From the NCBI RefSeq assembly GCF_011039205.1, contig NZ_JAAKEL010000005.1:124001-188000 (forward strand): a stretch of 64,000 nucleotides of DNA. Reading direction: 5' to 3'. The stretch is from Dysgonomonas sp. ZJ279 (lineage in GTDB: Bacteria > Bacteroidota > Bacteroidia > Bacteroidales > Dysgonomonadaceae). A program made the position numbers and the translations under genes. Of this stretch, positions 1-64,000 are shown piece by piece. Position 1 is the stretch's first letter. The number at the start of each line of letters is the position of its first letter. The notes under the pieces are model-generated. The model was not told the DNA's origin, did no database searches, and was given only the letters and a program-made list of their open reading frames with translations.

Positions 1-297
1 CATCGATTGATCATTAATATTTTCAGGTGTCATATATGCAAGTCTCATGACGGCTAAGAGCAATATACATGCTGCAATGCTGCTCCAAGCATACAACGAG
101 AATCTCTTTTTAGCTTTCTTCGGTTTTGTTTCCGCTGTTTCTTTTCGCTCTTCGGCAAAGAAATTAAACATCGGCGCATATACCTTATGTCTCTCTTCGA
201 TATCAGCTTGCAGAAAATAATCGCGAAGCAGCTTTTCTTCTGTCAAAGATGTCTCTCCATCAAAGTATTTCTCTATTATCTTATCTATATCCTTCAT
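1..297 (-). CDS. Membrane anti-sigma-like protein, C-terminus cut by window edge
   Basis: The first 99 residues are visible; the gene continues past position 1. The N-terminal part is acidic and helical, starting MKDIDKIIEKYFDGETSLTE, which is the usual start of small Bacteroidota proteins encoded after ECF sigma factors. A lysine-rich stretch (about residues 58-66) precedes one hydrophobic segment (about 69-88), giving a cytosolic-N, single-pass arrangement. The start ATG overlaps the TGA of the sigma gene by four bases (ATGA), so translation is probably coupled. The role as an anti-sigma factor is inferred from position and topology; no zinc-binding anti-sigma motif is visible in this part. 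Confidence 0.7.
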   Translation of the reverse strand, partial: MKDIDKIIEKYFDGETSLTEEKLLRDYFLQADIEERHKVYAPMFNFFAEERKETAETKPKKAKKRFSLYAWSSIAACILLLAVMRLAYMTPENINDQSM

Positions 298-806
298 ATC
301 CCTTGTTGTCTTATTTTATTCATGCCTATGTATATATCACGAACTTTCTTTCGCGCTCTCGACAGATTTACTCTTACAGCAGTGGGCTCGGAGCCTGTTA
401 TATCTGCAATTTCGTTCAATTCATATCCTTCTATATCTCTCATCAGCATTATCCTGCGCTGCAATTCAGGCAAAGAGTCGATAATCTTCCGGATAATCTC
501 TACAGTATCACTTAGCTCGGTATAGGTATAAGGATTTATACCTCCTTCGGCAATATGTACATTATCTAACGACAACTTCGGTCTGTCAGCTCTCAATTTG
601 TCGATACAGATGTTTTTGAGAGTCTGCATAGCAAATCCATGCGGATTAGGATGATCGTCGAGCTGCAATCTGACATTCCACAACCTGAGATAGGTTTCCT
701 GAACGGCATCTTCCGCATCGATATCATTTGCGAGCATGCTCCTTGCAAAAAAATGCATCTTTTCGCGGAGGGGCATCACCATTATTTTAAATCTCTCTAA
801 TTCCAT
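294..806 (-). CDS. RNA polymerase sigma factor, ECF (sigma-70 family)
   Basis: The 170-residue length is normal for an ECF sigma factor. Region 2 is visible around residues 20-60 (DAEDAVQETYLRLWNV) and region 4 around residues 115-160, with a helix-turn-helix in ELNEIADITGSEPTAVRVNL followed by the basic SRARKKVRD. It would direct RNA polymerase to a small regulon. It is the first gene of a pair, and its stop overlaps the start of the downstream membrane protein, the arrangement of a sigma/anti-sigma module. No SusC/SusD or FecR gene is visible next to it, so the regulon cannot be guessed. Confidence 0.92.
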   Translation of the reverse strand: MELERFKIMVMPLREKMHFFARSMLANDIDAEDAVQETYLRLWNVRLQLDDHPNPHGFAMQTLKNICIDKLRADRPKLSLDNVHIAEGGINPYTYTELSDTVEIIRKIIDSLPELQRRIMLMRDIEGYELNEIADITGSEPTAVRVNLSRARKKVRDIYIGMNKIRQQGI

Positions 807-1063
807 ATCTACTTATATGACGAAGTAACCGAAATAATGTAACATCGGATTTGAAGTATTTTTTAATCTAAATTAAGTCCGGATATTTTCGGTCAAAAAA
901 ACATATCGATAACTATTTGTAAATGTATCCGGTAATATGAACAGTATAGCACATTATTATGTTTGTTTTCAGAAATATAAATTTAATAAGAGTTTGGTGT
1001 AATTATTATTTTCTGTTTATTGATCTGTTTTTCGTTTCTATCTGTCAGCTCCTCTTTTCTCTC

Positions 1064-1289
1064 TCTTTGTCATCCCGAACTGAAAGGAGGGATTTATTTA
1101 GCCTCCTCAACCCCTCCCAACCCCCTAATCCCCGCAAGGGGGACTAAATGCTCGCCTCTGTCATCCCGATACGCAGTGAGGGATCTTAGCCTCCCCAACC
1201 CCTCCCAAGGAGGGGCTCTTGTATACCCTCTTTGTATTCCTCCCCTTAGGGGAGGTTAGGAGGGGCTATCGTTTCGGAATGACAAAGAG
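1064..1289. repeat. Dispersed palindromic element, composite copy with GC-rich insert
   Basis: The left arm starts GTCATCCCGAACTGAAAGG near 1069 and the right end is CGTTTCGGAATGAC near 1270-1283. Between them lies a second internal left-type arm (GTCATCCCGATACGCAGTG near 1162) and two runs of the kind CCTCCCCAACCCCTCCC / CCCCTTAGGGGAGG. It fills most of the 807-1413 gap, which otherwise shows only a terminator. It looks like two repeat cores fused with a C-rich module. The short ORFs over it are not credible genes. Confidence 0.75.
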
Positions 1290-1354
1290 AATGATAGTTA
1301 CAATTACAATCAATTCGTTGACAACTCATACTTCCTTTTAAAAAATTAAAGGAC

Positions 1355-1398
1355 AAAAAAAATACGGCTGCCTCAATATGAAGCAGTCGTATTTTTTT
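1355..1398 (-). terminator. Rho-independent terminator of the 1414-2199 lipoprotein gene
   Basis: The arms AATACGGCTGC and GCAGTCGTATT pair with one G-U across an 11-base loop, and both ends are flanked by A/T runs. Read on the minus strand the hairpin is followed by eight T, just after the stop of the lipoprotein gene. Confidence 0.8.
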
Positions 1399-1413
1399 AT
1401 AATAGAAGTATAT

Positions 1414-2199
1414 TTATTTTGCACTCTTAGGCAGTGCATCGATCCATTGAATTTGATTCGTATTCAGAGCATCGCCGTAATCAGTAAGAGACCATAAGAT
1501 TGATTGTAATTCTACACATTGATCATTATATGCCTCTTCTCCCTTTTCAAATTCTTCATAATTTATCTTTTTATCTGCTAATCTGTTGCACAGATCAACT
1601 ATTAAAGACGAGTTAGATACTACTCCCCATTTGTACGTCTCTGATGACGATGAAGAGCTCTTGCTATTATTTCCACAATACATGAGTAAAACAAATCCTA
1701 ATGTTTTATTGCCGGCTGGAACTTTAACACTCACTTTTTTCAACAAAACACCATTTTGATAATCCCCCGAGTTGGATACTATAATTGTTCCTGCAGGAAA
1801 TGTAACTTCTATGTCTTGTGCTGTTGTATTTTTAAGAGGAATATATAGGCTTACATAGTAACCACTACCCATTACTACATCAACTTCAGCAGAAGCCTTC
1901 GTAATAAAATCACTTACTAATTGAGAAGATAATTTAGATTCTTTCGAAGCGAGGGATTTATAGTAATGACTTCTACTTCCAGTAATTACACCATCTAAAG
2001 TTATACCTGTGGGTAAAACGAACGGTGTCCCCGTAAGCTCACCTTCTTTATCTCCTAGTCCTGAAATCAGACCCGGAGTGTCAACAACAACATTATTGTC
2101 AATAGGATTGTCATTGTCATCATCACTACTACAAAATGTAAAAGAAAGTGCAAGGCATAGCAATAGGGTCAGCCTTAAAACTGAATTTAATTGTCTCAT
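1414..2199 (-). CDS. Lipoprotein of unknown function
   Basis: The 261-residue protein has a type II signal peptide: a hydrophobic stretch at residues 8-21 and the lipobox LSFTFC, with Cys23 as the lipidated residue followed by SSDDDND. An acidic tail after the lipidated Cys is common in surface-exposed Bacteroidota lipoproteins. The middle (about residues 100-180) is rich in beta-type sequence, including a Ser run near residue 183. I do not recognise the family. It is monocistronic, with its own -7 box (TATTTTTG, minus strand, 2241-2248) and a strong terminator. Confidence 0.8.
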   Translation of the reverse strand: MRQLNSVLRLTLLLCLALSFTFCSSDDDNDNPIDNNVVVDTPGLISGLGDKEGELTGTPFVLPTGITLDGVITGSRSHYYKSLASKESKLSSQLVSDFITKASAEVDVVMGSGYYVSLYIPLKNTTAQDIEVTFPAGTIIVSNSGDYQNGVLLKKVSVKVPAGNKTLGFVLLMYCGNNSKSSSSSSETYKWGVVSNSSLIVDLCNRLADKKINYEEFEKGEEAYNDQCVELQSILWSLTDYGDALNTNQIQWIDALPKSAK

Positions 2200-2240
2200 A
2201 AATAAAAATATTGTTATAATTTGTAAAATTTAGTACGTGG

Positions 2241-2248
2241 CAAAAATA
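2241..2248 (-). promoter_or_regulatory. -7 promoter box (TATTTTTG)
   Basis: This matches the Bacteroidota -7 consensus TAnnTTTG on the minus strand, about 42 bases before the lipoprotein start. The divergent gene has the same box at 2337-2344. Confidence 0.55.
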
Positions 2249-2336
2249 CACTATATATTTAACATTTCAAATTATATTAAGTATTATATGTGGTAACTAT
2301 TATCAGTCATCATAAAGACATTCTATATATTATTCC

Positions 2337-2344
2337 TATTTTTG
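2337..2344 (+). promoter_or_regulatory. -7 promoter box (TATTTTTG)
   Basis: This exact TAnnTTTG match lies 27 bases before the start of the glycosidase lipoprotein gene. Confidence 0.6.
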
Positions 2345-2371
2345 TAGGCTAAATAAACAACGTATTCAACT

Positions 2372-3919
2372 ATGAAGCGAAATAACATCCTTTATCTGTC
2401 GATAATAACCATTTTTCTTACCATCCTTTCATCTTGTGGAACACAAAAACAGCAAGTGAAATTTGCCGATCTAAAGAACCCTAAAAGAGAGTTTAGAGGT
2501 GCATGGTTGAGCACAGCATGGCAATCACGTTACCGTACTATGAGTCCGGAGCAGATGAAAGCATACTTCGTGAGATCGTTAGATCAACTGCAAGCCGACG
2601 GTATCAATGCTATAATTTTTCAGGTACGCCCACAATCCGATACATTCTACAAATCGAATCTCGAACCTTGGAGTGCTCATCTCACAGGTACACAGGGAAA
2701 AGCTCCGCAAGGTAATTTCGATCCATTGGCTTTTCTGATAGAAGAATGCCATAAACGTAATATGGAACTGCATGCATGGCTCAATCCTTATCGTGTAACA
2801 ACCAGTACAAACGATCAATTAGTCAGCAATCACTTATATTACAGAGAACCCGAACGCTTCGTAACCTTTGGCGGCAAGATATATTTCGATCCGGGTATTC
2901 CTAAAAATCAGGAATACATCTGTCAGGTAGTGAAAGATATAGTTATGCGTTACGATGTAGATGCTATTCACATGGACGACTATTTCTATCCTTACCCTAT
3001 TATGGGCGAAGGCTTCCCCGATGAAAAAAGTTTCAATACATACGGAAAACAGCAAGGATATACAGGAAACCAACTGGGTGACTGGCGACGCAACAATGTG
3101 AATACGCTGATCAAAGATGTAAAATATACAATTGCAAGCACTAAGCCTTGGGTGCGTTTCGGTATCAGTCCGTTTGGGATCTATCGTAATGTGAAAAATA
3201 CCCCTGATGGCTCGGGTAGTAACACAAATGGTTTGCAGAATTACGATGATCTGTATGCAGACGTGAAACTATGGGTCGAAAAAGGCTGGATAGATTACAA
3301 CATGCCTCAGATATATTGGGAAATAGGACATACTGCTGCCGACTATAAGACGCTGATTAACTGGTGGGCTGCCAATAATTTCGGACAACCGCTCTATATC
3401 GGTCAAGATGTGAAGCGTACTATGGATGCTAAAACTGCTACGGGCGATACCCAACTTGCCGAAAAGATGTTATTGTCTCGCAGTTTTCCGACTGTGCACG
3501 GTAATTGTTTCTGGCCTGCATACGAGTTGCTTGACAACTACAAAGGAATAGAGGATCAGCTTCGCAAGAACTATCACCGCTATCCTGCACTTATTCCTGC
3601 ATATACACATATGCACGATAAACAACCTAAGACAATAGGTAAGATAAAAGAAGAATATACCCAGACTGCTCATATTCTCCATTGGACAAGCAATCATGAA
3701 AAATATGATCCCGAAACAGCTCAATATTATGTAGTGTATCGCTTTGCGAAAGGAGAACCGGAAAATATAGAAAATGCACAGAATATTGTGGCTATAACCC
3801 GAGAAACAAGCTGTGTATTACCTTACGAAGGAGGGAAGAAGCAATATAAGTATGTTGTGACTGCTGTAGATGCTTTCCATAACGAATCGAAGGGTAAATC
3901 GAAAAAGATAAAACTGTAA
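2372..3919 (+). CDS. Family-10-like glycosidase lipoprotein (GHL10, YngK-type)
   Basis: The 515-residue protein has a lipobox (LTILSSC, Cys22) and should be anchored in the envelope. The TIM-barrel region begins at REFRGAWLSTAWQSRY and carries family marks: the QADGINAIIFQVRP strand, HAWLNPYRV, AIHMDDYFYPYP with paired aspartates, and FGISPFGIYRN. The C-terminal 100 residues look like a fibronectin-III or Ig-like module (HILHWTSN, YYVVYRFAKGE, YKYVVTAVDAFHNES). Related proteins (PF02638) are thought to act on peptidoglycan or other glycans; the substrate here is unknown. It has its own promoter and precedes the rRNA methyltransferase gene by 69 bases. Confidence 0.88.
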   Translation: MKRNNILYLSIITIFLTILSSCGTQKQQVKFADLKNPKREFRGAWLSTAWQSRYRTMSPEQMKAYFVRSLDQLQADGINAIIFQVRPQSDTFYKSNLEPWSAHLTGTQGKAPQGNFDPLAFLIEECHKRNMELHAWLNPYRVTTSTNDQLVSNHLYYREPERFVTFGGKIYFDPGIPKNQEYICQVVKDIVMRYDVDAIHMDDYFYPYPIMGEGFPDEKSFNTYGKQQGYTGNQLGDWRRNNVNTLIKDVKYTIASTKPWVRFGISPFGIYRNVKNTPDGSGSNTNGLQNYDDLYADVKLWVEKGWIDYNMPQIYWEIGHTAADYKTLINWWAANNFGQPLYIGQDVKRTMDAKTATGDTQLAEKMLLSRSFPTVHGNCFWPAYELLDNYKGIEDQLRKNYHRYPALIPAYTHMHDKQPKTIGKIKEEYTQTAHILHWTSNHEKYDPETAQYYVVYRFAKGEPENIENAQNIVAITRETSCVLPYEGGKKQYKYVVTAVDAFHNESKGKSKKIKL

Positions 3920-3957
3920 GGGATTACTGTTTTTATAATTAAGTAAACAACTAAAAA

Positions 3958-3970
3958 AGGTCACCGACCT
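3958..3970 (+). promoter_or_regulatory. Small 5' UTR hairpin AGGTC-acc-GACCT
   Basis: A five-pair stem with a three-base loop ends 18 bases before the start codon of the methyltransferase gene. A very similar AAGGTC-tgc-GACCTT hairpin lies before cysE (55090-55104). Confidence 0.4.
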
Positions 3971-3988
3971 CAATAATAAAAAGACAGA

Positions 3989-5155
3989 ATGAACGGACGG
4001 AATTTTGCAATGATAGCCAAAACAATGGCAGGCCTCGAAGAAGTATTAGCTGAAGAACTAATAGGACTAGGTGCTAATAATCTCGAAATAGGAACTCGAA
4101 TGGTTTCTTTCGAAGGAGATCTCGCCCTTCTTTACAGAGCCAATATACAGTGCCGCACGGCTCTGCGCATATTGCGCCCTGTTTATCAGTTTACTGCACG
4201 GAATGCGGATGATATATACAAGAAGGTAAAAGCCATGAACTGGTATGAGCATATGACAGAAGACAGCACTTTTGCTATCGATGCCATTACTTTCTCCGAA
4301 CTGTTTACGCATTCTAAGTTTGTAGCTTATAGGGTGAAAGATGCCATTGCCGACTACTTTATGCAAAAGACAAGCAAGCGTCCATCTGTGGATGTGAAAG
4401 ACCCTGATCTGCTTATTAACTTCCATATAGCACACGACAAGTGTACATTATCATTCGACAGTTCGGGCGAATCACTGCATAAGAGAGGTTATCGCGTTGC
4501 ACAAACCGAAGCCCCGCTTAACGAGGTGTTAGCCGCAGGAATGATCTTGAAAACAGGATGGCGTGGCGAAAGCGACTTTGTCGATCCCATGTGTGGTTCG
4601 GGAACATTGCTTATCGAAGCTGCCATGATAGCAATGAATGTACCTCCGGGCATTTATCGCAGTAAGTTCGCATTCGAGAAATGGAAAAACTTCAATCAGG
4701 ATCTATTCGATACAATCTACAATGACGATAGTGGCGAGCGTGAGTTCAAATACAAAATATATGGCTCGGATATATCAGCCGAGGCTATTGAGATTGCAGC
4801 CGAAAATGTAAAGAGTGCAAATCTTCAGCGACATATCAACCTAGAGGTAAAACCTTTCGAGAAATATGATAAAGCTCCTGCCGAGAAAGGTATTCTGATA
4901 ACCAATCCGCCTTATGGTGAACGTATTCAGCCCGACGATCTGTTTGGTCTGTACGAAATGATAGGTGAACGGTTAAAGCATGTATTTATGGGTTACTCGG
5001 CTTGGATATTGAGCTATCAACGAGAATGTTTTAACAAGATAGGATTGAAACCAACTAAGAAATATCCGTTGGTGAACGGTTCGCTGCAATGTGAATTCCG
5101 CAGATATGATATTTTTGCGGGGAAAAGAACCGAGTTTAAGAAAGGCGATAATTAA
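3989..5155 (+). CDS. THUMP-domain 23S rRNA (guanine-N2)-methyltransferase
   Basis: The 388-residue protein transfers methyl from SAM to a guanine in RNA. The N-terminal THUMP domain spans about residues 1-160 (FAMIAKTMAGLEEVLAEEL at the start). The Rossmann methyltransferase domain follows, with the SAM site DFVDPMCGSGTLLIEAA near residue 195 and the catalytic NPPYGERI near residue 305. It matches the N-terminal half of RlmL and the B. subtilis YpsC group and is full length for the short form. The downstream gene is convergent and the two share a hairpin terminator. Confidence 0.92.
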   Translation: MNGRNFAMIAKTMAGLEEVLAEELIGLGANNLEIGTRMVSFEGDLALLYRANIQCRTALRILRPVYQFTARNADDIYKKVKAMNWYEHMTEDSTFAIDAITFSELFTHSKFVAYRVKDAIADYFMQKTSKRPSVDVKDPDLLINFHIAHDKCTLSFDSSGESLHKRGYRVAQTEAPLNEVLAAGMILKTGWRGESDFVDPMCGSGTLLIEAAMIAMNVPPGIYRSKFAFEKWKNFNQDLFDTIYNDDSGEREFKYKIYGSDISAEAIEIAAENVKSANLQRHINLEVKPFEKYDKAPAEKGILITNPPYGERIQPDDLFGLYEMIGERLKHVFMGYSAWILSYQRECFNKIGLKPTKKYPLVNGSLQCEFRRYDIFAGKRTEFKKGDN

Positions 5156-5217
5156 AGCCTGAATTTTATATAATTAGTAGGAGTCGTCTATACTTTTGTA
5201 ATCATTATGCCTTGTCT

Positions 5218-5300
5218 GTCATCCCGAACTGAAAGGAGGGATCTGCTTTCAGTTATAGTAAGACAACAACAATAGATCCCTCACTACGTATCGGGATGAC
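5218..5300. repeat. Dispersed palindromic element
   Basis: The left arm GTCATCCCGAACTGAAAGG and the right arm ending CTACGTATCGGGATGAC pair imperfectly around a loop of about 30 bases. The element lies between two convergent genes. A remnant of the outer sequence GAGTCGTCTATACTTTTG lies just upstream at about 5181-5198. Confidence 0.85.
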
Positions 5301-5324
5301 AAAAAGAAAGATATACTAATACAA

Positions 5325-5358
5325 AAAAAGAGCTAATGAAAAACATTAGCTCTTTTTT
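5325..5358. terminator. Bidirectional terminator
   Basis: A perfect nine-pair stem (GAGCTAATG, 5330-5338; CATTAGCTC, 5344-5352) with a five-A loop has an A run before and a T run after. It can end both the methyltransferase gene and the minus-strand cluster. Confidence 0.88.
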
Positions 5359-5752
5359 AATCGTCATCGTCGTCACGTCTCTTTTTCTTCTTCTTTTTGC
5401 GGGTGAAGATCGATTTTACTTTCTTCATAGCAAAGCCCATAATCATTGGTTGTGCCATTTCCCACAAGAGTGGTGATACAGCCAATAATCCGGCCAGTAC
5501 CCCTTGAATCAGACCATTGGAACCATGGCTGTTACTATTCTCATTTTCTTTGTCCTCACGTTTCGGAGAACCGCCAAAGCCCAGTTTGCGGCGTACGCCA
5601 TTTAAAGCACCTGTGAATAGGAGCGAAGTGAAATTATTGGTCACATACGACCAGTGTTCGCCTAATCGTGCTTCACCCTCGGCACACTCGCTTCTGAGTA
5701 TTTGTTTCTCCCGGCGGAGAATATTTAACGGTGTTAATTTATTCTGACTCAT
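5357..5752 (-). CDS. Small hypothetical protein with a Lys-rich, Asp-ended tail
   Basis: Starting at MSQNKLTP gives 131 residues; an in-frame start nine codons upstream would overlap the preceding gene more and adds nothing conserved-looking. One hydrophobic segment (GLIQGVLAGLLAVSPLLW) is followed by a run of lysines and arginines and five terminal aspartates. It is the last gene of a YtxH / DUF1469 / hypothetical cluster and overlaps the preceding stop by 14 bases, so it is probably co-translated. The function is unknown; the context suggests an envelope or general-stress role. Confidence 0.75.
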   Translation of the reverse strand: MSQNKLTPLNILRREKQILRSECAEGEARLGEHWSYVTNNFTSLLFTGALNGVRRKLGFGGSPKREDKENENSNSHGSNGLIQGVLAGLLAVSPLLWEMAQPMIMGFAMKKVKSIFTRKKKKKKRRDDDDD

Positions 5753-6122
5753 TCTTATCCAAATTTTGAAGGAAAACAATTATCTTGTTCAATAAGAACA
5801 TTCTAAGTGGTTTTCCACAGATTAATATTATAATCAGAACCAGAATAGAAAATCCTGCCAGAATAGCAAAACCAAGTGCTAAACTTTTTAGCAACTCACC
5901 GATAAAGAAGGCAAGGCCTATAAGTACAAAGAACAGAATAGTAAAGACAAGAGTAATAACTATTAAGCCATACCCCATAGCTGAGGCAGATATGCCAAGC
6001 TTCTCGAAAGCATCAAGCTTGAACAGCTTGATCCTCGTATTGGTATAGCTTAATAGGTCTAACTTAACTTCGTCAAGTAAGGTACTAAAATCTTTATCTT
6101 TTTCTGAATTATTCAGCATCAA
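5739..6122 (-). CDS. Phage-holin-family (DUF1469) membrane protein
   Basis: The 127-residue protein has an N-terminal cytosolic helix (about 1-45) and two long hydrophobic segments (about 48-75 and 80-103), the plan of PF07332 proteins. Despite the family name these are usually chromosomal stress-associated proteins, and no phage genes are nearby. It overlaps the stop of the YtxH gene by 14 bases and the next gene by 14 bases. The start could be either of the two adjacent ATG codons. Confidence 0.82.
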   Translation of the reverse strand: MMLNNSEKDKDFSTLLDEVKLDLLSYTNTRIKLFKLDAFEKLGISASAMGYGLIVITLVFTILFFVLIGLAFFIGELLKSLALGFAILAGFSILVLIIILICGKPLRMFLLNKIIVFLQNLDKNESE

Positions 6123-6318
6123 TCTTACTTGCTAATTCGTCTACTTTTTCTCTTCCTTTATTCGCAGCCGTTTTTACATTACCTTTCACTTTGTCTACAA
6201 GACTATTGATGTCTCTCAACCATTGCTCTTTTTTTTCAGAAGCGGCAACATAACCAACAGCAGCACCTATCGCAGCGCCTACGGCTAAAAACAATAAGTT
6301 AGAACCAGTCTTACCCAT
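6109..6318 (-). CDS. YtxH-domain protein
   Basis: The 69-residue protein has an N-terminal glycine-rich hydrophobic segment (LLFLAVGAAIGAAVGYVAA) followed by an amphipathic charged helix, the hallmark of PF12732 (YtxH). In other bacteria such proteins are induced by general stress. It is the first gene of the three-gene cluster. Confidence 0.85.
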   Translation of the reverse strand: MGKTGSNLLFLAVGAAIGAAVGYVAASEKKEQWLRDINSLVDKVKGNVKTAANKGREKVDELASKIDAE

Positions 6319-6427
6319 AATATTAATTTCTTTAAATTGTTATTTTACTTTTACGTTCCTATTTATAAACAAACAAGTCTTGATCTTGTTTAGTCAAATA
6401 ATCTAAATTCAAAACAGGAAGACTAAA

Positions 6428-6456
6428 TTAGTTCTTTTTTTGATAAGAAGAACTAA
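6428..6456 (-). terminator. Probable terminator of miaB
   Basis: A nine-pair stem (TTAGTTCTT, 6428-6436; AAGAACTAA, 6448-6456) lies 28 bases after the miaB stop. The T run on the minus strand is weak. Confidence 0.45.
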
Positions 6457-6484
6457 AGCATCCCTAAAAAATGAAAATAGGCTT

Positions 6485-7855
6485 TTACACAGCTTCTCCA
6501 AATAGAGTTGCCGATGTAATATGCGTTATCTTTACGTTCACAAAATCTCCTATTCGGTAATTACCTTTATCGAATATTACTACCTTGTTTTGAGAAGTAC
6601 GACCAAATAGCTGATCTTTGGAACGTTTAGAAAATCCCTCTACCAACACTTCGAATGTTTTACCTATATCTTTTAGGTTGCTTCTTTTCGAACATTCTAT
6701 TTGCAGATCGATAATATCTTGTAAGCGTTTCGCTTTTACCTCTTCGGGAACATTGTCTTCCAATTTTTTAGAAGCATAAGTACCCGGACGCTCCGAATAT
6801 TTGAACATAAATGCCTGATCGAAACAAACCTCGCGCATCAGCGATAGTGTTTCTTCCTGATCTTCTTCCGTCTCGTCGTGATAGCCGCACATAATATCGG
6901 TAGACAGGCCACAGCCGGGGATAATGCGGTTGATTGCCGCTATGCGTTCGAGATACCATTCGCGGTCGTATTTGCGATTCATCAGTTTTAACATACGCGA
7001 ACTACCCGTTTGCACAGGCAGATGAATAAACTTGCAGAGATTGTCGTATTTCGCTATCGTTTCCAGCGTTTCATCATTCATATCCCGTGGGTGCGATGTC
7101 GTGAAACGAATACGCATTTTAGGTGCTATGAGGGCAACCATTTCGAGCAGTTTAGAAAAATCGACGATAGTTCCGTCAGCTTCTTCGAAACGGTACGAAT
7201 TTACGTTTTGTCCCAATAGAGTTACTTCTTTGAAATTCTTGTCGCGAAGGGCTACTACTTCGTTTAATATACTCTGAGGTTCGCGGCTACGCTCACGACC
7301 ACGAGTGAAAGGAACGATGCAATAGGTGCAGAACTTATCGCATCCACGCATAATGGATACATATCCCGATATATGATTACCGCCTATTTTAAGCGGAATT
7401 ACATCCTTATAAGTCTCGGTTTTAGACAATTGTACATTGATAGCTTTTTCGCCACATTCGGCGGCACCTATCAGGTTAGGCAAATCCAGATAAGCATCGG
7501 GACCTACCACTACATCGGCATGATGTTTTTCGAGCAATTCTTCTTTTGCACGCTCTGCCATACAGCCAAGCACACCTATTATCATTCCGGGTTTGTGCTT
7601 ACGCTTAATAGCATTCAGATGCTCGAGGCGTTGAATAACTCGTTGTTCGGCATTGTCGCGCACCGAACATGTGTTGATGAATACTGCATCGGCATCTTCC
7701 AGTTTATCAGTTATGGCATATCCGTCCATTTGCATAACGGATGCTACTACCTCACTGTCTGCCACATTCATCTGGCAGCCGTAAGTTTCGATAAACAGTT
7801 TTTTTTCTTCATTCGCAGTCGTGGATTTAGAGTCCAGTCCTTTGTCGTTGTTCAT
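6485..7855 (-). CDS. miaB: tRNA-2-methylthio-N6-dimethylallyladenosine synthase MiaB
   Basis: The 456-residue radical-SAM methylthiotransferase adds the 2-methylthio group to i6A37 of tRNAs reading UNN codons. Cys27, Cys63 and Cys98 would hold the auxiliary cluster in the N-terminal UPF0004 domain. Cys172, Cys176 and Cys179 (GCDKFCTYC) hold the radical-SAM cluster. A TRAM domain ends the protein. The intact set of cysteines and the RGRERSRE motif after the cluster favour MiaB over RimO. It has its own promoter (TATTTTTG on the minus strand at 7916-7923). Confidence 0.96.
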   Translation of the reverse strand: MNNDKGLDSKSTTANEEKKLFIETYGCQMNVADSEVVASVMQMDGYAITDKLEDADAVFINTCSVRDNAEQRVIQRLEHLNAIKRKHKPGMIIGVLGCMAERAKEELLEKHHADVVVGPDAYLDLPNLIGAAECGEKAINVQLSKTETYKDVIPLKIGGNHISGYVSIMRGCDKFCTYCIVPFTRGRERSREPQSILNEVVALRDKNFKEVTLLGQNVNSYRFEEADGTIVDFSKLLEMVALIAPKMRIRFTTSHPRDMNDETLETIAKYDNLCKFIHLPVQTGSSRMLKLMNRKYDREWYLERIAAINRIIPGCGLSTDIMCGYHDETEEDQEETLSLMREVCFDQAFMFKYSERPGTYASKKLEDNVPEEVKAKRLQDIIDLQIECSKRSNLKDIGKTFEVLVEGFSKRSKDQLFGRTSQNKVVIFDKGNYRIGDFVNVKITHITSATLFGEAV

Positions 7856-7915
7856 AGAATCTGTTTTTTAGTATGTTTTTATAAAATTGGTTTGTTTCAA
7901 ACCTGCACAAGTGTA

Positions 7916-7923
7916 CAAAAATA
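7916..7923 (-). promoter_or_regulatory. -7 promoter box (TATTTTTG) for miaB
   Basis: This is a TAnnTTTG match on the minus strand, 60 bases before the miaB start. Confidence 0.5.
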
Positions 7924-7957
7924 CAAAGAAAGTAAAAGAGTAGTGAAGGATAAATGA

Positions 7958-8004
7958 TAAAAAAGCCATCTTACGGTGTTTATAATTCCGTAAGATGGCT
8001 TTCC
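7958..8004 (-). terminator. Terminator after the lipoprotein pair
   Basis: A perfect 15-pair stem (7962-7976 with 7988-8002) has an 11-base loop, followed on the minus strand by a T run. It lies 28 bases after the stop of the second Ig-like lipoprotein gene. Confidence 0.9.
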
Positions 8005-8030
8005 TTGCCTGATATATATAACAAGTATAT

Positions 8031-8831
8031 TTAAAAGTTATTAGCTATTCGGGCATAAAGTCCACCTTCAGCTTTTGTTATTTTAGGATCTGTCATTTCC
8101 TTATAGTCTTCCGTGAAATCACGTATCAGGTAATAACCTGATATGATAGATGTCTTTGTGGCAGATTGAGATCTATTGCCATGACTCATTCTGTAAACAT
8201 ACTCTTTGTCATTATATTTCAAAATAAGAAATGATGTCTGTAGAGCTTCATCATAGTTATACCTAAAAGTGCCTTCCTGTTTTGTATTCAGGTCTTTTAT
8301 GTCAGGATAATAAGTGAGTTTCCCCTCTTCAGAAGACGTGTAGAGTAGTTTGAATCCTCCGCCTACAGGTGGCAATTCAGCAGTGATTTCAGCTTTTATA
8401 TTTCCTATTAATATCTGATCGGTATTCGTTATATTATCAGTCAAAACTTCAATCTGATGTTCACTGATAAATAAAGAAGAAGTACTATTGACAACAGTTA
8501 CGGTCAATGTCGCTGTCCTGTTCTCGCTGTCAGTGACACTGATGGTGGTCGTTCCCAGTTTATGTCCTGTAAGAGTTACATAGTTTATATCAGATATCTC
8601 GACTGTAACGATTTCTTCATTGTCGGACTTGCCCGATAGAGTGCCTTTTGCATTTTTTACCTCAACTGTAGCTGAGTGTATATCGGTTATTTCGATCGAC
8701 GTAATTTTCGCGTTATCTTCGGGATATATCATTTGCGAAAAATGAATGCGATCGTCGTCGTCCTCACACGATGTGAGAACCATACATAGAGAAATCGTGA
8801 ATAAGAATAATAAGGTTTTGATCTGTTTCAT
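8031..8831 (-). CDS. Ig-like (BIG2) domain lipoprotein, second of a tandem pair
   Basis: The 266-residue protein has a lipobox (MVLTSC, Cys22) followed by EDDDD, so it is probably surface lipidated. Residues about 40-112 resemble a bacterial Ig-like group 2 repeat (GTLSGKSDNEEIVTVEISD, TTTISVTDSENRTATLTVTV). A second domain follows with PVGGGFKLLYTSSEEGKL and LILKYNDKEYVYRMSHG. The upstream neighbour has the same architecture and lies 16 bases away, so the two arose by tandem duplication and are probably co-transcribed. Function unknown; adhesion or ligand binding is possible. Confidence 0.8.
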   Translation of the reverse strand: MKQIKTLLFLFTISLCMVLTSCEDDDDRIHFSQMIYPEDNAKITSIEITDIHSATVEVKNAKGTLSGKSDNEEIVTVEISDINYVTLTGHKLGTTTISVTDSENRTATLTVTVVNSTSSLFISEHQIEVLTDNITNTDQILIGNIKAEITAELPPVGGGFKLLYTSSEEGKLTYYPDIKDLNTKQEGTFRYNYDEALQTSFLILKYNDKEYVYRMSHGNRSQSATKTSIISGYYLIRDFTEDYKEMTDPKITKAEGGLYARIANNF

Positions 8832-8847
8832 AGTATATAAGGTTTAG

Positions 8848-9645
8848 TTAGAAGCCGGAACCTGTCTTAACACTAGTTGTTAGTGTTCCTGTGGCAATAT
8901 TTATTTTAGGATTGATCATTGTCTTGTAATCATTAATAAAATTCATTTCTAACTCAAGAACTGTGGCTGTAGTCGATTGTAAATCATAAGGGGCACTCAT
9001 CGTATAAGTATAGCTATTATCATTGTATTTTAAAATGAGTAAAACCTTTTTCAGATTATCGTCATAACCTAATTCAAAAGTACCTTCTACCTTTTTTGTC
9101 AAATCTTTTACGTCCTCAAAATAAAGAAGTGTACCTCCGGTTGATGAAGTATAGGCAAGACTAAATCCTCCACCTACAGGCACTAGTTGACTAATTATGT
9201 CTGCTTTGATTTTAGCAATAGTAAATTTATTGTCGTCCGTCGGATTTTCAGCTTCTACATTAGAAGATTGCTGGGTAACTAACATCGACAATGTATTATC
9301 TTTTACAGTGACTGTCAATCTTGCTGTCCTGTTATTACTGTCTGTTGCTATAATAGTAGTTGTTCCTTCTGAATGTGCTGTAATAACCACCAGATTTTCT
9401 TTTTTTTGTTCTACTGTTGCAACTGCGTCGTTATCCGATTTAACAGTGAATCCACCTTGTGCGAAACGTACACCTACTGATGTGGATCCAAAACTAGGTA
9501 TTTGAGTCTCGGTTACTTCAATAAAATTTGTAATGGTCGATGATAGGCTATAGAAAAACATATCGTCATCGTCGTTGCATGATGAAAAACTCAGGCATAA
9601 CGAAAATGTCAATAATAGGAACAGTGAAAATTTAGTTCGTTTCAT
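8848..9645 (-). CDS. Ig-like (BIG2) domain lipoprotein, first of a tandem pair
   Basis: The 265-residue protein is a paralogue of its downstream neighbour: lipobox SFSSC (Cys23) plus NDDDD, an Ig-like region with GGFTVKSDNDAVATVE and TTIIATDSNNRTARLTVTV, then PVGGGFSLAYTSSTGGTL and LILKYNDNSYTYTMS. The two differ most in the first 35 mature residues and near the C-terminus. It is probably the first gene of a two-gene transcript; the -7 box TACATTTG lies on the minus strand at 9692-9699. Confidence 0.8.
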   Translation of the reverse strand: MKRTKFSLFLLLTFSLCLSFSSCNDDDDMFFYSLSSTITNFIEVTETQIPSFGSTSVGVRFAQGGFTVKSDNDAVATVEQKKENLVVITAHSEGTTTIIATDSNNRTARLTVTVKDNTLSMLVTQQSSNVEAENPTDDNKFTIAKIKADIISQLVPVGGGFSLAYTSSTGGTLLYFEDVKDLTKKVEGTFELGYDDNLKKVLLILKYNDNSYTYTMSAPYDLQSTTATVLELEMNFINDYKTMINPKINIATGTLTTSVKTGSGF

Positions 9646-9691
9646 AAATTAAGGATATAGATTAAATATCGAAGTGTCTTATACACACGCA

Positions 9692-9699
9692 CAAATGTA
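9692..9699 (-). promoter_or_regulatory. -7 promoter box (TACATTTG)
   Basis: This TAnnTTTG match on the minus strand lies about 47 bases before the first lipoprotein gene. Confidence 0.55.
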
Positions 9700-9859
9700 A
9701 TATTTTATTTTAAAATTCAAACCATATTATAATCTATTCATTGCATTATTGTACGTACAAATAATGTCTGGCTCATCTATGAGAAAGACCAGATAAAAAG
9801 AAGCATTATTTATTGTTTCTTTATCTGTTATATTATTATGCTTAGGCACGAGAGTTTTT

Positions 9860-9914
9860 CCTTGGGAGGGGTTGGCAGGGCGAGATAGATTTCTCCTTTC
9901 GGTTTGGAATGGCA
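9860..9914. repeat. Decayed copy of the palindromic element
   Basis: Positions 9887-9914 read like a mutated right arm (AGATTTCTCCTTTCGG then TTTGGAATGGCA, against AGATCCCTCCTTTCAG then TTCGGGATGACA). The preceding CCTTGGGAGGGGTTGG matches the GC-rich module of the copy at 1064-1289. The left arm is gone. The rest of the 9646-9949 gap holds only a promoter box. Confidence 0.5.
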
Positions 9915-9949
9915 GGGAAAAAGAAGAATGACAAGTTCAACTAAATATT

Positions 9950-10378
9950 TTATTTCTTATTTTCTGCCTTATTTTGCTGAACGATGTACTTAAGTTCTTT
10001 TTCGAGAGCGGCAATCCTCTCATCTTTTTCTTTAAGAGCCCTTTCGTAAAGCTCTACTACTTTATCTATCGGATTGAATGTACATTTGTAATGAGTAACA
10101 TAGCCTGCTGCTTCGTCTTGAAACGTATTTGATATAATATTTACAGCATACTCGGCTTCGTAGTTTTTTATCGATTCTACAGGAATACCTAATACTTTCG
10201 ATATTTTGTTTAATATCTCGTTTTCCAACACTTCTTTCTGTTCCAATTCTAAAACAGCAGAAGCAGGAATATCGAGTTCCTTAGCAATTTTTTCGGGTTG
10301 AATACCTAACAACTCACGCAACTTGCGCACAGTATGCCCATGATGAGCTCTGGGTGTGAAAGTTTTATCTGTATTCAT
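9950..10378 (-). CDS. XRE-type helix-turn-helix regulator, second of a tandem pair
   Basis: In this 142-residue protein the HTH lies at about residues 14-60 (HHGHTVRKLRELLG, then EKIAKELDIPASAVLELEQK). A conserved linker follows (SKVLGIPVESIKNYEAEYAVNIISN), then FNPIDKVVELYERALKEKDE, which is probably a coiled coil for dimerisation. The recognition helix departs from the usual QQxISxxE pattern (PASAVLELE), so DNA binding may be altered relative to its neighbour. It lies 52 bases after its paralogue, in the same direction. The family is common in Bacteroidota; its targets are not known to me. Confidence 0.82.
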   Translation of the reverse strand: MNTDKTFTPRAHHGHTVRKLRELLGIQPEKIAKELDIPASAVLELEQKEVLENEILNKISKVLGIPVESIKNYEAEYAVNIISNTFQDEAAGYVTHYKCTFNPIDKVVELYERALKEKDERIAALEKELKYIVQQNKAENKK

Positions 10379-10430
10379 AATCTAGAAATCTTTGTTAGTG
10401 AGTTATATAAACGTGGTCAATATCCGCATC

Positions 10431-10844
10431 TTACTGCTTATCTTTAAGCATTTGCTGCATTAATGCCAGTTTTTCTTCTTTCTCTTTTATTATCTGATCA
10501 TAAAGTTCTACAATTTTATCAATCGGATTAAACGAACATTTATAATTGAATTCATCTGCACGAACATAACCGTTTGAACCATCCTGAAATGTATTAGAGA
10601 CTATATTTACAGCACGTTCTTCGTCGTAATTTTTGATTGCCTCGACCGATACTTTGAGTACACTGGATATTTTCTCTAATATTTCTTCATCCAATTCTTC
10701 TTTTGTTTCCAATCGGGAGATTCCCTGTTGTGATATACCCAACTCGTCGGCAAGCACTTCTTGCTTTACACCAAGTATTTCACGCAATCTTTTAACATTC
10801 TGTCCGTGATGGGCTTTTTTATCGGAAGTCGCTTCTGTATTCAT
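10431..10844 (-). CDS. XRE-type helix-turn-helix regulator, first of a tandem pair
   Basis: The 137-residue protein has a canonical XRE HTH at about residues 14-60 (NVKRLREILGVKQEVLADEL, GISQQGISRLETKEEL). It then has the same linker and coiled-coil plan as the next gene (SVLKVSVEAIKNYDEERAVN, FNPIDKIVELYDQIIKEKEE). Unlike its partner it keeps the expected recognition-helix residues. A -7 box (TATATTTG, minus strand, 10877-10884) precedes it by about 33 bases. Confidence 0.86.
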   Translation of the reverse strand: MNTEATSDKKAHHGQNVKRLREILGVKQEVLADELGISQQGISRLETKEELDEEILEKISSVLKVSVEAIKNYDEERAVNIVSNTFQDGSNGYVRADEFNYKCSFNPIDKIVELYDQIIKEKEEKLALMQQMLKDKQ

Positions 10845-10876
10845 AGATAAAAAATTAGTTCATTTGTTTATATTGG

Positions 10877-10884
10877 CAAATATA
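10877..10884 (-). promoter_or_regulatory. -7 promoter box (TATATTTG)
   Basis: This TAnnTTTG match on the minus strand lies before the XRE pair. The rest of 10845-11132 is AT-rich with nothing further recognised. Confidence 0.5.
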
Positions 10885-11132
10885 TGAAAAATATAGAGAG
10901 ATTGTATGATGTTTTTTACAATTACAAATGGATATTTTACGCATTTTTGTTGTTTCATACGCATCTTATTTAACTTTACTTTGTTCGTAAGATTTATAAT
11001 TAAACAAATAGTATCTATTACCTGGATATATTGCTGACTCAATAAGGCTATGCGCGCTATGCCTTTTTACGAAAAAAAATCATGCGTTGTATTGAAAGGT
11101 AAAATAAAGCAACCAATTATATTATTAGCAGC

Positions 11133-11591
11133 TCATAATTTCTTATTCATGCAAACACTATTCGGATTGCCAATGTATCGACCATAATTGTCAATTTTAG
11201 AATAACCGTTTTTTGTGTAAAACCTGATTGCTTCGGGCTGATTAAGACCTGTTTCGAGAACAATCTCATCGAATCCGATCTCACCAGCCCATTTTTCAAT
11301 TTCTTTTAGAATGAGAGGCGCGACACCAAGACCCCGATAATCAGGATTTACATACATTCTTTTTAATTCTACCGAATGCGTGCTAAATGTTTTGAAGCAT
11401 GCACAGCCAATGGGGCTGCTGTTATCGTATGCAATTACGATAGTATTTAGTGATTCAATTTTGTTAAGACCATCGTATAGGTATTGCATTTCTCCATTTC
11501 GTCGATTGAGATCATCGTCTAAATCTTTTATCAGTAGTCTGAAATCTTCGTTGTCGGAGTTTGTTCGGATTATTTGAATCTTGTTTTGCAT
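11133..11591 (-). CDS. GNAT-family N-acetyltransferase
   Basis: The 152-residue single-domain acetyltransferase has the acetyl-CoA pyrophosphate-binding loop of motif A, in its frequent form, as ELKRMYVNPDYRGLGVAPLI (about residues 77-96). Motif B includes DEIVLETGLNQPEAIRFYTKNGY. The substrate is not predictable. It stands alone, with a repeat element upstream of it. Confidence 0.88.
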   Translation of the reverse strand: MQNKIQIIRTNSDNEDFRLLIKDLDDDLNRRNGEMQYLYDGLNKIESLNTIVIAYDNSSPIGCACFKTFSTHSVELKRMYVNPDYRGLGVAPLILKEIEKWAGEIGFDEIVLETGLNQPEAIRFYTKNGYSKIDNYGRYIGNPNSVCMNKKL

Positions 11592-11628
11592 ATTCTCGCT
11601 TTAGAAAGTAGTAACCAATATTATAAGT

Positions 11629-11785
11629 TAGAAGTTGTCTAGACTTTTCAAAATTTTTCGTATTATTTTGTCATCCTGAGGAACGAAGGATCTCTGTTGT
11701 GAGATGCTTCTCTATCGTTCAGCATGACAGAGAGAATAAAAAAACAAATAGAAAAACTTTTGAAAAATCAAGACCACTTCTTAGA
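11629..11785. repeat. Composite mobile-like element: outer inverted repeats around a hairpin core
   Basis: The outer left end TTAGAAGTTGTCTAGACTTT continuing TCAAAATTTTTC is imperfectly complementary to the outer right end, which begins GAAAAACTTTTGAAAAATCA and ends GACCACTTCTTAG. The core 11670-11728 begins GTCATCCTGAGGAACGAAGG and ends CGTTCAGCATGAC. The element is about 157 bases and has no ORF. A second copy with the same plan is at 32945-33104. The right end overlaps the last codons of the CPBP protease gene (11781). Confidence 0.75.
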
Positions 11786-12521
11786 GTATATGATAAAATA
11801 TAAAATATATCATAGCGAAATTAAACCCTGCATGACATACAATTGCCCCAAAGATAGAATCGGATAGTTGCTTACATCTGAAAAGTAGCTGACTCAATGC
11901 AAACATAAATAATACCCATAACAAAGCAGGTACAGGTAAAAAACTCCACGTGCCTAAATTGTAGATAATACCAAAGTGCGCCAAGTGTGTGAGTGCAAAA
12001 GCTGCGCTATCGAAGAAGGATGCTTTTCTCTCTCCAAATTGTTCTACAAAACTACCGTGTACAATACCCCGAAAGAATAATTCTTCGCCAATAGGACTAA
12101 AAATCATACCCGAAATGGCGAATGTTATAAAAAACATAAATCTGTTTGCATCCAATTGTCCTTCGGGCAGTAAGTAAGACTTGGAGATGTAGGCGAAGCT
12201 ATTACCTAAAGAGTCTCCGTAAATGAAGTGTGTTATGTAGAATGCCAAACCGCAAAACAACGCCCCTAAAATGAAAGAGTATAGAAGTTGAAGGAATCTG
12301 GGTTTTTTGAGTCCGATTTCCTTCCTGCCTTTTCGGGTAAGGAAGATAAAAGGAGAGAACCACATTGCCACAAATATAATAGAAACTAAGCCATATCCTC
12401 CTGAGATATTAGCTTGAAGAACCAGAATGAAGCGGGGTATTCCAAGCAGAAGAATAACAAATAGGCCGAATTTCCAATCGAATTTGAAAAAACGAGACCA
12501 TACTTTGTTTAATGTATCCAT
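11781..12521 (-). CDS. CPBP-family intramembrane metalloprotease
   Basis: The 246-residue multi-pass membrane protein has about seven hydrophobic segments. The family's catalytic motifs are present: EELFFRG (about residue 145), FALTHLAHF and the C-terminal VCHAGFNF. Prokaryotic members (PF02517) cleave within membranes and some act in prenyl-protein processing or bacteriocin self-immunity; the substrate here is unknown. It follows the Fpg-like gene by 18 bases and is probably co-transcribed. Its stop codon sits inside the outer arm of a repeat element. Confidence 0.88.
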   Translation of the reverse strand: MDTLNKVWSRFFKFDWKFGLFVILLLGIPRFILVLQANISGGYGLVSIIFVAMWFSPFIFLTRKGRKEIGLKKPRFLQLLYSFILGALFCGLAFYITHFIYGDSLGNSFAYISKSYLLPEGQLDANRFMFFITFAISGMIFSPIGEELFFRGIVHGSFVEQFGERKASFFDSAAFALTHLAHFGIIYNLGTWSFLPVPALLWVLFMFALSQLLFRCKQLSDSIFGAIVCHAGFNFAMIYFIFYHIL

Positions 12522-12539
12522 ACTTCTCTATTATTGATG

Positions 12540-13364
12540 TTATAGTTTCTGACAGCCGGCACAATAATAGATTGTTCCACCCAGATATGCTTCTTTGTGT
12601 ATTTGGTCGCCACAGAGAGGGCATGGCTCTTTGTATGTCTTTTTCGAGAGGAGTGTTTTGTATTTGCCGAAGTTGCCGTAAAAATCTTTTTCGGTATCAC
12701 GCCCGCCTTTTTCGTACATGCTTTGCAAGGTTACTTTCAGGCAATGGAATAGTTCGCCCCGCTCAAAATCGGATATAGTCGATATTTTCCTTTTCGGATG
12801 AAGCCCCGCTTTGAATAGGATGTCTTGCAATACCCCGTTACCTAAGCCCGGTATGCGCTGCTCGGTTGCCAATAAGGCTTTTATCGAATAATCTTTCTTT
12901 GCATTCTTGAAAATATCATTAAAAAATGATTTGTCGAAAGCATCATCAAGTGGCGAAAGGCTATTCAGGCTGCCACTGTGATATGGGTTGTCCATTTCGC
13001 CTTTGTAGGCAAAAATAGCACCGTACATGGAAACGGTGAAAGCTAGGAAGCTTTTATCTGTAAATTCTATCAGCAACTGATGTTTCTTCGGATGCTCCTG
13101 ACTGGCAGTGAAATATTTGAGGTTCGTGCCGTCACCGACAGAGAGAGACATATCACCGTTGCAATGAATATCTACATACGCTCCGTGTCCTTTTACCGAC
13201 ACTATCTCTTTGCCCGAAAGCATTTTGTCGTAAAGTGCCGGATCGCCATTATACCACGTGAAGCTATGAGGGCTGCTTGCTGTTAAGACTCTGGCGATTG
13301 TTTTCCCTACTAATATTTCGGATGCCTGTTCGCCTATTGTTTTAGATTCGGGTATTTCTAACAT
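12540..13364 (-). CDS. Fpg/Nei-family protein lacking the catalytic Pro2
   Basis: The 274-residue protein aligns with DNA glycosylases of the formamidopyrimidine/endonuclease VIII family. It has a C-terminal zinc finger with Cys248, Cys251, Cys268 and Cys271, and the helix-two-turn-helix region around RIPGLGNGVLQDILFKAGLHP. The N-terminus reads MLEIPESKTI where active enzymes have MPELPEVET, so the Pro2 nucleophile is Leu; Glu3 is kept. The usual beta-hairpin Lys position appears as Ala (VKGHGAYVDIHC). No alternative in-frame start restores proline. It may be a DNA-binding or altered-chemistry member rather than a classical bifunctional glycosylase. Confidence 0.85.
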   Translation of the reverse strand: MLEIPESKTIGEQASEILVGKTIARVLTASSPHSFTWYNGDPALYDKMLSGKEIVSVKGHGAYVDIHCNGDMSLSVGDGTNLKYFTASQEHPKKHQLLIEFTDKSFLAFTVSMYGAIFAYKGEMDNPYHSGSLNSLSPLDDAFDKSFFNDIFKNAKKDYSIKALLATEQRIPGLGNGVLQDILFKAGLHPKRKISTISDFERGELFHCLKVTLQSMYEKGGRDTEKDFYGNFGKYKTLLSKKTYKEPCPLCGDQIHKEAYLGGTIYYCAGCQKL

Positions 13365-13413
13365 AGCATAACTTGTTTAAGGTTAATGTATTTCAAATAG
13401 TCGTCAGCAGAAC

Positions 13414-13695
13414 TTACTCTTCGTCTTCTACCTTCGACCAGCGTGTACTATCTTTCTCGCGCGCTGCCGCTTCTCCGGGTTGCATATCGGGGAGTTTACG
13501 CAGTGCAGGTTCCATCTCAAGCATTTCGTCGACCGATACCAGATAGGCATCTTCGTTTACGTCTACTTCATCGTCACCAAATAGTTGCCAATCGCCATCT
13601 TCATCGTATAATACAAATGTTACGGGCGATCCGCTGCACAACACATGACTGGTAGTCATTATCGACTTATTACCCGGTTCTTCTTTCAGTTTCAT
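13414..13695 (-). CDS. Small acidic protein, DUF2185-like
   Basis: The 93-residue acidic protein contains MTTSHVLCSGSPVTFVLYDE and DGDWQLFGDDE, which resemble the core of DUF2185/Imm33-type proteins (start of a conserved beta region and a W-x-hydrophobic-x-G-D-E motif). Some members are polymorphic-toxin immunity proteins, but no toxin gene is adjacent. The gene is 49 bases upstream of the Fpg-like gene in the same direction. The family call is from memory of the motif and is moderate only. Confidence 0.55.
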   Translation of the reverse strand: MKLKEEPGNKSIMTTSHVLCSGSPVTFVLYDEDGDWQLFGDDEVDVNEDAYLVSVDEMLEMEPALRKLPDMQPGEAAAREKDSTRWSKVEDEE

Positions 13696-13759
13696 ATTCT
13701 TTATTTGTTTGACGATAAAGATAGATTGTTTTTTTTGAATTGATGGTATTTAATACAGT

Positions 13760-13909
13760 GAAGTCGTCTCGACATTTTCTTTAACCACAGAGTCGCACAT
13801 AGTAACACGGAGTTTTTACAGTTATCAACCAACAGTTATCAGCTATCATGTAGAGCTAAGGGCTATTGGCTAAAAGCTATCAGCTTAAGTCAAAAGTCAA
13901 GAAGAACTC
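13760..13909. repeat. Outer-inverted-repeat element without hairpin core
   Basis: The left end GAAGTCGTCTCGACATTTTC and the right end GTCAAAAGTCAAGAAGAACTC are imperfect inverted repeats of the same type as the ends of 11629-11785 and 14418-14593. The interior differs: ACCACAGAGTCGCACATAG and several repeats of the kind AGTTATCAGCTATC. It occupies much of the 13696-14058 intergenic region and has no ORF. Confidence 0.6.
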
Positions 13910-14009
13910 AGTTACAAGTTGAAAATTTCTATCAGCCTATGCCTAATATGTTTTTCAATAATCAGTAATCATAATTCGCATTTAACGCACGCAATTTCTC
14001 TAATAAATA

Positions 14010-14017
14010 TAACTTTG
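14010..14017 (+). promoter_or_regulatory. -7 promoter box (TAACTTTG)
   Basis: This TAnnTTTG match lies 41 bases before the DUF1801 gene. Confidence 0.55.
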
Positions 14018-14058
14018 TAAGAGACTATTAATAAGGTTGAATATAACAAATCAGAATT

Positions 14059-14430
14059 ATGAAACCAGAAAGCATAACTCCAACGAATATCGATGAATAT
14101 ATCGCAACATTTCCTGAATATGTGCAGAATATGATGCAGGAACTCAGATCAACGATTCAACGTGCAGCACCCGATGCCACAGAAAAGATAAGCTGGGGTA
14201 TGCCAACATTCTATCTAAACAGAAATCTTGTTCATTTTGCAGCTTATAAAAAACATATTGGTTTCTATCCCGGAGCTTCGGCAATTGAACTTTTTAAAGA
14301 AAAACTGGACGAGTATAAAACATCGAAAGGGGCTATTCAGTTTTCTATAAATAAACCTCTGCCTGTCGATTTGATTACGCAGATTGTAAAGTATAGAGTG
14401 GAAGAAAATTTAAAGACGAAGTCATCTTGA
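14059..14430 (+). CDS. DUF1801 / YdhG-like protein
   Basis: The 123-residue protein matches PF08818: an N-terminal DEYIATFPEYVQNMMQELRS helix, then ISWGMPTFYLNRNLVHFAAY and HIGFYPGAS, then IQFSINKPLPVDLI. Relatives such as B. subtilis YdhG are frataxin-like and have been linked to iron handling. The last four codons and the TGA stop lie inside the left end of a repeat element that starts at 14418, so the present C-terminus (KSS) is probably element-derived. Confidence 0.85.
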   Translation: MKPESITPTNIDEYIATFPEYVQNMMQELRSTIQRAAPDATEKISWGMPTFYLNRNLVHFAAYKKHIGFYPGASAIELFKEKLDEYKTSKGAIQFSINKPLPVDLITQIVKYRVEENLKTKSS

Positions 14431-14593
14431 CTTTTTGTTTAACCACGGAGTAAAAGGAGTTTCGCAGAGTTTTTTTAGGTTTCTATACTAAAATAAATCA
14501 TATTTTGATGATGAGAAAATCTGTTTTACAGTAATTATTTACTCCGTGATAATCTGTGCAACTCCGTGGTTAGAAGTCAAGACAAACTCGAAG
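14418..14593. repeat. MITE-like element with 'ACCACGGAGT' inner arms
   Basis: The left end GAAGTCATCTTGACTTTTTG plus TTTAACCACGGAGT and the right end ACTCCGTGGTTAGAAGTCAA plus GACAAACTC are long imperfect inverted repeats. The element has no ORF and is about 175 bases. It overlaps the 3' end of the DUF1801 gene and contributes its stop codon. Confidence 0.75.
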
Positions 14594-14689
14594 TAAACAT
14601 TCTTGAATTTATGCCGCTGAATGGATAAACTACCTCAAACAGGTATATTGATTTTTCAATCTATATTTTCTTTATTCTAAACAAAATCT

Positions 14690-14697
14690 TATCTTTG
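14690..14697 (+). promoter_or_regulatory. -7 promoter box (TATCTTTG) before the leader ORF
   Basis: This exact TAnnTTTG match would place the transcript start near 14704. The short ORF at 14719 would then open about 15 bases into the transcript, and the efflux gene would have a 5' leader of about 210 bases. Confidence 0.6.
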
Positions 14698-14718
14698 CCC
14701 TCCGATAAAAATATAAAT

Positions 14719-14781
14719 ATGCTACCGATAAGCTATTTTCCTACACTATTCTACTGGAGGCTCGATGCTCCTCTCAACTGA
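14719..14781 (+). CDS. Putative 20-residue leader peptide
   Basis: The ORF encodes MLPISYFPTLFYWRLDAPLN and stops at TGA. It starts right after a good promoter box and 131 bases before the start of a Mef-like efflux gene. The peptide is rich in aromatic residues and ends in Trp-Arg-Leu-Asp. A six-pair hairpin (ACCTCA 14811-14816, TGAGGT 14825-14830) follows. Leader peptides of this size regulate several ribosome-drug resistance genes by drug-induced stalling; that function is inference here. Translation has not been shown. Confidence 0.45.
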   Translation: MLPISYFPTLFYWRLDAPLN

Positions 14782-14810
14782 GATAGATATCTTGGTCTTT
14801 TCAATCATGC

Positions 14811-14830
14811 ACCTCAACTTTATGTGAGGT
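14811..14830 (+). promoter_or_regulatory. Hairpin in the efflux-gene leader
   Basis: A perfect six-pair stem with an eight-base loop lies between the leader ORF and the efflux gene. No T run follows, so it is not a simple terminator. The GAGG at 14757-14760 inside the leader ORF could pair with its CCTC as a weak alternative. Confidence 0.4.
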
Positions 14831-14911
14831 AATCCGTTTACTATTAATATTACTTGACTGATAAATTATGCTATCATTTAGCTAAACTTATCACCTTTGC
14901 AGAAATCAATT

Positions 14912-16138
14912 ATGAATAATTGGAAAAAAACATTCGCTATAATATGGAGCGGTCAGCTCTTCTCAACATTAAGTAGTTCAATTGTAGGTTTCGCCGTTGT
15001 ATTCTGGCTGAGTATTAAAACAGGTTCGCCTGAGGTATTAGCCTATGCCATGATAGCCGTACTTTTGCCCTTTATCGTATTGGGCTTATTCACCGGTGTA
15101 TATGTAGACCGTTGGGATCGAAAACGCACGATGATACTTGCCGATAGCTTTGTAGCTGTATGTTCGGCTGCTCTGGGTATTCTGTTCTATTTAGATATGA
15201 CGCCTATTTGGCTTATATACATTTTACTCGCTTTACGTTCGGCAGGTAGTGCATTTCACATGCCGGCTATGCAGGCTTCAGTTCCGTTATTAGCTCCCGA
15301 AAGTGAATTGATGCGTGTAGCGGGTATCAATCAGATGATACAATCGATCAGCAATATCGCAGGGCCTGCTCTGGGTGCTGTGCTGATCTCGATACTCGAT
15401 ATGTCTTATGTAATGATGTTCGATGTGTTGGGTGCTGCAATAGCTTGTACTTCTCTCTTGTTTGTGAAGATACCCAATCCCGAAAAGAAAGAAAATACCG
15501 TTCCTAACGTTTGGCTCGAAGTGAAAGAGGGAATCCGGCATTTATTTATGAACAGGGGAGTAACTTATCTTATGATATCTGTTATCGGTGTCACCTTCTT
15601 CATCGTTCCCATCGCCGCCCTTTATCCGTTGATGACACTTAAATATTTCGGTGGAAACGCTTATCAACTGGGACTTGTAGAAGTTGCATGGGGTATAGGT
15701 ATGCTTGTCGGGGGTGCGTTTTTAAGTATTAAGTTTATGAAGACCGTCAACAAGGTGCTCACTATGAATATTGTGGCCATTGGTTTAGGCTTGACTTATT
15801 GGGCAATGGGCGCATTACCTACGTCGGGATTTGTGCTGTTTGTAGTTCTGACTTCCATTAGTGGGATAGCAGGCTCGATATACTGGAGTTCGTTTACCGT
15901 AATTCTGCAAACCAAGATCGATCCTGCGGCGCTGGGGCGTGTCTTCTCTATCTACGATAGTGTGAGCCTCCTGCCTACCATACCGGGATTATTGGCTACG
16001 GGTTATATTGCCGAAGGTGTAGGACTGTTGAATGCTTTTGTGATAGCAGGGATAGCAACTCTAATAATTGGAGTGGCAGCATTGTTTATTCCGGAAATAA
16101 CCAGATTAGGTATTTCGACTAAGGGTGTGAAGGAGTGA
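14912..16138 (+). CDS. MFS efflux transporter, Mef-like
   Basis: The 408-residue protein has about twelve membrane segments. The N-terminus (NNWKKTFAIIWSGQLFSTLS) and the motif-A-type loop (GVYVDRWDRKRTMILAD, about residues 64-80) resemble Mef-type macrolide efflux pumps and their MFS relatives, which export drugs using the proton gradient. The ATG at 14912 is preferred to an in-frame TTG five codons earlier. A long 5' leader with a short ORF suggests inducible expression. The actual substrate is unknown. Confidence 0.85.
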   Translation: MNNWKKTFAIIWSGQLFSTLSSSIVGFAVVFWLSIKTGSPEVLAYAMIAVLLPFIVLGLFTGVYVDRWDRKRTMILADSFVAVCSAALGILFYLDMTPIWLIYILLALRSAGSAFHMPAMQASVPLLAPESELMRVAGINQMIQSISNIAGPALGAVLISILDMSYVMMFDVLGAAIACTSLLFVKIPNPEKKENTVPNVWLEVKEGIRHLFMNRGVTYLMISVIGVTFFIVPIAALYPLMTLKYFGGNAYQLGLVEVAWGIGMLVGGAFLSIKFMKTVNKVLTMNIVAIGLGLTYWAMGALPTSGFVLFVVLTSISGIAGSIYWSSFTVILQTKIDPAALGRVFSIYDSVSLLPTIPGLLATGYIAEGVGLLNAFVIAGIATLIIGVAALFIPEITRLGISTKGVKE

Positions 16139-16170
16139 GAATTAATTTGCATGAAAATTCTATATAAAAA

Positions 16171-16203
16171 ATAAGAGGAATACTAAATCAGTATTCCTCT
16201 TAC
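16171..16203. terminator. Bidirectional terminator
   Basis: A perfect 12-pair stem (16173-16184 with 16190-16201) with a five-base loop lies between the convergent efflux and GNAT genes. Confidence 0.88.
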
Positions 16204-16213
16204 TTTATATCAA

Positions 16214-16723
16214 TTATAGAGGAGGGTATCTCCACCAAAAACTGGTATCTGTTTCTAGATACTTTTCCATCCTGCACTTTTGAAGGACTTTATGCGAAGC
16301 CTCATTGTCTTTATACGTTTCGGCAATGATGGCATCTATATTCTCTTGACGAACAGACCATTCGGAAACGGCCTGTACGGCTTCAGACATATAGCCCTTG
16401 TTTCTGTAACCTTCGTTTGTTCCATAGCCTATTTCAACCTCTTTCTTATCATTAGGTTCTCCTTTAAAACTCAGACTGGCTATCATTCTGTTTTCCGATT
16501 TCAATACAATCAGCCAAAGAGCAGTGAACCACAACGTATCGGATGGATATTCAATAGCTTTGTTAGCAACATACTGCATAACCCAAAGCGTTTTTTCATC
16601 CAAAGGTTCTTCTATTGGAGTTAAACCCAATTGTCTCTCGATTTTAGCCACTCCATCCGCTAAGAGTTTCGACTGCTCCAGATCGAGTGGTATTATCCGT
16701 AGTCGGGTTGTTTCTAATTCCAC
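16214..16723 (-). CDS. RimJ/RimL-type GNAT acetyltransferase
   Basis: The 169-residue protein starts with the RimJ/L-like strand ELETTRLRIIPLD and contains GYGTNEGYRNKGYMSEAVQA (acetyl-CoA loop) and IIAETYKDNEASHKVLQKC. It probably acetylates a protein N-terminus or a small amine. The start codon is GTG, six bases after the stop of the DPP III gene, so the two form an operon. No ATG near the expected N-terminus was found. Confidence 0.85.
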   Translation of the reverse strand: MELETTRLRIIPLDLEQSKLLADGVAKIERQLGLTPIEEPLDEKTLWVMQYVANKAIEYPSDTLWFTALWLIVLKSENRMIASLSFKGEPNDKKEVEIGYGTNEGYRNKGYMSEAVQAVSEWSVRQENIDAIIAETYKDNEASHKVLQKCRMEKYLETDTSFWWRYPPL

Positions 16724-16729
16724 TGAAAA

Positions 16730-18790
16730 TCAATCGTTATAAGTAGGCAGTGTAGAGAATTGCTTGGAATAGCGCATCATTTGTTCTGCATAACCTTCTG
16801 TGTATGTTATTTGCACGTCGGTGATCTTACCGTCTTTATCTTGCACGAGTTCGAAAACAGGATTTACAAAACCTTTGTAAGGTTTCATATTCAATGTCTT
16901 GTAACGGGCCAATACTTCATCGTGCAGCTTCTGATCTACTTTCACAGCATAATTGTCCACAAGCGCTTTAGCTCCATTGAAGTCTCCTTCCGATTTCACA
17001 CGTTGTATCACAGCCAATAGCTCGCCGAATAGCGAACGCAATTTCACATAATCGTTTACCACAACGTATGTTTTGCCATCTTTCACCTTATATTCAACTA
17101 CATTGTCAGCCTTGCCTTTTTCGTAAACCCATTTTGCAATTAGCTGACGGTTGCGCATGTGAGCTTCTTCTATATCTTTACCTGCTTCTATACGCACAAG
17201 TTGAGTCATAAGTCCGTTCATCATAAACTTATAATACTCTGCCTTGTAAGCATCAGCATTAGGTATAATACCCAATTCTACCAGTTTTGCATCGCCCAAG
17301 AAGTAAAGACCGAACAAATCGGCACGAGCTTCTTCGATTGTCGAACTGAATTCACCCAAAGCATTGGGATCAACCTCCGGCAATAGTTTGCCCGAACCAT
17401 GACCAAGACATTCGTGCAAATCGGTATGAAGTACATCGGTAATAAAACCGTATTCTTTTATCATATTGATCTCGGTATCAGACCACATAAATTCTTTTCC
17501 GAATCCTGTATGTGCTCCTGCTGCATCGTAAGCCTCCATTATGTTTTCGATAGTCACCGATTTAGAACCGTGATCTTTACGAATCCAATCCGCATTCGGC
17601 AGATTGATACCGATAGGTGTTGCCGGATAACAATCGCCACCCAATTGAGCAACGGTTATAACCTTAGCAGATACACCTTTTACTTTCTCCTTTTTGAATT
17701 GTTTATCCACAGGCGAATGGTCTTCGAACCATTGCGCATTGCTGCTTATTATTTCGGTACGCTTTGTAGCCTCTACGTTCTTGAAGTTAACGGTCGATTC
17801 CCAGCTGGCTTTAATTCCCAGCGGATCGCCATATACTTCTGTGAACCCATTTACGAAATCGACACTTGATCCCAAGTCTTGCACCCAAGCAACAGCATAA
17901 TCGTCGAAAGTTTTCAAATCGCCCGATTTATAGAAAGAAATCAGCTTGGTTATAACTGCTTTCTGCTGATCGTTTTCGGTTACGCCCTGTGCTTTCTCTA
18001 GCCAGAAAACTATTTTCTCGATGGCAGGAGAATACAATCCGCCTACTTTCCAAACCTTCTCTACCAGCTTACCATTCTCTTTTACCAAACGGCTGTTCAA
18101 ACCGTACGATATAGGAGTAAGATCGGTAGTATCTTTCATAGCACCGTAGAATGCCTGTACTTCTTTCTGAGTAACGCCATCCCCGTAATAGTTATTGGCA
18201 GATGTAACAATAAGGTCACCACCCGATTGGTTTACTTTCTTAGCCATTACTTTGGCATCGAACATCACGGGAGTAATCATTGCAATGAATTGATCGACCG
18301 ACTGATTGTCTTTTACAGGTACAAGATTAGCAGGCAAAGCCTTTACTTGTTCAGCGAAGAATGCCTGAGAGAATTTAGGCAGGAACTTTTCTTCACCATA
18401 ATGATGATGGATACCATTCGAAAACCACACACGTTTCAGATAAACCTCAAATTCTTTATAGTCGTCGGTTGCTTTATCGCCTTTATAGTTTTCGTAGATA
18501 GCTTCTAATGTACGACGAATAGCAAGATTGTATCTGTTATTCTGATCGAAAAGTATGTCACGCCCTTCTATTGCTGCCATAGACAGATAATAGATCAGTT
18601 CTTTTTGCTGCAATGGTAACTCTTCGAAACCCGGTACTTGGTAACGTAATATTTCCAAGTCGGCAAAAGCGTCTACTTCATAAACAAAATCTTTATCAGC
18701 AACTGTTTTCTCACTTTCCTTCTGTCCACCGCCACAGGCCGTGAATGTCATCGATAATCCAGCCATAGTTATTAATGCTATTTTTTTCAT
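16730..18790 (-). CDS. Dipeptidyl-peptidase III family lipoprotein (M49)
   Basis: The 686-residue zinc peptidase releases dipeptides from peptide N-termini. The zinc motif HECLGH is at residues 459-464 and the second motif EEARADLFGLYF follows. Cys19 in the lipobox (MTFTAC, followed by GGGQK) indicates envelope anchoring, unlike cytosolic eukaryotic DPP III. The start used is ATG at 18790; a GTG four codons upstream would also keep the signal peptide. It is the first gene of an operon with a GNAT. The -7 box TACCTTTG lies at 18819-18826 on the minus strand. Confidence 0.93.
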   Translation of the reverse strand: MKKIALITMAGLSMTFTACGGGQKESEKTVADKDFVYEVDAFADLEILRYQVPGFEELPLQQKELIYYLSMAAIEGRDILFDQNNRYNLAIRRTLEAIYENYKGDKATDDYKEFEVYLKRVWFSNGIHHHYGEEKFLPKFSQAFFAEQVKALPANLVPVKDNQSVDQFIAMITPVMFDAKVMAKKVNQSGGDLIVTSANNYYGDGVTQKEVQAFYGAMKDTTDLTPISYGLNSRLVKENGKLVEKVWKVGGLYSPAIEKIVFWLEKAQGVTENDQQKAVITKLISFYKSGDLKTFDDYAVAWVQDLGSSVDFVNGFTEVYGDPLGIKASWESTVNFKNVEATKRTEIISSNAQWFEDHSPVDKQFKKEKVKGVSAKVITVAQLGGDCYPATPIGINLPNADWIRKDHGSKSVTIENIMEAYDAAGAHTGFGKEFMWSDTEINMIKEYGFITDVLHTDLHECLGHGSGKLLPEVDPNALGEFSSTIEEARADLFGLYFLGDAKLVELGIIPNADAYKAEYYKFMMNGLMTQLVRIEAGKDIEEAHMRNRQLIAKWVYEKGKADNVVEYKVKDGKTYVVVNDYVKLRSLFGELLAVIQRVKSEGDFNGAKALVDNYAVKVDQKLHDEVLARYKTLNMKPYKGFVNPVFELVQDKDGKITDVQITYTEGYAEQMMRYSKQFSTLPTYND

Positions 18791-18818
18791 TGTTATTTTC
18801 ACTAGTTATTTATGCTTA

Positions 18819-18826
18819 CAAAGGTA
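18819..18826 (-). promoter_or_regulatory. -7 promoter box (TACCTTTG)
   Basis: This TAnnTTTG match on the minus strand lies 28 bases before the DPP III start. Confidence 0.6.
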
Positions 18827-18942
18827 AGTAAAATCGATAAATAGTTAGCTGTCAATAATCAATAAAGAAAATAATCAGGCAAGACAATTATACAGTTGGT
18901 TCTAATTTCATCAGCCTTGTAATTATGAGTTAATCGCACTCT

Positions 18943-19044
18943 GTCATCCCGATACAAAGTGAGGGATCTACTATGAAGTGAGCTGATAGCTATTAGCCAA
19001 TAATTTCAGGAGACAACAGATCCCTCACTGCGTATCGGGATGAC
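18943..19044. repeat. Dispersed palindromic element
   Basis: The left arm GTCATCCCGATACAAAGTG and the right arm CACTGCGTATCGGGATGAC are almost perfect complements around about 50 bases containing a short AGCTGATAGCTATTAGCC stretch. A GGGGTTAGGAGGCT tail of the GC-rich module follows at about 19060-19077. It lies between two minus-strand genes. Confidence 0.85.
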
Positions 19045-19119
19045 AGGGAGGGTATATCCCCAATGGGGTTAGGAGGCTACAAGAGAACTTTTCAATAGTT
19101 TGGATTATTGACATTAACA

Positions 19120-19154
19120 GAAAAAAGGTCATATCCTCAGATACAACCTTTCTT
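19120..19154 (-). terminator. Terminator of the universal stress protein gene
   Basis: Ten pairs including two G-U (AGGTTGTATC with GATATGACCT, minus strand) with a short loop are followed by a T run about 30 bases after the stop. Confidence 0.7.
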
Positions 19155-19181
19155 ATATTTATATGATCACACAATTAAAGA

Positions 19182-20300
19182 TTATCCTCTCAATACCAAC
19201 AATGGGGTGTCGGAGTGGAACAACATCTTACGTGAAATACTAGGGCTAAACATACGCGCAAAAATATTACGTTTGCTGGTAGTCAGTGCCAGAATTTCAA
19301 TCTGATCGCTCTTTATATGGTCATCCAATGTTTTTAGCATATCGCTGGTGTCGATAAGGGTATAGTCGAGTTTCAGGTTAGGGTATTGTTTAGAGAAATA
19401 CGCCCTGATACCTGCTAGCTTTATCTCGTCCCATTTATCGCTTTTCTTAAGAGCAATGTGAGTTAATTGTATCTCGATATTATATGGAGAAAGTAATTTC
19501 GCCATAGTATCGAACGAAATAAGATCACGCTGACTGAAATTGGTGAGGAAAGCCATTCGCTTCACATCTTTCATGTCGACAAACTTCGTATTTTGAGGAA
19601 TAGCCATCATCGGAATACGCGACATTTCTATTACTTCGGCAGTTACACTACCTATAAGGTCGGCATCTTTCTGGTCTTTACCTCTTGTACCCATCACGAT
19701 CAATGACGGTTTGTATTCTTTCGAGAAAGTAACTATTTCCTCTTCGGGCAATCCTTCGCGCAATACATACGAATAGTTGATAGACGGAAATTCTCCTGCC
19801 GCTATCTTATTATCTATTGTATTGCACAGTTTTTGTATATTTTCTTTTACTTTATCTATTATACTTTGAAATTCTTTTTCTTCTTTTCCCTGATACGCAA
19901 AGGCTTCGGCCATTGGCAGAGCAGTTGGATAATAAGGATTGAAATAAACGTGAAGTATTTTGACTTTGGCGTTTATATCGCGAGCCATATTGAATGCTAT
20001 TTGGCAGGCCTTGAGTGAGTAGTCGGAAAAATCGACCGGCACAAGAATACGTCTGCGACCATCGTCGGTGCGATACGTTTCTTCATCATCATACCTGAAT
20101 AAGTGACGGTTTTCGACAACGCTCAGTGCTCTGGGAAGATCCGATTCTTTGATGCGAATACGCACACCCGGAGCCACACCCGGATTATCGAGGTCTATAT
20201 CATTGATATGTACTTCTATATTTTCGCTCTCCAAAACCTTTTTTAGTATTTGGGCTTTTTCATTGGTATGAATCGCAAGTGTTACTAATTTATCTTCCAT
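19182..20300 (-). CDS. Tandem universal stress protein with N-terminal DUF2007-like domain
   Basis: The 372-residue cytosolic protein has three parts. Residues 1-70 resemble DUF2007 (VTLAIHTNEKAQILKKVLES, then IRIKESDLPRALSVVE). Residues about 83-230 form the first Usp domain (RRILVPVDFSDYSLKACQIA) with the nucleotide loop VMGTRGKDQKDADLIGSVT near residue 205. Residues about 240-372 form a second, degenerate Usp domain (RMAFLTNFSQRDLISFDTM). Usp proteins bind nucleotides and support stress survival; the extra sensor-like domain is less usual. Confidence 0.88.
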   Translation of the reverse strand: MEDKLVTLAIHTNEKAQILKKVLESENIEVHINDIDLDNPGVAPGVRIRIKESDLPRALSVVENRHLFRYDDEETYRTDDGRRRILVPVDFSDYSLKACQIAFNMARDINAKVKILHVYFNPYYPTALPMAEAFAYQGKEEKEFQSIIDKVKENIQKLCNTIDNKIAAGEFPSINYSYVLREGLPEEEIVTFSKEYKPSLIVMGTRGKDQKDADLIGSVTAEVIEMSRIPMMAIPQNTKFVDMKDVKRMAFLTNFSQRDLISFDTMAKLLSPYNIEIQLTHIALKKSDKWDEIKLAGIRAYFSKQYPNLKLDYTLIDTSDMLKTLDDHIKSDQIEILALTTSKRNIFARMFSPSISRKMLFHSDTPLLVLRG

Positions 20301-20384
20301 AGCTATCTTGTTTTTAATATTATCTGTCGGTTCATTTTAAAAGAGATGAACGTTGTTATAACATTCATCTCTCTATTTTGGTTC

Positions 20385-20639
20385 TCAGGCTTCTTTTAGC
20401 TCTAACATTTCTAAAGCCATGTCTAAAATAGTAGTATCGTCCAACGAGACATAGCCTCCGTCGGGTCCGGGTTCAATATGGACGCCGCAACTCTGTCCAT
20501 TCTGGTAACTATAACCACCGAAGTAGTTCCACACAGTTTCAACAGGTAATTGCAGCTCTTCAGCAATTTGATGAATGCTTCCATCAGGCAGAGTGTCTTT
20601 GATTCTGCGAAGTTCTGAAAATTTAATTATTCGTCCCAT
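20385..20639 (-). CDS. Small DNA-binding-like protein
   Basis: The 84-residue protein may contain a helix-turn-helix in SIHQIAEELQLPVETVWNYF (about residues 21-40), followed by a beta-type region with Tyr/Gly (YSYQNGQSCGVHIEPG). I do not recognise a named family. It lies 84 bases upstream of the Usp gene in the same direction. Confidence 0.6.
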   Translation of the reverse strand: MGRIIKFSELRRIKDTLPDGSIHQIAEELQLPVETVWNYFGGYSYQNGQSCGVHIEPGPDGGYVSLDDTTILDMALEMLELKEA

Positions 20640-20852
20640 ACACTATCTGTTTTAATGGTAAATGATTCTGGTTTGTGTTTCTAAAGTTAAATAAAACTTT
20701 CATATCAACCCAATTATTTTATATGAAAAGATATTAAAATTGCGAAAATAGTAAATGGTTTAAGGGGAAACTTTCTGGTAACGTTATAATGCACCAATAA
20801 AAATAATTGATAAATCGGTGAAGATTTAAGATGAAAGAATAGACTCTTCTTT

Positions 20853-20860
20853 TATCTTTG
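20853..20860 (+). promoter_or_regulatory. -7 promoter box (TATCTTTG)
   Basis: This exact TAnnTTTG match lies 36 bases before the ATG at 20896. It favours that start over an in-frame start at 20863, which would lie almost at the transcript start. Confidence 0.6.
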
Positions 20861-20895
20861 AATTGTATTTATTATATAAATTTAAAACTATAACT

Positions 20896-21675
20896 ATGAG
20901 AAAAATTATTGTATTGATATTACTAACAATCTTAGCCATAACAGCACATAGCCAAAGTAGACTCCAAGTTGAGAACTCTTATTTATCTATTAATTTACAT
21001 GGAGATATTAGTTTGCATAATCTTGATAGGAAATCGGGAGGAAGAGCCTTAGTTCCTTATGGAAATAATACGCTTCTGATTAATGCTGGTAACGATTTTA
21101 CGGGAGGTACTCAAATAGCAAATCAAGCTTTCTTTAAAGATTATGGCATGGTGTTGGGCGAGCAGATGAGCACAACAGTGTTTGGGGAAGTAAATAGATT
21201 AATAATAACTCCATATCGTCATGGATCTGGAACTTGGGTGGTATCATCCAGAGATATACCATCAGCGGCTTTCCTCGATTTTAGTTACGGAGTTAACAAA
21301 GGACTTCTGACAATAAAACATCAAGGTAATATTGGAATCGGTGTAGCTGATCCTCAGAACAAACTGGAAGTCAACGGTACTATTCGTTCAAAAGAAGTCA
21401 AGATAGAAGCCACAGGGTGGGCTGACTTCGTATTTGCTAAGGATTACCAATTGCCATCATTGGAAGAAGTAGAGGCCCATATCAAAGAACACAAACATTT
21501 ACCGGATGTACCATCCGAGACACAAGTAAAAGAAGAAGGTATAAACATTGGGGAAATGCAGGCGAAACTACTTCAAAAGATAGAAGAACTGACGCTATAT
21601 GTTATTGAGCAGGATAAAACGATCAAAGAGCAAAGTAAGCTTATAAATAAACTTCAGGAGAGGATTGGCGATTAA
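20896..21675 (+). CDS. Secreted tail-fibre-like surface protein
   Basis: The 259-residue protein has a signal peptide (MRKIIVLILLTILAITAHSQ). The C-terminal 110 residues form a module frequent in Bacteroidota: IGIGVADPQNKLEVNGTIRS, then WADFVFAKDYQLPSLEEVEA, then HKHLPDVPSETQ, then INIGEMQAKLLQKIEELTLY and a coiled-coil end. The module is like the end of phage tail-fibre or adhesin proteins and probably trimerises. No phage genes are nearby, so it is likely an ordinary surface protein. Confidence 0.78.
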   Translation: MRKIIVLILLTILAITAHSQSRLQVENSYLSINLHGDISLHNLDRKSGGRALVPYGNNTLLINAGNDFTGGTQIANQAFFKDYGMVLGEQMSTTVFGEVNRLIITPYRHGSGTWVVSSRDIPSAAFLDFSYGVNKGLLTIKHQGNIGIGVADPQNKLEVNGTIRSKEVKIEATGWADFVFAKDYQLPSLEEVEAHIKEHKHLPDVPSETQVKEEGINIGEMQAKLLQKIEELTLYVIEQDKTIKEQSKLINKLQERIGD

Positions 21676-21753
21676 AGATTTCTCTTGACATATTTTAGAA
21701 TGACGATAGAGAATAAAATAATTATATCTTAATCTAATTTACTTGATTTAATC

Positions 21754-21761
21754 TATTTTTG
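21754..21761 (+). promoter_or_regulatory. -7 promoter box (TATTTTTG)
   Basis: This TAnnTTTG match lies 15 bases before the AlkZ-like ATG. It contains the upstream in-frame TTG, which therefore cannot be in the transcript. Confidence 0.55.
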
Positions 21762-21776
21762 TCAAAAACCAATTAT

Positions 21777-22823
21777 ATGATAAAAGATATACGCCTATTA
21801 AGCCAACAGTTGGTAAATCCGGCTTTTGATACGCCTAAAGAACTTGTTTCTTGGATGGGAGCCATGCAAGCCCAGCACTATAATATGTGCAAATGGGCGG
21901 TAGGTATCCGATTGAAATCGGCAACACTCAAGGCTGTTGACGAATCGTTGCAAAAAGGTGAGATACTCCGCACGCATGTGATGCGCCCCACATGGCATCT
22001 CGTTGCAGCGGAAGATATACGTTGGATGTTGAAACTATCGGCGAAACGGCTCAGGTCGTGCGGTGCATCGAGAGACAGGGAGTTGGGTATAGATGAAAAG
22101 CTATATACTAAATTGAATAAACTGATCGAAAAGATGCTCGAAGGTAACAATAGCCTGACAAGAGAGGAGATAGGGCTAAAATTGAACGAGGCAGGCATTG
22201 AGGTTAACACATCGCGGATGACACATTTCATGATGCGTGCCGAAACCGAAGGAATTGTTTGCAGTGGCACAGACAAGGGTAATAAACAAACATACGCGCT
22301 TCTCGAAGAACGTGTCCCCGCTGCAAAAGAACTTCATAAGGAAGAAGCACTAGCCAAGCTGGCTACTAATTATTTTAGAAGCCATTCGCCCGCAAGCTTA
22401 CAGGATTTCGTTTGGTGGTCGGGATTATCACTAACAGAAGCCAGACAAGCTATCGGTTCGATAGAATCGGATTTGATAAAAGATAAAGTTGCATCCGAAA
22501 ACTTTTTTGTTCACCAAGCATGGAATAAGGATATAAAAAGCAGCGAAGTTTTTCATTTCTTGCCTGCATACGATGAATATCTTATCAGTTATAAGGACAG
22601 AACGAATGTCTTAGATTTGGAACATTATCCCAAAGCATTTAATAATTATGGTATATTCTCTCCTGTTATTCTTCATAATGGTCAGATCGTTGGCAACTGG
22701 AATAAAATAACAAAGAAAAACGGGACTACAATCGAGACTTCTTTCTTTGATGAGGGATTTAGTGTCAATGATAAACTGGTGCGGATTGCAGAAAGCAGAT
22801 ATCAGAAATTTATCTCAGAATAA
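21777..22823 (+). CDS. Winged-helix DNA glycosylase-like protein (AlkZ / HTH_42 family)
   Basis: The 348-residue protein belongs to the group of Streptomyces AlkZ and E. coli YcaQ, which unhook DNA crosslinks or bulky adducts. It keeps the QxQ catalytic signature (Gln31-Ala-Gln33, in WMGAMQAQHYNMCKW). Other family marks are THVMRPTWHLVAAEDIRW and FHFLPAYDEYLISYKDR. The ATG at 21777 is used because the alternative TTG lies in the promoter. It precedes a secreted hydrolase gene by 30 bases and may share its transcript. Confidence 0.85.
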   Translation: MIKDIRLLSQQLVNPAFDTPKELVSWMGAMQAQHYNMCKWAVGIRLKSATLKAVDESLQKGEILRTHVMRPTWHLVAAEDIRWMLKLSAKRLRSCGASRDRELGIDEKLYTKLNKLIEKMLEGNNSLTREEIGLKLNEAGIEVNTSRMTHFMMRAETEGIVCSGTDKGNKQTYALLEERVPAAKELHKEEALAKLATNYFRSHSPASLQDFVWWSGLSLTEARQAIGSIESDLIKDKVASENFFVHQAWNKDIKSSEVFHFLPAYDEYLISYKDRTNVLDLEHYPKAFNNYGIFSPVILHNGQIVGNWNKITKKNGTTIETSFFDEGFSVNDKLVRIAESRYQKFISE

Positions 22824-22853
22824 ATAACAAACAATTAAAAATATTCGATTCTT

Positions 22854-23618
22854 ATGAAAAAACAAGCTATTGCTTTTTATTCTCTCTTAGTTATATTGAT
22901 TCTTTTACCCAATAATATCTTTGCTCAATTATCCGATAAAGAAAAAATAAGGGAATATACTTTCGACTTGTACGATGATGCGAGAGAACGGTCGATTCCG
23001 GTAGTCATATATTCACCACAACACGACACTAAAAATGCAAAAGTGGTTATTATGAGCCACGGATATGGTAAAAATGTGGGCGAATCATACAAATCATATT
23101 CTGCTATTACCAAAGAGTTGGCATCGAAGGGTTATTTCGTTTTGAGTATTCAGCACGAATTGGCGGACGACGATTTATTGGCAATGGACGGTAATCTATA
23201 TGAGACAAGAATGCCGAATTGGGAGAGAGGAGTGAAGAATATCCTCTTTACGATAAGTGAATTTAAAGAAATACGTCCCGACTTGGATTGGACTAATGTA
23301 AATCTGATAGGACACTCTAATGGTGGGGATATGACGATGCTATTTGCTGCAAAATATCCTTCACTTATAAAAAGAGCGATCTCGTTAGATCACAGACGGA
23401 TGCCAATGCCACGAGTTAGTAGTCCGAAATTATATTCGTTGAGAGGATCTGACTTTGAGGCGGACAAAGATGTACTGCCTACTGCTGATGAGCAAAAGAA
23501 ATATTCGATAACAATCGTAAAACTCGATGATATAAAACATGGTGATATGGACGACAAAGGTTCGCCTGCCCAATTAGAAAAGATTAATAAGTATCTGTTA
23601 GAGTTTTTGAACGACTAA
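22854..23618 (+). CDS. Secreted alpha/beta hydrolase
   Basis: The 254-residue protein has a signal peptide (FYSLLVILILLPNNIFAQ). The nucleophile elbow GHSNGG has Ser155. The oxyanion region is KVVIMSHGYGKN. A probable acid and histidine lie in SLRGSDFEADKD and IKHGDMDDKG. It resembles dienelactone-hydrolase or esterase-type serine hydrolases; the substrate is unknown. It shares an inverted-repeat element with the convergent gene downstream. Confidence 0.85.
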   Translation: MKKQAIAFYSLLVILILLPNNIFAQLSDKEKIREYTFDLYDDARERSIPVVIYSPQHDTKNAKVVIMSHGYGKNVGESYKSYSAITKELASKGYFVLSIQHELADDDLLAMDGNLYETRMPNWERGVKNILFTISEFKEIRPDLDWTNVNLIGHSNGGDMTMLFAAKYPSLIKRAISLDHRRMPMPRVSSPKLYSLRGSDFEADKDVLPTADEQKKYSITIVKLDDIKHGDMDDKGSPAQLEKINKYLLEFLND

Positions 23619-23627
23619 TATTGCTGA

Positions 23628-23807
23628 AACTATAAAAAAGTAAGAGGGTGTGTCATAAGTAAATGTACACTGTCTAAGTGTTACTCTCTTTTGTCATTCT
23701 GAACGAAGTGAAGAATCTTGACTCTCCATGAGAGATCCTTCACTTCGTTCAGGATGACAATATTATACGAAAAATTACTTATAACGCACCCTCTTACTTT
23801 TATAGTT
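23628..23807. repeat. Element with 'AGAGGGTG' outer inverted repeats around a hairpin core
   Basis: The outer left end AACTATAAAAAAGTAAGAGG (then GTGTGTCATAAGTAA) is complementary, with small gaps, to the outer right end TTACTTATAACGCACCCTCT (then TACTTTTATAGTT). The core at 23693-23758 begins GTCATTCTGAACGAAGTGAA and ends CACTTCGTTCAGGATGAC. The element fills the gap between two convergent genes and could act as a terminator for both. It has no ORF. Confidence 0.8.
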
Positions 23808-23815
23808 GAAACGTT

Positions 23816-24904
23816 TTATTTCGTTTTTGTTTTATGTCTTGATAAAATATCTAATACATCATCATTCAGATTTCCAAAAATGGAGATGCCCGATGCGCCA
23901 TTTTTTAGCGCGTATTCTACGCCCTGCTCTATTTCTTCGTTACTCTTAAAGTCGGGCATATACAATCCTGCATAGATAGGGAAGCGTCCATCCAGCCCTC
24001 TCATACCTTGTGCTACGGCATCGCCTATCCAAGGTACTTCTTCTTTATAGAAACCATGATAGATCATTGGGAAAACAGCATCTAGAGGCCAGTTAGTCCA
24101 GTCTTGGCGAACAATGCGTTTAGCAACATCAGGTGTAGGGAAAACGGCCGCTGTAAGGGGTTTATTATTTGCTTTGGCAACTTCCGAAATCTTGTTTACT
24201 ATATTGCTGACAGCATCGTAGCGGAATGTACGCCATGAAAGACTCTCTTGTGGATATTCCATGCTATCGAGATCTTGTTTGTATTTTTCTTTAAATTTCG
24301 ATTTACATAAGTCGCAATAACAGTAATCGTATTCGGGTAGTTCCTGTGTTTGCACTATATCATATACTTGCCATAAGTTTACAGCCAGCACTACATCGCA
24401 GAAGCGTACATAATCCATATGTATGCCGTCTACATAATCTTTAGCCAATGTGTTTTTTACATCGTTCACTAGGAACTCTGCCACTTCGGGTTGCGAAGGA
24501 CACATCCATTTGTAGTATCCTACATAAGGAGGTTTGTCGGCACACGATTCGCCTTTTCTATTGATGGCTGCCCATTCCGGATGATCTTTCAATGCATCGC
24601 CTCTATTCATGATCCACATCCAGCGATGAGCTTGCAATCCTTCTGCTTTGGCTGCACGATAATGACGTTCGCTGTCGGCTTCGAAGAATATACCGACAAC
24701 GCCTGCGTCGTGATATTTCTTATATCTGGCGGCAAGTTCTTCATCCGTATCGTTTTCGTTCGGATTAGTCCATACCCAGTGTTTATACACATTTTCATCG
24801 GCTGCTACGAGGCTTTTTGTCTCGGTCTGCTTTGTCGATGTATTACATCCTGTAGCCAGTAAAGTGATAGCTACAATTGCAAAAAGTTTAAATAGTTTTT
24901 TCAT
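23816..24904 (-). CDS. Putative glycoside hydrolase-like TIM-barrel lipoprotein (GHL)
   Basis: The 362-residue protein has a lipobox (LLATGC, Cys20). Visible barrel elements are YHDAGVVGIFFEA, AHRWMWIMNRGD, VDGIHMDYVRFCDV (a strand-end Asp pair typical of GHL families), TAAVFPTPDVAKRI and FPIYAGLYMPD. A Cys-rich YCYCDLCKSKFKEKY segment (about residue 190) occurs in several proteins of this kind. It lies six bases downstream of a CBM9-like gene, so the pair probably acts on the same glycan. No substrate can be named. Confidence 0.8.
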   Translation of the reverse strand: MKKLFKLFAIVAITLLATGCNTSTKQTETKSLVAADENVYKHWVWTNPNENDTDEELAARYKKYHDAGVVGIFFEADSERHYRAAKAEGLQAHRWMWIMNRGDALKDHPEWAAINRKGESCADKPPYVGYYKWMCPSQPEVAEFLVNDVKNTLAKDYVDGIHMDYVRFCDVVLAVNLWQVYDIVQTQELPEYDYCYCDLCKSKFKEKYKQDLDSMEYPQESLSWRTFRYDAVSNIVNKISEVAKANNKPLTAAVFPTPDVAKRIVRQDWTNWPLDAVFPMIYHGFYKEEVPWIGDAVAQGMRGLDGRFPIYAGLYMPDFKSNEEIEQGVEYALKNGASGISIFGNLNDDVLDILSRHKTKTK

Positions 24905-24910
24905 GGTTCT

Positions 24911-26011
24911 TTACTTTATAATTAGTCCTTCGTTGTTGATACTTATGACCTGAGATTTATTGTCGGTTATTGTTATCTTGAATCCCTTTGCGGTTGGCGA
25001 TAATGACAGTGTGTTTTTTGTTCCGTCCACATCTATTGCTGTCTCCTGCATACCTAGCTCTTTTAGGGTCTGTGCATATCGCTTGTTTTTAGCATGGAAA
25101 TCTTTTTGTTTGTAGTAGGCAAGCCACAGATATTGTCTTTGTTTTTCGGCATAAGGCATTTTGAATTGTGGAAGTGTATTTCCTACTTCTACTTTAGAAA
25201 ATTGCACATATCCCCATCGTTCGGGAAGGTGCATATTTATAACACCTTGTGGTGACCATACCCAATTGTGTTCGGGCAGATCTTTACCTTTAGCATCTTT
25301 TTTCTTAACGTATTTTCCGTTTACTATGTCAGTTTGCCACTGTACACGGGAGAAATTTAGGCGCCATATATCATTGTCTTTTGGTGCAGGTGCTGTATAT
25401 CCCATCATGCTTAAGGCTGTAAATGGAACTGCTATTTCTACTGTCCAGCCTTTATCTTCGTCGCTGGCATTGTTGAGCGTACCTTGTATGTTTACTGCAT
25501 GAAGCATGCCTGGTGTGTTCCATTCGTGATGAGCCGGTCCACCATTTCGGTAGGGTTTTGCCAGGAATAAATCGAATATAGTGTTCAATGCATTTATTTC
25601 TATTTCGAAATACTTATGTGTGGTGTTGCTCGGATCGATAAATATCTCAAAATCGTTATCATAAAAAACAATTTCATCATGCTTCGTCAAATTAGCCCAT
25701 ACATGCGGATCTTTTAGCTCGGCAGCAAAATAGATGTATTTGTCGTCCCAAAGCATTTTCATACGGGTTTCGTAATATGGCTTTGGTTTCAGATCGCCTT
25801 CTATATCTTCGAAATAGACTGTCCACGCTGCTTTTTTCCAAACATCATCGTTGATATTTCCATCAATTACGGGTGGGGTAGAGGTGAAGCCTGCTACATA
25901 ATTTAAAGGTGTGGTAAATAGGTTTTCGCGACCAGCAAAAGGTGATTGAGCTAAAACAATCGTTGTGGTTTGGCAAAGAACTATCGCAAGGATAGCTAAT
26001 TTTTGCTTCAT
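24911..26011 (-). CDS. CBM9-like secreted carbohydrate-binding protein
   Basis: The 366-residue protein has a signal peptide (KLAILAIVLCQTTTIVLAQ). The CBM9-like domain spans roughly residues 35-240: PPVIDGNINDDVWKKAAWTV, then MLWDDKYIYFAAELKDPHVW, then DNDFEIFIDPSNTTHKYFEI and WTVEIAVPF. The C-terminal region is probably a beta sandwich. The start at MKQKLAI gives a normal signal peptide; the longer ORF adds ten residues. It is the first gene of a two-gene operon with the GHL protein. Confidence 0.85.
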   Translation of the reverse strand: MKQKLAILAIVLCQTTTIVLAQSPFAGRENLFTTPLNYVAGFTSTPPVIDGNINDDVWKKAAWTVYFEDIEGDLKPKPYYETRMKMLWDDKYIYFAAELKDPHVWANLTKHDEIVFYDNDFEIFIDPSNTTHKYFEIEINALNTIFDLFLAKPYRNGGPAHHEWNTPGMLHAVNIQGTLNNASDEDKGWTVEIAVPFTALSMMGYTAPAPKDNDIWRLNFSRVQWQTDIVNGKYVKKKDAKGKDLPEHNWVWSPQGVINMHLPERWGYVQFSKVEVGNTLPQFKMPYAEKQRQYLWLAYYKQKDFHAKNKRYAQTLKELGMQETAIDVDGTKNTLSLSPTAKGFKITITDNKSQVISINNEGLIIK

Positions 26012-26218
26012 AAGATGTTTTTTTATGAACGTCTGCATCATCCGGTATCTCTAAAAGGTTAATAAATTGGAATTAGAACGCAAGTTATAGAAAAACACCG
26101 AGAGTCGTATTACAAAAAGTAAGAAATTAAAATAATTTACTAAGTGATTTTGGCTACTCTATGATATATTGTTCTGTTTTATGATGAAGAATATATAGTT
26201 CGATTTTTAGGTATAGAG

Positions 26219-26448
26219 TTCATCTTGACTTTTAAGCACAGAATAGCACAGAGTGCCACGACGTATTATAAATAAGGGAATTGTTATTAGTATATAAATT
26301 AATATGAGTTAGATATAAACATCATGTAATTATGAGTTATAAGTTAGTAGCTATTTTTCGCCTGTTTTGTCATCCCGAACTGAAAGGAGGGATCTTGATT
26401 AGCCCTTGTCAGTAGGATAATAGATCCCTCCTTTCAGTTCGGGATGAC
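26219..26448. repeat. Repeat cluster: perfect 27-base palindromic core with outer remnants
   Basis: The core at 26369-26448 has perfectly complementary 27-base arms (GTCATCCCGAACTGAAAGGA then GGGATCT) around a 26-base loop. Upstream lie GAGTTAGATATAAACATCAT (about 26305-26325), which recurs inverted at about 36225-36252, and GAGTTCATCTTGACTTTTAA followed by GCACAGAATAGCACAGAG (about 26218-26255). The cluster fills most of 26012-26525; no ORF is credible in it. Confidence 0.85.
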
Positions 26449-26525
26449 AAATTCGCATAATATTTTATTTCCCCTTATTATCGAAACAAGTTCATAAAAA
26501 GCATGCGTATGCATAAACCAAAAAA

Positions 26526-27218
26526 CTATGAATCTTTTTTCAATAACTCTCTCAATTGAGCAACTCCTTCCGAAGCTCCTTTATGTATAAAGTGAATGTC
26601 TCTTCTTGCTGTATTTACATTGTTGGGATCGATAAGATAGATCGGTGTGCCGGGTTTTACATAGTTTACTAATCCTGCTGCGGGATAAACATTGAGCGAT
26701 GTGCCTATTATAACAAGTACGTCGGCTTTTTCGACTTCCTCCGCTGCTTTTTCTATCATTGGTACAGCCTCTCCGAACCATACGATATGTGGACGGAGTT
26801 GCGACCCCTTTTCGCATTTGTCACCCATATTTATTTCGGGCTTATCGGTTGTCAGTTCATAAATAAGGTTGGGATTCTGTGTCGATCTCACTTTTTTAAG
26901 TTCGCCATGCAGATGTATCACATTGCTGCTGCCTGCCCGTTCGTGCAGATCATCTACATTTTGGGTGACAATAGTAATTTTATATTCCTTTTCCATTTCG
27001 GCTAGCCCGATATGTCCGCCATTGGGCTTTGCGTCGAATGCTGCTTTGCGTCGGGCATTGTAGAAGTCGAGTACAAGTTGAGGGTTTTTAGCAAAACCTT
27101 CGGGAGTTGCTACATCTTCTATATGGTGTTGTTCCCATAATCCACCTGAATCTCTGAATGTAGAAATTCCGCTCTCTGCACTCATGCCTGCTCCTGTGAG
27201 GATAACTATATTTTTCAT
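26526..27218 (-). CDS. Sirtuin-family NAD-dependent protein deacylase without zinc cysteines
   Basis: The 230-residue protein would remove acyl groups from lysines using NAD. The NAD site GAGMSAESGISTFRDSGG begins at residue 9, TQNVDDLHERAG at 85, and the catalytic HLHGE has His104. The zinc-binding region, which normally has two Cys pairs, reads KKVRSTQNPNLIYELTTDKP and keeps only Cys135. RPHIVWFGE is intact. Such zinc-less members exist, so it is likely functional but divergent in this module. The -7 box TATATTTG lies at 27245-27252 on the minus strand. Confidence 0.9.
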   Translation of the reverse strand: MKNIVILTGAGMSAESGISTFRDSGGLWEQHHIEDVATPEGFAKNPQLVLDFYNARRKAAFDAKPNGGHIGLAEMEKEYKITIVTQNVDDLHERAGSSNVIHLHGELKKVRSTQNPNLIYELTTDKPEINMGDKCEKGSQLRPHIVWFGEAVPMIEKAAEEVEKADVLVIIGTSLNVYPAAGLVNYVKPGTPIYLIDPNNVNTARRDIHFIHKGASEGVAQLRELLKKDS

Positions 27219-27244
27219 ACTATTTAAAATAGATAACTATAAAA

Positions 27245-27252
27245 CAAATATA
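27245..27252 (-). promoter_or_regulatory. -7 promoter box (TATATTTG)
   Basis: This TAnnTTTG match on the minus strand lies 26 bases before the sirtuin start. Confidence 0.55.
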
Positions 27253-27329
27253 GGATAAATGGCTTTGATATCCTTAATCGTTATTAAATTTAACACCTAC
27301 TAACCCAGTGAGAATGGCATTTGTTTATT

Positions 27330-27355
27330 CTATTGTTAAAATAGATTAACAATAG
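27330..27355. promoter_or_regulatory. Palindrome, possible operator
   Basis: A perfect ten-base inverted repeat (CTATTGTTAA / TTAACAATAG) with a six-base spacer lies in the divergent intergenic region, 123 bases before the outer-membrane-type gene. No T run follows. A regulator-binding site is possible. Confidence 0.4.
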
Positions 27356-27478
27356 CTTTGTTTAGAACTAAAATAGTGTTTTCTTTGCGGCCAATAATCA
27401 ATTCTACCTACACAATCCGTTTATTAAACCTGTCTCAGGTATTTTATTCGAGGGTAGTAAATAAACACCGAACCAACT

Positions 27479-28696
27479 ATGAAAGCTATACTTAGCATTA
27501 TTATTTTTTCTTTATTGTCAATGAGTACGAGCTTGTTAAATGCTCAAAGTAACTTTAAACAAGGATATATTATCACCAACGATAATGATAGTCTTATTGG
27601 GCTGATTGATTTCAGAACAGATAAAAGTAATTCCAATGTTTGCCGTTTCAAAGAATCGGAAAAGTCGAAGGTACAAACATTCTATCCAAGTGATATTGCT
27701 AAATACCGATTTGTAGACGAAGGAAAATATTATGTTTCGCGCGAAATAATAATTAAAGATGCTCCCCGTAAAGTGTTTCTCGAATATTTAGTTCAGGGAA
27801 TGATGAACCTTTATTATTACAAAGATTGGGATTGGACTTTAGAGTCTGACTCGGAGATGGAATATTATTTCTTCGAAAATCCCGATGGTGTAATGATGCC
27901 GGTTACGAAGAAACCTGATGAAATGGTTAATTACAAGAAAAAGGAAGATGGTCGGTATATTGGTATGCTCGGCTCTGTTTTTAAAGATTATCCGGCTATT
28001 ACGAGCCATTTGGATAAAACACGCTTTGATAGAGAATCAATGATTGGATTAGCTAAAGATTATCACACTATCACTTGTGCTCCCGGGCAAGAATGTATCG
28101 AGTTTGAAAACGATTATGCAAAACAATTTATGGAGGTTAAATTCTCTGTATATGGAGGATTTCAGTTGCTCGATTATGAATTTAGAGAAGATATTTTAAA
28201 GGGTTTTAGTTCAATGAGTTCAACTTATCCGGTAATAGGTGTGCAAATGAATGTTCTGAATCCGAGATGGTCAAAATCATTCAGTTTTCAGGTTGATGTT
28301 TCTTTGTCAGGTCTGAAAGGTGAGTCTAGAGGAGCTAGTGAAGTTTTCCGTAAAGAATATAAATTAGATGCTTTGATGATTGGTACAGAATTAGGACTAA
28401 AATATACATATCCGTCGGGTAAATTCCGTCCAACTTTAGAAGCAGGATTGGGGTATAAAGGACTTTTTAGTTCATCGACTAAATTTAGTAAAGGGTATGC
28501 CGATGAAAATGGTGAAGATTATGAATTATACAGCTCTTATAAATTACCTTCTTCTTTCATTGGGTATTACTGTGGCGTAGGAGCAGACTATTTAGTAGGC
28601 AGTGAGCATTCTGTATTCTTTCGTGTTACGTACAACAGCTATAGAAATGTAGATAAAATGAATTTATTTCAGTTTAAGTTCGGATATACTTTTTAA
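27479..28696 (+). CDS. Probable outer-membrane beta-barrel protein
   Basis: The 405-residue protein has a signal peptide (IIIFSLLSMSTSLLNAQ). Residues about 25-110 form a compact domain common in Bacteroidota proteins of unknown function (GYIITNDNDSLIGLIDFRTD, then FYPSDIAKYRFVDEGKYYVS). The C-terminal half alternates hydrophobic and polar residues with Gly/Tyr and ends in FQFKFGYTF, the terminal aromatic typical of beta barrels. No function can be assigned. It stands alone with a clear terminator. Confidence 0.72.
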   Translation: MKAILSIIIFSLLSMSTSLLNAQSNFKQGYIITNDNDSLIGLIDFRTDKSNSNVCRFKESEKSKVQTFYPSDIAKYRFVDEGKYYVSREIIIKDAPRKVFLEYLVQGMMNLYYYKDWDWTLESDSEMEYYFFENPDGVMMPVTKKPDEMVNYKKKEDGRYIGMLGSVFKDYPAITSHLDKTRFDRESMIGLAKDYHTITCAPGQECIEFENDYAKQFMEVKFSVYGGFQLLDYEFREDILKGFSSMSSTYPVIGVQMNVLNPRWSKSFSFQVDVSLSGLKGESRGASEVFRKEYKLDALMIGTELGLKYTYPSGKFRPTLEAGLGYKGLFSSSTKFSKGYADENGEDYELYSSYKLPSSFIGYYCGVGADYLVGSEHSVFFRVTYNSYRNVDKMNLFQFKFGYTF

Positions 28697-28729
28697 AAGA
28701 CGATATTTCAAATATCATATTCTCTAAAA

Positions 28730-28762
28730 TGAAATGCAAATAACCACTTATTTGCATTTTTT
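28730..28762 (+). terminator. Terminator of the beta-barrel gene
   Basis: A perfect 12-pair stem (28732-28743 with 28748-28759) with a CCAC loop is followed by T residues. Confidence 0.85.
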
Positions 28763-28837
28763 TTATTCTAAACTTATTCTTATTCACAATATAGCTTTTT
28801 TCACCTGTAATTTTGATTGTAATAACGTGAAAAGCAT

Positions 28838-28845
28838 TACTTTTG
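28838..28845 (+). promoter_or_regulatory. -7 promoter box (TACTTTTG) for the FKBP pair
   Basis: This TAnnTTTG match has a TTG 18 bases upstream and TTTG 22 bases upstream as -33 candidates. The 5' UTR would be about 85 bases. Confidence 0.6.
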
Positions 28846-28934
28846 TCCAAAATCAAAAAATATAAATCAGGTTTTAACGTTTTCTTAGAAGAATATTTAT
28901 AGAATCGGATAAAACAAGTTTAGAAAAATAAATT

Positions 28935-29519
28935 ATGGATAAAATTAGTTACGCTTTAGGATTGAGTATTGGTAATAATTTCTTAAGCTCGGGTATTAAA
29001 AAAGTAGACATAGAAGCATTCACAAAAGGAATGCAAGATGTGTTGAACGAGAATCAGCCCGATATGTCGTACGACGAGGCAAAAGAAGTTATAAATGAAT
29101 TTTTTGTTGAATTACAAGCTGGAAGAATGGATCTTAACCTAAAAGCAGGAAAAGAGTTTTTGACTATAAACAAAAACAGACCCGGAGTTGTTACTTTACC
29201 TAGTGGTCTGCAATACGAAATATTGAAAAAAGGAGAAGGTAAAACACCTGTTGCTACCGATCAGGTGAAATGCCATTACCATGGTACGCTTATCGATGGC
29301 ACTGTATTCGATAGCTCTGTACAACGTGGTACGCCTGCTACATTTGGTGTGAATCAAGTAATACCGGGATGGGTAGAAGCTCTTCAATTAATGCCTGTTG
29401 GGTCTAAATGGAAATTGTTTATCCCTTCAGAACTTGCTTATGGTGAAGCCGGTGCAGGTCAATCGATCGAGCCGAATTCGACATTGGTATTCGAAGTAGA
29501 AGTTTTAGATATCGTTTAA
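28935..29519 (+). CDS. FKBP-type peptidyl-prolyl isomerase, cytoplasmic form
   Basis: The 194-residue protein has an N-terminal dimerisation-type helical domain (about 1-85, DKISYALGLSIGNNF) and a C-terminal FKBP domain (about 90-194, KCHYHGTLIDGTVFDSSVQR, GWVEALQLMPVGSKWKLFIP, LAYGEAGAG). There is no signal peptide, so it should work in the cytosol. The next gene, 21 bases away, encodes a lipidated paralogue with nearly the same FKBP domain. Confidence 0.93.
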   Translation: MDKISYALGLSIGNNFLSSGIKKVDIEAFTKGMQDVLNENQPDMSYDEAKEVINEFFVELQAGRMDLNLKAGKEFLTINKNRPGVVTLPSGLQYEILKKGEGKTPVATDQVKCHYHGTLIDGTVFDSSVQRGTPATFGVNQVIPGWVEALQLMPVGSKWKLFIPSELAYGEAGAGQSIEPNSTLVFEVEVLDIV

Positions 29520-29540
29520 TATAATTATTAGAAAAAGAAA

Positions 29541-30533
29541 ATGAAAAAAATTCAAGTTGTTGCTCTTTGTGCTTTTACTGCATTCGGAGCATTCCTTACA
29601 TCTTGCAGTAGCGGAGTTTCTACAAACGTTTCGTTGAAAAATGAGACTGACTCTGTTTCTTATGCTTATGGAGCCAGCCTATACGATCAAGGTCTATCTG
29701 CTCATTTACAACAATTAGGTTTGGTAAGCGATACTGCAGGTATGAGAGCTTACTATCAAAGCCAGATAGCTGCGGCAGCAGACGATGCAAAAAAAGCATC
29801 TCTTGAGAAAGAGTTTAAAACAAAATTAGATTCAATCGTTTCTTTGAATAACAAGAATTCAGCCGAATTCATCAAAGGAATACAAGAAGGTCTAAATTCT
29901 ACAGGTTCTAAAGAAGCTTACCTTGCAGGTTTGAATATCGGAGGTCAGATTTCAAAACAAATGTTCCCTTATTTTGTAGAGCAACTTTATGGTGCAGATG
30001 CTGAAGTTAAGCAAAAAATCAGCACAGATATGTTCCTATCGGGAATTGCTACTGCTATGCAAAAAAGTAAATTTGCTATTGACAATCCATCTGAACTGAT
30101 CGAAGGTAAAATGAAAGCTGCTCAAGAAAGAGCTTCAGCCGGACAAAGAGAAGAAGGCGATAAATTCTTAGCAGAAAATAAAACTAAAGAAGGTGTAGTA
30201 ACACTACCTGACGGATTACAATACAAAGTAATTAAAGAAGGTAACGGTCCTAAACCGGCTGCAACTGATGTAGTGAAAGTTCATTATCATGGAACACTTA
30301 TCGATGGAACAGTATTCGATAGCTCTGTACAACGTAACGAGCCTGCTACATTTGGCGTTAACCAAGTGATACCGGGATGGACAGAGGCTCTTCAATTGAT
30401 GCCAGTAGGATCTAAATGGATGGTATATGTACCTGCCGATTTAGCTTATGGTGCAGCAGACAGAGGTCCTATCAAACCATATTCAGCTTTGATATTCGAA
30501 GTAGAATTGTTAGGTATCGAATCAGCGAAATAA
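29541..30533 (+). CDS. FKBP-type peptidyl-prolyl isomerase lipoprotein (FkpA/Mip type)
   Basis: The 330-residue protein has a lipobox (FLTSC, Cys22) and would fold proteins in the periplasm or at the membrane. The longer N-terminal domain (about 30-215) is helical and charged, and the C-terminal FKBP domain repeats the motifs of the upstream gene (VHYHGTLIDGTVFDSSVQR, GWTEALQLMPVGSKWMVYVP). The two genes probably form one transcript and arose by duplication. Confidence 0.93.
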   Translation: MKKIQVVALCAFTAFGAFLTSCSSGVSTNVSLKNETDSVSYAYGASLYDQGLSAHLQQLGLVSDTAGMRAYYQSQIAAAADDAKKASLEKEFKTKLDSIVSLNNKNSAEFIKGIQEGLNSTGSKEAYLAGLNIGGQISKQMFPYFVEQLYGADAEVKQKISTDMFLSGIATAMQKSKFAIDNPSELIEGKMKAAQERASAGQREEGDKFLAENKTKEGVVTLPDGLQYKVIKEGNGPKPAATDVVKVHYHGTLIDGTVFDSSVQRNEPATFGVNQVIPGWTEALQLMPVGSKWMVYVPADLAYGAADRGPIKPYSALIFEVELLGIESAK

Positions 30534-30621
30534 ATAACATAAAGAAACTTACGGGCAATAGTATTTTGATATGACATATTTAATAATTAAAGCAGAATTA
30601 TGTTTTTTGTAAAATATATGT

Positions 30622-30629
30622 TACATTTG
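30622..30629 (+). promoter_or_regulatory. -7 promoter box (TACATTTG) for the Lrp gene
   Basis: This TAnnTTTG match lies 28 bases before the start codon. Confidence 0.6.
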
Positions 30630-30657
30630 AAGTATATAACCTGTAAAAACTAATCTC

Positions 30658-31122
30658 ATGCAAAAAATAGACAAGCTTGACAAAAAGATATTAGAGATAA
30701 TATCTCAAAATGCAAGAATTCCGTTTAAAGATGTCGCTCTAGAATGTGGAGTCTCTCGTGCTGCTATCCATCAACGTGTACAACGTATGATCGAGATGGA
30801 TGTAATTGTAGGCTCGGGGTATTTCATCAATCCTAAAGTATTAGGTTATAATACATGTACTTATATAGGAGTGAAACTTGAAAGAGGATCGATGTACAAA
30901 ACTGTTATTCCCGAACTGGACAAAATTCCGGAAATTGTAGAATCGCATTTTACAACCGGTCCTTATACTATCCTTATCAAGCTTTATGCTAAAGATAATG
31001 AGCATTTGATGGACTTGTTGAACAATAAGATACAAGATATACCGGGAGTGGTAGCTACTGAGACTATGATATCTTTGAGCCAAGGAGTGAAGCGTCAAAT
31101 ACCTATTACAAAGCCTGAGTAA
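30658..31122 (+). CDS. Lrp/AsnC-family transcriptional regulator
   Basis: The 154-residue protein has the AsnC-type HTH at residues 5-55 (LDKKILEIISQNARIPFKDV, then CGVSRAAIHQRVQRMIEMDV) and an RAM ligand-binding domain (about 65-145). It normally forms octamers and responds to amino acids. The target genes are not evident from the neighbourhood. Confidence 0.93.
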   Translation: MQKIDKLDKKILEIISQNARIPFKDVALECGVSRAAIHQRVQRMIEMDVIVGSGYFINPKVLGYNTCTYIGVKLERGSMYKTVIPELDKIPEIVESHFTTGPYTILIKLYAKDNEHLMDLLNNKIQDIPGVVATETMISLSQGVKRQIPITKPE

Positions 31123-31152
31123 AATCGGAAAAGAGATTTAAATCTTTAATTA

Positions 31153-31193
31153 TAAAAAAAGGATAATCGGCGTTCGGCTGATTATCCTTTTTT
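31153..31193 (+). terminator. Terminator of the Lrp gene
   Basis: GGATAATC (31161-31168) pairs with GATTATCC (31180-31187) and is flanked by A and T runs. Confidence 0.85.
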
Positions 31194-31225
31194 ATTTAGA
31201 GAATATAAGTTCAGCTTCCCTCTAT

Positions 31226-31303
31226 GTCATTCCGAAACGCAGTGAGGAATCTACTTTCAACAAAGGTAATGATGACAGATTCCTCACTGCGTTTCGGAAT
31301 GAC
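31226..31303. repeat. Dispersed palindromic element, perfect arms
   Basis: Perfectly complementary 27-base arms start GTCATTCCGAAACGCAGTGA. It is the CATTCC variant of the family and lies between two plus-strand genes, directly after a terminator. An ORF running over it on the minus strand is rejected. Confidence 0.9.
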
Positions 31304-31384
31304 AAGGAAGAATATTAGGATGATAGAAATAAGTGTTAAAGTCAAAATAAAATATAAATACACATTGAGAGAAGAAGAATAGAT

Positions 31385-31672
31385 ATGATAAAAGTTATTG
31401 CAGAAGATTTTATTAAGCCCGAATTCTTGGACGTAGTAAGACCATTGTATGAAGAACTTGTTGCCAAGACTAAACAAGAGAAAGACTGTATCGAATATAA
31501 TCTTTATGTGGATCAGGACGACAAGGGGCATTTTATATTTATCGAAGAATGGCCCGATCACGAAGCATTGGAAGCTCACTGTCAGACGGAGCATTTCAGA
31601 AGGCTTGTTCCCATGATTGATAAACATCAGTCACGAGAGGGTACGGTTTTGATAATGGATTCATTTATGTAA
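31385..31672 (+). CDS. ABM-domain putative quinol monooxygenase
   Basis: The 95-residue ferredoxin-like protein matches the antibiotic-biosynthesis-monooxygenase family (YgiN-like). It has IKVIAEDFIKPEFLD at the N-terminus, EKDCIEYNLYVDQDD in the middle and FIFIEEWPDHEALEAHCQTE. Members oxidise quinols or act as small stress proteins. It is monocistronic. Confidence 0.85.
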   Translation: MIKVIAEDFIKPEFLDVVRPLYEELVAKTKQEKDCIEYNLYVDQDDKGHFIFIEEWPDHEALEAHCQTEHFRRLVPMIDKHQSREGTVLIMDSFM

Positions 31673-31707
31673 GGTAAATATTAAAAATACATAGATGGAA
31701 AAAGTAT

Positions 31708-31750
31708 AAATAAAAGCGAGAGGTGGAATTTTCACCTCTCGCTTTTATCT
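31708..31750. terminator. Bidirectional terminator
   Basis: A perfect 16-pair stem (31710-31725 with 31733-31748) with a seven-base loop lies between convergent genes. Confidence 0.9.
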
Positions 31751-31775
31751 AATTCAATTTTCAGTAACTATCTGT

Positions 31776-32816
31776 TTATATACCTTGAAAAACAAAAGGC
31801 TTTGATGGCGTAAAGTCTTTCAACGCATTTCCGGCATGAGTTTCGCCACTCACCAAATCCAACTTCAGCACTTTGCCTTTTTCTGAGAAATCTATATCCT
31901 TAAAGTTTACCCAAAATATATTAGGGTAGAGAGTCGATTCGAAAAAATAGACTCTGTTCTTCTGATCCGATACAGTTCTCCATCTTGTCGATGAAATATT
32001 AGGCTCGTTTGGTGTACTGATGCCATAAGGTACAGAAGCATTACGTATTACACTGAATACGCTGGCTACATTTATGCGGACATCTTCTACCTGTGGAATA
32101 GCATTTATATAATAAGATGCTCTCACAAACCTATCGGCGGCACGATTCGTTCCGGGTAGCATAGTTGCTCCTCCTATATTCTCCCAATATTTATTGAGAG
32201 CAAGCTGTTCGTCGAATACCGGAGAATTAGTCATCACCTGATACGACCTGTCGTGATGAATTACAAGTTTTCCTTTAATGTATTCGAATATAGCATTATC
32301 GCCTGTTGCATCAGATATAGAAAGATGGAGTGTTGCCATTCTGTCTTCTCCCGGCATATTATCCGAAACGACTTCAAATGTTTCTTTTTCTAGGAAAGAA
32401 ACAGCTTCGTCAACAGTCGCAAAATTGTCGAGTACATACTGTACCCATGCAGCGATAGTAAGACCGGGTTTCTTCTGATCCCATACAGCGTATTCCGATT
32501 CGGCTAACCAAAGTAGATTTGCCACTAATCCCTTTTCATTCATGCCATCCGTACTTGCGATATCGTATGCAGAAGCTATAACACTTCCATACTTAGATGT
32601 CCATTTCAGCGAATTAGGACCCACTTCGCCATTACGTTCCATTCCTCTTGGAAATACCCAGAGATTACTCATTATATCCTCTTTCCAGTCCATACTACGA
32701 GCTGTTAAGATGGTGTTGTTCGGACCCTGATATACTACTCGGGTACACGCTTTGATATCTTCTGCCGATAAGCAGATAATGATAGCTGTAAATAGAAAAC
32801 AGATTGTTTTTTTCAT
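31776..32816 (-). CDS. Choloylglycine-hydrolase family (linear amide C-N hydrolase)
   Basis: The 346-residue N-terminal-nucleophile hydrolase has a signal peptide that would be removed at ...DIKA, exposing Cys24 (CTRVVYQG). Arg40 and Asp43 (TARSMDW) fit the active-site pattern of bile salt hydrolases and penicillin V acylases. The family cleaves conjugated bile salts, penicillin V or acyl-homoserine lactones; the substrate here is undecided. The secreted form is frequent in Bacteroidota. Confidence 0.9.
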   Translation of the reverse strand: MKKTICFLFTAIIICLSAEDIKACTRVVYQGPNNTILTARSMDWKEDIMSNLWVFPRGMERNGEVGPNSLKWTSKYGSVIASAYDIASTDGMNEKGLVANLLWLAESEYAVWDQKKPGLTIAAWVQYVLDNFATVDEAVSFLEKETFEVVSDNMPGEDRMATLHLSISDATGDNAIFEYIKGKLVIHHDRSYQVMTNSPVFDEQLALNKYWENIGGATMLPGTNRAADRFVRASYYINAIPQVEDVRINVASVFSVIRNASVPYGISTPNEPNISSTRWRTVSDQKNRVYFFESTLYPNIFWVNFKDIDFSEKGKVLKLDLVSGETHAGNALKDFTPSKPFVFQGI

Positions 32817-32944
32817 ATTATTTAGTTGTTTATTCTATTAATAACATCTTATATCTGAGATTGTTTAAAGTATAGCGTATTGAAAATAGTATTTGTAAAC
32901 AAAAAAACGAGAACCTATGATTAGGCTCTCGTTTCCATATAATT

Positions 32945-33104
32945 TAAGAAGTCGTTTCGACTTTTTCTTTTTCGTATTATTTTGTCATCCTGAGGAACGA
33001 AGGATCTCTGTTGTGAGATGATTCACTATCGTTCAGCATGACAGAGAGTGTGAAAAAACAAACAAAAAGAAAGCCTTTTGAAAAGTCAATACGAACTCAT
33101 AGTA
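32945..33104. repeat. Composite mobile-like element, second copy of the 11629-11785 type
   Basis: The outer left end GAAGTCGTTTCGACTTTTTC and the outer right end CTTTTGAAAAGTCAATACGA plus ACTC are inverted repeats. The core at 32984-33042 begins GTCATCCTGAGGAACGAAGG and differs from the copy at 11670-11728 at only a few positions. It fills the gap between two minus-strand genes and has no ORF. Confidence 0.8.
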
Positions 33105-33115
33105 TATAATTCTGA

Positions 33116-34570
33116 TTATTTCAGATTTTCCAATGTTTTCAATAGGTAATTATAGAAACGCTCTACGGTATCTATCACAACATATTCGTCGGGAGAGTGT
33201 GGGCACATGATTGTAGGTCCAAAAGAAACAATATCCAATCCCGGTGTACTTCCTAAGATGATACCGCACTCCAGACCTGCATGTACGACTTTCACTTCGG
33301 CTGGTCTGCCAAACATTTCCTGAAACAGATGAGCCATTATATCCATCGTTTTCGATTTGGCATTAGGCTGCCATCCCGGATATGAAGCGTCTATTTCTAC
33401 TTTTGCACCGGCAAGAGCGAATGCACTTTCGAGAGCCGAGCATATCTCGTCTTTACGTGTTTCGGACGAACTGCGGGCAAGCATCTTAGCCTCTACTAAT
33501 CCCGGTGACGATTTTACCGATGCCAGATTTGTAGAAGTTTCTACGATACCTTCGAAGCTGGTAAGCATACTGATAACACCATTCTGACAAGCTACCACAG
33601 CATTGATAAGGCTGTCTTGTATCTCTTCGGGAATAAGCGTTTCGGGAAGTTCTGTTTTTTCTGCTTTGAATATCAGGTTTGGTTCTGTTGCCTTATATTC
33701 TTCTTTGTATATATCTTCGTACTCATTCACCAGATCGATGAGGTCTTGTGTGTCCTCTTGGGGGATAGTAACTATTGCGAATGCTTCGCGAGGGATAGCA
33801 TTGCGCAGCGAACCACCATCGATGGACGATAGGCGTACTTCGTAATCGCGAACTGCATCTTTTAAAAATTGGAACATCAGCTTGTTGGCATTGGCTCTGC
33901 CCAAATGTATTTCACCGCCCGAGTGACCGCCTTTTAATCCGATAAGACTGATCTTATATGCAACGTCACCTTCGGGTACTTCCACATCTTTATATTGGAA
34001 CGAAGCATTTACATCTGCTCCTCCGGCACAACCTACACACAATTCGCCTTCCTCTTCGGTATCAAGATTAAGCATGATGCTTCCTGTAAGGAATCCGGGC
34101 TCTAGTCCGAATGCTCCTGTCATACCGACTTCTTCGTCGATAGTGAAAAGAGCTTCAATTTTGCCGTGTTTGAGGCCTTTGTCTTCCAGTAGAGCCATCA
34201 TGGCAGCTACACCGATACCATTGTCGGCACCAAGTGTTGTAGAACGTGCCTTTACTTTATCGCCATCTATATATGCATCGATAGGATCTTTCGTGAAATC
34301 GTGCTTTACATCCGAGTTCTTTTGCGGAACCATATCCAGATGTGACTGCAATATTACGGTCGGTGTACTCTCCATTCCTGCCGAAGCCGGTTTTGTGATA
34401 AGTACATTGCCTACTTTGTCTTGCTTTGTATCCAAGCCCAACGATTTACCAAAGTCGCATACAAATTTTGTTACTTGGCTCATCTGTGCTGTCGGACGAG
34501 GTATCTGGGTCAATTCATAGAAATGCTCCCAAAGGCGTTGAGGTTTGAGGCTGGTTATTTCTTTCGACAT
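33116..34570 (-). CDS. pepD: Aminoacyl-histidine dipeptidase (M20C, PepD)
   Basis: The 484-residue cytosolic metallopeptidase hydrolyses carnosine-like and other dipeptides. Metal-binding motifs of the M20 family are present: LQSHLDMVPQ (about residue 76), LGADNGIGVAAMMALL, and DEEVGMTGAFGL with the catalytic Glu. GLKGGHSGGEIHLGRAN starts the lid domain. Length and motifs are normal for PepD. The promoter box TACCTTTG is at 34603-34610 on the minus strand. Confidence 0.95.
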   Translation of the reverse strand: MSKEITSLKPQRLWEHFYELTQIPRPTAQMSQVTKFVCDFGKSLGLDTKQDKVGNVLITKPASAGMESTPTVILQSHLDMVPQKNSDVKHDFTKDPIDAYIDGDKVKARSTTLGADNGIGVAAMMALLEDKGLKHGKIEALFTIDEEVGMTGAFGLEPGFLTGSIMLNLDTEEEGELCVGCAGGADVNASFQYKDVEVPEGDVAYKISLIGLKGGHSGGEIHLGRANANKLMFQFLKDAVRDYEVRLSSIDGGSLRNAIPREAFAIVTIPQEDTQDLIDLVNEYEDIYKEEYKATEPNLIFKAEKTELPETLIPEEIQDSLINAVVACQNGVISMLTSFEGIVETSTNLASVKSSPGLVEAKMLARSSSETRKDEICSALESAFALAGAKVEIDASYPGWQPNAKSKTMDIMAHLFQEMFGRPAEVKVVHAGLECGIILGSTPGLDIVSFGPTIMCPHSPDEYVVIDTVERFYNYLLKTLENLK

Positions 34571-34602
34571 AATTATGTTAGTTTAATTTGTTACTAATAT
34601 AA

Positions 34603-34610
34603 CAAAGGTA
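34603..34610 (-). promoter_or_regulatory. -7 promoter box (TACCTTTG) for pepD
   Basis: This TAnnTTTG match on the minus strand lies 32 bases before the pepD start. Confidence 0.6.
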
Positions 34611-34633
34611 AGAAAATATGAGAGGATAGAAGA

Positions 34634-34677
34634 GAAAAAGACTTGGGTTTTAGTCCAAGTCTTTTATATTATGTTAA
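34634..34677. repeat. Hairpin repeat, left copy flanking the redoxin gene
   Basis: The stem AAAAGACTTGG / CCAAGTCTTTT with an eight-base loop is followed by TATATTATGTTAA. The 23 bases 34655-34677 recur exactly at 36043-36065. Terminator-like hairpins are unusual here because the flanking genes are divergent. Confidence 0.8.
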
Positions 34678-34821
34678 ATGCCTGTCTTTGATAAAATATA
34701 GTATTTAAGATATTGTAATACTAAACTGATTTTTATTTAGTTATAATTAAATAGATTGTTAAATTGGAAGAGTTTATAACTCTTAATAGTCATTACCTGT
34801 TTTAACCAAAAATATTATATT

Positions 34822-36012
34822 ATGATGAGGCTTATTTTTTGTGTCTGTCTATTAACTATTTTAATGTCGTGTAGCAACACACCGTCGGATTCCTTTACAT
34901 TAGAAGGTTCTGTTAAGGGTTTAGAAGAAGGTGAAACCATTACATTATTCTATCCGTTGCTCCAAAACGATCAGTGGTGTGCAGTGACTGATACGACAAA
35001 AGTAATAGATGGTAAATTCTTTTTTAAGGGGAAAATCGATGAATTAACTCCTGTCTCATTATATTTGGGGGATATATTTGTTCAACTATATATTGAGCCT
35101 GCTGATATGAAGTTGATGGTGGATATGAGTCAGCCTTATGCCTACGAATTATCAGGAGCCGAGGTCGAAAAAGAAAACATTGAGTTAAAAAAAGAATTAG
35201 CATCCGATGAAAAAAAACAATATGAAAAGCTAATTGAAATCTTAAAGGTACTTGAGCAAATAAATTCATTGACTGATGAGGGACCTGTTCGTGACAGCCT
35301 GATAAATGTTTTTGAACAATGTAGAGCAGAAAGGAATACTATTACTGAAAGGCTGGATAAAACGCGTCTTGACTTTGTTCTGAAGCATAATACTTATCGC
35401 ATAGCTCCTCATTTGCTATATTTGGTTTCAAGAAATGACATTGTCGATGGTAATATGATCAAATCCATTTATAATGGCTTACCGGAACAGTCAAAAGCAA
35501 CTTCAATAGGTAAGCTTGCTTTTAAGCAGATTGAAAGTCAGGAGATGGCTGGTAATTCTATGGTTGGTGGTATCGCCCCCGATTTTAAAGTTGAAGATTT
35601 GTCAGGGAAAACTGTACAGTTGTCTGAATTTAGAAATAACAATTATGTCCTATTAGATTTCTGGGCAAGCTGGTGTGGTCCTTGTATAAAAGAAATCCCT
35701 AAGATGAAGAAAATACATAGTCAATATAAAGAGAAGGGATTGGTGATTATCGGTATATCTTGTGATACCGAAAGAGAAAACTGGCTAAAGGCAGTAGATA
35801 AGCATGAATTGGGTATATGGTCTCAGATTTTGAGTGCTCAGGGTGCAGATAATGCCCTTTTTAATCAAGATGATATAGCTGATTTCTATAAAGTAGACGC
35901 GATACCGTTTTGTGTATTGGTAGACAAGCAAGGAAAGATTGTAGCAAGGTGGCAGCATATTGGCGACGAACAGTTAATTGAGCTAGATAATATTTTAAAA
36001 ACTTCACTTTAG
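34822..36012 (+). CDS. Thioredoxin-like lipoprotein (DUF4369 + TlpA/ResA redoxin)
   Basis: The 396-residue protein has a lipobox (LTILMSC, Cys16). The N-terminal DUF4369-like domain covers about residues 22-115 (FTLEGSVKGLEEGETITLFY). A charged helical linker follows (about 120-190), then the redoxin domain (about 245-390) with WASWCGPCIKEIPK and the redox pair Cys285/Cys288. It would reduce or shuffle disulfides in periplasmic or surface proteins. The gene lies between two copies of a hairpin repeat, which suggests past duplication or insertion. Confidence 0.9.
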   Translation: MMRLIFCVCLLTILMSCSNTPSDSFTLEGSVKGLEEGETITLFYPLLQNDQWCAVTDTTKVIDGKFFFKGKIDELTPVSLYLGDIFVQLYIEPADMKLMVDMSQPYAYELSGAEVEKENIELKKELASDEKKQYEKLIEILKVLEQINSLTDEGPVRDSLINVFEQCRAERNTITERLDKTRLDFVLKHNTYRIAPHLLYLVSRNDIVDGNMIKSIYNGLPEQSKATSIGKLAFKQIESQEMAGNSMVGGIAPDFKVEDLSGKTVQLSEFRNNNYVLLDFWASWCGPCIKEIPKMKKIHSQYKEKGLVIIGISCDTERENWLKAVDKHELGIWSQILSAQGADNALFNQDDIADFYKVDAIPFCVLVDKQGKIVARWQHIGDEQLIELDNILKTSL

Positions 36013-36023
36013 GAATAAACGCA

Positions 36024-36065
36024 AAAAAGACTTGGGGAAATCCCAAGTCTTTTATATTATGTTAA
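36024..36065. repeat. Hairpin repeat, right copy flanking the redoxin gene
   Basis: The stem AAAGACTTGGG / CCCAAGTCTTT with a five-base loop, then TATATTATGTTAA. It can serve as the terminator of the redoxin gene. Its right half is identical to 34655-34677. Confidence 0.82.
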
Positions 36066-36068
36066 CGT

Positions 36069-36255
36069 CAGTTCGATATAAGGAAGGAATGATAAATCTT
36101 CATTCGAATTTGTCATCCCGAACTGAAAGGAGGGATCTCCTCTTGTATAACAAGGAGTAATCAAGATCCCTCACTGCGTTTCGGGATGACAGAGTAAACG
36201 AAAGATATATCTCGGTTCATAACTCAATTATATGATGTTTATATCGAACTCACAC
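36069..36255. repeat. Palindromic element with 'AGTTCGATATAA' outer ends
   Basis: The core at 36112-36190 has the left arm GTCATCCCGAACTGAAAGG and the right arm CACTGCGTTTCGGGATGAC; the two arms belong to different sequence variants of the family, as if recombined. The outer ends AGTTCGATATAA (about 36070) and GTTTATATCGAACTC (about 36238-36252) are inverted repeats. It lies between convergent genes. Confidence 0.75.
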
Positions 36256-36327
36256 TATGTTAATAAGATTCTATACCGATCTTTTCCACTCATATACTAT
36301 ATTGATATGAAAGAAATTGTACTCAGT

Positions 36328-38916
36328 TTAAAAGTCTTTATTAGTTAGAGTCCAGTCATTATCAAAATATCCTGCTGCTTCCATACCTGTTAATCCGTTT
36401 TTCAGTGCATCTGCACGATATATCATAAGATCAGGGAAACCTGTGATACCCGATATATAATTGTTAGGAGATGTGGCACGCATACCGATTTCACCTGTTC
36501 CTGCAACAACCCCCACAGAAGCAGTATTGCTGTTAGGGTGAGGATAAACGAAATAAGTTCCGAGATCATCACCCGTGAATGTTTTTCTGCCTGCTGTAAT
36601 CATTCCTTTACCCACTTGAATCGGGCTGTTTTTCAATAACAAAGGCCATGCGCTGTTATTATCCTTGTTGCCATAAATTACTACATTACGATCGGTATAT
36701 TTAGCCACTGTATATTCAGTATCAGGAATAACATCGATCGACCCGTTTCCGCGATAATAGAAAGTTTCAGCATCGAAGCGGGCTTTATTCTGGTACCATT
36801 CGTTTTCTTGCGCAGTTCCTTTTGTTGAATATACAAATACTACATTATTGCCATAAGCGTTCTTGAATCCGCCATAGCGACCGGAATATTTGTTTTTCAA
36901 ATTCACCTCGCCTTTCACCTGCCATTTATCGTTTTCAAGAGCGAAAATTGCTTCTTTGTCGGTCGGTACAGATAATGTTTGCCCTGCAATATTAACTGCG
37001 ATTTGTTTGTTTTCGAGCATCAGAGAAGGGATGTCAAGAACCAACAAGGCTACATTCTCTATTTTGACAACTTGAATTGTATCTTTATTCAAACGAGCTT
37101 GTACATTACTAAAGTCGAAAGGCTTGATTTGTTGCTCTACCTTTATCCAATAGTCTTTTGGCGAGATTGCAGGAGATGCTGTATGGAAATCTATTTCTTT
37201 TACATCTTTAGCTTCCGGAATCGAATGGCGAGAGAAAAATTCAAATATCGGATTCCAATCTACACTATGGTTTCCAAACCAATGCTCTCCTCCGGGATAT
37301 TCATAATAGCAGAAGTCCGGATGGAATTTACCCAATACTTCACGCATACGACGTGCATTTGATGGTGAAACAACACTGTCTGCACTTCCGTGGAAAATAT
37401 ATACTCCGGATTGTTTCAGATTTTTGGCTAACGAGACAACACGTCCACCGTTGCCACCACGTTTGAAAGCATCGTAAGTTGAGTTGTCATCGTGCATAGC
37501 ATCACCTTTTCCTCTTCCATAACTGGCAATGTCTGGATAGCCGGCACAAGGCGCAACCGCTGCAAATTTGTCGGGATAAGTTGTCCCTAAGAACCATGAA
37601 CCGTGTCCACCCATAGAATGACCGGTCAGGTATATTTTTGATTTATCGGGTTGAAATACACGCTTTGCTTCTTCTAAAACTTCTAAACCGTCTATACGAC
37701 CCCATTCTTCCCAGTTAAAGCCATAGGGACGACGGTTGGTTGCTGCAATAATATCCGTCCAATCTTTCGAACTATATGCTCTGGCTTGGTTGCGGGCTTC
37801 TACACCTGCTCCGTGAACAGACAGTACCATCGCTTTTGTTTCACCTGTATTTTTACGTATCGCAGGAGCAACACTATAATATTGCACACTTCCATCTATC
37901 AGGCTTATAAACGTGCGTTCGTGATGAACCGATGGCAAAACCTGACGGAACTCGACATCTGTCTGGTCTATTATTTTTCCCGATTTATCCAGTAATTCAA
38001 TCTTTGCGATAATGTTTCCTCCCTCAGAGCCATTGTTATTCGCAGGGGCAGGAATTTTATATTTGACCTTTCTTACAGTCAAAGGCATTACATCTTGAGT
38101 TTTATACTCTTCTTTGCGACCATCAGCGAGTGTGGCGCGTATCGTTAGTCCCTGCAACGGTTTTTCGGTCGTGTTTATTACCCGGATAGCAGCCCATTTA
38201 GAGTCGTTCTCTCCAATGATAATATCAGGTATAGTCATATCACGTTTTGTAAACATGATTGGTTTTTCAGGTTTCACGAGTTTAGATGCTACCTTTCCAA
38301 AACGTCCGGGTGTGTAAACGAATTCATTCAAACCTTTTTTTAGCTTAATTGGAGTCAATGTATAACCAAAATCGTAATGATCTCCCTCGTGGGGCATTCC
38401 ATTCACATAAGTACGTGTTCCTCCTGTTGTTTCCAACAGTACAATTTGCTCCTTTGGAGAGTCGTATGATGTGTATAGGAAGGCAGAGCGTAGTTCAGGG
38501 CGTTTGAATAATCCCGTAGAGTCGGCTTCCATGGCTGTCCATGTCCATTGAGGAAGTAATTTCATCGCGTTTTCACCCTTGCTTTGAGCTAACCATCTCA
38601 GATAAGAATCTTCTACCTGACCATCCATGTTAGGATAAGAATATCCGATCGCAGATCCGTCTTTGGGTGTTATAAAGTTTCCCGTAGCATACATCCATGC
38701 TATCATGTCTTGTCCATTGAACAATGTTCCCGGGTTAGTACCGCCGGGTAGTAAAAACCCGTTGCGAAAGTTATGAGATACTTCTCCCTCTTCAGTTTTT
38801 TCGACCTTTTCCTGTCCGAAAATTGTCACAATGTTTTGTGCCGGAATATTTTGTGTGGAAATGGCTGCAAGAAGCAAGAATCCTGCAATCTTTGCGTATA
38901 AATTTTGTTTTATCAT
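36328..38916 (-). CDS. Large secreted esterase/peptidase with alpha/beta-hydrolase core
   Basis: The 862-residue protein has a signal peptide (IAGFLLLAAISTQNIPAQ). An N-terminal beta-rich part (about 30-330) precedes a catalytic domain (about 345-590) with the elbow YLTGHSMGGHGSWFLG (Ser434), a probable Asp in FHGSADSVVSPSN and His in YPGGEHWFGNH. The core resembles polyhydroxybutyrate-depolymerase/feruloyl-esterase type prolyl-oligopeptidase relatives. The C-terminal 250 residues are beta-rich with no recognised domain. The substrate is unknown; polysaccharide deacylation is possible. Confidence 0.82.
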   Translation of the reverse strand: MIKQNLYAKIAGFLLLAAISTQNIPAQNIVTIFGQEKVEKTEEGEVSHNFRNGFLLPGGTNPGTLFNGQDMIAWMYATGNFITPKDGSAIGYSYPNMDGQVEDSYLRWLAQSKGENAMKLLPQWTWTAMEADSTGLFKRPELRSAFLYTSYDSPKEQIVLLETTGGTRTYVNGMPHEGDHYDFGYTLTPIKLKKGLNEFVYTPGRFGKVASKLVKPEKPIMFTKRDMTIPDIIIGENDSKWAAIRVINTTEKPLQGLTIRATLADGRKEEYKTQDVMPLTVRKVKYKIPAPANNNGSEGGNIIAKIELLDKSGKIIDQTDVEFRQVLPSVHHERTFISLIDGSVQYYSVAPAIRKNTGETKAMVLSVHGAGVEARNQARAYSSKDWTDIIAATNRRPYGFNWEEWGRIDGLEVLEEAKRVFQPDKSKIYLTGHSMGGHGSWFLGTTYPDKFAAVAPCAGYPDIASYGRGKGDAMHDDNSTYDAFKRGGNGGRVVSLAKNLKQSGVYIFHGSADSVVSPSNARRMREVLGKFHPDFCYYEYPGGEHWFGNHSVDWNPIFEFFSRHSIPEAKDVKEIDFHTASPAISPKDYWIKVEQQIKPFDFSNVQARLNKDTIQVVKIENVALLVLDIPSLMLENKQIAVNIAGQTLSVPTDKEAIFALENDKWQVKGEVNLKNKYSGRYGGFKNAYGNNVVFVYSTKGTAQENEWYQNKARFDAETFYYRGNGSIDVIPDTEYTVAKYTDRNVVIYGNKDNNSAWPLLLKNSPIQVGKGMITAGRKTFTGDDLGTYFVYPHPNSNTASVGVVAGTGEIGMRATSPNNYISGITGFPDLMIYRADALKNGLTGMEAAGYFDNDWTLTNKDF

Positions 38917-38986
38917 AATACCAATATTTAAGAAGGTTATTAAGTCGTCGTGTGCTGGTATTGTATATTAATACCTTAAATCGGGT

Positions 38987-40000
38987 TTATCTCTTGCTCT
39001 TTCTTATCGACAGAGCAGCTATACCAACCAATCCGCAAAGAATAACCCAAAGCGATTGGGTGGTGAATACACCTGTGGCAAATGCAGTAGCCGATAATTT
39101 GTCTACACCATACAATCCTAATGATGCTACAACGGCAACGTGCCACGGCCCTAATCCTCCGTTAGATGGTACACCCATGCTGATACTGCTTAGTGCAAAG
39201 GCAATAAGCCCTGCGGTTACGCCAAGATGTTCTGTGAATTCAAAAGCGTAGAATGTAGTGTAAAAGTAAAGGAAGTAAGAACCCCATATACCGATGGTAT
39301 AAAGGAACAATCTGTTTTTTGTCTTCATCTTCCAGATAGCTTTCATGTCTTTGCCCATACCTACTACAAGGTCGGTAATCTTTTTTACGATGAAGTTGTT
39401 TTTGAAAAATTTGAATATAACGTATGTTCCGATCACAAGAACAGCAATTGATATGTAAAGTATAGGTGATTGTAGAACGCCCAGAACTGAATTAAGAGCT
39501 TCTTCGTTTTCTTCAAGCTGCGAGATGAAGAACTGCATATTGAACAGAAAAGCAAATAATGAGATGCACAAAACCGTAATTGTATCGAATATACGGTCTA
39601 CAATCATTGTCCCGAAGAGTTTCGAAAAAGGAATGTTTTCTTCTTTAGCGATAACTCCGCATCGCCAGATTTCTCCCGCACGAGGTAATACGAAGTTGAC
39701 GGCATAGCCCCCATAGATGGAAAAATTAAGATTCGATACTTTCGGGTTGTATCCTAACGGTCTGATAAGTAGTTGCCAACGGTAACCTCTTATGGTGTTT
39801 CCCAGCAAGCCGAATATTAGCGAAAAGGCAAGTATGCCCCAGTTGGCATCTTCAAGCACAGTCCACAATTCTGTAAGGTTGATATCTTTGAAAAGATAAT
39901 AAATAATCGCAATACCCAAAGCAAGAGGGAGTACGACCTTTACAAACTTGTTTATCAGTGAACTTTTTTTAGACGTTTTTTCTTCCTCTTTGGTATCCAT
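38987..40000 (-). CDS. Flippase-like membrane protein (UPF0104 / LPG synthase TM region)
   Basis: The 337-residue protein has about eight membrane segments. FVKVVLPLALGIAIIYYLF near the N-terminus, GNTIRGYRWQLLIRPLG (about residues 67-83), NFVLPRAGEIWRCGVIAKEE and GVPSNGGLGPWHVAVVASLG are the conserved loops of this family. Relatives share the transmembrane part of lysyl-phosphatidylglycerol synthase but lack the transferase half; some are glycan or lipid flippases. It is divergent from rsmA with 106 bases between. Confidence 0.88.
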   Translation of the reverse strand: MDTKEEEKTSKKSSLINKFVKVVLPLALGIAIIYYLFKDINLTELWTVLEDANWGILAFSLIFGLLGNTIRGYRWQLLIRPLGYNPKVSNLNFSIYGGYAVNFVLPRAGEIWRCGVIAKEENIPFSKLFGTMIVDRIFDTITVLCISLFAFLFNMQFFISQLEENEEALNSVLGVLQSPILYISIAVLVIGTYVIFKFFKNNFIVKKITDLVVGMGKDMKAIWKMKTKNRLFLYTIGIWGSYFLYFYTTFYAFEFTEHLGVTAGLIAFALSSISMGVPSNGGLGPWHVAVVASLGLYGVDKLSATAFATGVFTTQSLWVILCGLVGIAALSIRKSKR

Positions 40001-40070
40001 ATATGCTTGTGAGTCGTTCGTTTTTTTGTATTTATGTTGCTCTGATAGTCAGGTTTTAGCAATAAAACAC

Positions 40071-40078
40071 TACCTTTG
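40071..40078 (+). promoter_or_regulatory. -7 promoter box (TACCTTTG) for rsmA
   Basis: This TAnnTTTG match lies 29 bases before the ATG at 40107 and rules out the much longer upstream ORF extension. Confidence 0.65.
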
Positions 40079-40106
40079 CGCGGCAAAGATAATGATATTT
40101 ATTAGT

Positions 40107-40919
40107 ATGAGAGAAGTTAAGCCAAAGAAATTCTTAGGACAGCACTTTCTGAAAGACCTCGGTATTGCGAAGCAAATAGCTGATACAATGGATGGTTTTC
40201 CAGGAGTACCCATCGTGGAGGTGGGTCCCGGTATGGGAGTATTAACTCAGTTTCTGCTAGAAAAAGACAGGGATTTGACGGTCGTAGAACTCGATCGCGA
40301 TTCGGTTCCTTATCTTAACGAACATTATCCGGCACTACGTGGACATATTATAGAAGGCGATTTTCTTCAACTGGATTTGGGAGACCTTTACAAAGATAAA
40401 TTCTGTGTGATAGGTAATTATCCCTACAATATATCTTCTCAGATATTTTTTAAGGTACTTGAATATAAAGATCAGGTGGTTTGCTGTTCGGGTATGCTAC
40501 AAAAAGAAGTAGCCGAACGTATTGCTGCCAAGCCCGGTGGGAAAACCGGTGGTATATTGAGCATTCTTTTGCAGGCATGGTATGATGTAGAGTATCTCTT
40601 CACTGTCAGCGAAAAAGTCTTCGACCCTCCCCCCAAAGTCAAGTCGGCGGTGGTAAGGCTTGTTCGCAACGATCGACAGAGTCTGGGCTGTAACGAAAAG
40701 TTGTTTAAAACGGTTATAAAAACAAGCTTTAATCAACGACGCAAAACTTTACGTAATTCGATGAAACCTCTGCTAGGTAAAGATTGCGAAGCTTACAGTC
40801 TACCCATTTTCAGTAAACGCCCCGAACAATTGTCGGTGACCGAATTTGTCGAATTGACAAATATCACGGCAGCATTCTTGTCGGAAGGAGGCATAGGAGG
40901 AGAGAAGAAAATAGAGTAA
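40107..40919 (+). CDS. rsmA: 16S rRNA (A1518/A1519) dimethyltransferase RsmA/KsgA
   Basis: The 270-residue SAM enzyme dimethylates two adenines in helix 45 of 16S rRNA late in 30S assembly. Motifs: PKKFLGQHFLKD at the N-terminus, VEVGPGMGVLTQFLLE (SAM site), NYPYNISSQIFFK (catalytic N-x-P-Y) and FDPPPKVKSAVVRL. Starting at MREVKPKK gives the normal length; the open frame upstream reads into a promoter. corA follows after 22 bases, so the two are probably co-transcribed. Confidence 0.97.
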   Translation: MREVKPKKFLGQHFLKDLGIAKQIADTMDGFPGVPIVEVGPGMGVLTQFLLEKDRDLTVVELDRDSVPYLNEHYPALRGHIIEGDFLQLDLGDLYKDKFCVIGNYPYNISSQIFFKVLEYKDQVVCCSGMLQKEVAERIAAKPGGKTGGILSILLQAWYDVEYLFTVSEKVFDPPPKVKSAVVRLVRNDRQSLGCNEKLFKTVIKTSFNQRRKTLRNSMKPLLGKDCEAYSLPIFSKRPEQLSVTEFVELTNITAAFLSEGGIGGEKKIE

Positions 40920-40941
40920 TGTACCCTTAAAAAATAAGTAC

Positions 40942-41880
40942 ATGTCAGAAGTAAAGCTATTCTACCATAAAGACAATGTTATACGGATGAGCCGTAGCAT
41001 TGAGTTTTTGAAAACTACACCTATCAAGAATTTCCTCTGGATCGACCTGAATAATGTCGATGAAGAAATAGAGTCGGAACTAGAGGATTATCTGAAAATA
41101 TATATACAGGAAGAAGAAGAGATGATCGAGATCGAGATGTCGTCTCGGTATATGGAAACAACAGATTCACTTGTTGTTAATCTGAATTTCTTACAAAATA
41201 ATTTTGAACGGGAGCCCGTTTCATTTATCCTTAAAAATAATATACTGATTACCGTTCGTAGCGAAGATCTAGTGTCTTTTCACGAAACGGTGAAGAAAAT
41301 GTCGGCCAGTCCGCGAAATTATCCGACAGGTTTCCATGTATTTGTTGCATTGCTCGAAACACGGGTAGAGATAGATGCCGATATGATCGAGCAAATGACG
41401 CAACGTATTACTGCATTGAGTAATAGCATTCAGGATGCGGACGAAGAGATCCTGATGGAGATTAAAGACTTACAGGAAAAAACGATGATGCTTCGCGAGA
41501 ACATTATCGATAAGCAACGCACTGTGTCGAGTATGCTGAAAAGTGAGATGATGCCAAGCGATTTGCACAGTAAGTTGACTATAATTGTGAAAGATATAAA
41601 TTCGCTAGTCGAGCATATCCGATTCAGCTTCGATAGGCTGGACTACTTACAAGATACATTCCTCGGTTTTGTTAATATCGAACAAAATAAGATTATTAAG
41701 ATGTTTACCGTTATCTCAGTGATATTTATGCCTCCTACGCTTATTGCGAGTGTATATGGTATGAATTTCGACGATATGCCCGAACTTCAGTGGGACTACG
41801 GTTATGAACTTTCAGTCGGATTAATGATCGTTTCGGTTGCAACTATTCTTATTTACTTCAAGCGAAAGAAGTGGCTGTGA
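40942..41880 (+). CDS. corA: CorA-family divalent metal transporter
   Basis: The 312-residue protein has a large N-terminal cytoplasmic domain with a long helix (about 150-250) and two C-terminal membrane segments. The selectivity motif Gly-Met-Asn (YGMNFDDMPEL) lies between them, and a basic tail (YFKRKKWL) ends the protein. CorA pentamers carry Mg2+ or Co2+. The N-terminal domain is variable in this family, so other divalent ions are possible. It follows rsmA. Confidence 0.92.
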   Translation: MSEVKLFYHKDNVIRMSRSIEFLKTTPIKNFLWIDLNNVDEEIESELEDYLKIYIQEEEEMIEIEMSSRYMETTDSLVVNLNFLQNNFEREPVSFILKNNILITVRSEDLVSFHETVKKMSASPRNYPTGFHVFVALLETRVEIDADMIEQMTQRITALSNSIQDADEEILMEIKDLQEKTMMLRENIIDKQRTVSSMLKSEMMPSDLHSKLTIIVKDINSLVEHIRFSFDRLDYLQDTFLGFVNIEQNKIIKMFTVISVIFMPPTLIASVYGMNFDDMPELQWDYGYELSVGLMIVSVATILIYFKRKKWL

Positions 41881-42063
41881 AGCTACCTCTTGTAAGCTGA
41901 ATAAATTGATATTCTATATTCAATTGTTAGTGAAAGAATTGCTGGTATTAAGAAGTCAGTCTCTAAAGTCCATGATCTTAAAGATTGCTAATCTATTCTT
42001 TTAAGGAAGGATAAATTCTTACCTTTAACTTAAATCATTTATTTACTTAAAATTAGAATTACC

Positions 42064-42627
42064 ATGTTTGATTTTCTCGAAACTTCACCCTGGTTATTAC
42101 CCTTTATTATATTTTTCGGTCGTATCTGCGATGTAACTTTAGGTACATTGCGTATCATTTTTGTATCGAAAGGAGAACGTTATAAAGCACCCATTGTCGG
42201 CTTTTTCGAAGTGTTTATCTGGGTAGTTGTCATATCGCAGGTTTTTGCAAATGCAAATGATCTAATAACTTATCTGGCTTATGCAGGAGGGTATGCAACG
42301 GGTAATTATGTAGGGATTCTGGTCGAAAATCGTATTGCTTTCGGTTATCAACTATTTCGTGTGTATACCAATAAGAATGGTAATGAACTGATTAAGCTCT
42401 TGAATCAAAGTGGTTTTGGTTCTACTTTTGTTCGTGGCGAAGGAGCCCGATCGGAAGTGCACATAGTAGAGACTGTTATCAGCCGTAAGTCGCAAAAAGC
42501 CGTAACAGGTATAATCGCGGCATTCGATCCCGAGGCGTTTTATCTGGTAGAAGATATCAGAACCAAGAAGAAGGGTATCTTTGCCTCTGCTACTCCCGCA
42601 GCGGGGCTATTTGGTATTCGTAAGTAA
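42064..42627 (+). CDS. DUF2179/UPF0316-family membrane protein
   Basis: The 187-residue protein has three N-terminal membrane segments (about 10-85) with FFGRICDVTLGTLRIIFVSK, a family hallmark, and GGYATGNYVGILVENRIAFG. A C-terminal cytosolic domain follows (about 100-187) with VHIVETVISRKSQKAV. The DUF2179-type C-terminal domain occurs in several membrane proteins of unknown role. No function is assigned. Confidence 0.85.
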   Translation: MFDFLETSPWLLPFIIFFGRICDVTLGTLRIIFVSKGERYKAPIVGFFEVFIWVVVISQVFANANDLITYLAYAGGYATGNYVGILVENRIAFGYQLFRVYTNKNGNELIKLLNQSGFGSTFVRGEGARSEVHIVETVISRKSQKAVTGIIAAFDPEAFYLVEDIRTKKKGIFASATPAAGLFGIRK

Positions 42628-42640
42628 AGTGATGTAAAAT

Positions 42641-42675
42641 TAAAAGGCTGTATTCTTTTGAAAATACAGCCTCCA
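42641..42675 (-). terminator. Terminator between convergent genes
   Basis: GGCTGTATT (42646-42654) pairs with AATACAGCC (42663-42671). The T run is best on the minus strand, ending the nitroreductase gene. Confidence 0.75.
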
Positions 42676-42697
42676 TTATAATTTCAGTAAAGATTTC

Positions 42698-43327
42698 TTA
42701 CTTTATCACTTCAAACAAATCCTTATTGTCTTTTCTTACTTTAGGTACATTATTCAACCAATCGTTAGCCTCGTCTTTATAACCCAGAGGTAATAATACA
42801 ACTGATGCCAAGCCTTTTTCGTGAAGATTGAGAACCTTGTTCAATGCTTCTTTACTAAAGCCTTCGATAGGTACAGAGTCTACTCTCTCGTTTGCAGCAG
42901 CAGTACAAGCTACACCAAGTGCAATATATACCTGACTAGCAAGCCAGTTTTCTGTATTGCTGTAGTTTTTCTCCATAAAGCCTTCGATTTTTTCTCTATA
43001 GTGATCGCACCATTCTTTACCCGGATTACGAACTTTTTCTATCAACGTAAAATATTCGTCCAGCGTTTTTTCTGTAATTTGAGTATATGTTGTAAACACA
43101 AGCAGATGAGAACATTCTTTCACCGGTTGTTGAGGGCAAGCCTCTGCCAGAATCTGTTCTTTCAACTGTTGATTTTCTATAACTAACACTTTGAATGCCT
43201 GCAATCCTAATGATGTAGGAGCGAGGTTTATAGCTTCTAAAATTCTGTCAATTTTCTCTTGAGGTACTTTTGTACCATTCATTCTCTTGCAGGCATGTCG
43301 CCATTTAAGATCTTCTATTAAACTCAT
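42698..43327 (-). CDS. NAD(P)H-dependent nitroreductase-family oxidoreductase
   Basis: The 209-residue flavoprotein has the N-terminal DLKWRHACKRMNGTKVPQEK with the FMN-binding basic residues and APTSLGLQAFKVLVIEN (about residues 36-52). A conserved pattern near the end is GLASVVLLPLGYKDEANDWL. The family reduces nitro-compounds, quinones or flavins. It is most like NfsB/DrgA-type proteins. The physiological substrate is unknown. Confidence 0.92.
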   Translation of the reverse strand: MSLIEDLKWRHACKRMNGTKVPQEKIDRILEAINLAPTSLGLQAFKVLVIENQQLKEQILAEACPQQPVKECSHLLVFTTYTQITEKTLDEYFTLIEKVRNPGKEWCDHYREKIEGFMEKNYSNTENWLASQVYIALGVACTAAANERVDSVPIEGFSKEALNKVLNLHEKGLASVVLLPLGYKDEANDWLNNVPKVRKDNKDLFEVIK

Positions 43328-43422
43328 TTTGTTTCCTTTTCTTTTTTTATTACTAGGGTACTTAACTTAATAAGCACGCGTTATATAAACACATGCTTAC
43401 TTAAAAAGTTCTTCTTTATGTA

Positions 43423-43941
43423 TTACTCTTCCTTAAACCAACCCGAATACATCAGGTAGTTTTTAGCAATCTTCTGGTTGATCTCTTTCGCCTGATCGGG
43501 ATCGACTTTCTTTACAAATTTAGCAGGAACACCGGCATATATGCTACCCGGTTCTACTTGTGTGCCACTCAGCACAACCGAACCCGCAGCCACGATAGCA
43601 CCTTCGCCTATCACAGCATAATCGAGTACCACCGAACCCATACCAATCAATGCACCGTTTTCTATCTTAGCACCGTGTATAACTACATTATGACCGATAG
43701 ATACATCGTCGCCGATCTCTACAGTCGACTTTTGGTATAAGGTATGCAGCACGCTGCCGTCTTGTACATTAACTCTGTTGCCGATACGTATCGAATTTAC
43801 ATCGCCACGCAGTACGGTGTTGAACCAGATGCTGCAATCTTCGCCAATGATAACATCGCCGATGATTGTTGCGTTTTCGGCTAAATATGTATTCTTACCT
43901 ATTTGAGGTGTGAAATCTCTAACTTCTTTAATTAGTGCCAT
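43423..43941 (-). CDS. Gamma-carbonic-anhydrase-family hexapeptide protein (YrdA/PaaY-like)
   Basis: The 172-residue left-handed beta helix has repeats around IGEDCSIWFNTVLRGDVNSI, IGNRVNVQDGSVLHTL and VSIGHNVVIHGAKIENGALI. Three conserved histidines of the metal site are present (VLHT, IGHN, VIHG). Relatives hydrate CO2 weakly or have lost activity. It overlaps the redoxin gene upstream by 14 bases and is the last gene of a four-gene operon. Confidence 0.92.
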   Translation of the reverse strand: MALIKEVRDFTPQIGKNTYLAENATIIGDVIIGEDCSIWFNTVLRGDVNSIRIGNRVNVQDGSVLHTLYQKSTVEIGDDVSIGHNVVIHGAKIENGALIGMGSVVLDYAVIGEGAIVAAGSVVLSGTQVEPGSIYAGVPAKFVKKVDPDQAKEINQKIAKNYLMYSGWFKEE

Positions 43942-45355
43942 TTTTACTATCTATATAATATTCAAAAAACTTTGCTAAATTCTTCTCGTCTATTTTCTTA
44001 GCTATTATTGTTTTGTTTTTGTCCAGTACAAATATGGATGGTACACCGCTGGTGTCGTAATACATCCAGTATTGCGATGTGAAATCAGGGTCACTTACAT
44101 TTATCCAATCCGACAGATTATTTTTTTCTATGAAGCTTGCCCATTCTTCTTTGTCGTTATTAATCGATATTGCTACTACTTTCATCTTTTTATCTTTGTA
44201 CTTAGCGAATATCTGATCGTGAATTATAGGTGTTTCCTGTTTGCAATGGCTACATGTAGGATCGTAAAAATAGAGTATAAGATATTCTGCGTCGATAGTA
44301 TCGGTGTCGATCATTTTGCCGTTTATATCGATCAATTTCAATCCTTTTCCCTGCATTCCGATACGGTTGTGCCGGATTTTTTCATACCCGCTTCTCATTT
44401 CGATCAATTGAGTACTGTCTATCCAAGTAATATTTTTGTCGAATATGTAATCTTCAGCCAGCTTAGCCCATACATTTTCCCTGCCCATTATCGGACTGGT
44501 AATTGATTGATTTGCCAATCGGGATAACATTTCTTTGAATGTGTATTCATTACCTTGTGTTTTGCCTACCAATCGACTCGAAGCTATAGCAATAGAGTCG
44601 GGGATGGGTTCTACCCATTGTTCCATATAATTATCGAGGTAGGTAGTAAAGTAATTCGTATTCCAGATTCGTGGATCTTCGAGATCAATATTATCGAAGA
44701 AGTGATCTTTTATAAACTGTCTGTTAGCTCTATATTCATCTTCATTCTGAGGTGTGGTATAGAGGGGTGTAATCGGCTCCATTCCTTTAAGGAAAGAAGC
44801 AAACCAGCTACCCTTATTTTTATCGGTCATCGATTTAATATAAGCCTGAATATTTGAATCTATTGTTTGTATCTTTTTCTCCAAGCTTGTACGTTGTTGT
44901 GCCGATATGGTTTCGTTTTCCAGTTTCTCCTCTAAAGCTTCTTTCTCTTTTCGGCTGTCATCCAACTTTGCAAGATACTGCCATAAGAGTTCCGTATCTC
45001 TGCTTCCTCTTACAGTACATGCTTTGAAGTTGCCTTCTTCGATGTGCAACTTTATATTGTCTTGCGTATCACCTATCAGCAAATCTAGTTGTATGTCAGG
45101 CTTGATATATACCAGATATTGCCCTTCGCTCAGTTTCTGATCCGAAGACAAAACTCCTTTCCCTTCGTTCGACAATTGGACAGAATCTTGTGCATAGCTA
45201 TCCCCGTTCCAATATCTGACAAGATAGGTCACCTTGTCTTTCTTTTGAGGAGCATCGATCTCGATGCGGTATCTGTCTTTTTTCGTACTTGTGCTTTGTG
45301 CTCCAATATTTATACAAAGAAGCAGTAGTAATAAAGTGAGAAATTTAGATTTCAT
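43928..45355 (-). CDS. Secreted TlpA-family thiol-disulfide protein (DUF5106-like + redoxin)
   Basis: The 475-residue protein has a signal peptide (SKFLTLLLLLLCINIGAQ) with no lipobox. The N-terminal half (about 25-330) contains a coiled-coil stretch (about 130-170) and a DUF5106-like helical region. The redoxin domain (about 335-470) has DPTCSHCKQETP with Cys368 and Cys371, an unusual CSHC pair. It would act on disulfides outside the cytoplasm. It overlaps the aminopeptidase gene upstream by 11 bases and the carbonic-anhydrase-like gene downstream by 14. Confidence 0.88.
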   Translation of the reverse strand: MKSKFLTLLLLLLCINIGAQSTSTKKDRYRIEIDAPQKKDKVTYLVRYWNGDSYAQDSVQLSNEGKGVLSSDQKLSEGQYLVYIKPDIQLDLLIGDTQDNIKLHIEEGNFKACTVRGSRDTELLWQYLAKLDDSRKEKEALEEKLENETISAQQRTSLEKKIQTIDSNIQAYIKSMTDKNKGSWFASFLKGMEPITPLYTTPQNEDEYRANRQFIKDHFFDNIDLEDPRIWNTNYFTTYLDNYMEQWVEPIPDSIAIASSRLVGKTQGNEYTFKEMLSRLANQSITSPIMGRENVWAKLAEDYIFDKNITWIDSTQLIEMRSGYEKIRHNRIGMQGKGLKLIDINGKMIDTDTIDAEYLILYFYDPTCSHCKQETPIIHDQIFAKYKDKKMKVVAISINNDKEEWASFIEKNNLSDWINVSDPDFTSQYWMYYDTSGVPSIFVLDKNKTIIAKKIDEKNLAKFFEYYIDSKNGTN

Positions 45356-47123
45356 TCGTCTTTTCTTTTAACCATTGCTTTTCATCTTCGTTCAACAGTG
45401 GAGAAAGACGATCGTAAACGTATTTCTGATATTCGTTGAACCAAGTGATTTCTGTTTGTGTTAGCATTTCTTTTATTATCGGCGTTGTATCTATAGGGCA
45501 AAGAGTCAATGTCTCGAACGAATAGAAATCGCCAAACTCAGTTGTCATTTCATGTCGAGTCAATATGAGATTCTCGATACGGATTCCATACTTTCCTGCC
45601 CGATAAAGTCCCGGTTCGTTAGATGTAACCATTCCCGGCTGCAAGGTAGTCGGGTTCTCATTCATGCGGATGTTTTGAGGGCCTTCGTGTACATTCAGAA
45701 AATGTCCGATGCCGTGTCCTGTACCATGAAGATAATTTAGTCCGTTATCCCAAAGGGTTTTGCGGGCAAGTATATCTATCTGGCTGCCACGTGTTCCTTG
45801 CGGATAAATAACTGTCGCAATACCGATATGCCCTTTCAGCACCATCGTGTAGTCTTTCTTCATCTGTTCGGTAAGCGGACCAACTGCGACAGTACGTGTA
45901 ATATCGGTTGTCCCGTCAAAATATTGTGCCCCCGAATCGATAAGCATAAAACCATCGGGTTTCACATCTGCCGAACTTTCGGGTGTTACATGATAGTGTA
46001 CAATAGCCCCATTTGGTCCATATCCGGCAATGGTGTCGAAGCTTTCTCCTACATAATCGGTTTGCTGGCTTCTGTATTCAACCAGTTTTTCGGTGATAAG
46101 CATTTCCGTTACTTCTCCTTTTGGCACAGCCTTTTCGAGCCACATAAGGAATTTTACAAGAGCAACACCATCGCGTTGCATTGCATTCTGAAAACCCTCT
46201 ATTTCTGTCTCGTTCTTGATGCTTTTCATCAGGTCGGCAGGAGAGGGGATATCTACAATGCGGCATTGCTTAGGTATCGTATTATATAGGTTGAAAGTGA
46301 TCTTGTTGCTATCTAGGCATACGGATGTATCCAGTTTAGCTACAAAGTCGTATATCTTCGTATATTCGGCAATTATAACACCTTCGCTTTGCAGGTATTT
46401 GGCTATTTCGGGTGATAGTTTCTTCGGGTCTATAAATAGTACTGTTTCTTCTTTCGATACAAATGCATAACTCACTGCTACCGGATTGCATTTTACATCG
46501 TTACCTCTGATGTTGAATATCCATGCAATAGTGTCGAGTGATGCTACAAGTAACGATTTTGCACCGGTTTTTTCCAGGCTGTCGCATATACGCGCGATCT
46601 TTTTGCGAGCAGGTTCGCCTGCATATTTTTCGGGTAGAACAAATATCGGATTTTGTGGTATATGCGCTCTGTCGTGCCATATTTCGGCAAATGGATCGTA
46701 ATCGTTGATGAGGTGCAACCCCTTCATGTTTAGTTTATGTATTAGCGAGAATGCATCTTTCGCTGCATATACACCGCCATCTATACCTACATATTCGCCT
46801 TCACCCAATTCGTCGGTAAGCCATTCATCTATGCTCGGTGTAGAGGGTAAACCTTCTTTTTGCAGAAGATATGAGGTTCCTCTCAATTGGTCTGCAGCTT
46901 GTAGAAAATAACGGGAGTCTGTCCACAATGCAGCTTTCTCGCGTGTTACGACTACCGAACCGGCGGAACCGGTAAAGCCACTGATCCATTCTCTCGATGC
47001 CCAATGAGGAGCAGGATATTCGCTCAGGTGTGCATCGGTAGTTGGTATCACAAAGGCGTGTAAGCCTTTTTCTTCCATAAACTTGCGCAGTGCACCAAGT
47101 CTATGTTCTATTATATTACTCAT
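45345..47123 (-). CDS. Xaa-Pro aminopeptidase (M24B)
   Basis: The 592-residue enzyme removes N-terminal residues before proline. It has two creatinase-type N-terminal domains and a C-terminal pita-bread domain with the metal ligands in LIDSGAQYFDGTTDITRTVA, LHGTGHGIGHFLNVHEG and SNEPGLYRAGKYGIRIENL. The length matches the eukaryotic-like three-domain form (about 600 residues), which probably acts as a dimer. It follows a bactofilin gene by 46 bases. Confidence 0.95.
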   Translation of the reverse strand: MSNIIEHRLGALRKFMEEKGLHAFVIPTTDAHLSEYPAPHWASREWISGFTGSAGSVVVTREKAALWTDSRYFLQAADQLRGTSYLLQKEGLPSTPSIDEWLTDELGEGEYVGIDGGVYAAKDAFSLIHKLNMKGLHLINDYDPFAEIWHDRAHIPQNPIFVLPEKYAGEPARKKIARICDSLEKTGAKSLLVASLDTIAWIFNIRGNDVKCNPVAVSYAFVSKEETVLFIDPKKLSPEIAKYLQSEGVIIAEYTKIYDFVAKLDTSVCLDSNKITFNLYNTIPKQCRIVDIPSPADLMKSIKNETEIEGFQNAMQRDGVALVKFLMWLEKAVPKGEVTEMLITEKLVEYRSQQTDYVGESFDTIAGYGPNGAIVHYHVTPESSADVKPDGFMLIDSGAQYFDGTTDITRTVAVGPLTEQMKKDYTMVLKGHIGIATVIYPQGTRGSQIDILARKTLWDNGLNYLHGTGHGIGHFLNVHEGPQNIRMNENPTTLQPGMVTSNEPGLYRAGKYGIRIENLILTRHEMTTEFGDFYSFETLTLCPIDTTPIIKEMLTQTEITWFNEYQKYVYDRLSPLLNEDEKQWLKEKTNEI

Positions 47124-47169
47124 AATTCTGTATATTTTATAACAATATATGATTTTACATATTGTTCTT

Positions 47170-47517
47170 TTATTCTGTTAGCATAGAGCAAGTTCCCGAA
47201 AATATAGCACCGGGTTCTATCTCGATTGTTTGAGATTTTATTTCTCCGTTGAGATTAGCCGACGCTCTAAGTATAATATTGTTCGTACAACAAATATTAC
47301 CTGTCACTTTGCCCATCATTTCTATATTCGTACATTCTATATTTCCTGTTATAGAACTTTGTGCTCCTATTATTATTTTCCCTTTACAGGTGATATCGCC
47401 TTCTATTGTACCATCGATACGGAAATCTTCTTCGGCGCATATATCTCCTTTTATAACAGTGCCTGTAGCAAGCACATTATGAGTGCCTGATGTTGTAATG
47501 ATTTCATTTTTAGCCAT
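47170..47517 (-). CDS. Bactofilin-family cytoskeletal protein
   Basis: The 115-residue protein is a right-handed beta helix: GTVIKGDICAEEDFRIDGTI, EGDITCKGKIIIGAQSSITG, NIECTNIEMMGKVTGNICCT and NLNGEIKSQTIEIEPGAIFS. Bactofilins form filaments that position cell-wall enzymes. Starting at MAKNEI gives a normal N-terminal tail; an upstream start adds 30 residues that overlap the promoter box TAAATTTG (minus strand, 47605-47612). The cysteines in the repeats are unusual but seen in related proteins. Confidence 0.9.
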   Translation of the reverse strand: MAKNEIITTSGTHNVLATGTVIKGDICAEEDFRIDGTIEGDITCKGKIIIGAQSSITGNIECTNIEMMGKVTGNICCTNNIILRASANLNGEIKSQTIEIEPGAIFSGTCSMLTE

Positions 47518-47604
47518 ATATTCGTATTTTAATAAGTAGGTAAAGTGTAATATTAAATGTTGTGTCGTATAGTTCAGGTCTTTGAACTCAAAATATTTGA
47601 CGAG

Positions 47605-47612
47605 CAAATTTA
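47605..47612 (-). promoter_or_regulatory. -7 promoter box (TAAATTTG) for the bactofilin operon
   Basis: This TAnnTTTG match on the minus strand lies 87 bases before the chosen bactofilin start. Confidence 0.5.
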
Positions 47613-47715
47613 ACTAAAAAACTCGAAGTAGTTTAAATCTCTCTATTGATTTAAGAGTTTATAAGAAATGGGTAACTTGCCTTAAGAAAAACAAAGAGAT
47701 ACTTGTTGTTTTTTC

Positions 47716-47723
47716 TACCTTTG
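47716..47723 (+). promoter_or_regulatory. -7 promoter box (TACCTTTG) for folB
   Basis: This TAnnTTTG match lies 15 bases before the folB ATG, so the 5' UTR would be very short. Confidence 0.65.
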
Positions 47724-47738
47724 TCGTGTAATTAAAAT

Positions 47739-48101
47739 ATGAATCAAGTGAAAAGTTATATCTTACTCGAAAATGTTACCATCTATGCCAATCATGGCGT
47801 TTTTGAACAGGAAACGAAGGTTGGAAATATTTTTGTAATAAATTTAAAAATAGAAGTTGATCTGTTAAAATCCTGTGAATCTGATGACTTAACTGATACT
47901 GTTAGCTATGCGGATGTATTTGAAATAGTGAAAAATGAGATGAAAACGCCATCTAAGTTGCTCGAGCATGCAGCGTATCGCATAATTAAGCGTCTTAAAG
48001 ATAAATATGCTCAAATAAATACTATCGAGTTAAAACTGTCGAAACGTAACCCACCGTTAGGAGGTCAGGTAGATTATGCAAGTGTCCTTTTAATAGATTG
48101 A
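47739..48101 (+). CDS. folB: Dihydroneopterin aldolase
   Basis: The 120-residue enzyme cleaves dihydroneopterin to 6-hydroxymethyl-dihydropterin in folate synthesis. It has ILLENVTIYANHGVFEQETK at the N-terminus with the conserved Glu in GVFEQE, VSYADVFEIVKNEM and the C-terminal IELKLSKRNPPLGGQVDYAS with the catalytic Lys. The stop lies four bases before the next start, so it is translated with the RNA methyltransferase gene. Confidence 0.94.
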   Translation: MNQVKSYILLENVTIYANHGVFEQETKVGNIFVINLKIEVDLLKSCESDDLTDTVSYADVFEIVKNEMKTPSKLLEHAAYRIIKRLKDKYAQINTIELKLSKRNPPLGGQVDYASVLLID

Positions 48102-48105
48102 CTCG

Positions 48106-48633
48106 ATGAAGGTAAAGAAAATAACAGAATTAGATAGAATCTCTATAAATGAGTTTAAATTGGCAAACAAGATACCACTTGTAGTTGTTTTAGATAATGT
48201 TAGAAGCCTGAATAATATTGGTTCTATATTCCGCTCGTCGGATGCGTTTCTTGTTCAATCGATCTATTTGTGTGGCATAACAGCCACGCCGCCAAGTGTG
48301 GAAATACACAAGACTGCATTAGGCGCAGAAGATTCGGTGGATTGGCTTTATTTCGAGAAGACGGAGCAGGCTATCGAGCGGTTGAATGAGATGGGTTTTA
48401 CAATTTGTGCGATAGAACAAGCCCGAAACAGTATTATGCTTGATGATTTGCAATTAGATAAGAGTAAAAAATATGCAATCGTTTTAGGTAATGAAGTGAA
48501 AGGTGTACAGCAAGAGGTCGTTGATTTATGTCATTCGTGTATCGAAATTCCACAATTTGGAACAAAACATTCGCTAAATGTCTCAGTAGCAGGAGGTGTT
48601 GTTATTTGGGAATTTTCGAAACAATTACGATGA
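48106..48633 (+). CDS. SpoU/TrmH-family RNA 2'-O-methyltransferase
   Basis: The 175-residue SPOUT protein has motif 1 in VLDNVRSLNNIGSIFRSSDA (about residues 29-48), motif 2 in IVLGNEVKGVQQEVVDL and motif 3 in IEIPQFGTKHSLNVSVAGGV. It would use SAM to methylate a ribose in tRNA or rRNA. It is the short form without an extra RNA-binding domain. The target is not predictable. Confidence 0.92.
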   Translation: MKVKKITELDRISINEFKLANKIPLVVVLDNVRSLNNIGSIFRSSDAFLVQSIYLCGITATPPSVEIHKTALGAEDSVDWLYFEKTEQAIERLNEMGFTICAIEQARNSIMLDDLQLDKSKKYAIVLGNEVKGVQQEVVDLCHSCIEIPQFGTKHSLNVSVAGGVVIWEFSKQLR

Positions 48634-48693
48634 TAAATTCAGATTTTTTATTAGATTTGTAACTATAGGTTAACTAATTAAAACGGCAATAGC

Positions 48694-50214
48694 ATGATTA
48701 CAGAGCAAGATAAAGCCCTCTTGGCTAAAAAAGGAATAACAGAAGACGAACTTCAAAAACAATTGGATTGTTTTCGTAAAGGATTTCCATATCTGGAACT
48801 GGCTTCTGCAGCGTCGACACAAAAAGGTATTTTGGTTGTTGATGGCAAAGAACAAGTATATTTGGATGCGTGGAATAATTACTTATCGTCTAATAAAAAG
48901 ATTGTGAAATTTGTTCCGGCATCTGGTGCTGCCAGCCGCATGTTTAAAGATTTGTTTGAATTTCTTGACGCTCCTTATGATATACCGACTACACCATTCG
49001 AAGATAAGTTTTTCGATGAGTTAAGTCAGTTTGCCTTTTATGAAGACCTGGATGAAGCTTGCTTAAAACATTCACATAAAAATATAGAACACCTGCTAAA
49101 GGAGGGGAAATATAAAAGTATAGTAGGGAATTTAATAGAACCCTACGGTCTTAAATACGGCGATCTGCCTAAAGGATTATTGAAATTTCATCGTTATGAT
49201 GGTTTCTCCCGTACGCCGGTCGAAGAACATCTGAAAGAAGGTTATCTATATGCGTGCAATAGTAAAGGTGAAGTTAATGTGCATTTTACTGTATCGCCCG
49301 AACATCGCAAGGAGTTTCAAAAACTGATCAATGATAAGATACCATCGGTAGAAGCTGAGCTGAAGGTTGCTTACGATGTTACTTTCAGTGAACAGAAATC
49401 AAGTACAGATACTGTAGCTGCAGATTCTAATAATGAACCATTCAGAGAAAATGGCGAATTGCTTTTCCGCCCGGGTGGGCATGGAGCTTTGATCGAAAAT
49501 CTGAACGATTTGAATGCGGATATAGTCTTTATTAAGAATATAGATAATACAGTGCCTGATAAGTTTAAAGAAACAGAGACAAAATATAAAAAGATACTTG
49601 CAGGAGTGTTGGTATCTACACAAAAGAAAATATTTGAGTATCTGAAATTGCTCGATAGTGGTCGATATACTCACGATGAGTTGCTCGAAATTCTGCATTT
49701 CCTGCAAAATGTTCTCAATATTAAAAACCCTGAAACCAAGCTACTCGAAGATGCTGAGCTGGTTTTATATCTTAAGCGTAAGCTCGATCGTCCCAGCCGT
49801 GTATGCGGTATGGTGAAAAATGTGGGAGAGCCCGGTGGCGGTCCGTTTTTGGCAGAAAATTCGGATGGTACTATTTCTCCGCAAATACTGGAAAGCTCGC
49901 AAATAGATATGGATGATCCGACTAAGAAAAGAATGTTCAGTGAGGGTACGCATTTCAATCCGGTTGACTTGGTGTGCGGTATAAAAGATTATCGTGGGCG
50001 GACATTCAATCTTAAAGATTTTGTAGATGAGAATACTGGTTTTATCTCTATAAAGTCGAAGAATGGCAAGAAGCTCAAAGCACTCGAATTACCCGGCTTG
50101 TGGAATGGGGCAATGTCTGACTGGAACACTATATTTGTAGAGGTGCCGATTGAAACATTTAATCCGGTAAAAACAATAAACGATTTGCTTCGGAAGCATC
50201 ATCTGAATGTGTGA
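48694..50214 (+). CDS. DUF4301-family protein
   Basis: The 506-residue protein appears cytosolic with no signal peptide. It contains KIVKFVPASGAASRMFKDLF (about residues 69-88), FRPGGHGALIENLNDLNADI and GMVKNVGEPGGGPFLAENSD, with Gly-rich loops that resemble nucleotidyl- or sugar-phosphate-binding sites. I recognise it as the DUF4301 family, widespread in Bacteroidota; its function is unknown to me. It follows the SpoU gene by 60 bases. Confidence 0.85.
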   Translation: MITEQDKALLAKKGITEDELQKQLDCFRKGFPYLELASAASTQKGILVVDGKEQVYLDAWNNYLSSNKKIVKFVPASGAASRMFKDLFEFLDAPYDIPTTPFEDKFFDELSQFAFYEDLDEACLKHSHKNIEHLLKEGKYKSIVGNLIEPYGLKYGDLPKGLLKFHRYDGFSRTPVEEHLKEGYLYACNSKGEVNVHFTVSPEHRKEFQKLINDKIPSVEAELKVAYDVTFSEQKSSTDTVAADSNNEPFRENGELLFRPGGHGALIENLNDLNADIVFIKNIDNTVPDKFKETETKYKKILAGVLVSTQKKIFEYLKLLDSGRYTHDELLEILHFLQNVLNIKNPETKLLEDAELVLYLKRKLDRPSRVCGMVKNVGEPGGGPFLAENSDGTISPQILESSQIDMDDPTKKRMFSEGTHFNPVDLVCGIKDYRGRTFNLKDFVDENTGFISIKSKNGKKLKALELPGLWNGAMSDWNTIFVEVPIETFNPVKTINDLLRKHHLNV

Positions 50215-50387
50215 TTTTAAATCATTTTATTCATTTTGCTGTTATTATTTGCCCTCTGCAGATGTGATGAAATATTAAGAATAACTAAAAGAATAATAAA
50301 TTATTAATCATTTAATATTAGGCATTTAACCTATGTTATTTTATAGAAGAAAAAATGGTGTTTTATTGTAATGTTGAAAAAAAGAAC

Positions 50388-50395
50388 TATATTTG
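50388..50395 (+). promoter_or_regulatory. Promoter (-7 TATATTTG) of the surface-protein operon
   Basis: This exact TAnnTTTG match has ATTG ending at 50368, 19 bases upstream, as the -33 element. The transcript would start near 50402 and carry a 5' UTR of about 120 bases. Confidence 0.65.
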
Positions 50396-50410
50396 CATAA
50401 TATTCTGAGG

Positions 50411-50459
50411 ATGCGACCGACTGATTGTGTATCGAGGGCTGTAATACCCTGTGTCGCAT
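50411..50459 (+). promoter_or_regulatory. Two-level hairpin in the 5' UTR of the surface-protein gene
   Basis: ATGCGAC (50411-50417) pairs with GTCGCAT (50453-50459), and AGGG (50435-50438) pairs with CCCT (50447-50450) inside it. It lies within the first 60 bases of the predicted transcript. No known riboswitch class was recognised. It could stabilise the mRNA or regulate translation. Confidence 0.5.
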
Positions 50460-50523
50460 ATAGTTTTAAAACTATATTTATGTTACCGACTTTATTTAAA
50501 CTACTTTATTTATAGAACTGCAT

Positions 50524-53049
50524 ATGAGATTACGATTATTACTAATCATACTTTTATTTATTCCTTTTGTCGCAAAGGGTCAAGAGCCTAGTCATAAAGT
50601 GACCTTTTATAACAAGGGGGCGATGTATACTGCACCAACGACTCGTACAAGCACTAGTCCTATTGGAAGAGATAAGGTGATAATGTTGATTGATGGTTCT
50701 GCCGAATTTGCTTCAGGTAGTGCCGTTAAGATGCAAAATGAATCTGCGTTTGGTATTACAGGAGACTTTATTAGTAACCCCGTTTTGGCATCAGATAGTG
50801 TTTTTGTTGATGCTGATAAGTCTGGTTTCCAAACTGGTAAAGTTTGGTTTATGAATACAAACTTTGACTTTCTCACCTCTTCTGTGAATGTGCCTGTTGC
50901 TATTAGTCCTGCTAAAGAGTTTGCTATATCGGTGTTGCCTACACCTTCTACTGGTAGCCCTATTTCGTCATATCTTAAAGATAAGCAAGTTATAAAGATG
51001 AATTCTACAACGAGAGATGTGCATCACATTGCTTTCCCTAGCATTGTTGTGGATAGCACGTCTTATGTTGCCGTTGATCCGTCGGCTGCTGTATTGGTTA
51101 ATGGTATCGTCCTAAATTCCGGATCGTGGTTTACGCAGGAGGCAAAATATAATTCTGCTAATTCTAGGGTGTTGGATATTGCTTATATCAAATCCAGAGG
51201 TGCAGCAGGTATAACTAAAGCTGTTAGCAATGGTGTTGTAAGTGGTTATGCTGATAACGATTATAGAACTTGGTATCAGGGACGTTCTTTTCTTGATCTG
51301 AAATTGTATAATCCTGTAACATTACCGGGAGCAGGTGCTCCGGGTTCGAATCAATTGTCTGGTGATGATGGGTATATGCTGACTGGTTTTACCCCGATAC
51401 AAGGTCGTAATATGATTGGGTATCCGGCGTCGGGTGTTCGTGCTGACCATATGTTTTTCAATACATTGTTAGATCCGAAACCTTGGAGTTTAACTGGTTC
51501 TACGGGACCTGTTGTAGATCCTAAATTTGACATGAAACCAGGTAAAGGTTATTTTATGGCGCAAGATGTTACATCTTTTGATTTCGATCTTATTGAAGAT
51601 AATCATTCACTTCCTGGTGGTACCGATGGCTATAGGGCTGTTGGTGGTTACCAATTTAATAGGGCTTTATTGACACAGGTAAGATATGGATTTAATCAAT
51701 TCCCTGCTACTGCAAACTCTGCTTCAGGTGCCATTTCTCCGACAGATGTGAACAACTGGACGGACTACAGAGAAAGCTTTTTGAATATAGAATCGGCTGT
51801 TTCTCCGATGGTAGCATCTTACACTGTCGATTTGACAAAAGGTCTTAACTTTTTGGGTAATCCGTACGGAGCTCCATTAGATTTGTCCGATATAATTAAT
51901 GTGGCTGCATCTGTAGGTACTGATACTCCTACATCTTTACCTGATTGGGGTGTGACAGTTTCTGATAATAATACTGCTGCCGATATCCGTAACAAATACT
52001 GGATTGTTGGCGATGGCAGAATAAGATATAAATTAGAGGGTGGAAAGCATTATTTCCAATACAAGGTATCTTACTGGGATTCACCGTCGGGTGGTATAGG
52101 TGGTACTTTGCTAGGACTAGATGCTGTCGGTAACTCGGTTAATATTGGTGCCGATAATGGCTTAGTAGCTCCAATGCAGATGTTTGCATTGCAAGCAAGT
52201 AAGAATGTTACAATAACATTGCCAAATAAGAAAACAAAATTCGGTAACCCGACTCTTAGAAAAGCTGTTGCTGAAAAGGTAGACGAAATTTTGCTGCAAT
52301 CTATCGTATTGGGAGACAACAATGAGAATTTGATGGAAGATCGTATGACAATCGTTCTTCGCGAGAATGCAACTTTGGGCTCTAATGATAATACGGATTC
52401 ACGTAAGGGTATTGTTAATGCACGTGGTTCTGCTGAACATGGACAAGGTGGTCAATTGACAGATAATGGAGAAGATCCGGCTCTAAATTATAGTGGTATT
52501 ATTTATACCCGATCGAGCGAAGGTGTTCCTATGCTGACAAATACGATTCCTACTACAACTAAGCAGATTGCTGTATATTATACACCTACACAAACTACGC
52601 AACGTGTGCGTATCAAACCATTCCGCATGGAGTCACTGCAATCAGTGCAACGTGCATGGTTGGTGGATAGATTTGAAAACAATAAAGAAATAGAACTGAC
52701 ACCGGAGACAGAGTATGTATTTACTTCAAAACCTCTGACTGGCGAGCAAGCTAAAGAAAATCGTTTTATATTATATTTCGATAAAAAACCAAACGAAATT
52801 ATAGTAGATGAGGTTCTGCCAATTAGCGTTTATTACAATAGTTCTATTATTTACATTGATGGATTAAATGATGGTGATATGAATAGCCTTGTTCAGATAT
52901 ACGACCTTCAAGGTCGCCTTATGGGTAAGACTACTGTAACAAATACGCCGTCGATGCAATATATGAAGATATTAAGCCAAGGAACTTACATCATCAAGAT
53001 TACCGGAAAGAGAAACTTTACAACTAAATTTATTACATTACAAAACTAA
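50524..53049 (+). CDS. Large secreted surface protein with T9SS-type C-terminal sorting domain
   Basis: The 841-residue protein has a signal peptide (LRLLLIILLFIPFVAKGQ). The long body is beta-rich, Ser/Thr/Asn/Gly-rich and acidic-poor, like an adhesin or surface-layer protein, with no catalytic motif seen. The last 70 residues (YYNSSIIYIDGLNDGDMNSL, YDLQGRLMGKTTVTNT, SQGTYIIKITGKRNFTTKFI) look like a type A sorting signal of the type IX secretion system. It has its own structured 5' UTR and precedes a small membrane protein gene by 53 bases. Confidence 0.82.
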   Translation: MRLRLLLIILLFIPFVAKGQEPSHKVTFYNKGAMYTAPTTRTSTSPIGRDKVIMLIDGSAEFASGSAVKMQNESAFGITGDFISNPVLASDSVFVDADKSGFQTGKVWFMNTNFDFLTSSVNVPVAISPAKEFAISVLPTPSTGSPISSYLKDKQVIKMNSTTRDVHHIAFPSIVVDSTSYVAVDPSAAVLVNGIVLNSGSWFTQEAKYNSANSRVLDIAYIKSRGAAGITKAVSNGVVSGYADNDYRTWYQGRSFLDLKLYNPVTLPGAGAPGSNQLSGDDGYMLTGFTPIQGRNMIGYPASGVRADHMFFNTLLDPKPWSLTGSTGPVVDPKFDMKPGKGYFMAQDVTSFDFDLIEDNHSLPGGTDGYRAVGGYQFNRALLTQVRYGFNQFPATANSASGAISPTDVNNWTDYRESFLNIESAVSPMVASYTVDLTKGLNFLGNPYGAPLDLSDIINVAASVGTDTPTSLPDWGVTVSDNNTAADIRNKYWIVGDGRIRYKLEGGKHYFQYKVSYWDSPSGGIGGTLLGLDAVGNSVNIGADNGLVAPMQMFALQASKNVTITLPNKKTKFGNPTLRKAVAEKVDEILLQSIVLGDNNENLMEDRMTIVLRENATLGSNDNTDSRKGIVNARGSAEHGQGGQLTDNGEDPALNYSGIIYTRSSEGVPMLTNTIPTTTKQIAVYYTPTQTTQRVRIKPFRMESLQSVQRAWLVDRFENNKEIELTPETEYVFTSKPLTGEQAKENRFILYFDKKPNEIIVDEVLPISVYYNSSIIYIDGLNDGDMNSLVQIYDLQGRLMGKTTVTNTPSMQYMKILSQGTYIIKITGKRNFTTKFITLQN

Positions 53050-53102
53050 GATATTATAACACTAACGACAGAGCACGAAGCACAAAGAAAAACTAATAGA
53101 GA

Positions 53103-53492
53103 ATGAAGACTAAATTAATAATATTGTTGCTACTTATTGGCTGTTTCACCTTTGCATTACCAACTGTAGTTCAAGCTGACACTCCGGATGTACCTATAAA
53201 TACAACTGAAGTTCCGTCGGAATCATATTTGCGCAAAGAAAAGCGTTCTATGGCTGGAGATAATGTATCACCTTTATCTGCATCTGCACAAGGAGTATCT
53301 TCTTGGGTAGGATATGGAAAGTCTTGGGACGAAGGTCTTATATTCCCCGGAGGAGATGAATGGGAAGAAGGTAACGCCGGCAATGTCGGAGGCCCTATTG
53401 GTGATGCAACTCTACCTGTTGTATTGTCTATTCTTTTACTCTACATCGGATTTAGAAGGATGACGACATCTAGACGGAAGAATGATATTTAA
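53103..53492 (+). CDS. Small secreted/anchored protein, partner of the surface protein
   Basis: The 129-residue protein has a signal peptide (LIILLLLIGCFTFALPTVVQ, cleavage after QA) and a C-terminal hydrophobic segment (ATLPVVLSILLLYIGFRRM) ended by basic residues, an arrangement like sorting-signal or tail-anchored proteins. The mature part is short and Ser/Gly/Trp-rich with no recognised domain. It probably shares a transcript with the surface protein gene, so a role in its processing or anchoring is possible. Confidence 0.7.
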   Translation: MKTKLIILLLLIGCFTFALPTVVQADTPDVPINTTEVPSESYLRKEKRSMAGDNVSPLSASAQGVSSWVGYGKSWDEGLIFPGGDEWEEGNAGNVGGPIGDATLPVVLSILLLYIGFRRMTTSRRKNDI

Positions 53493-53508
53493 TGAGATAA
53501 AATAACTA

Positions 53509-53546
53509 TAAAAAAAGAGGCATATCCGATATGCCTCTTTTTTTAT
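53509..53546. terminator. Bidirectional terminator
   Basis: A perfect 15-pair stem (53511-53525 with 53529-53543) with a three-base loop and A/T runs on both sides lies between convergent genes. Confidence 0.9.
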
Positions 53547-53570
53547 TATCAATCGGATTATACTGTTTTA

Positions 53571-54908
53571 TTATATTATACCTTGTGCCATCATGGCCTT
53601 TGCTACTTTCATAAAGCCTGCAATATTAGCACCCTTTACATAATTGATACATCCATCCCTTTCTTTGCCATATTGCAGACATTGGCTATGGATGCTATTC
53701 ATTATCTGATGCAATCGTTGATCTACTTCTTCTGCCGACCATTGAATATGCATCGCATTCTGACTCATTTCTAGGCCCGAAGTGGCAACACCACCGGCAT
53801 TAACAGCTTTTCCAGGAGCGAAAAGGATTCTTTTTTCGATAAGTAAATCGATGGCTTCGGCAGTACATCCCATATTAGACACTTCTGCTATACATATTAC
53901 ATTGTTAGTAATTAGATTTTTAGCGTCAACTTCATTCAACTCATTTTGAATGGCACAAGGTAATGCTATATCGACCTGCTGTTCCCATGGCTTCTTGCCG
54001 GCATAGAATACCGCATTTGGATAGCGTTGGGCATAAGGAGCAACTATATCCTCTCCCGAGTCTCTCAATTCCAGCATATATTCTATTTTCTCGCCCGATA
54101 TACCATCTTTGTCATAAACATAACCATCGGGCCCCGATATTGTAACTACTTTCGCACCGAGTTCAGTTGCTTTAAGGGTTGCGCCCCAAGCTACGTTTCC
54201 GAATCCTGATACAGCAACGGTTTTCCCTTTTATATCTATATTCTTTGATTTCAACATTTCATTGACGAAATAAAGGGCACCAAAGCCTGTCGCTTCGGGG
54301 CGAACTAAAGAACCACCATACTCTAGGCCTTTGCCCGTAAATGTGCCTGTATTTTCTCTCGCTAGTTTTTTATACATTCCATATAGGTAGCCTATCTCGC
54401 GAGTACCTACTCCTATATCTCCTGCCGGAACATCTGTGTCGGGGCCTATATTACGCCACAATTCGAGCATAAAGGCTTGGCAGAAACGCATGATCTCCGT
54501 ATTCGATTTTCCTCTCGGACTGAAATCCGAACCGCCTTTACCACCTCCCATCGGAAGGGTTGTAAGCGCATTCTTGAATATTTGCTCGAAGCCTAGAAAT
54601 TTAAGGCTTGAGAGGTTCACCGAGGCATGAAAACGGAGCCCTCCTTTGTATGGGCCTATTGCATTGTTGAATTGCACACGGTATCCCAAATTCGTCTGTA
54701 TTTGGCCTTTATCATCAAGCCATGTTACACGGAACGTAAAGATTCTATCCGGTTCTACCAGACGCTCTATTATACGTGCCTTCTCAAATTCGGGATGTTG
54801 ATTGTACACATCTTCTATGGAAACCAATACCTCTTTTACTGCTTGGAGATATTCATGTTCGCCCGGATGCTTTGCTTCCAGCGCTGACAGAATGTTATTT
54901 ATATTCAT
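53571..54908 (-). CDS. gdhA: NADP-specific glutamate dehydrogenase
   Basis: The 445-residue enzyme aminates 2-oxoglutarate to glutamate with NADPH, the main ammonium assimilation route in many Bacteroidales. The catalytic Lys is in LPMGGGKGGSDFSPRGKS (about residue 120), with the conserved VPAGDIGVGTREIGYLYG next to it. The nucleotide fold includes VAVSGFGNVAWGA. MNINNILSAL is chosen as the start because it gives the standard length; the 12 extra upstream codons run into the promoter. Confidence 0.96.
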   Translation of the reverse strand: MNINNILSALEAKHPGEHEYLQAVKEVLVSIEDVYNQHPEFEKARIIERLVEPDRIFTFRVTWLDDKGQIQTNLGYRVQFNNAIGPYKGGLRFHASVNLSSLKFLGFEQIFKNALTTLPMGGGKGGSDFSPRGKSNTEIMRFCQAFMLELWRNIGPDTDVPAGDIGVGTREIGYLYGMYKKLARENTGTFTGKGLEYGGSLVRPEATGFGALYFVNEMLKSKNIDIKGKTVAVSGFGNVAWGATLKATELGAKVVTISGPDGYVYDKDGISGEKIEYMLELRDSGEDIVAPYAQRYPNAVFYAGKKPWEQQVDIALPCAIQNELNEVDAKNLITNNVICIAEVSNMGCTAEAIDLLIEKRILFAPGKAVNAGGVATSGLEMSQNAMHIQWSAEEVDQRLHQIMNSIHSQCLQYGKERDGCINYVKGANIAGFMKVAKAMMAQGII

Positions 54909-54941
54909 ATTAATGTTGTTAAATATGTGTATGTAACTATA

Positions 54942-54949
54942 CAAATGTA
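54942..54949 (-). promoter_or_regulatory. -7 promoter box (TACATTTG) for gdhA
   Basis: This TAnnTTTG match on the minus strand lies 33 bases before the gdhA start. Confidence 0.6.
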
Positions 54950-55065
54950 AGAATAATGGATTTTATTTAGATATTTTATTTTTATGTTTTTTAGCCTGAA
55001 AAATGTGATATAAAACATATTATTAATAAGACAATTTCGTGAACCTTTTTTTCTTTTTTAATTAT

Positions 55066-55073
55066 TACATTTG
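55066..55073 (+). promoter_or_regulatory. -7 promoter box (TACATTTG) for cysE
   Basis: This TAnnTTTG match lies 43 bases before the start and just before the small hairpin at 55090. Confidence 0.6.
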
Positions 55074-55089
55074 TTTGTGTAAATAATAA

Positions 55090-55104
55090 AAGGTCTGCGA
55101 CCTT
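55090..55104 (+). promoter_or_regulatory. Small 5' UTR hairpin AAGGTC-tgc-GACCTT
   Basis: A perfect six-pair stem with a three-base loop lies 12 bases before the cysE start codon. It resembles the hairpin at 3958-3970. Confidence 0.45.
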
Positions 55105-55116
55105 AAAACTTAGATT

Positions 55117-55932
55117 ATGGTAAACGTTCATAATATTGCTAGTCGCCTAAATGCTACGTCGAAGCATTTGCCTATTAATAAGATAGAGTTGGAGGATGCT
55201 TTGGATACGCTGATTCATCGTGTTCTCTTTCCGATATGTGATCACGAAAGAACAGTAGAGAAAAGTCTGTACTTATTTTATTCGGTTTTGGTCGAGAATC
55301 TAACTGCGCTTCTCGATCGTGAGCGGGCAGAAGCGATAATCGACACATTTCTGGAGAAGTTGCCAAAATTACAAGATCGTTTATATAAAGAGGCAGAAGT
55401 ATATTATTTGAACGATCCTGCTGCAAGGTCGGTCGAAGAGGTGATGATAACTTATCCCGGTTTTTTTGCAATGACAGTTTACCGTATTTCGCATGAATTC
55501 TATAAACAAGGAACACCTATAATACCAAGGTTATTCTCTGAATATGCACATTCGAAAGTAGGAATAGATATTAATCCCGGTGCAGTGATCGGTGATTCGT
55601 TTTATATCGACCACGGAACAGGGATTGTAATAGGTGAGACAACGATAATAGGTAATAATGTGAAGATATATCAAGGCGTAACGCTCGGTGCCTTATTTGT
55701 AACTAAAGGACTGTTTAACGAGAAGCGCCATCCGACGATCGAAGATAATGTAGTGATATATGCAGGGGCTACTATTTTGGGTGGAAAAACTGTAGTTGGT
55801 CACGATTCGCTAATCGGGGGTAATGCCTGGTTGACAAAAAGCGTAGTTCCTTATTCGCAGGTGATGCAAAATGCTGAAATTAGAATTCGTAGCGCTTTGC
55901 ATGGCGGTGAGGCTGCCGATTTCTCTATTTAA
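55117..55932 (+). CDS. cysE: Serine O-acetyltransferase
   Basis: The 271-residue enzyme makes O-acetylserine from serine and acetyl-CoA, the first committed step of cysteine synthesis. An N-terminal helical domain (about 1-130) precedes the left-handed beta helix. VGIDINPGAVIGDSFYIDHG contains the catalytic His region, and GETTIIGNNVKIYQGVTLGA and KRHPTIEDNVVIYAGATILG follow. The long form resembles the EpsC/SAT group. No cysK is in the window. Confidence 0.93.
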   Translation: MVNVHNIASRLNATSKHLPINKIELEDALDTLIHRVLFPICDHERTVEKSLYLFYSVLVENLTALLDRERAEAIIDTFLEKLPKLQDRLYKEAEVYYLNDPAARSVEEVMITYPGFFAMTVYRISHEFYKQGTPIIPRLFSEYAHSKVGIDINPGAVIGDSFYIDHGTGIVIGETTIIGNNVKIYQGVTLGALFVTKGLFNEKRHPTIEDNVVIYAGATILGGKTVVGHDSLIGGNAWLTKSVVPYSQVMQNAEIRIRSALHGGEAADFSI

Positions 55933-55998
55933 TAGTATGTAGACATCAATTATTCGTTTATTTTATTACCTTCGTAAAAAATAATTAGCTCGAACCTT

Positions 55999-56451
55999 AT
56001 GGATGAGAAAAATAAAGAGATACCTCAATTAATTAAGAAGACTTTTCTTGAAGCAGTAGACATTTTGTCCAAAAACTATCAGGGAAGTTCTCTTACTGAT
56101 ATTTTTATCACAGTAGATAAAGAGAGTGGTGAGGTGGCAATCTATGACGACGAAGAAAATCGTGCGGCAGAGGTTGTTATTTTCGATTGGATTGATAAGG
56201 TAGATGAACTGCCGGATGAATATATTGCATCCGTTCTTCGCGCTGTAACGGAGGATTTGGATGGTCAGGATGCTTTTGCATCACTAGAGCTATACAAGCC
56301 TTTTTCTATAAATTATGCTGACGAAAACTTTGTGGTAATAGAAGAACTTTTACTAATTACCGACGATTCTACCGTTCAGCTGGATAATGACTTACTCGAA
56401 AAATTTGATCGTGAATTCGATGAGTTTCTTGAGAAATTATTAAAAGAGTAA
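55999..56451 (+). CDS. Conserved acidic hypothetical protein
   Basis: The 150-residue strongly acidic protein looks soluble and cytosolic: EIPQLIKKTFLEAVDILSKN, VDKESGEVAIYDDEENRAAE, then ELPDEYIASVLRAVTEDLDG and a helical C-terminus EKFDREFDEFLEKLLKE. I do not recognise a family with a named function. It stands alone with a possible -7 box (TACCTTCG, 55967-55974) and a terminator overlapping its stop codon. Confidence 0.75.
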   Translation: MDEKNKEIPQLIKKTFLEAVDILSKNYQGSSLTDIFITVDKESGEVAIYDDEENRAAEVVIFDWIDKVDELPDEYIASVLRAVTEDLDGQDAFASLELYKPFSINYADENFVVIEELLLITDDSTVQLDNDLLEKFDREFDEFLEKLLKE

Positions 56452-56472
56452 GAAAAATCTTACTCTTTTTTA
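56441..56472. terminator. Terminator between convergent genes
   Basis: A perfect 12-pair stem (56442-56453 with 56458-56469) with a four-A loop overlaps the stop codon of the plus-strand gene and touches the 3' end of the phosphatase gene. Confidence 0.88.
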
Positions 56473-57168
56473 TTCCTTTTTCTTGCCTTTTTCGACATAG
56501 CTCATGTCGCCCATCGATTCTACTGTGAACTTGCCATCTTCGTAGATGACTTTGCATACAGCAGCATTATCTAGCGCACCTTTTAAAAGTTTATCACCTC
56601 CCAGATTGTAAAGCATACCAAGGATGCTCATACCATGTGCTATAACCAATACATTGCCATCTCCGTATTGTGCTTCATTTTCAGCTATTTCTTTGAGGCT
56701 TTCCTGTGTGCGGGCTTCCAACTGATCGAAGCTTTCGGCCATACCCATTTTATCGAGCTTTTTGATAACATTTAGTACATGGCTGTAATTGATCTTCCGA
56801 TCCATTATGTCTTTGTACATATCTTCGTACGAAGTGTATTGTAAGAAAAGTGCAGCATTGCCCCACATCACACCATTATAGTCGGCTTCGAAGCTTCCAA
56901 AACATGCCTCACGCAGTCCGGCTAGTTCTATAACGGGTATATCATCCTGTCCTTTAGCTCCCAGTACAATCTGAACTGTTTGGCGGGTTCTTCTCAGGTC
57001 GCTGCAATAAGCAGTTCGAAAAGTTATATCATCCATACCATAACCCAGATACCGGGCTGCGTCAATACCTTCTTTTGTAAGGGGGGAGTCGCACCATCCT
57101 TGTACTTTATCAAGGCTATTCATCATTGTTTTGCCATGACGGGCAACGTATATTGTAATTTTACTCAT
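56470..57168 (-). CDS. Histidine-phosphatase family protein
   Basis: The 232-residue protein has the phosphoglycerate-mutase-type motif YVARHGKTMMNSLDKVQGWC (catalytic His at about residue 11), CSDLRRTRQTVQIVL and VLVIAHGMSILGMLYNL with the second His. The substrate is not predictable; small phosphate esters or phosphoproteins are usual. It is the last gene of a four-gene operon, one base after the preceding stop. Confidence 0.9.
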   Translation of the reverse strand: MSKITIYVARHGKTMMNSLDKVQGWCDSPLTKEGIDAARYLGYGMDDITFRTAYCSDLRRTRQTVQIVLGAKGQDDIPVIELAGLREACFGSFEADYNGVMWGNAALFLQYTSYEDMYKDIMDRKINYSHVLNVIKKLDKMGMAESFDQLEARTQESLKEIAENEAQYGDGNVLVIAHGMSILGMLYNLGGDKLLKGALDNAAVCKVIYEDGKFTVESMGDMSYVEKGKKKE

Positions 57169-57169
57169 G

Positions 57170-57577
57170 TTATTTCCAAGTTATATAATTAGTAAATGCT
57201 TTATCAAACATTTCGGGTTTAGCTACTTTGCCATCTATAAGGCACACTACTTCTATAATAGCACTCGAGCACAAAACGCTGTCGGCTGTACGCGTAATAT
57301 CCTGATGAAAATAATAGCGCATACCTTCTCTTACTATTTTAATTGTACTCATAAATTCGTCAGAACCTCGTAATGAGTTTTTATAGCTGATATTTGCGTT
57401 TCGTACTACCGGCAGGATATTTGCTTCTGTCAGATCGCGAAGCCTGAGTCCGCATTCTTCCATCAATTCATGGCGTGTAGCTTCAAAATAATGCAGGTAA
57501 TTTGCATTGTTGACTACACCCTGTGCATCACATTCGTAGTCACGCACTTTCATTTTATGTTCGTATGTTAGAGCCAT
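57170..57577 (-). CDS. Acyl-CoA thioesterase (4HBT family), second of a tandem pair
   Basis: The 135-residue hot-dog protein contains MKVRDYECDAQGVVNNANYL, HYFEATRHELMEECGL and SYKNSLRGSDEFMSTI. The YbgC-type catalytic Asp is in ECDAQG. It would hydrolyse acyl-CoA thioesters. It is a close paralogue of the upstream gene, three bases apart. Confidence 0.88.
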   Translation of the reverse strand: MALTYEHKMKVRDYECDAQGVVNNANYLHYFEATRHELMEECGLRLRDLTEANILPVVRNANISYKNSLRGSDEFMSTIKIVREGMRYYFHQDITRTADSVLCSSAIIEVVCLIDGKVAKPEMFDKAFTNYITWK

Positions 57578-57580
57578 TTT

Positions 57581-57994
57581 TTATTGCATGTACTTATCAA
57601 AAGCCTTGTCGAAAATATCAGGCTTGCCTACTTTCCCATTTGTCATACAAGCGACCTCTATCTTTGCTGTCGAGCAAACTTTATTGTCTTTTAACCGTAC
57701 TATTTTTTGGTGAAAAATGTATCGAATACCTTCTTTCTCAAGAGAATCTATGGTGCATATAAAATCGTTACCTCCTCTTAGCGAGTGTTTGTAACGAATA
57801 TACACACTCACTACTACGGCATCGATACCTTGCTCGTGCAGTTCGTAAAAGTTTAATTGATGCTCTTCCAGAAATTCGTGGCGAGCTACCTCATAGTAGT
57901 GCTGATAGTTGGCGTTGTTTACAATTCCCTGTGCGTCGCATTCGTAGTCGCGCACTTTCATGCTGTGTTGATATATTGATTGTTTATTATTCAT
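57581..57994 (-). CDS. Acyl-CoA thioesterase (4HBT family), first of a tandem pair
   Basis: The 137-residue hot-dog protein has MKVRDYECDAQGIVNNANYQ (Asp in the catalytic loop), HYYEVARHEFLEEHQLNFY and RYKHSLRGGNDFICTIDSLE. Apart from a short N-terminal extension it aligns end to end with the next gene. Its start overlaps the stop of the upstream gene by four bases (ATGA). Confidence 0.88.
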   Translation of the reverse strand: MNNKQSIYQHSMKVRDYECDAQGIVNNANYQHYYEVARHEFLEEHQLNFYELHEQGIDAVVVSVYIRYKHSLRGGNDFICTIDSLEKEGIRYIFHQKIVRLKDNKVCSTAKIEVACMTNGKVGKPDIFDKAFDKYMQ

Positions 57995-58776
57995 TTTATT
58001 TCATTTTCTGGTTCAACCTCTTCACTTGTGGCTCTGAAAGGAGAGGTAATAAAATCTAAGAACTTATCAAAATCCATTTCGTAATAAAAATTCTCATACA
58101 TAAGGTCTGTTTGATAATATTCGTCGGGATAATCGGCAGCAGTGATATATAGACCTAATTCTCCGTATGTTTCGACATCATTATATTTGCTATTAAGTGA
58201 AGACTTGCTTACCCTATATATTTCGTCTCTTGCATTGAATTGAGATTCGTCATATATCAGAAACTGGACAATGTTTTTCTCCACATCTACTCCAAATTTA
58301 AAGACAAGATATACCGAATAATTTGTATTCTCGTCTAAATTTATTGACTGAGGCTTCTTCGAGAATTCATTAGCCAATGCCCTGAAAGCAAATGTATTTC
58401 TTATGGGAGATATCTCGTGTGTTGCTTCTTTATATTCATCAATGTCCAAAATGTAAGTTTGTGACTCCTTCTTAAACCAGAAACTATTTTCGGTCAAATA
58501 CTCTTTGGTAAAATAGAGATAACGTTTATCGCCAAAGGTTACAAATCCAAATTCATAACTCTTGAAATTGTCAATATTACCTATTATATTACTATCGCCT
58601 ATCCATTGATCTTGCTCTCCATCATACCACCAACCTTTTGCTTTTGTAATCTTAGCAAAGGGTTTTGAATATATGGCTTCGTCCTTGCCTTTTTGCACAA
58701 TATCCTTTTTATCTGTTTCGTTTGAATAAAGACAGATGGGGATAATGATAGAAAGTAGTAATATTATTCTTTTCAT
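57991..58776 (-). CDS. Secreted hypothetical protein
   Basis: The 261-residue protein has a signal peptide (RIILLLSIIIPICLYS). The mature part contains WWYDGEQDQWIGDSNIIG, YEFGFVTFGDKRYLYFTKEY and YDEALYITAADYPD-like beta segments, and is Tyr/Phe-rich. I recognise no family. It is the first gene of the operon with two thioesterases and a phosphatase; the -7 box TATATTTG is at 58835-58842 on the minus strand. Confidence 0.72.
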   Translation of the reverse strand: MKRIILLLSIIIPICLYSNETDKKDIVQKGKDEAIYSKPFAKITKAKGWWYDGEQDQWIGDSNIIGNIDNFKSYEFGFVTFGDKRYLYFTKEYLTENSFWFKKESQTYILDIDEYKEATHEISPIRNTFAFRALANEFSKKPQSINLDENTNYSVYLVFKFGVDVEKNIVQFLIYDESQFNARDEIYRVSKSSLNSKYNDVETYGELGLYITAADYPDEYYQTDLMYENFYYEMDFDKFLDFITSPFRATSEEVEPENEIK

Positions 58777-58834
58777 AGATAATGTGTTCTACTATTTTTC
58801 TAATGACATACTCCAAATTATTTCGGTACTGTAA

Positions 58835-58842
58835 CAAATATA
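58835..58842 (-). promoter_or_regulatory. -7 promoter box (TATATTTG)
   Basis: This TAnnTTTG match on the minus strand lies 58 bases before the secreted protein gene. Confidence 0.5.
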
Positions 58843-58889
58843 GTGAAATAGAATGGAAATATAATTAGCATGCAAGGGGCTTATATCAT

Positions 58890-59483
58890 TTAGAAATCTT
58901 TCAAATTCTTATTTTTTTCTTTAGCTTCAACGATATCGCTAATCTTCAGATAATTATAAAAGATTGCTATCTTGGCTGCATCTGTTATACCTATCGAGAC
59001 CGTAGATGTGGGCATTCTATTAGGAATACTCCATCTAGATCCTATGTTCGATTTACCACTTTTTATTGCCGATAGCTCATGTCCGTCACCCTCTTCAAAG
59101 GGATAATCAAAACTATATGTCTTTTTGTCTGGTTTTCCATATTTAGTAGATATATCGTCTACAAGAGAGTCGTATTTAGTCAATAATCTCGATTCTTTTG
59201 GTTTTAGCATGATTATAGCTCTATAAAATTGATCCTTATAAAAATTCAATGCTACAAGCTCTGCATCCTCACCCGCAAAGGAGCAATCAGAATAGTAAAT
59301 TAAAGTATTATCACTATCCGCCGTGTCATTAACTATTTCCGGATCAGTCAATCCACGTTCTTTTGCTATCTGGGCAATGGCTTGTTTTTGAGTTATTCCA
59401 TATTTTAAGTTCCATAAACTAAGTTCTTGCGCAGATAATTGCAGTGATAAAAAGAATGTTATTCCTAAAATAAAGTTTCTCAT
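58890..59483 (-). CDS. Secreted hypothetical protein
   Basis: The 197-residue protein has a signal peptide (NFILGITFFLSLQLSAQ). The body includes LWNLKYGITQKQAIAQIAKE and DDISTKYGKPDKKTYSFDYP, a pattern seen in small periplasmic Bacteroidota proteins. No function is recognised. The product resembles the preceding secreted protein only in size and Asp/Tyr content. Confidence 0.7.
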   Translation of the reverse strand: MRNFILGITFFLSLQLSAQELSLWNLKYGITQKQAIAQIAKERGLTDPEIVNDTADSDNTLIYYSDCSFAGEDAELVALNFYKDQFYRAIIMLKPKESRLLTKYDSLVDDISTKYGKPDKKTYSFDYPFEEGDGHELSAIKSGKSNIGSRWSIPNRMPTSTVSIGITDAAKIAIFYNYLKISDIVEAKEKNKNLKDF

Positions 59484-59499
59484 AATTATGTATTTTGCA

Positions 59500-59550
59500 T
59501 TATAAATCCCGTCTTTTATTCTTAAAAACTAAGAACAACAGACGGGATAA
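59500..59550 (-). terminator. Possible terminator/hairpin after purL
   Basis: ATCCCGTC (59506-59513) pairs with GACGGGAT (59541-59548) around a nested TTCTTA/TAAGAA stem. It lies just after the purL stop on the minus strand. The T run is weak. Confidence 0.4.
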
Positions 59551-59562
59551 ATTATTCTTAGA

Positions 59563-62500
59563 TTAATTATTTTTTATCCACTCTCTAGCATTCACAAATG
59601 CTTCCATCCAAGGAGTTACATCATCCTTGCGATGCTCGAACGGATAGTAGGCATTTTGCCATGGGAACAGAGAGCGTTCTAAGTGAGGCATCATAACTAA
59701 ATGACGACCATCTGCTGAACAAAGACCTGCTGTATTATAGTCCGAACCATTCGGGTTACCCGGATATTCGTCATAAATATATTTTGCAATAATCTTGTAT
59801 TCAGATTCAGCTTTAGGCATAGAGAAACGACCTTCGCCATGTGCTACCCAGATACCGATCTTGTTGCCCGAAAGTGAACCTAACATAACGGATTCATTCT
59901 TCGGAATCTCAACACTTACGTATGTCGATTCGAATTTGTGCGAACTGTTATGTTCCATTTTCGCTTTCACATCATGTTCGGGATATACAAGTCCCAATTC
60001 CATCATCAACTGACACCCGTTACATACACCCAGACTCAATGTATCTTTGCGTTCGTAGTAATTGCGTAAAGTTTCCTTTGCCTTTTCGTTATACATAAAG
60101 CTACCCGCCCAGCCTTTAGCCGAACCAAGTACGTCGGAGTTGGAGAATCCACCACAGAATACAATCAGATTGATATCTTCGAGTGTTTCCCTGCCTGTTG
60201 CCAAGTCGGTCATATGTACGTCTTTCACATCGAAACCGGCAAGATATAGCGAATAAGCCATTTCGCGCTCGCCATTCGTTCCTTTTTCGCGGATAATAGC
60301 CGCCTTGATGCCTGTTGGAGCAGTACGGTTCGGGTTAATATCGTATTGAGCGAATCGCCCTGTGAAATTAGGATTGAACTTGAATTGCAACAGCTGCTTC
60401 TTGTAATTTTCGAAACGGGCTTTTGCTAAAGTTTCTCCGCTTTGTTTTCTGTCTAGTAAGTATGATGGCTCATACCATACATCGCGCAATTCATCAATAT
60501 CAAATTCCTGACGGAATTCATCTTTCTGTATAATCAACTTACGTTCTTCGATAGGGCGTGCTACAATAGCAAAGCCAACACCGTAATCATCCAGGATTTT
60601 TTCTACCAAATGATGATGTTTCACCTGAACAAGAATACCCGGATTTTCAGCAAATAAGATCTTAATAAGGTCAGTATTGCGAATTTTATCTAAACGTGTA
60701 TCCAAACCACCTTGCGGATTGGCGAAACACATTTCGAGCATTGTTGTAACCAGACCTCCTGCCGACACGTCGTGTCCTGCAAGGATTAGTCCTCTATTGA
60801 TCAGTTCCTGAACAGCTATAAATGCATTCTTGAAATATTCGCTATCTGTAACTGTTGGTACTTCTTCACCCAGTTTACCAAGAGTTTGGGCAAATGCCGA
60901 ACCACCGAGCTTGAATGTGTCGAACGAGAAATCTATATAGTATAAGTATGTTCCTTTGATATAAGCCAATACCGGTGATACAATCTTACGGATGTTGCTT
61001 ACTTCGCCTGCTGCCGAAATTATAACAGTTCCCGGAGAATAAACTTTTTCATCGCCATATTTTTGAGTCATCGACAAAGAGTCTTTTCCTGTCGGGATAT
61101 TGATTCCCAAATCGCATGCAAATTCTGAACAAGCTTCTACTGCTTTGTACAAACGGGCATCTTCACCCGGATTTTTACATGGCCACATCCAGTTGGCACT
61201 TAGCGAAATGCTTTTCAGACCTTCGGCCATCGGAGCAAATACTATATTGGTCAACGATTCTGCTATAGCCAATACCGAACCTGCGGCAGGATCTACCATC
61301 GCAGCTTGCGGTGCATGACCGATCGATGTTGCTATACCTGCTTTTCCGTGATAGTCTAAAGCCACAGCACCAAGGTCGCTTAGTGGTAGTTGTATTTCAC
61401 CTTGTGTTTGCTGGCGGGCAACTTTACCTGTTACAGAGCGGTCAACTTTGTTTGTTAACCAGTCTTTAGAAGCAACAGCTTCGAGTTGCAACACATTTTT
61501 TATATATTCTTCTAATTTAGAAAGATCGTAATCGGGATTAGAGAACTCTTCTTCTATGGTCGTATCACGCATTATAGTTTGCGGAGCTTTACCGAAGAAA
61601 TCTTCTAATTTAAGATCGATAGGACGTTTTCCGTCTGCTTGTTCGAAAACAAACTTCATATCGTTTGTTGTTTCACCTACTACATACATCGGTGAACGCT
61701 CACGCGAAGCTATACGCTCGATTCTTTCGGTAGCTTCTGCAGGGATCAACAATCCCATACGTTCTTGACTCTCGTTACCCACAATCTCTTTCGACGATAG
61801 GGTCGGATCACCTATGGGAAGTTTAGATACGTCTATTTTTCCGCCGGTAGTTTCAACCAGTTCCGATAAACAGTTTAAGTGTCCGCCTGCGCCGTGGTCG
61901 TGAATTGATACAATCGGATTATCGTTCGATTCTGCTAAAGCACGTATTACGTTAGCAGTACGTTTTTGCATTTCGGGATTGGCACGTTGTACAGCGTTTA
62001 ATTCTATACCACTCGAAAATTCGCCTGTGTCTACAGACGATACTGCTCCACCGCCCATACCGATACGGTAATTGTCGCCACCAAGTATAACTACTTTCTC
62101 ACCGGGTTTAGGTTCGCCCTTTAGCGCATCACGTTTATTAGCATACCCTACACCTCCGGCAAGCATGATTACTTTGTCGAAAGCAAATTTCTTTTGATTT
62201 TCTTCGTGTTCGAATGTAAGTAACGAACCGCAGATAAGTGGCTGACCAAATTTGTTTCCAAAATCGGAAGCTCCGTTCGAAGCTTTTATCAGAATTTCCT
62301 CCGGTGTTTGGTACAACCAAGGCCTTTCAGGCATTATTTGTTCCCAAGCTTTTCCTGCTTTTGTACGAGGATATGAAGTCATATATACTGCTGTTCCTGC
62401 AATAGGCAAAGAGGCTTTACCTCCGCCTAAACGGTCACGAATCTCACCACCCGAACCTGTTGCAGCACCATTGAACGGTTCTACGGTAGTAGGGAAGTTA

Positions 62501-63258
62501 TGAGTTTCAGCCTTTACCGAAATCACCGATTTGATTGGTCTTGTTTCGAAATAGCTTGGTTTGTCGCCATCTGTCGGTGCAAATTGTTCTATTTCGGGAC
62601 CATCGTTGAATGCCACGTTATCTTTGTATGCCGAAACCAATTTGTTCGGATTGGTTGCTGCTGTTTTTTTGATTAGTTTAAATAGAGAACTTTCTTTTTC
62701 TTCTCCGTCAATGATAAATTTACCATTGAATATTTTGTGTCGGCAATGTTCTGAATTTACTTGCGAGAATCCAAATACTTCACTGTCGGTCAGCTTTCTG
62801 CCTAATCTTTTGCTAACATCATTCAGATATTCTATTTCGTCTTCGCTCAATGCTAAGCCTTCTTGCTTATTATATACAGCTATATCATCAATTTCGATAA
62901 TCGGATCGGGTTGTTTGTTGATGGTAAACATCTCCTGATTCAATCCGTCGTATACCCGCTGAAGCATTGGGTCGTGCGCTGCATCTTTAGACGAGACAGT
63001 AAAGAATTCCTCGATACGAAGAATATCTTCAACTCCCATGTTTTGCGTTATTTCTACAGCGTTGGTACTCCAAGGTGTGATCATTTCGCGGCGGGGACCA
63101 ACAAAAAAGCCTGAAACTTTATCAGCTTCAAGCAGGGTTGCACCACTAAATGCCCAAGTGAGGCGCTCGACGAAATCGGCATTGATACTAACTTTTGTCT
63201 GAACAGCAATAATGTTCTTTGAAGAGGTCTGAAAGAAAGAAATCATACTTTTATCCAA
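59563..63258 (-). CDS. purL: Phosphoribosylformylglycinamidine synthase, single-chain
   Basis: The 1231-residue enzyme makes FGAM from FGAR, glutamine and ATP in purine synthesis. It includes an N-terminal PurS-like domain, two AIRS-like ATP domains (NSEHCRHKIFNG, then ETHNFPTTVEPFNGAATGSG, then DHGAGGHLNCLSELVETTGG) and a C-terminal glutamine amidotransferase with LGVCNGCQLMMELG (Cys1079) and MMPHLERSLFPWQ. It is the long fused form rather than the separate purLQS set. The -7 box TAACTTTG is at 63287-63294 on the minus strand. Confidence 0.97.
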   Translation of the reverse strand: MDKSMISFFQTSSKNIIAVQTKVSINADFVERLTWAFSGATLLEADKVSGFFVGPRREMITPWSTNAVEITQNMGVEDILRIEEFFTVSSKDAAHDPMLQRVYDGLNQEMFTINKQPDPIIEIDDIAVYNKQEGLALSEDEIEYLNDVSKRLGRKLTDSEVFGFSQVNSEHCRHKIFNGKFIIDGEEKESSLFKLIKKTAATNPNKLVSAYKDNVAFNDGPEIEQFAPTDGDKPSYFETRPIKSVISVKAETHNFPTTVEPFNGAATGSGGEIRDRLGGGKASLPIAGTAVYMTSYPRTKAGKAWEQIMPERPWLYQTPEEILIKASNGASDFGNKFGQPLICGSLLTFEHEENQKKFAFDKVIMLAGGVGYANKRDALKGEPKPGEKVVILGGDNYRIGMGGGAVSSVDTGEFSSGIELNAVQRANPEMQKRTANVIRALAESNDNPIVSIHDHGAGGHLNCLSELVETTGGKIDVSKLPIGDPTLSSKEIVGNESQERMGLLIPAEATERIERIASRERSPMYVVGETTNDMKFVFEQADGKRPIDLKLEDFFGKAPQTIMRDTTIEEEFSNPDYDLSKLEEYIKNVLQLEAVASKDWLTNKVDRSVTGKVARQQTQGEIQLPLSDLGAVALDYHGKAGIATSIGHAPQAAMVDPAAGSVLAIAESLTNIVFAPMAEGLKSISLSANWMWPCKNPGEDARLYKAVEACSEFACDLGINIPTGKDSLSMTQKYGDEKVYSPGTVIISAAGEVSNIRKIVSPVLAYIKGTYLYYIDFSFDTFKLGGSAFAQTLGKLGEEVPTVTDSEYFKNAFIAVQELINRGLILAGHDVSAGGLVTTMLEMCFANPQGGLDTRLDKIRNTDLIKILFAENPGILVQVKHHHLVEKILDDYGVGFAIVARPIEERKLIIQKDEFRQEFDIDELRDVWYEPSYLLDRKQSGETLAKARFENYKKQLLQFKFNPNFTGRFAQYDINPNRTAPTGIKAAIIREKGTNGEREMAYSLYLAGFDVKDVHMTDLATGRETLEDINLIVFCGGFSNSDVLGSAKGWAGSFMYNEKAKETLRNYYERKDTLSLGVCNGCQLMMELGLVYPEHDVKAKMEHNSSHKFESTYVSVEIPKNESVMLGSLSGNKIGIWVAHGEGRFSMPKAESEYKIIAKYIYDEYPGNPNGSDYNTAGLCSADGRHLVMMPHLERSLFPWQNAYYPFEHRKDDVTPWMEAFVNAREWIKNN

Positions 63259-63286
63259 TTAATATAAGCTATTATAAATAGGTAGA

Positions 63287-63294
63287 CAAAGTTA
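63287..63294 (-). promoter_or_regulatory. -7 promoter box (TAACTTTG) for purL
   Basis: This TAnnTTTG match on the minus strand lies 28 bases before the purL start. No guanine-type or PRPP riboswitch was recognised in the short 5' UTR. Confidence 0.55.
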
Positions 63295-63476
63295 GTGAAA
63301 AGAAAGCATAATCTAGGTATGCTAAATTGCGAAAATGTAGAAATTAAAATCTAATCGGAGTTTTGTCTGAGCTGTAGTAAATTTTGAATTTCTAACATAT
63401 AATTTTGCTTTATAAAAAGTCAGTTATACCATGAGTTTGTATCCATTTGAGGATTGAACGTTATCCGGAGTGTGTA

Positions 63477-63533
63477 TTTTACTTATTTTTGAGTGTTTTA
63501 CTCATCTTTTACTTAGTATTTTACTTATCTTTG
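63477..63533 (+). promoter_or_regulatory. Three near-identical promoter-like 15-mers before the UDP-glucose dehydrogenase gene
   Basis: TTTTACTTATTTTTG (63477-63491), TTTTACTCATCTTTT (63496-63510) and TTTTACTTATCTTTG (63519-63533) form a degenerate tandem. The first and third contain TAnnTTTG boxes (63484-63491 and 63526-63533). The third is best placed to start the transcript, near 63540. Confidence 0.55.
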
Positions 63534-63582
63534 CACCGTATTTAATACACAAATTGTTGCAAATAATGTCAAAATATTCAGA

Positions 63583-64000
63583 ATGAAAATAGCAATTGTT
63601 GGTACAGGATATGTAGGTTTAGTTACAGGGACTTGTTTCGCCGAAATGGGTACAGATGTTTACTGTGTGGATATCGATCAAAAGAAGATCGATAATCTGA
63701 AAAATGGTATTATACCTATTTTCGAACCGGGATTGGATGAAATGGTTGAACGTAATCACAAAGCCGGTCGCTTACATTTTACTACCGATCTTAGTTCGAT
63801 ACTTAATGATGTAGATATAGTTTTTTCTGCCGTGGGAACACCTCCCGATGAGGATGGCAGTGCCGATTTGAAATATGTGTTGGATGTGGCACGCACAGTA
63901 GGACGAAACCTGAATAAATATATAGTTGTTGTAACTAAAAGCACTGTGCCGGTAGGTACTGCTAAGTTAGTAAAACAAGCAGTTCAGGAAGAATTGGATA
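63583..64000 (+). CDS. UDP-glucose 6-dehydrogenase, C-terminus cut by window edge
   Basis: The first 139 residues are visible and the gene continues beyond 64000. [20 protein letters not shown] carries the NAD-binding GxGxxG, and [33 protein letters not shown] and [11 protein letters not shown] are hallmark segments. The enzyme oxidises UDP-glucose to UDP-glucuronate for surface polysaccharides. GDP-mannose dehydrogenase is less likely given the PDEDGSADL pattern. It may open a polysaccharide locus to the right. Confidence 0.93.

Follow-up and report, generated by a model that had tools for sequence, protein, structure and literature searches.

The palindromic repeats scattered between the genes of a 64,000-nucleotide stretch of Dysgonomonas sp. 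ZJ279 (the window) raise the question of how such a family spreads, and whether its position next to gene 3' ends reflects a function there. The original prediction, which listed nine hairpins and a decayed copy, suggested a role in mRNA 3' ends or spread by a transposase. We find that the hairpins are of a known kind and that about half of those examined are embedded in very small transposons from two, probably three, families. This suggests a way for such repeats to spread in a genome where the enzyme usually credited, RAYT, was not found.

Paired REP-like hairpins in the window and across the genome

The window contains 17 occurrences of the arm motif GTCATYCYGA, where 100 shuffles give an expectation of 0.40. 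A pairing rule returned nine cores (1160-1283, 5218-5300, 11670-11728, 18943-19044, 23693-23758, 26369-26448, 31226-31303, 32984-33042 and 36112-36190) and one additional single arm (1069-1095), all within the coordinates predicted from the sequence. The nine hairpins are thus real, and they recur genome-wide: the full-genome arm search that had been proposed gave 35 full cores with a strict pattern in 4.10 Mb and none with the reversed-pattern control, and single-arm matches on the two strands numbered 82 and 79, against 1 and 0 in the control. The predicted borders were too short, as elements reach further out to the ends of what we call shells A, B and C (166-281, 148-151 and 136-151 bp, respectively, in the strict set), and two related elements had been overlooked, at 13760-13909 and 14418-14589. 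The elements in the window, with no strand assigned, are:

1069-1283: composite of a single A-type arm (1069-1095) and an A-type pair (1160-1283), with loop palindromes CCTCCCC/GGAGGGG; no shell recognised
5218-5300: A-type core with unlike arms, ACTGAAAG and TACGTAGT; the strict setting reveals no shell
9860-9914: putative decayed copy, missed by the pairing rule; by eye a degenerate right arm plus a CCTTGGGAGGGG inset
11631-11780: shell C element of 150 bp, core 11670-11728, TTA at both flanks
13760-13909: shell C with other cargo, a ACCACAGAG half and an AGCT-rich palindrome; AGT at both flanks
14418-14589: shell C with other cargo, 172 bp, cargo ACCACGGAG...CTCCGTGGTT; flanks GAC/GAA, no exact duplication
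18943-19044: A-type core whose inner palindrome is long; the strict setting reveals no shell
23644-23793: shell B element of 150 bp, core 23693-23758, inverted flanks AAAAAGTAA and TTACTTTT
26303-26490: shell A element of 188 bp, core 26369-26448
31226-31303: A-type core with arms ATTCC/GGAAT; no shell recognised
32948-33098: shell C element of 151 bp, core 32984-33042, without an exact 3-bp duplication
36066-36254: shell A element of 189 bp, core 36112-36190 with unlike arms, flanks TTATGTTAA and CTATGTTAA matching at 8 of 9 positions

Each arm is a REP-like unit: a TGTC tag leads into a covarying ATYCY/RGRAT stem, and after a G.A step come a short inner stem and a GNA triloop. The stem begins with AT and runs for 5 bp up to the G.A step, followed by the inner stem and the loop. 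Four matched stem types cover 135 of 143 arms, 127 of 140 arms close a GNA loop, and T precedes GTC in 98% of 174 flanks, which corresponds to the TGTC variant of the tag. Judged by sequence and covariation, two such units in inverse order make up the GTCAT...ATGAC core, and pairs with outward tags are the main form among the listed elements.

Compensatory change between the two arms of a core, which had also been expected, is supported for one class of cores and not for the other. The arms are identical in 28 of 54 A-type pairs (re-pairing mean 5.7, maximum 13 in 1000 re-pairings), whereas only 1 of 31 B/C-type pairs has identical arms, against 1.4 on re-pairing; the latter are therefore mostly heterodimers and lend no support to compensation between arms. 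Rfam at gathering thresholds gave no match in the window, and of 217 papers that contain one or more of the four arm 10-mers, the 30 listed looked unrelated, judging from title and abstract start.

Short transposon-like shells around the cores

At strict settings, 49 of the 96 examined cores lie inside longer elements with both shell ends (20 in shell A, 15 in B and 14 in C), while the same settings found both ends at 0 of 322 random sites. With looser criteria (5-6 errors) both ends are apparently present around 65 of the 96 cores; the strict set was used because A ends at 5 errors amount to noise (51 of 322 random places). We consider it likely that the elements are MITEs carrying a CGTC-type REP pair, with the core spreading as a passenger of DDE-type shells. 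The 47 cores without a recognised end pair at the strict setting count against this reading; they may be decayed or shell-free. Around the cores of five relatives' loci (L017, L018, L019, L023 and L055), no outer ends were seen by eye.

Shells A and C are short and non-coding with terminal inverted repeats, and the lengths of B and C elements are near-constant. A 9-bp target duplication flanks shell A and a 3-bp one shell C, both reached in 0 of 1000 permutations (lengths 2-12 tried), the duplication of shell A being modest on average (0.60 vs 0.52). For shell B, the best length was 3 (35 of 1000 permutations, uncorrected for 11 lengths), a weak signal at most, and its inverted flanks were reached in 5 of 1000 permutations in a looser set of 19. 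A comparison of joined flanks with the collected loci returned three self-matches and one weak 63-base match, and neither an empty site nor any movement was seen among them.

The core of about every second copy examined lies centrally in a short non-coding element that fits a MITE of a DDE insertion-sequence family. A transposase acting in trans on the shell would carry the core along as passenger DNA, and the core could conceivably have entered by inserting into the loop of a palindrome that was already there. The 150-190 bp QMITE2 of Coxiella burnetii (PMC5896051) is similar in that, as far as its available description goes, it has direct repeats, contains a REP and is found mostly in intergenic or 3' untranslated sequence. 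It differs in that a GTAG REP and a single MITE family are described there, whereas ZJ279 has a CGTC-type pair and shells of three kinds, one of which also occurs with other cargo.

Candidate partner insertion sequences and the question of RAYT

The ends of shell A match IS982-family loci of sister species; in one locus (L302) one end is identical to the A type over 19 bases, and two others (L285, L308) have an A-type end with one difference. The relative G015 has an uninterrupted transposase of the IS982 type (L271). C-type ends surround PF13340/PF01609 pieces of a broken IS5-type element in ZJ279 itself (C55:1893-2816), and an IS5-type element with such ends is also present in a relative (G006); the IS5-type copies seen were broken, and no intact parent was seen in the ZJ279 genome. 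On the evidence of ends, duplications and partner elements, shell A fits a MITE of the IS982 family and shell C one of the IS5 family. Shell B is perhaps a MITE of the IS1182 family, whose ends it resembles loosely: an IS1182 gene (L286, genome G022) with GAGGCTGTTCC-type ends was found with the end motif of the copies in G005 at up to 4 mismatches but not with the B motif of ZJ279, and B-like sequence is also present in an ordinary terminator (L279). A search of the ZJ279 genome found no IS982 or IS1182 match and 0 matches to PF13751. That the IS982 and IS1182 partners belong to other species, and that the IS5-type copies are broken, counts against a MITE origin. MITECca01 of Cardinium (PMC9769881) is likewise a Bacteroidota MITE with IS982-family ends (about 240 bp); its parent insertion sequence is intact in the same genome, and the available text does not mention a REP pair inside.

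The predicted spread by a transposase agrees with the matching insertion sequence ends and the duplications, but not with the RAYT type expected for REPs. That the elements are REPINs moved by RAYT (TnpA-REP, Y1 transposase), their shells being incidental, appears quite improbable to us. The arm build and the inverse pairing are REPIN-like, and REPIN/RAYT systems as covered by the available text (PMC6006769) also have two inverted REP hairpins as their unit and include, with RAYT subclass 2.6, Bacteroidetes members with atypical hairpins. In addition, PF01797 matches occur in 43 of 101 family genomes, one of them (G090) 673 bases from a copy. However, the element-rich ZJ279 genome has 0 PF01797 matches, and no strict arm lies within roughly 1.5 kb of 49 of 50 Y1 loci of relatives (the 30 best and 20 weaker ones, several of which are truncated at a contig end); moreover, RAYTs leave the shell ends and their 9-bp and 3-bp duplications unexplained. 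RAYT as the mobiliser is unsupported by the ZJ279 genome, the 101 family genomes and the 50 loci checked for nearby arms.

Position relative to genes

In the window, every copy adjoins a gene 3' end as predicted, and none of the 10 elements is located in a divergent gap, according to an ORF-based gene caller that misses some short genes. Genome-wide, neither statement holds without exception. In 60 ZJ279 stretches, which were picked for holding elements so that their background is not a random sample, elements occupy 32 of 53 convergent, 42 of 193 same-direction and 7 of 50 divergent gaps, the latter being avoided but not free of copies. Where a same-direction gap holds a single element, that element is nearer the 3' end in 29 of 38 cases (p 0.0017). 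As to the further claim that no copy interrupts a gene, three single arms of the 96 elements fall within called genes, each one 10-mer match that may be due to chance.

Shells B and A are strongly biased towards 3' ends, whereas no such bias is seen for C. The nearest gene end is a 3' end for 15 of 15 shell B elements and for 7 of 14 shell C elements (background 2132 of 5274), the latter indicating no 3' preference. The bias therefore follows shell or age. It would result from the shell's choice of targets, from a gradual loss of copies upstream of genes, or from both, rather than from a function of the hairpin. As shells with different ends differ in placement within one genome, the cause of the bias (target choice, selection or hairpin function) is testable.

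We regard it as improbable that the hairpins are terminators or stabilisers of mRNA 3' ends which are retained there by selection. This explanation would account for the 3'-end enrichment and is consistent with the strong RNA folds predicted for the window hairpins; shell B also speaks for it, with a 3' end nearest in all 15 cases and a T-rich outside (at least 5 T in 23 of 30 outward 8-mers beyond the shell, compared to 16 of 40 for A and 3 of 28 for C). Against it, 1 of 174 core flanks has a T tract (at least 5 T among the 8 bases that follow the hairpin), a consensus scan places a distinct terminator-like site beyond the core in four of the nine window gaps that bear elements (1386-1368, 31751-31707, 32936-32903 and 36025-36053), shell C has no 3' preference, and seven divergent gaps hold elements. 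The flank composition led us to reject the core as an intrinsic terminator, and shell B was kept open, since its outer palindrome does have a T tract directly after it. The suggested role in mRNA 3' ends is unsupported for the hairpin as such, with shell B as a possible exception.

Origin of the core and comparison with known repeats

Shell C encloses other cargo at six places, two of them in the window, and three of the six have exact 3-bp duplications. The same shell can hold a different palindrome, which demonstrates that cargo and shell are separable. By eye, B and C have about 16 bases in common to either side of the core, and A shares TTTCGTNNATTCT, so core and borders are homologous across the shells. 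These shared borders would also fit a single ancestral MITE that held the core and later acquired altered ends through recombination with other insertion sequences, which implies a single capture at most. We consider this somewhat unlikely, because different transposase families and duplication lengths fit the three end types and the C ends also enclose unrelated cargo, although end swapping is still compatible with both observations.

Tentatively, the REP-type hairpin pair may instead be an exchangeable cargo module, taken up within one genus by MITE shells of three unrelated DDE families that swap palindromes. The conserved GNA triloop and the G.A step might then mark selection on single-stranded DNA, perhaps for entry into palindrome loops at replication forks. 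If true, this would explain how CGTC-type REPs spread even though they have no transposase themselves. The ends, duplications and partner elements in ZJ279 point to a concrete route for these REPs, as passengers in MITEs that derive from ordinary DDE insertion sequences, and the GNA-loop arm structure is a testable feature at the DNA level.

According to the available text of Di Nocera et al. 2013 (PMC3733652), CGTC-tagged REPs have an unpaired CGTC tag or a TGTC/CCTC variant at one end and a stem of 8-9 bp starting from AT with a loop of 4-5, are described as having no associated transposase, and occur as dimers inside longer palindromes in two species. The ZJ279 elements share with them the unpaired tag ending in GTC, the AT-starting stem, the outward-tag dimers, the intergenic position mostly not between divergent genes, the occurrence in Bacteroidetes and the lack of an associated Y1 transposase. 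In contrast to that description, the continuous stem in ZJ279 is 5 bp instead of 8-9, with the G.A step and GNA triloop following, the tail is C(T) and not CCA-like, and half of the examined pairs lie in shells that fit DDE families, of which that text reports none. A fuzzy rule applied to 80 loci without a close syntenic relative (1,417,428 bases from a Sir2-based contig scan) found five pairs; four of these, in two Tamlana loci (L191 and L200), look like the same kind and have, by eye, an 8-bp stem.

Abundance and structure of the hairpins

All nine hairpin copies listed in the original prediction are present in the window (G000:C54:124001-188000), which contains 17 occurrences of the arm motif GTCATYCYGA (0.40 expected). 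Searching the whole genome (4.10 Mb in 58 contigs) with the arm and core patterns resulted in 35 strict cores and none for the reversed control, while the single-arm pattern gave 82 and 79 matches on the two strands (control: 1 and 0). The strict core was found in 18 of 101 family genomes, with the highest count in the own genome (35), followed by G090 (32) and the sister species G005 (10). The nearest named relatives are Bacteroidales-type in one protein-based scan, which possibly omits very near records (Bacteroidia bacterium, 79 % identity; Petrimonas, 69 %; Tannerellaceae MAG, 67 %).

The hairpins are real and their general kind is already known. Excerpts of PMC3733652 describe CGTC-tagged REPs that have TGTC variants, tags pointing outward, stems starting with AT and rare placement between divergent genes, and state that no transposase is associated with them. 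Pairs were also observed in the flavobacterial Tamlana (L191: 14298-14339 and 19075-19152; L200: 4937-5014 and 8050-8127). Their arms read GTC-ATTCTGAA-CTTGA-TTCAGAAT and share a full 8-bp stem with the published CGTC families.

Each arm is a hairpin by itself. Within 143 arms from own-genome stretches, the 5' YCY and the 3' RGR covary (CCC/GGG in 83, TCT/AGA in 19, CCT/AGG in 18, TCC/GGA in 15, unmatched in 8). GA precedes RGR in 140 of the 143, facing the GA after YCY; the latter was built into the search pattern and only the second GA is informative. A GNA triloop closed by at least one pair of the inner sequence is formed in 127 of 140 arms (GAA 46, GCA 44, GTA 25, GGA 12), by 17 of 29 distinct inner sequences (500 shuffles: mean 2.6, maximum 8) and by 18 of 21 arms from relatives (L016-L024, L055). 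Excerpts of PMC4686876 describe extraordinary stability and nuclease resistance for DNA mini-hairpins whose loops are GNA or GNNA. The arms may behave alike, although the stems in that paper are stronger than theirs.

About half of the examined copies lie within longer elements

Conservation beyond GTC...GAC runs by class. For 96 distinct paired cores, drawn from 80 own-genome stretches (the window, L075-L133 and L134-L153), both shell ends were recognised in 49 (at most 4 errors for A and C, at most 5 for B) compared with 0 of 322 random positions; 47 had no recognised end pair at these strict settings. By this count, roughly half of the cores examined are carried as cargo in MITE-like shells. 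Genome-wide, ends with at most 3 mismatches numbered 33 + 27 for C (control: 3 + 3) and 24 + 25 for A (control: 2 + 1). Class C may be the youngest, as it is the most uniform.

Shell classes: core length; ends; mean pairwise identity; at least 5 T in the outward 8 bases
Class C: 58-59 bp; GAAGTCGTCTTGACTTTT; 0.88; 3/28
Class B: 66-67 bp; GAGGGTGTGTCATAAGTAA; 0.79; 23/30
Class A: mostly 78-82 bp; AACGTGAGTTCGATATAA; 0.57; 16/40

For k = 2-12, the k bases preceding the left end were compared with the k bases following the right end (1000 permutations). Class A peaked at k = 9 (0.60 versus 0.52, 0/1000; k = 10: 6/1000; k = 7: 26/1000); for class C the peak lay at k = 3 (0.86 versus 0.43, 0/1000; every other length at least 122/1000). 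Both flanks read TTAAAATAA in L145, for example, and TTATTTTAA in L097. Class B gave no clear duplication signal over k = 2-12 (best k = 3, 35/1000). Its flanks showed inverted similarity (5/1000; looser set, n = 19), which together with their outward T-richness is as expected if B sits within a terminator-like palindrome.

In the window, near-identical terminator hairpins (AAAAGACTTGGG...AAGTCTTTT), each followed by the same ATATTATGTTAA, lie at 34636-34665 and 36025-36053. A shell A element starts directly at the 36.0-kb hairpin/ATATTATGTTAA and none at 34.6 kb; the latter was rejected as a full empty site because the right sides differ.

Shell C also swaps its cargo. At six places (C4, C22, C35, C55:24283 and, in the window, 13760-13909 and 14418-14589) C-type ends surround other content that shares ACCACAGAG/ACCACGGAG-type palindromes, at C55:24283 just a short remnant; exact 3-bp duplications flank three of the six. 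Within the window, these palindromes make up another dispersed repeat alongside the GTCAT cores. A-type end pairs at C8 and C58 enclose just one arm, closed by a GAC of its own; this resembles a deletion between the arms. As a further nesting layer, CCTCCCC...GGAGGGG palindromes occupy the loop or replace an inner arm of A-type cores (window 1160-1283; L109, L096, L126). Clusters in L086 (3078-4123) and L113 (3094-4351) each hold four A-type cores interleaved with GCGTAAA-type repeats (TTTACGCAnTTTACGCA).

Placement depends on the shell

Using an ORF-based gene caller made for this analysis, we found elements in 32 of 53 convergent, 42 of 193 same-direction and 7 of 50 divergent gaps. The predicted tracking of gene 3' ends held for class B (nearest end a 3' end in 15/15) and class A (17/20), but not for class C (7/14), against a background of 2132 of 5274 points; copies with no shell gave 30/45. 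Divergent placement was seen for 3 of 14 C versus 1 of 35 A and B elements (p 0.065). The bias depends on the shell. Either B and A prefer such targets, or copies are slowly lost elsewhere; both readings fit these data.

Candidate parent insertion sequences

Parent families were identified for A and C, and a possible one for B. For C, an insertion sequence of 924 bp bounded by C-type ends (C55:1893-2816, own genome) contains two open pieces that match PF13340 and PF01609; its best NCBIfam model is IS5, with a score under the cut-off. A copy in G006 (L280) is 89 % and 93 % identical in these pieces, and two more own-genome PF13340 matches both contain stops. One and the same C-type insertion-sequence end is found on the contig ends C22:25242-25388 and C17:1-147 (L136, L137); the assembly may thus have split a further IS5-type copy.

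For A, IS982-family transposases (NF033520; L271 and L283 above cut-off) with A-related ends were found in sister species, L283 carrying CCTGAGTTCGACCTAA at both ends. The motif CNTGAGTTCG occurs in 8 of 21 loci grouped as IS982, which overlap so that the eight represent five distinct places, compared with 1 of 29 loci of other transposases. Among these hits, a remnant in G014 (L302) has an end identical to the class A end across 19 bases; L308 and L285 differ at one. The IS1182-family gene L286 (NF033551 above cut-off) has GAGGCTGTTCC-type ends, a looser match to class B. Profile searches of the own genome gave no match to PF13612, PF13751 or PF01797 and the IS5-type copies seen in it are broken; hence no parent was found there for A or B, and a broken one for C.

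Excerpts of the literature describe a Coxiella MITE holding a GTAG REP, mainly in 3' untranslated regions (PMC5896051), and a Cardinium MITE derived from IS982 (PMC9769881). No report of the same REP pair occurring in MITE shells that belong to several IS families was seen in the open-licence literature searched.

In G005, most of the ten copies are nearly identical, and L016, the only one read in its entirety, lies within GAGGCTGTCCCAAAAGTAA ends, so a recent burst is likely judging from these sequences. In G090, L055 encodes a RAYT-like Y1 transposase of 184 aa (3674-4228, gene strand), and 673 bases downstream of it lies an element. Among 50 Y1 loci from relatives (30 best and 20 weaker), no other has an arm so near.
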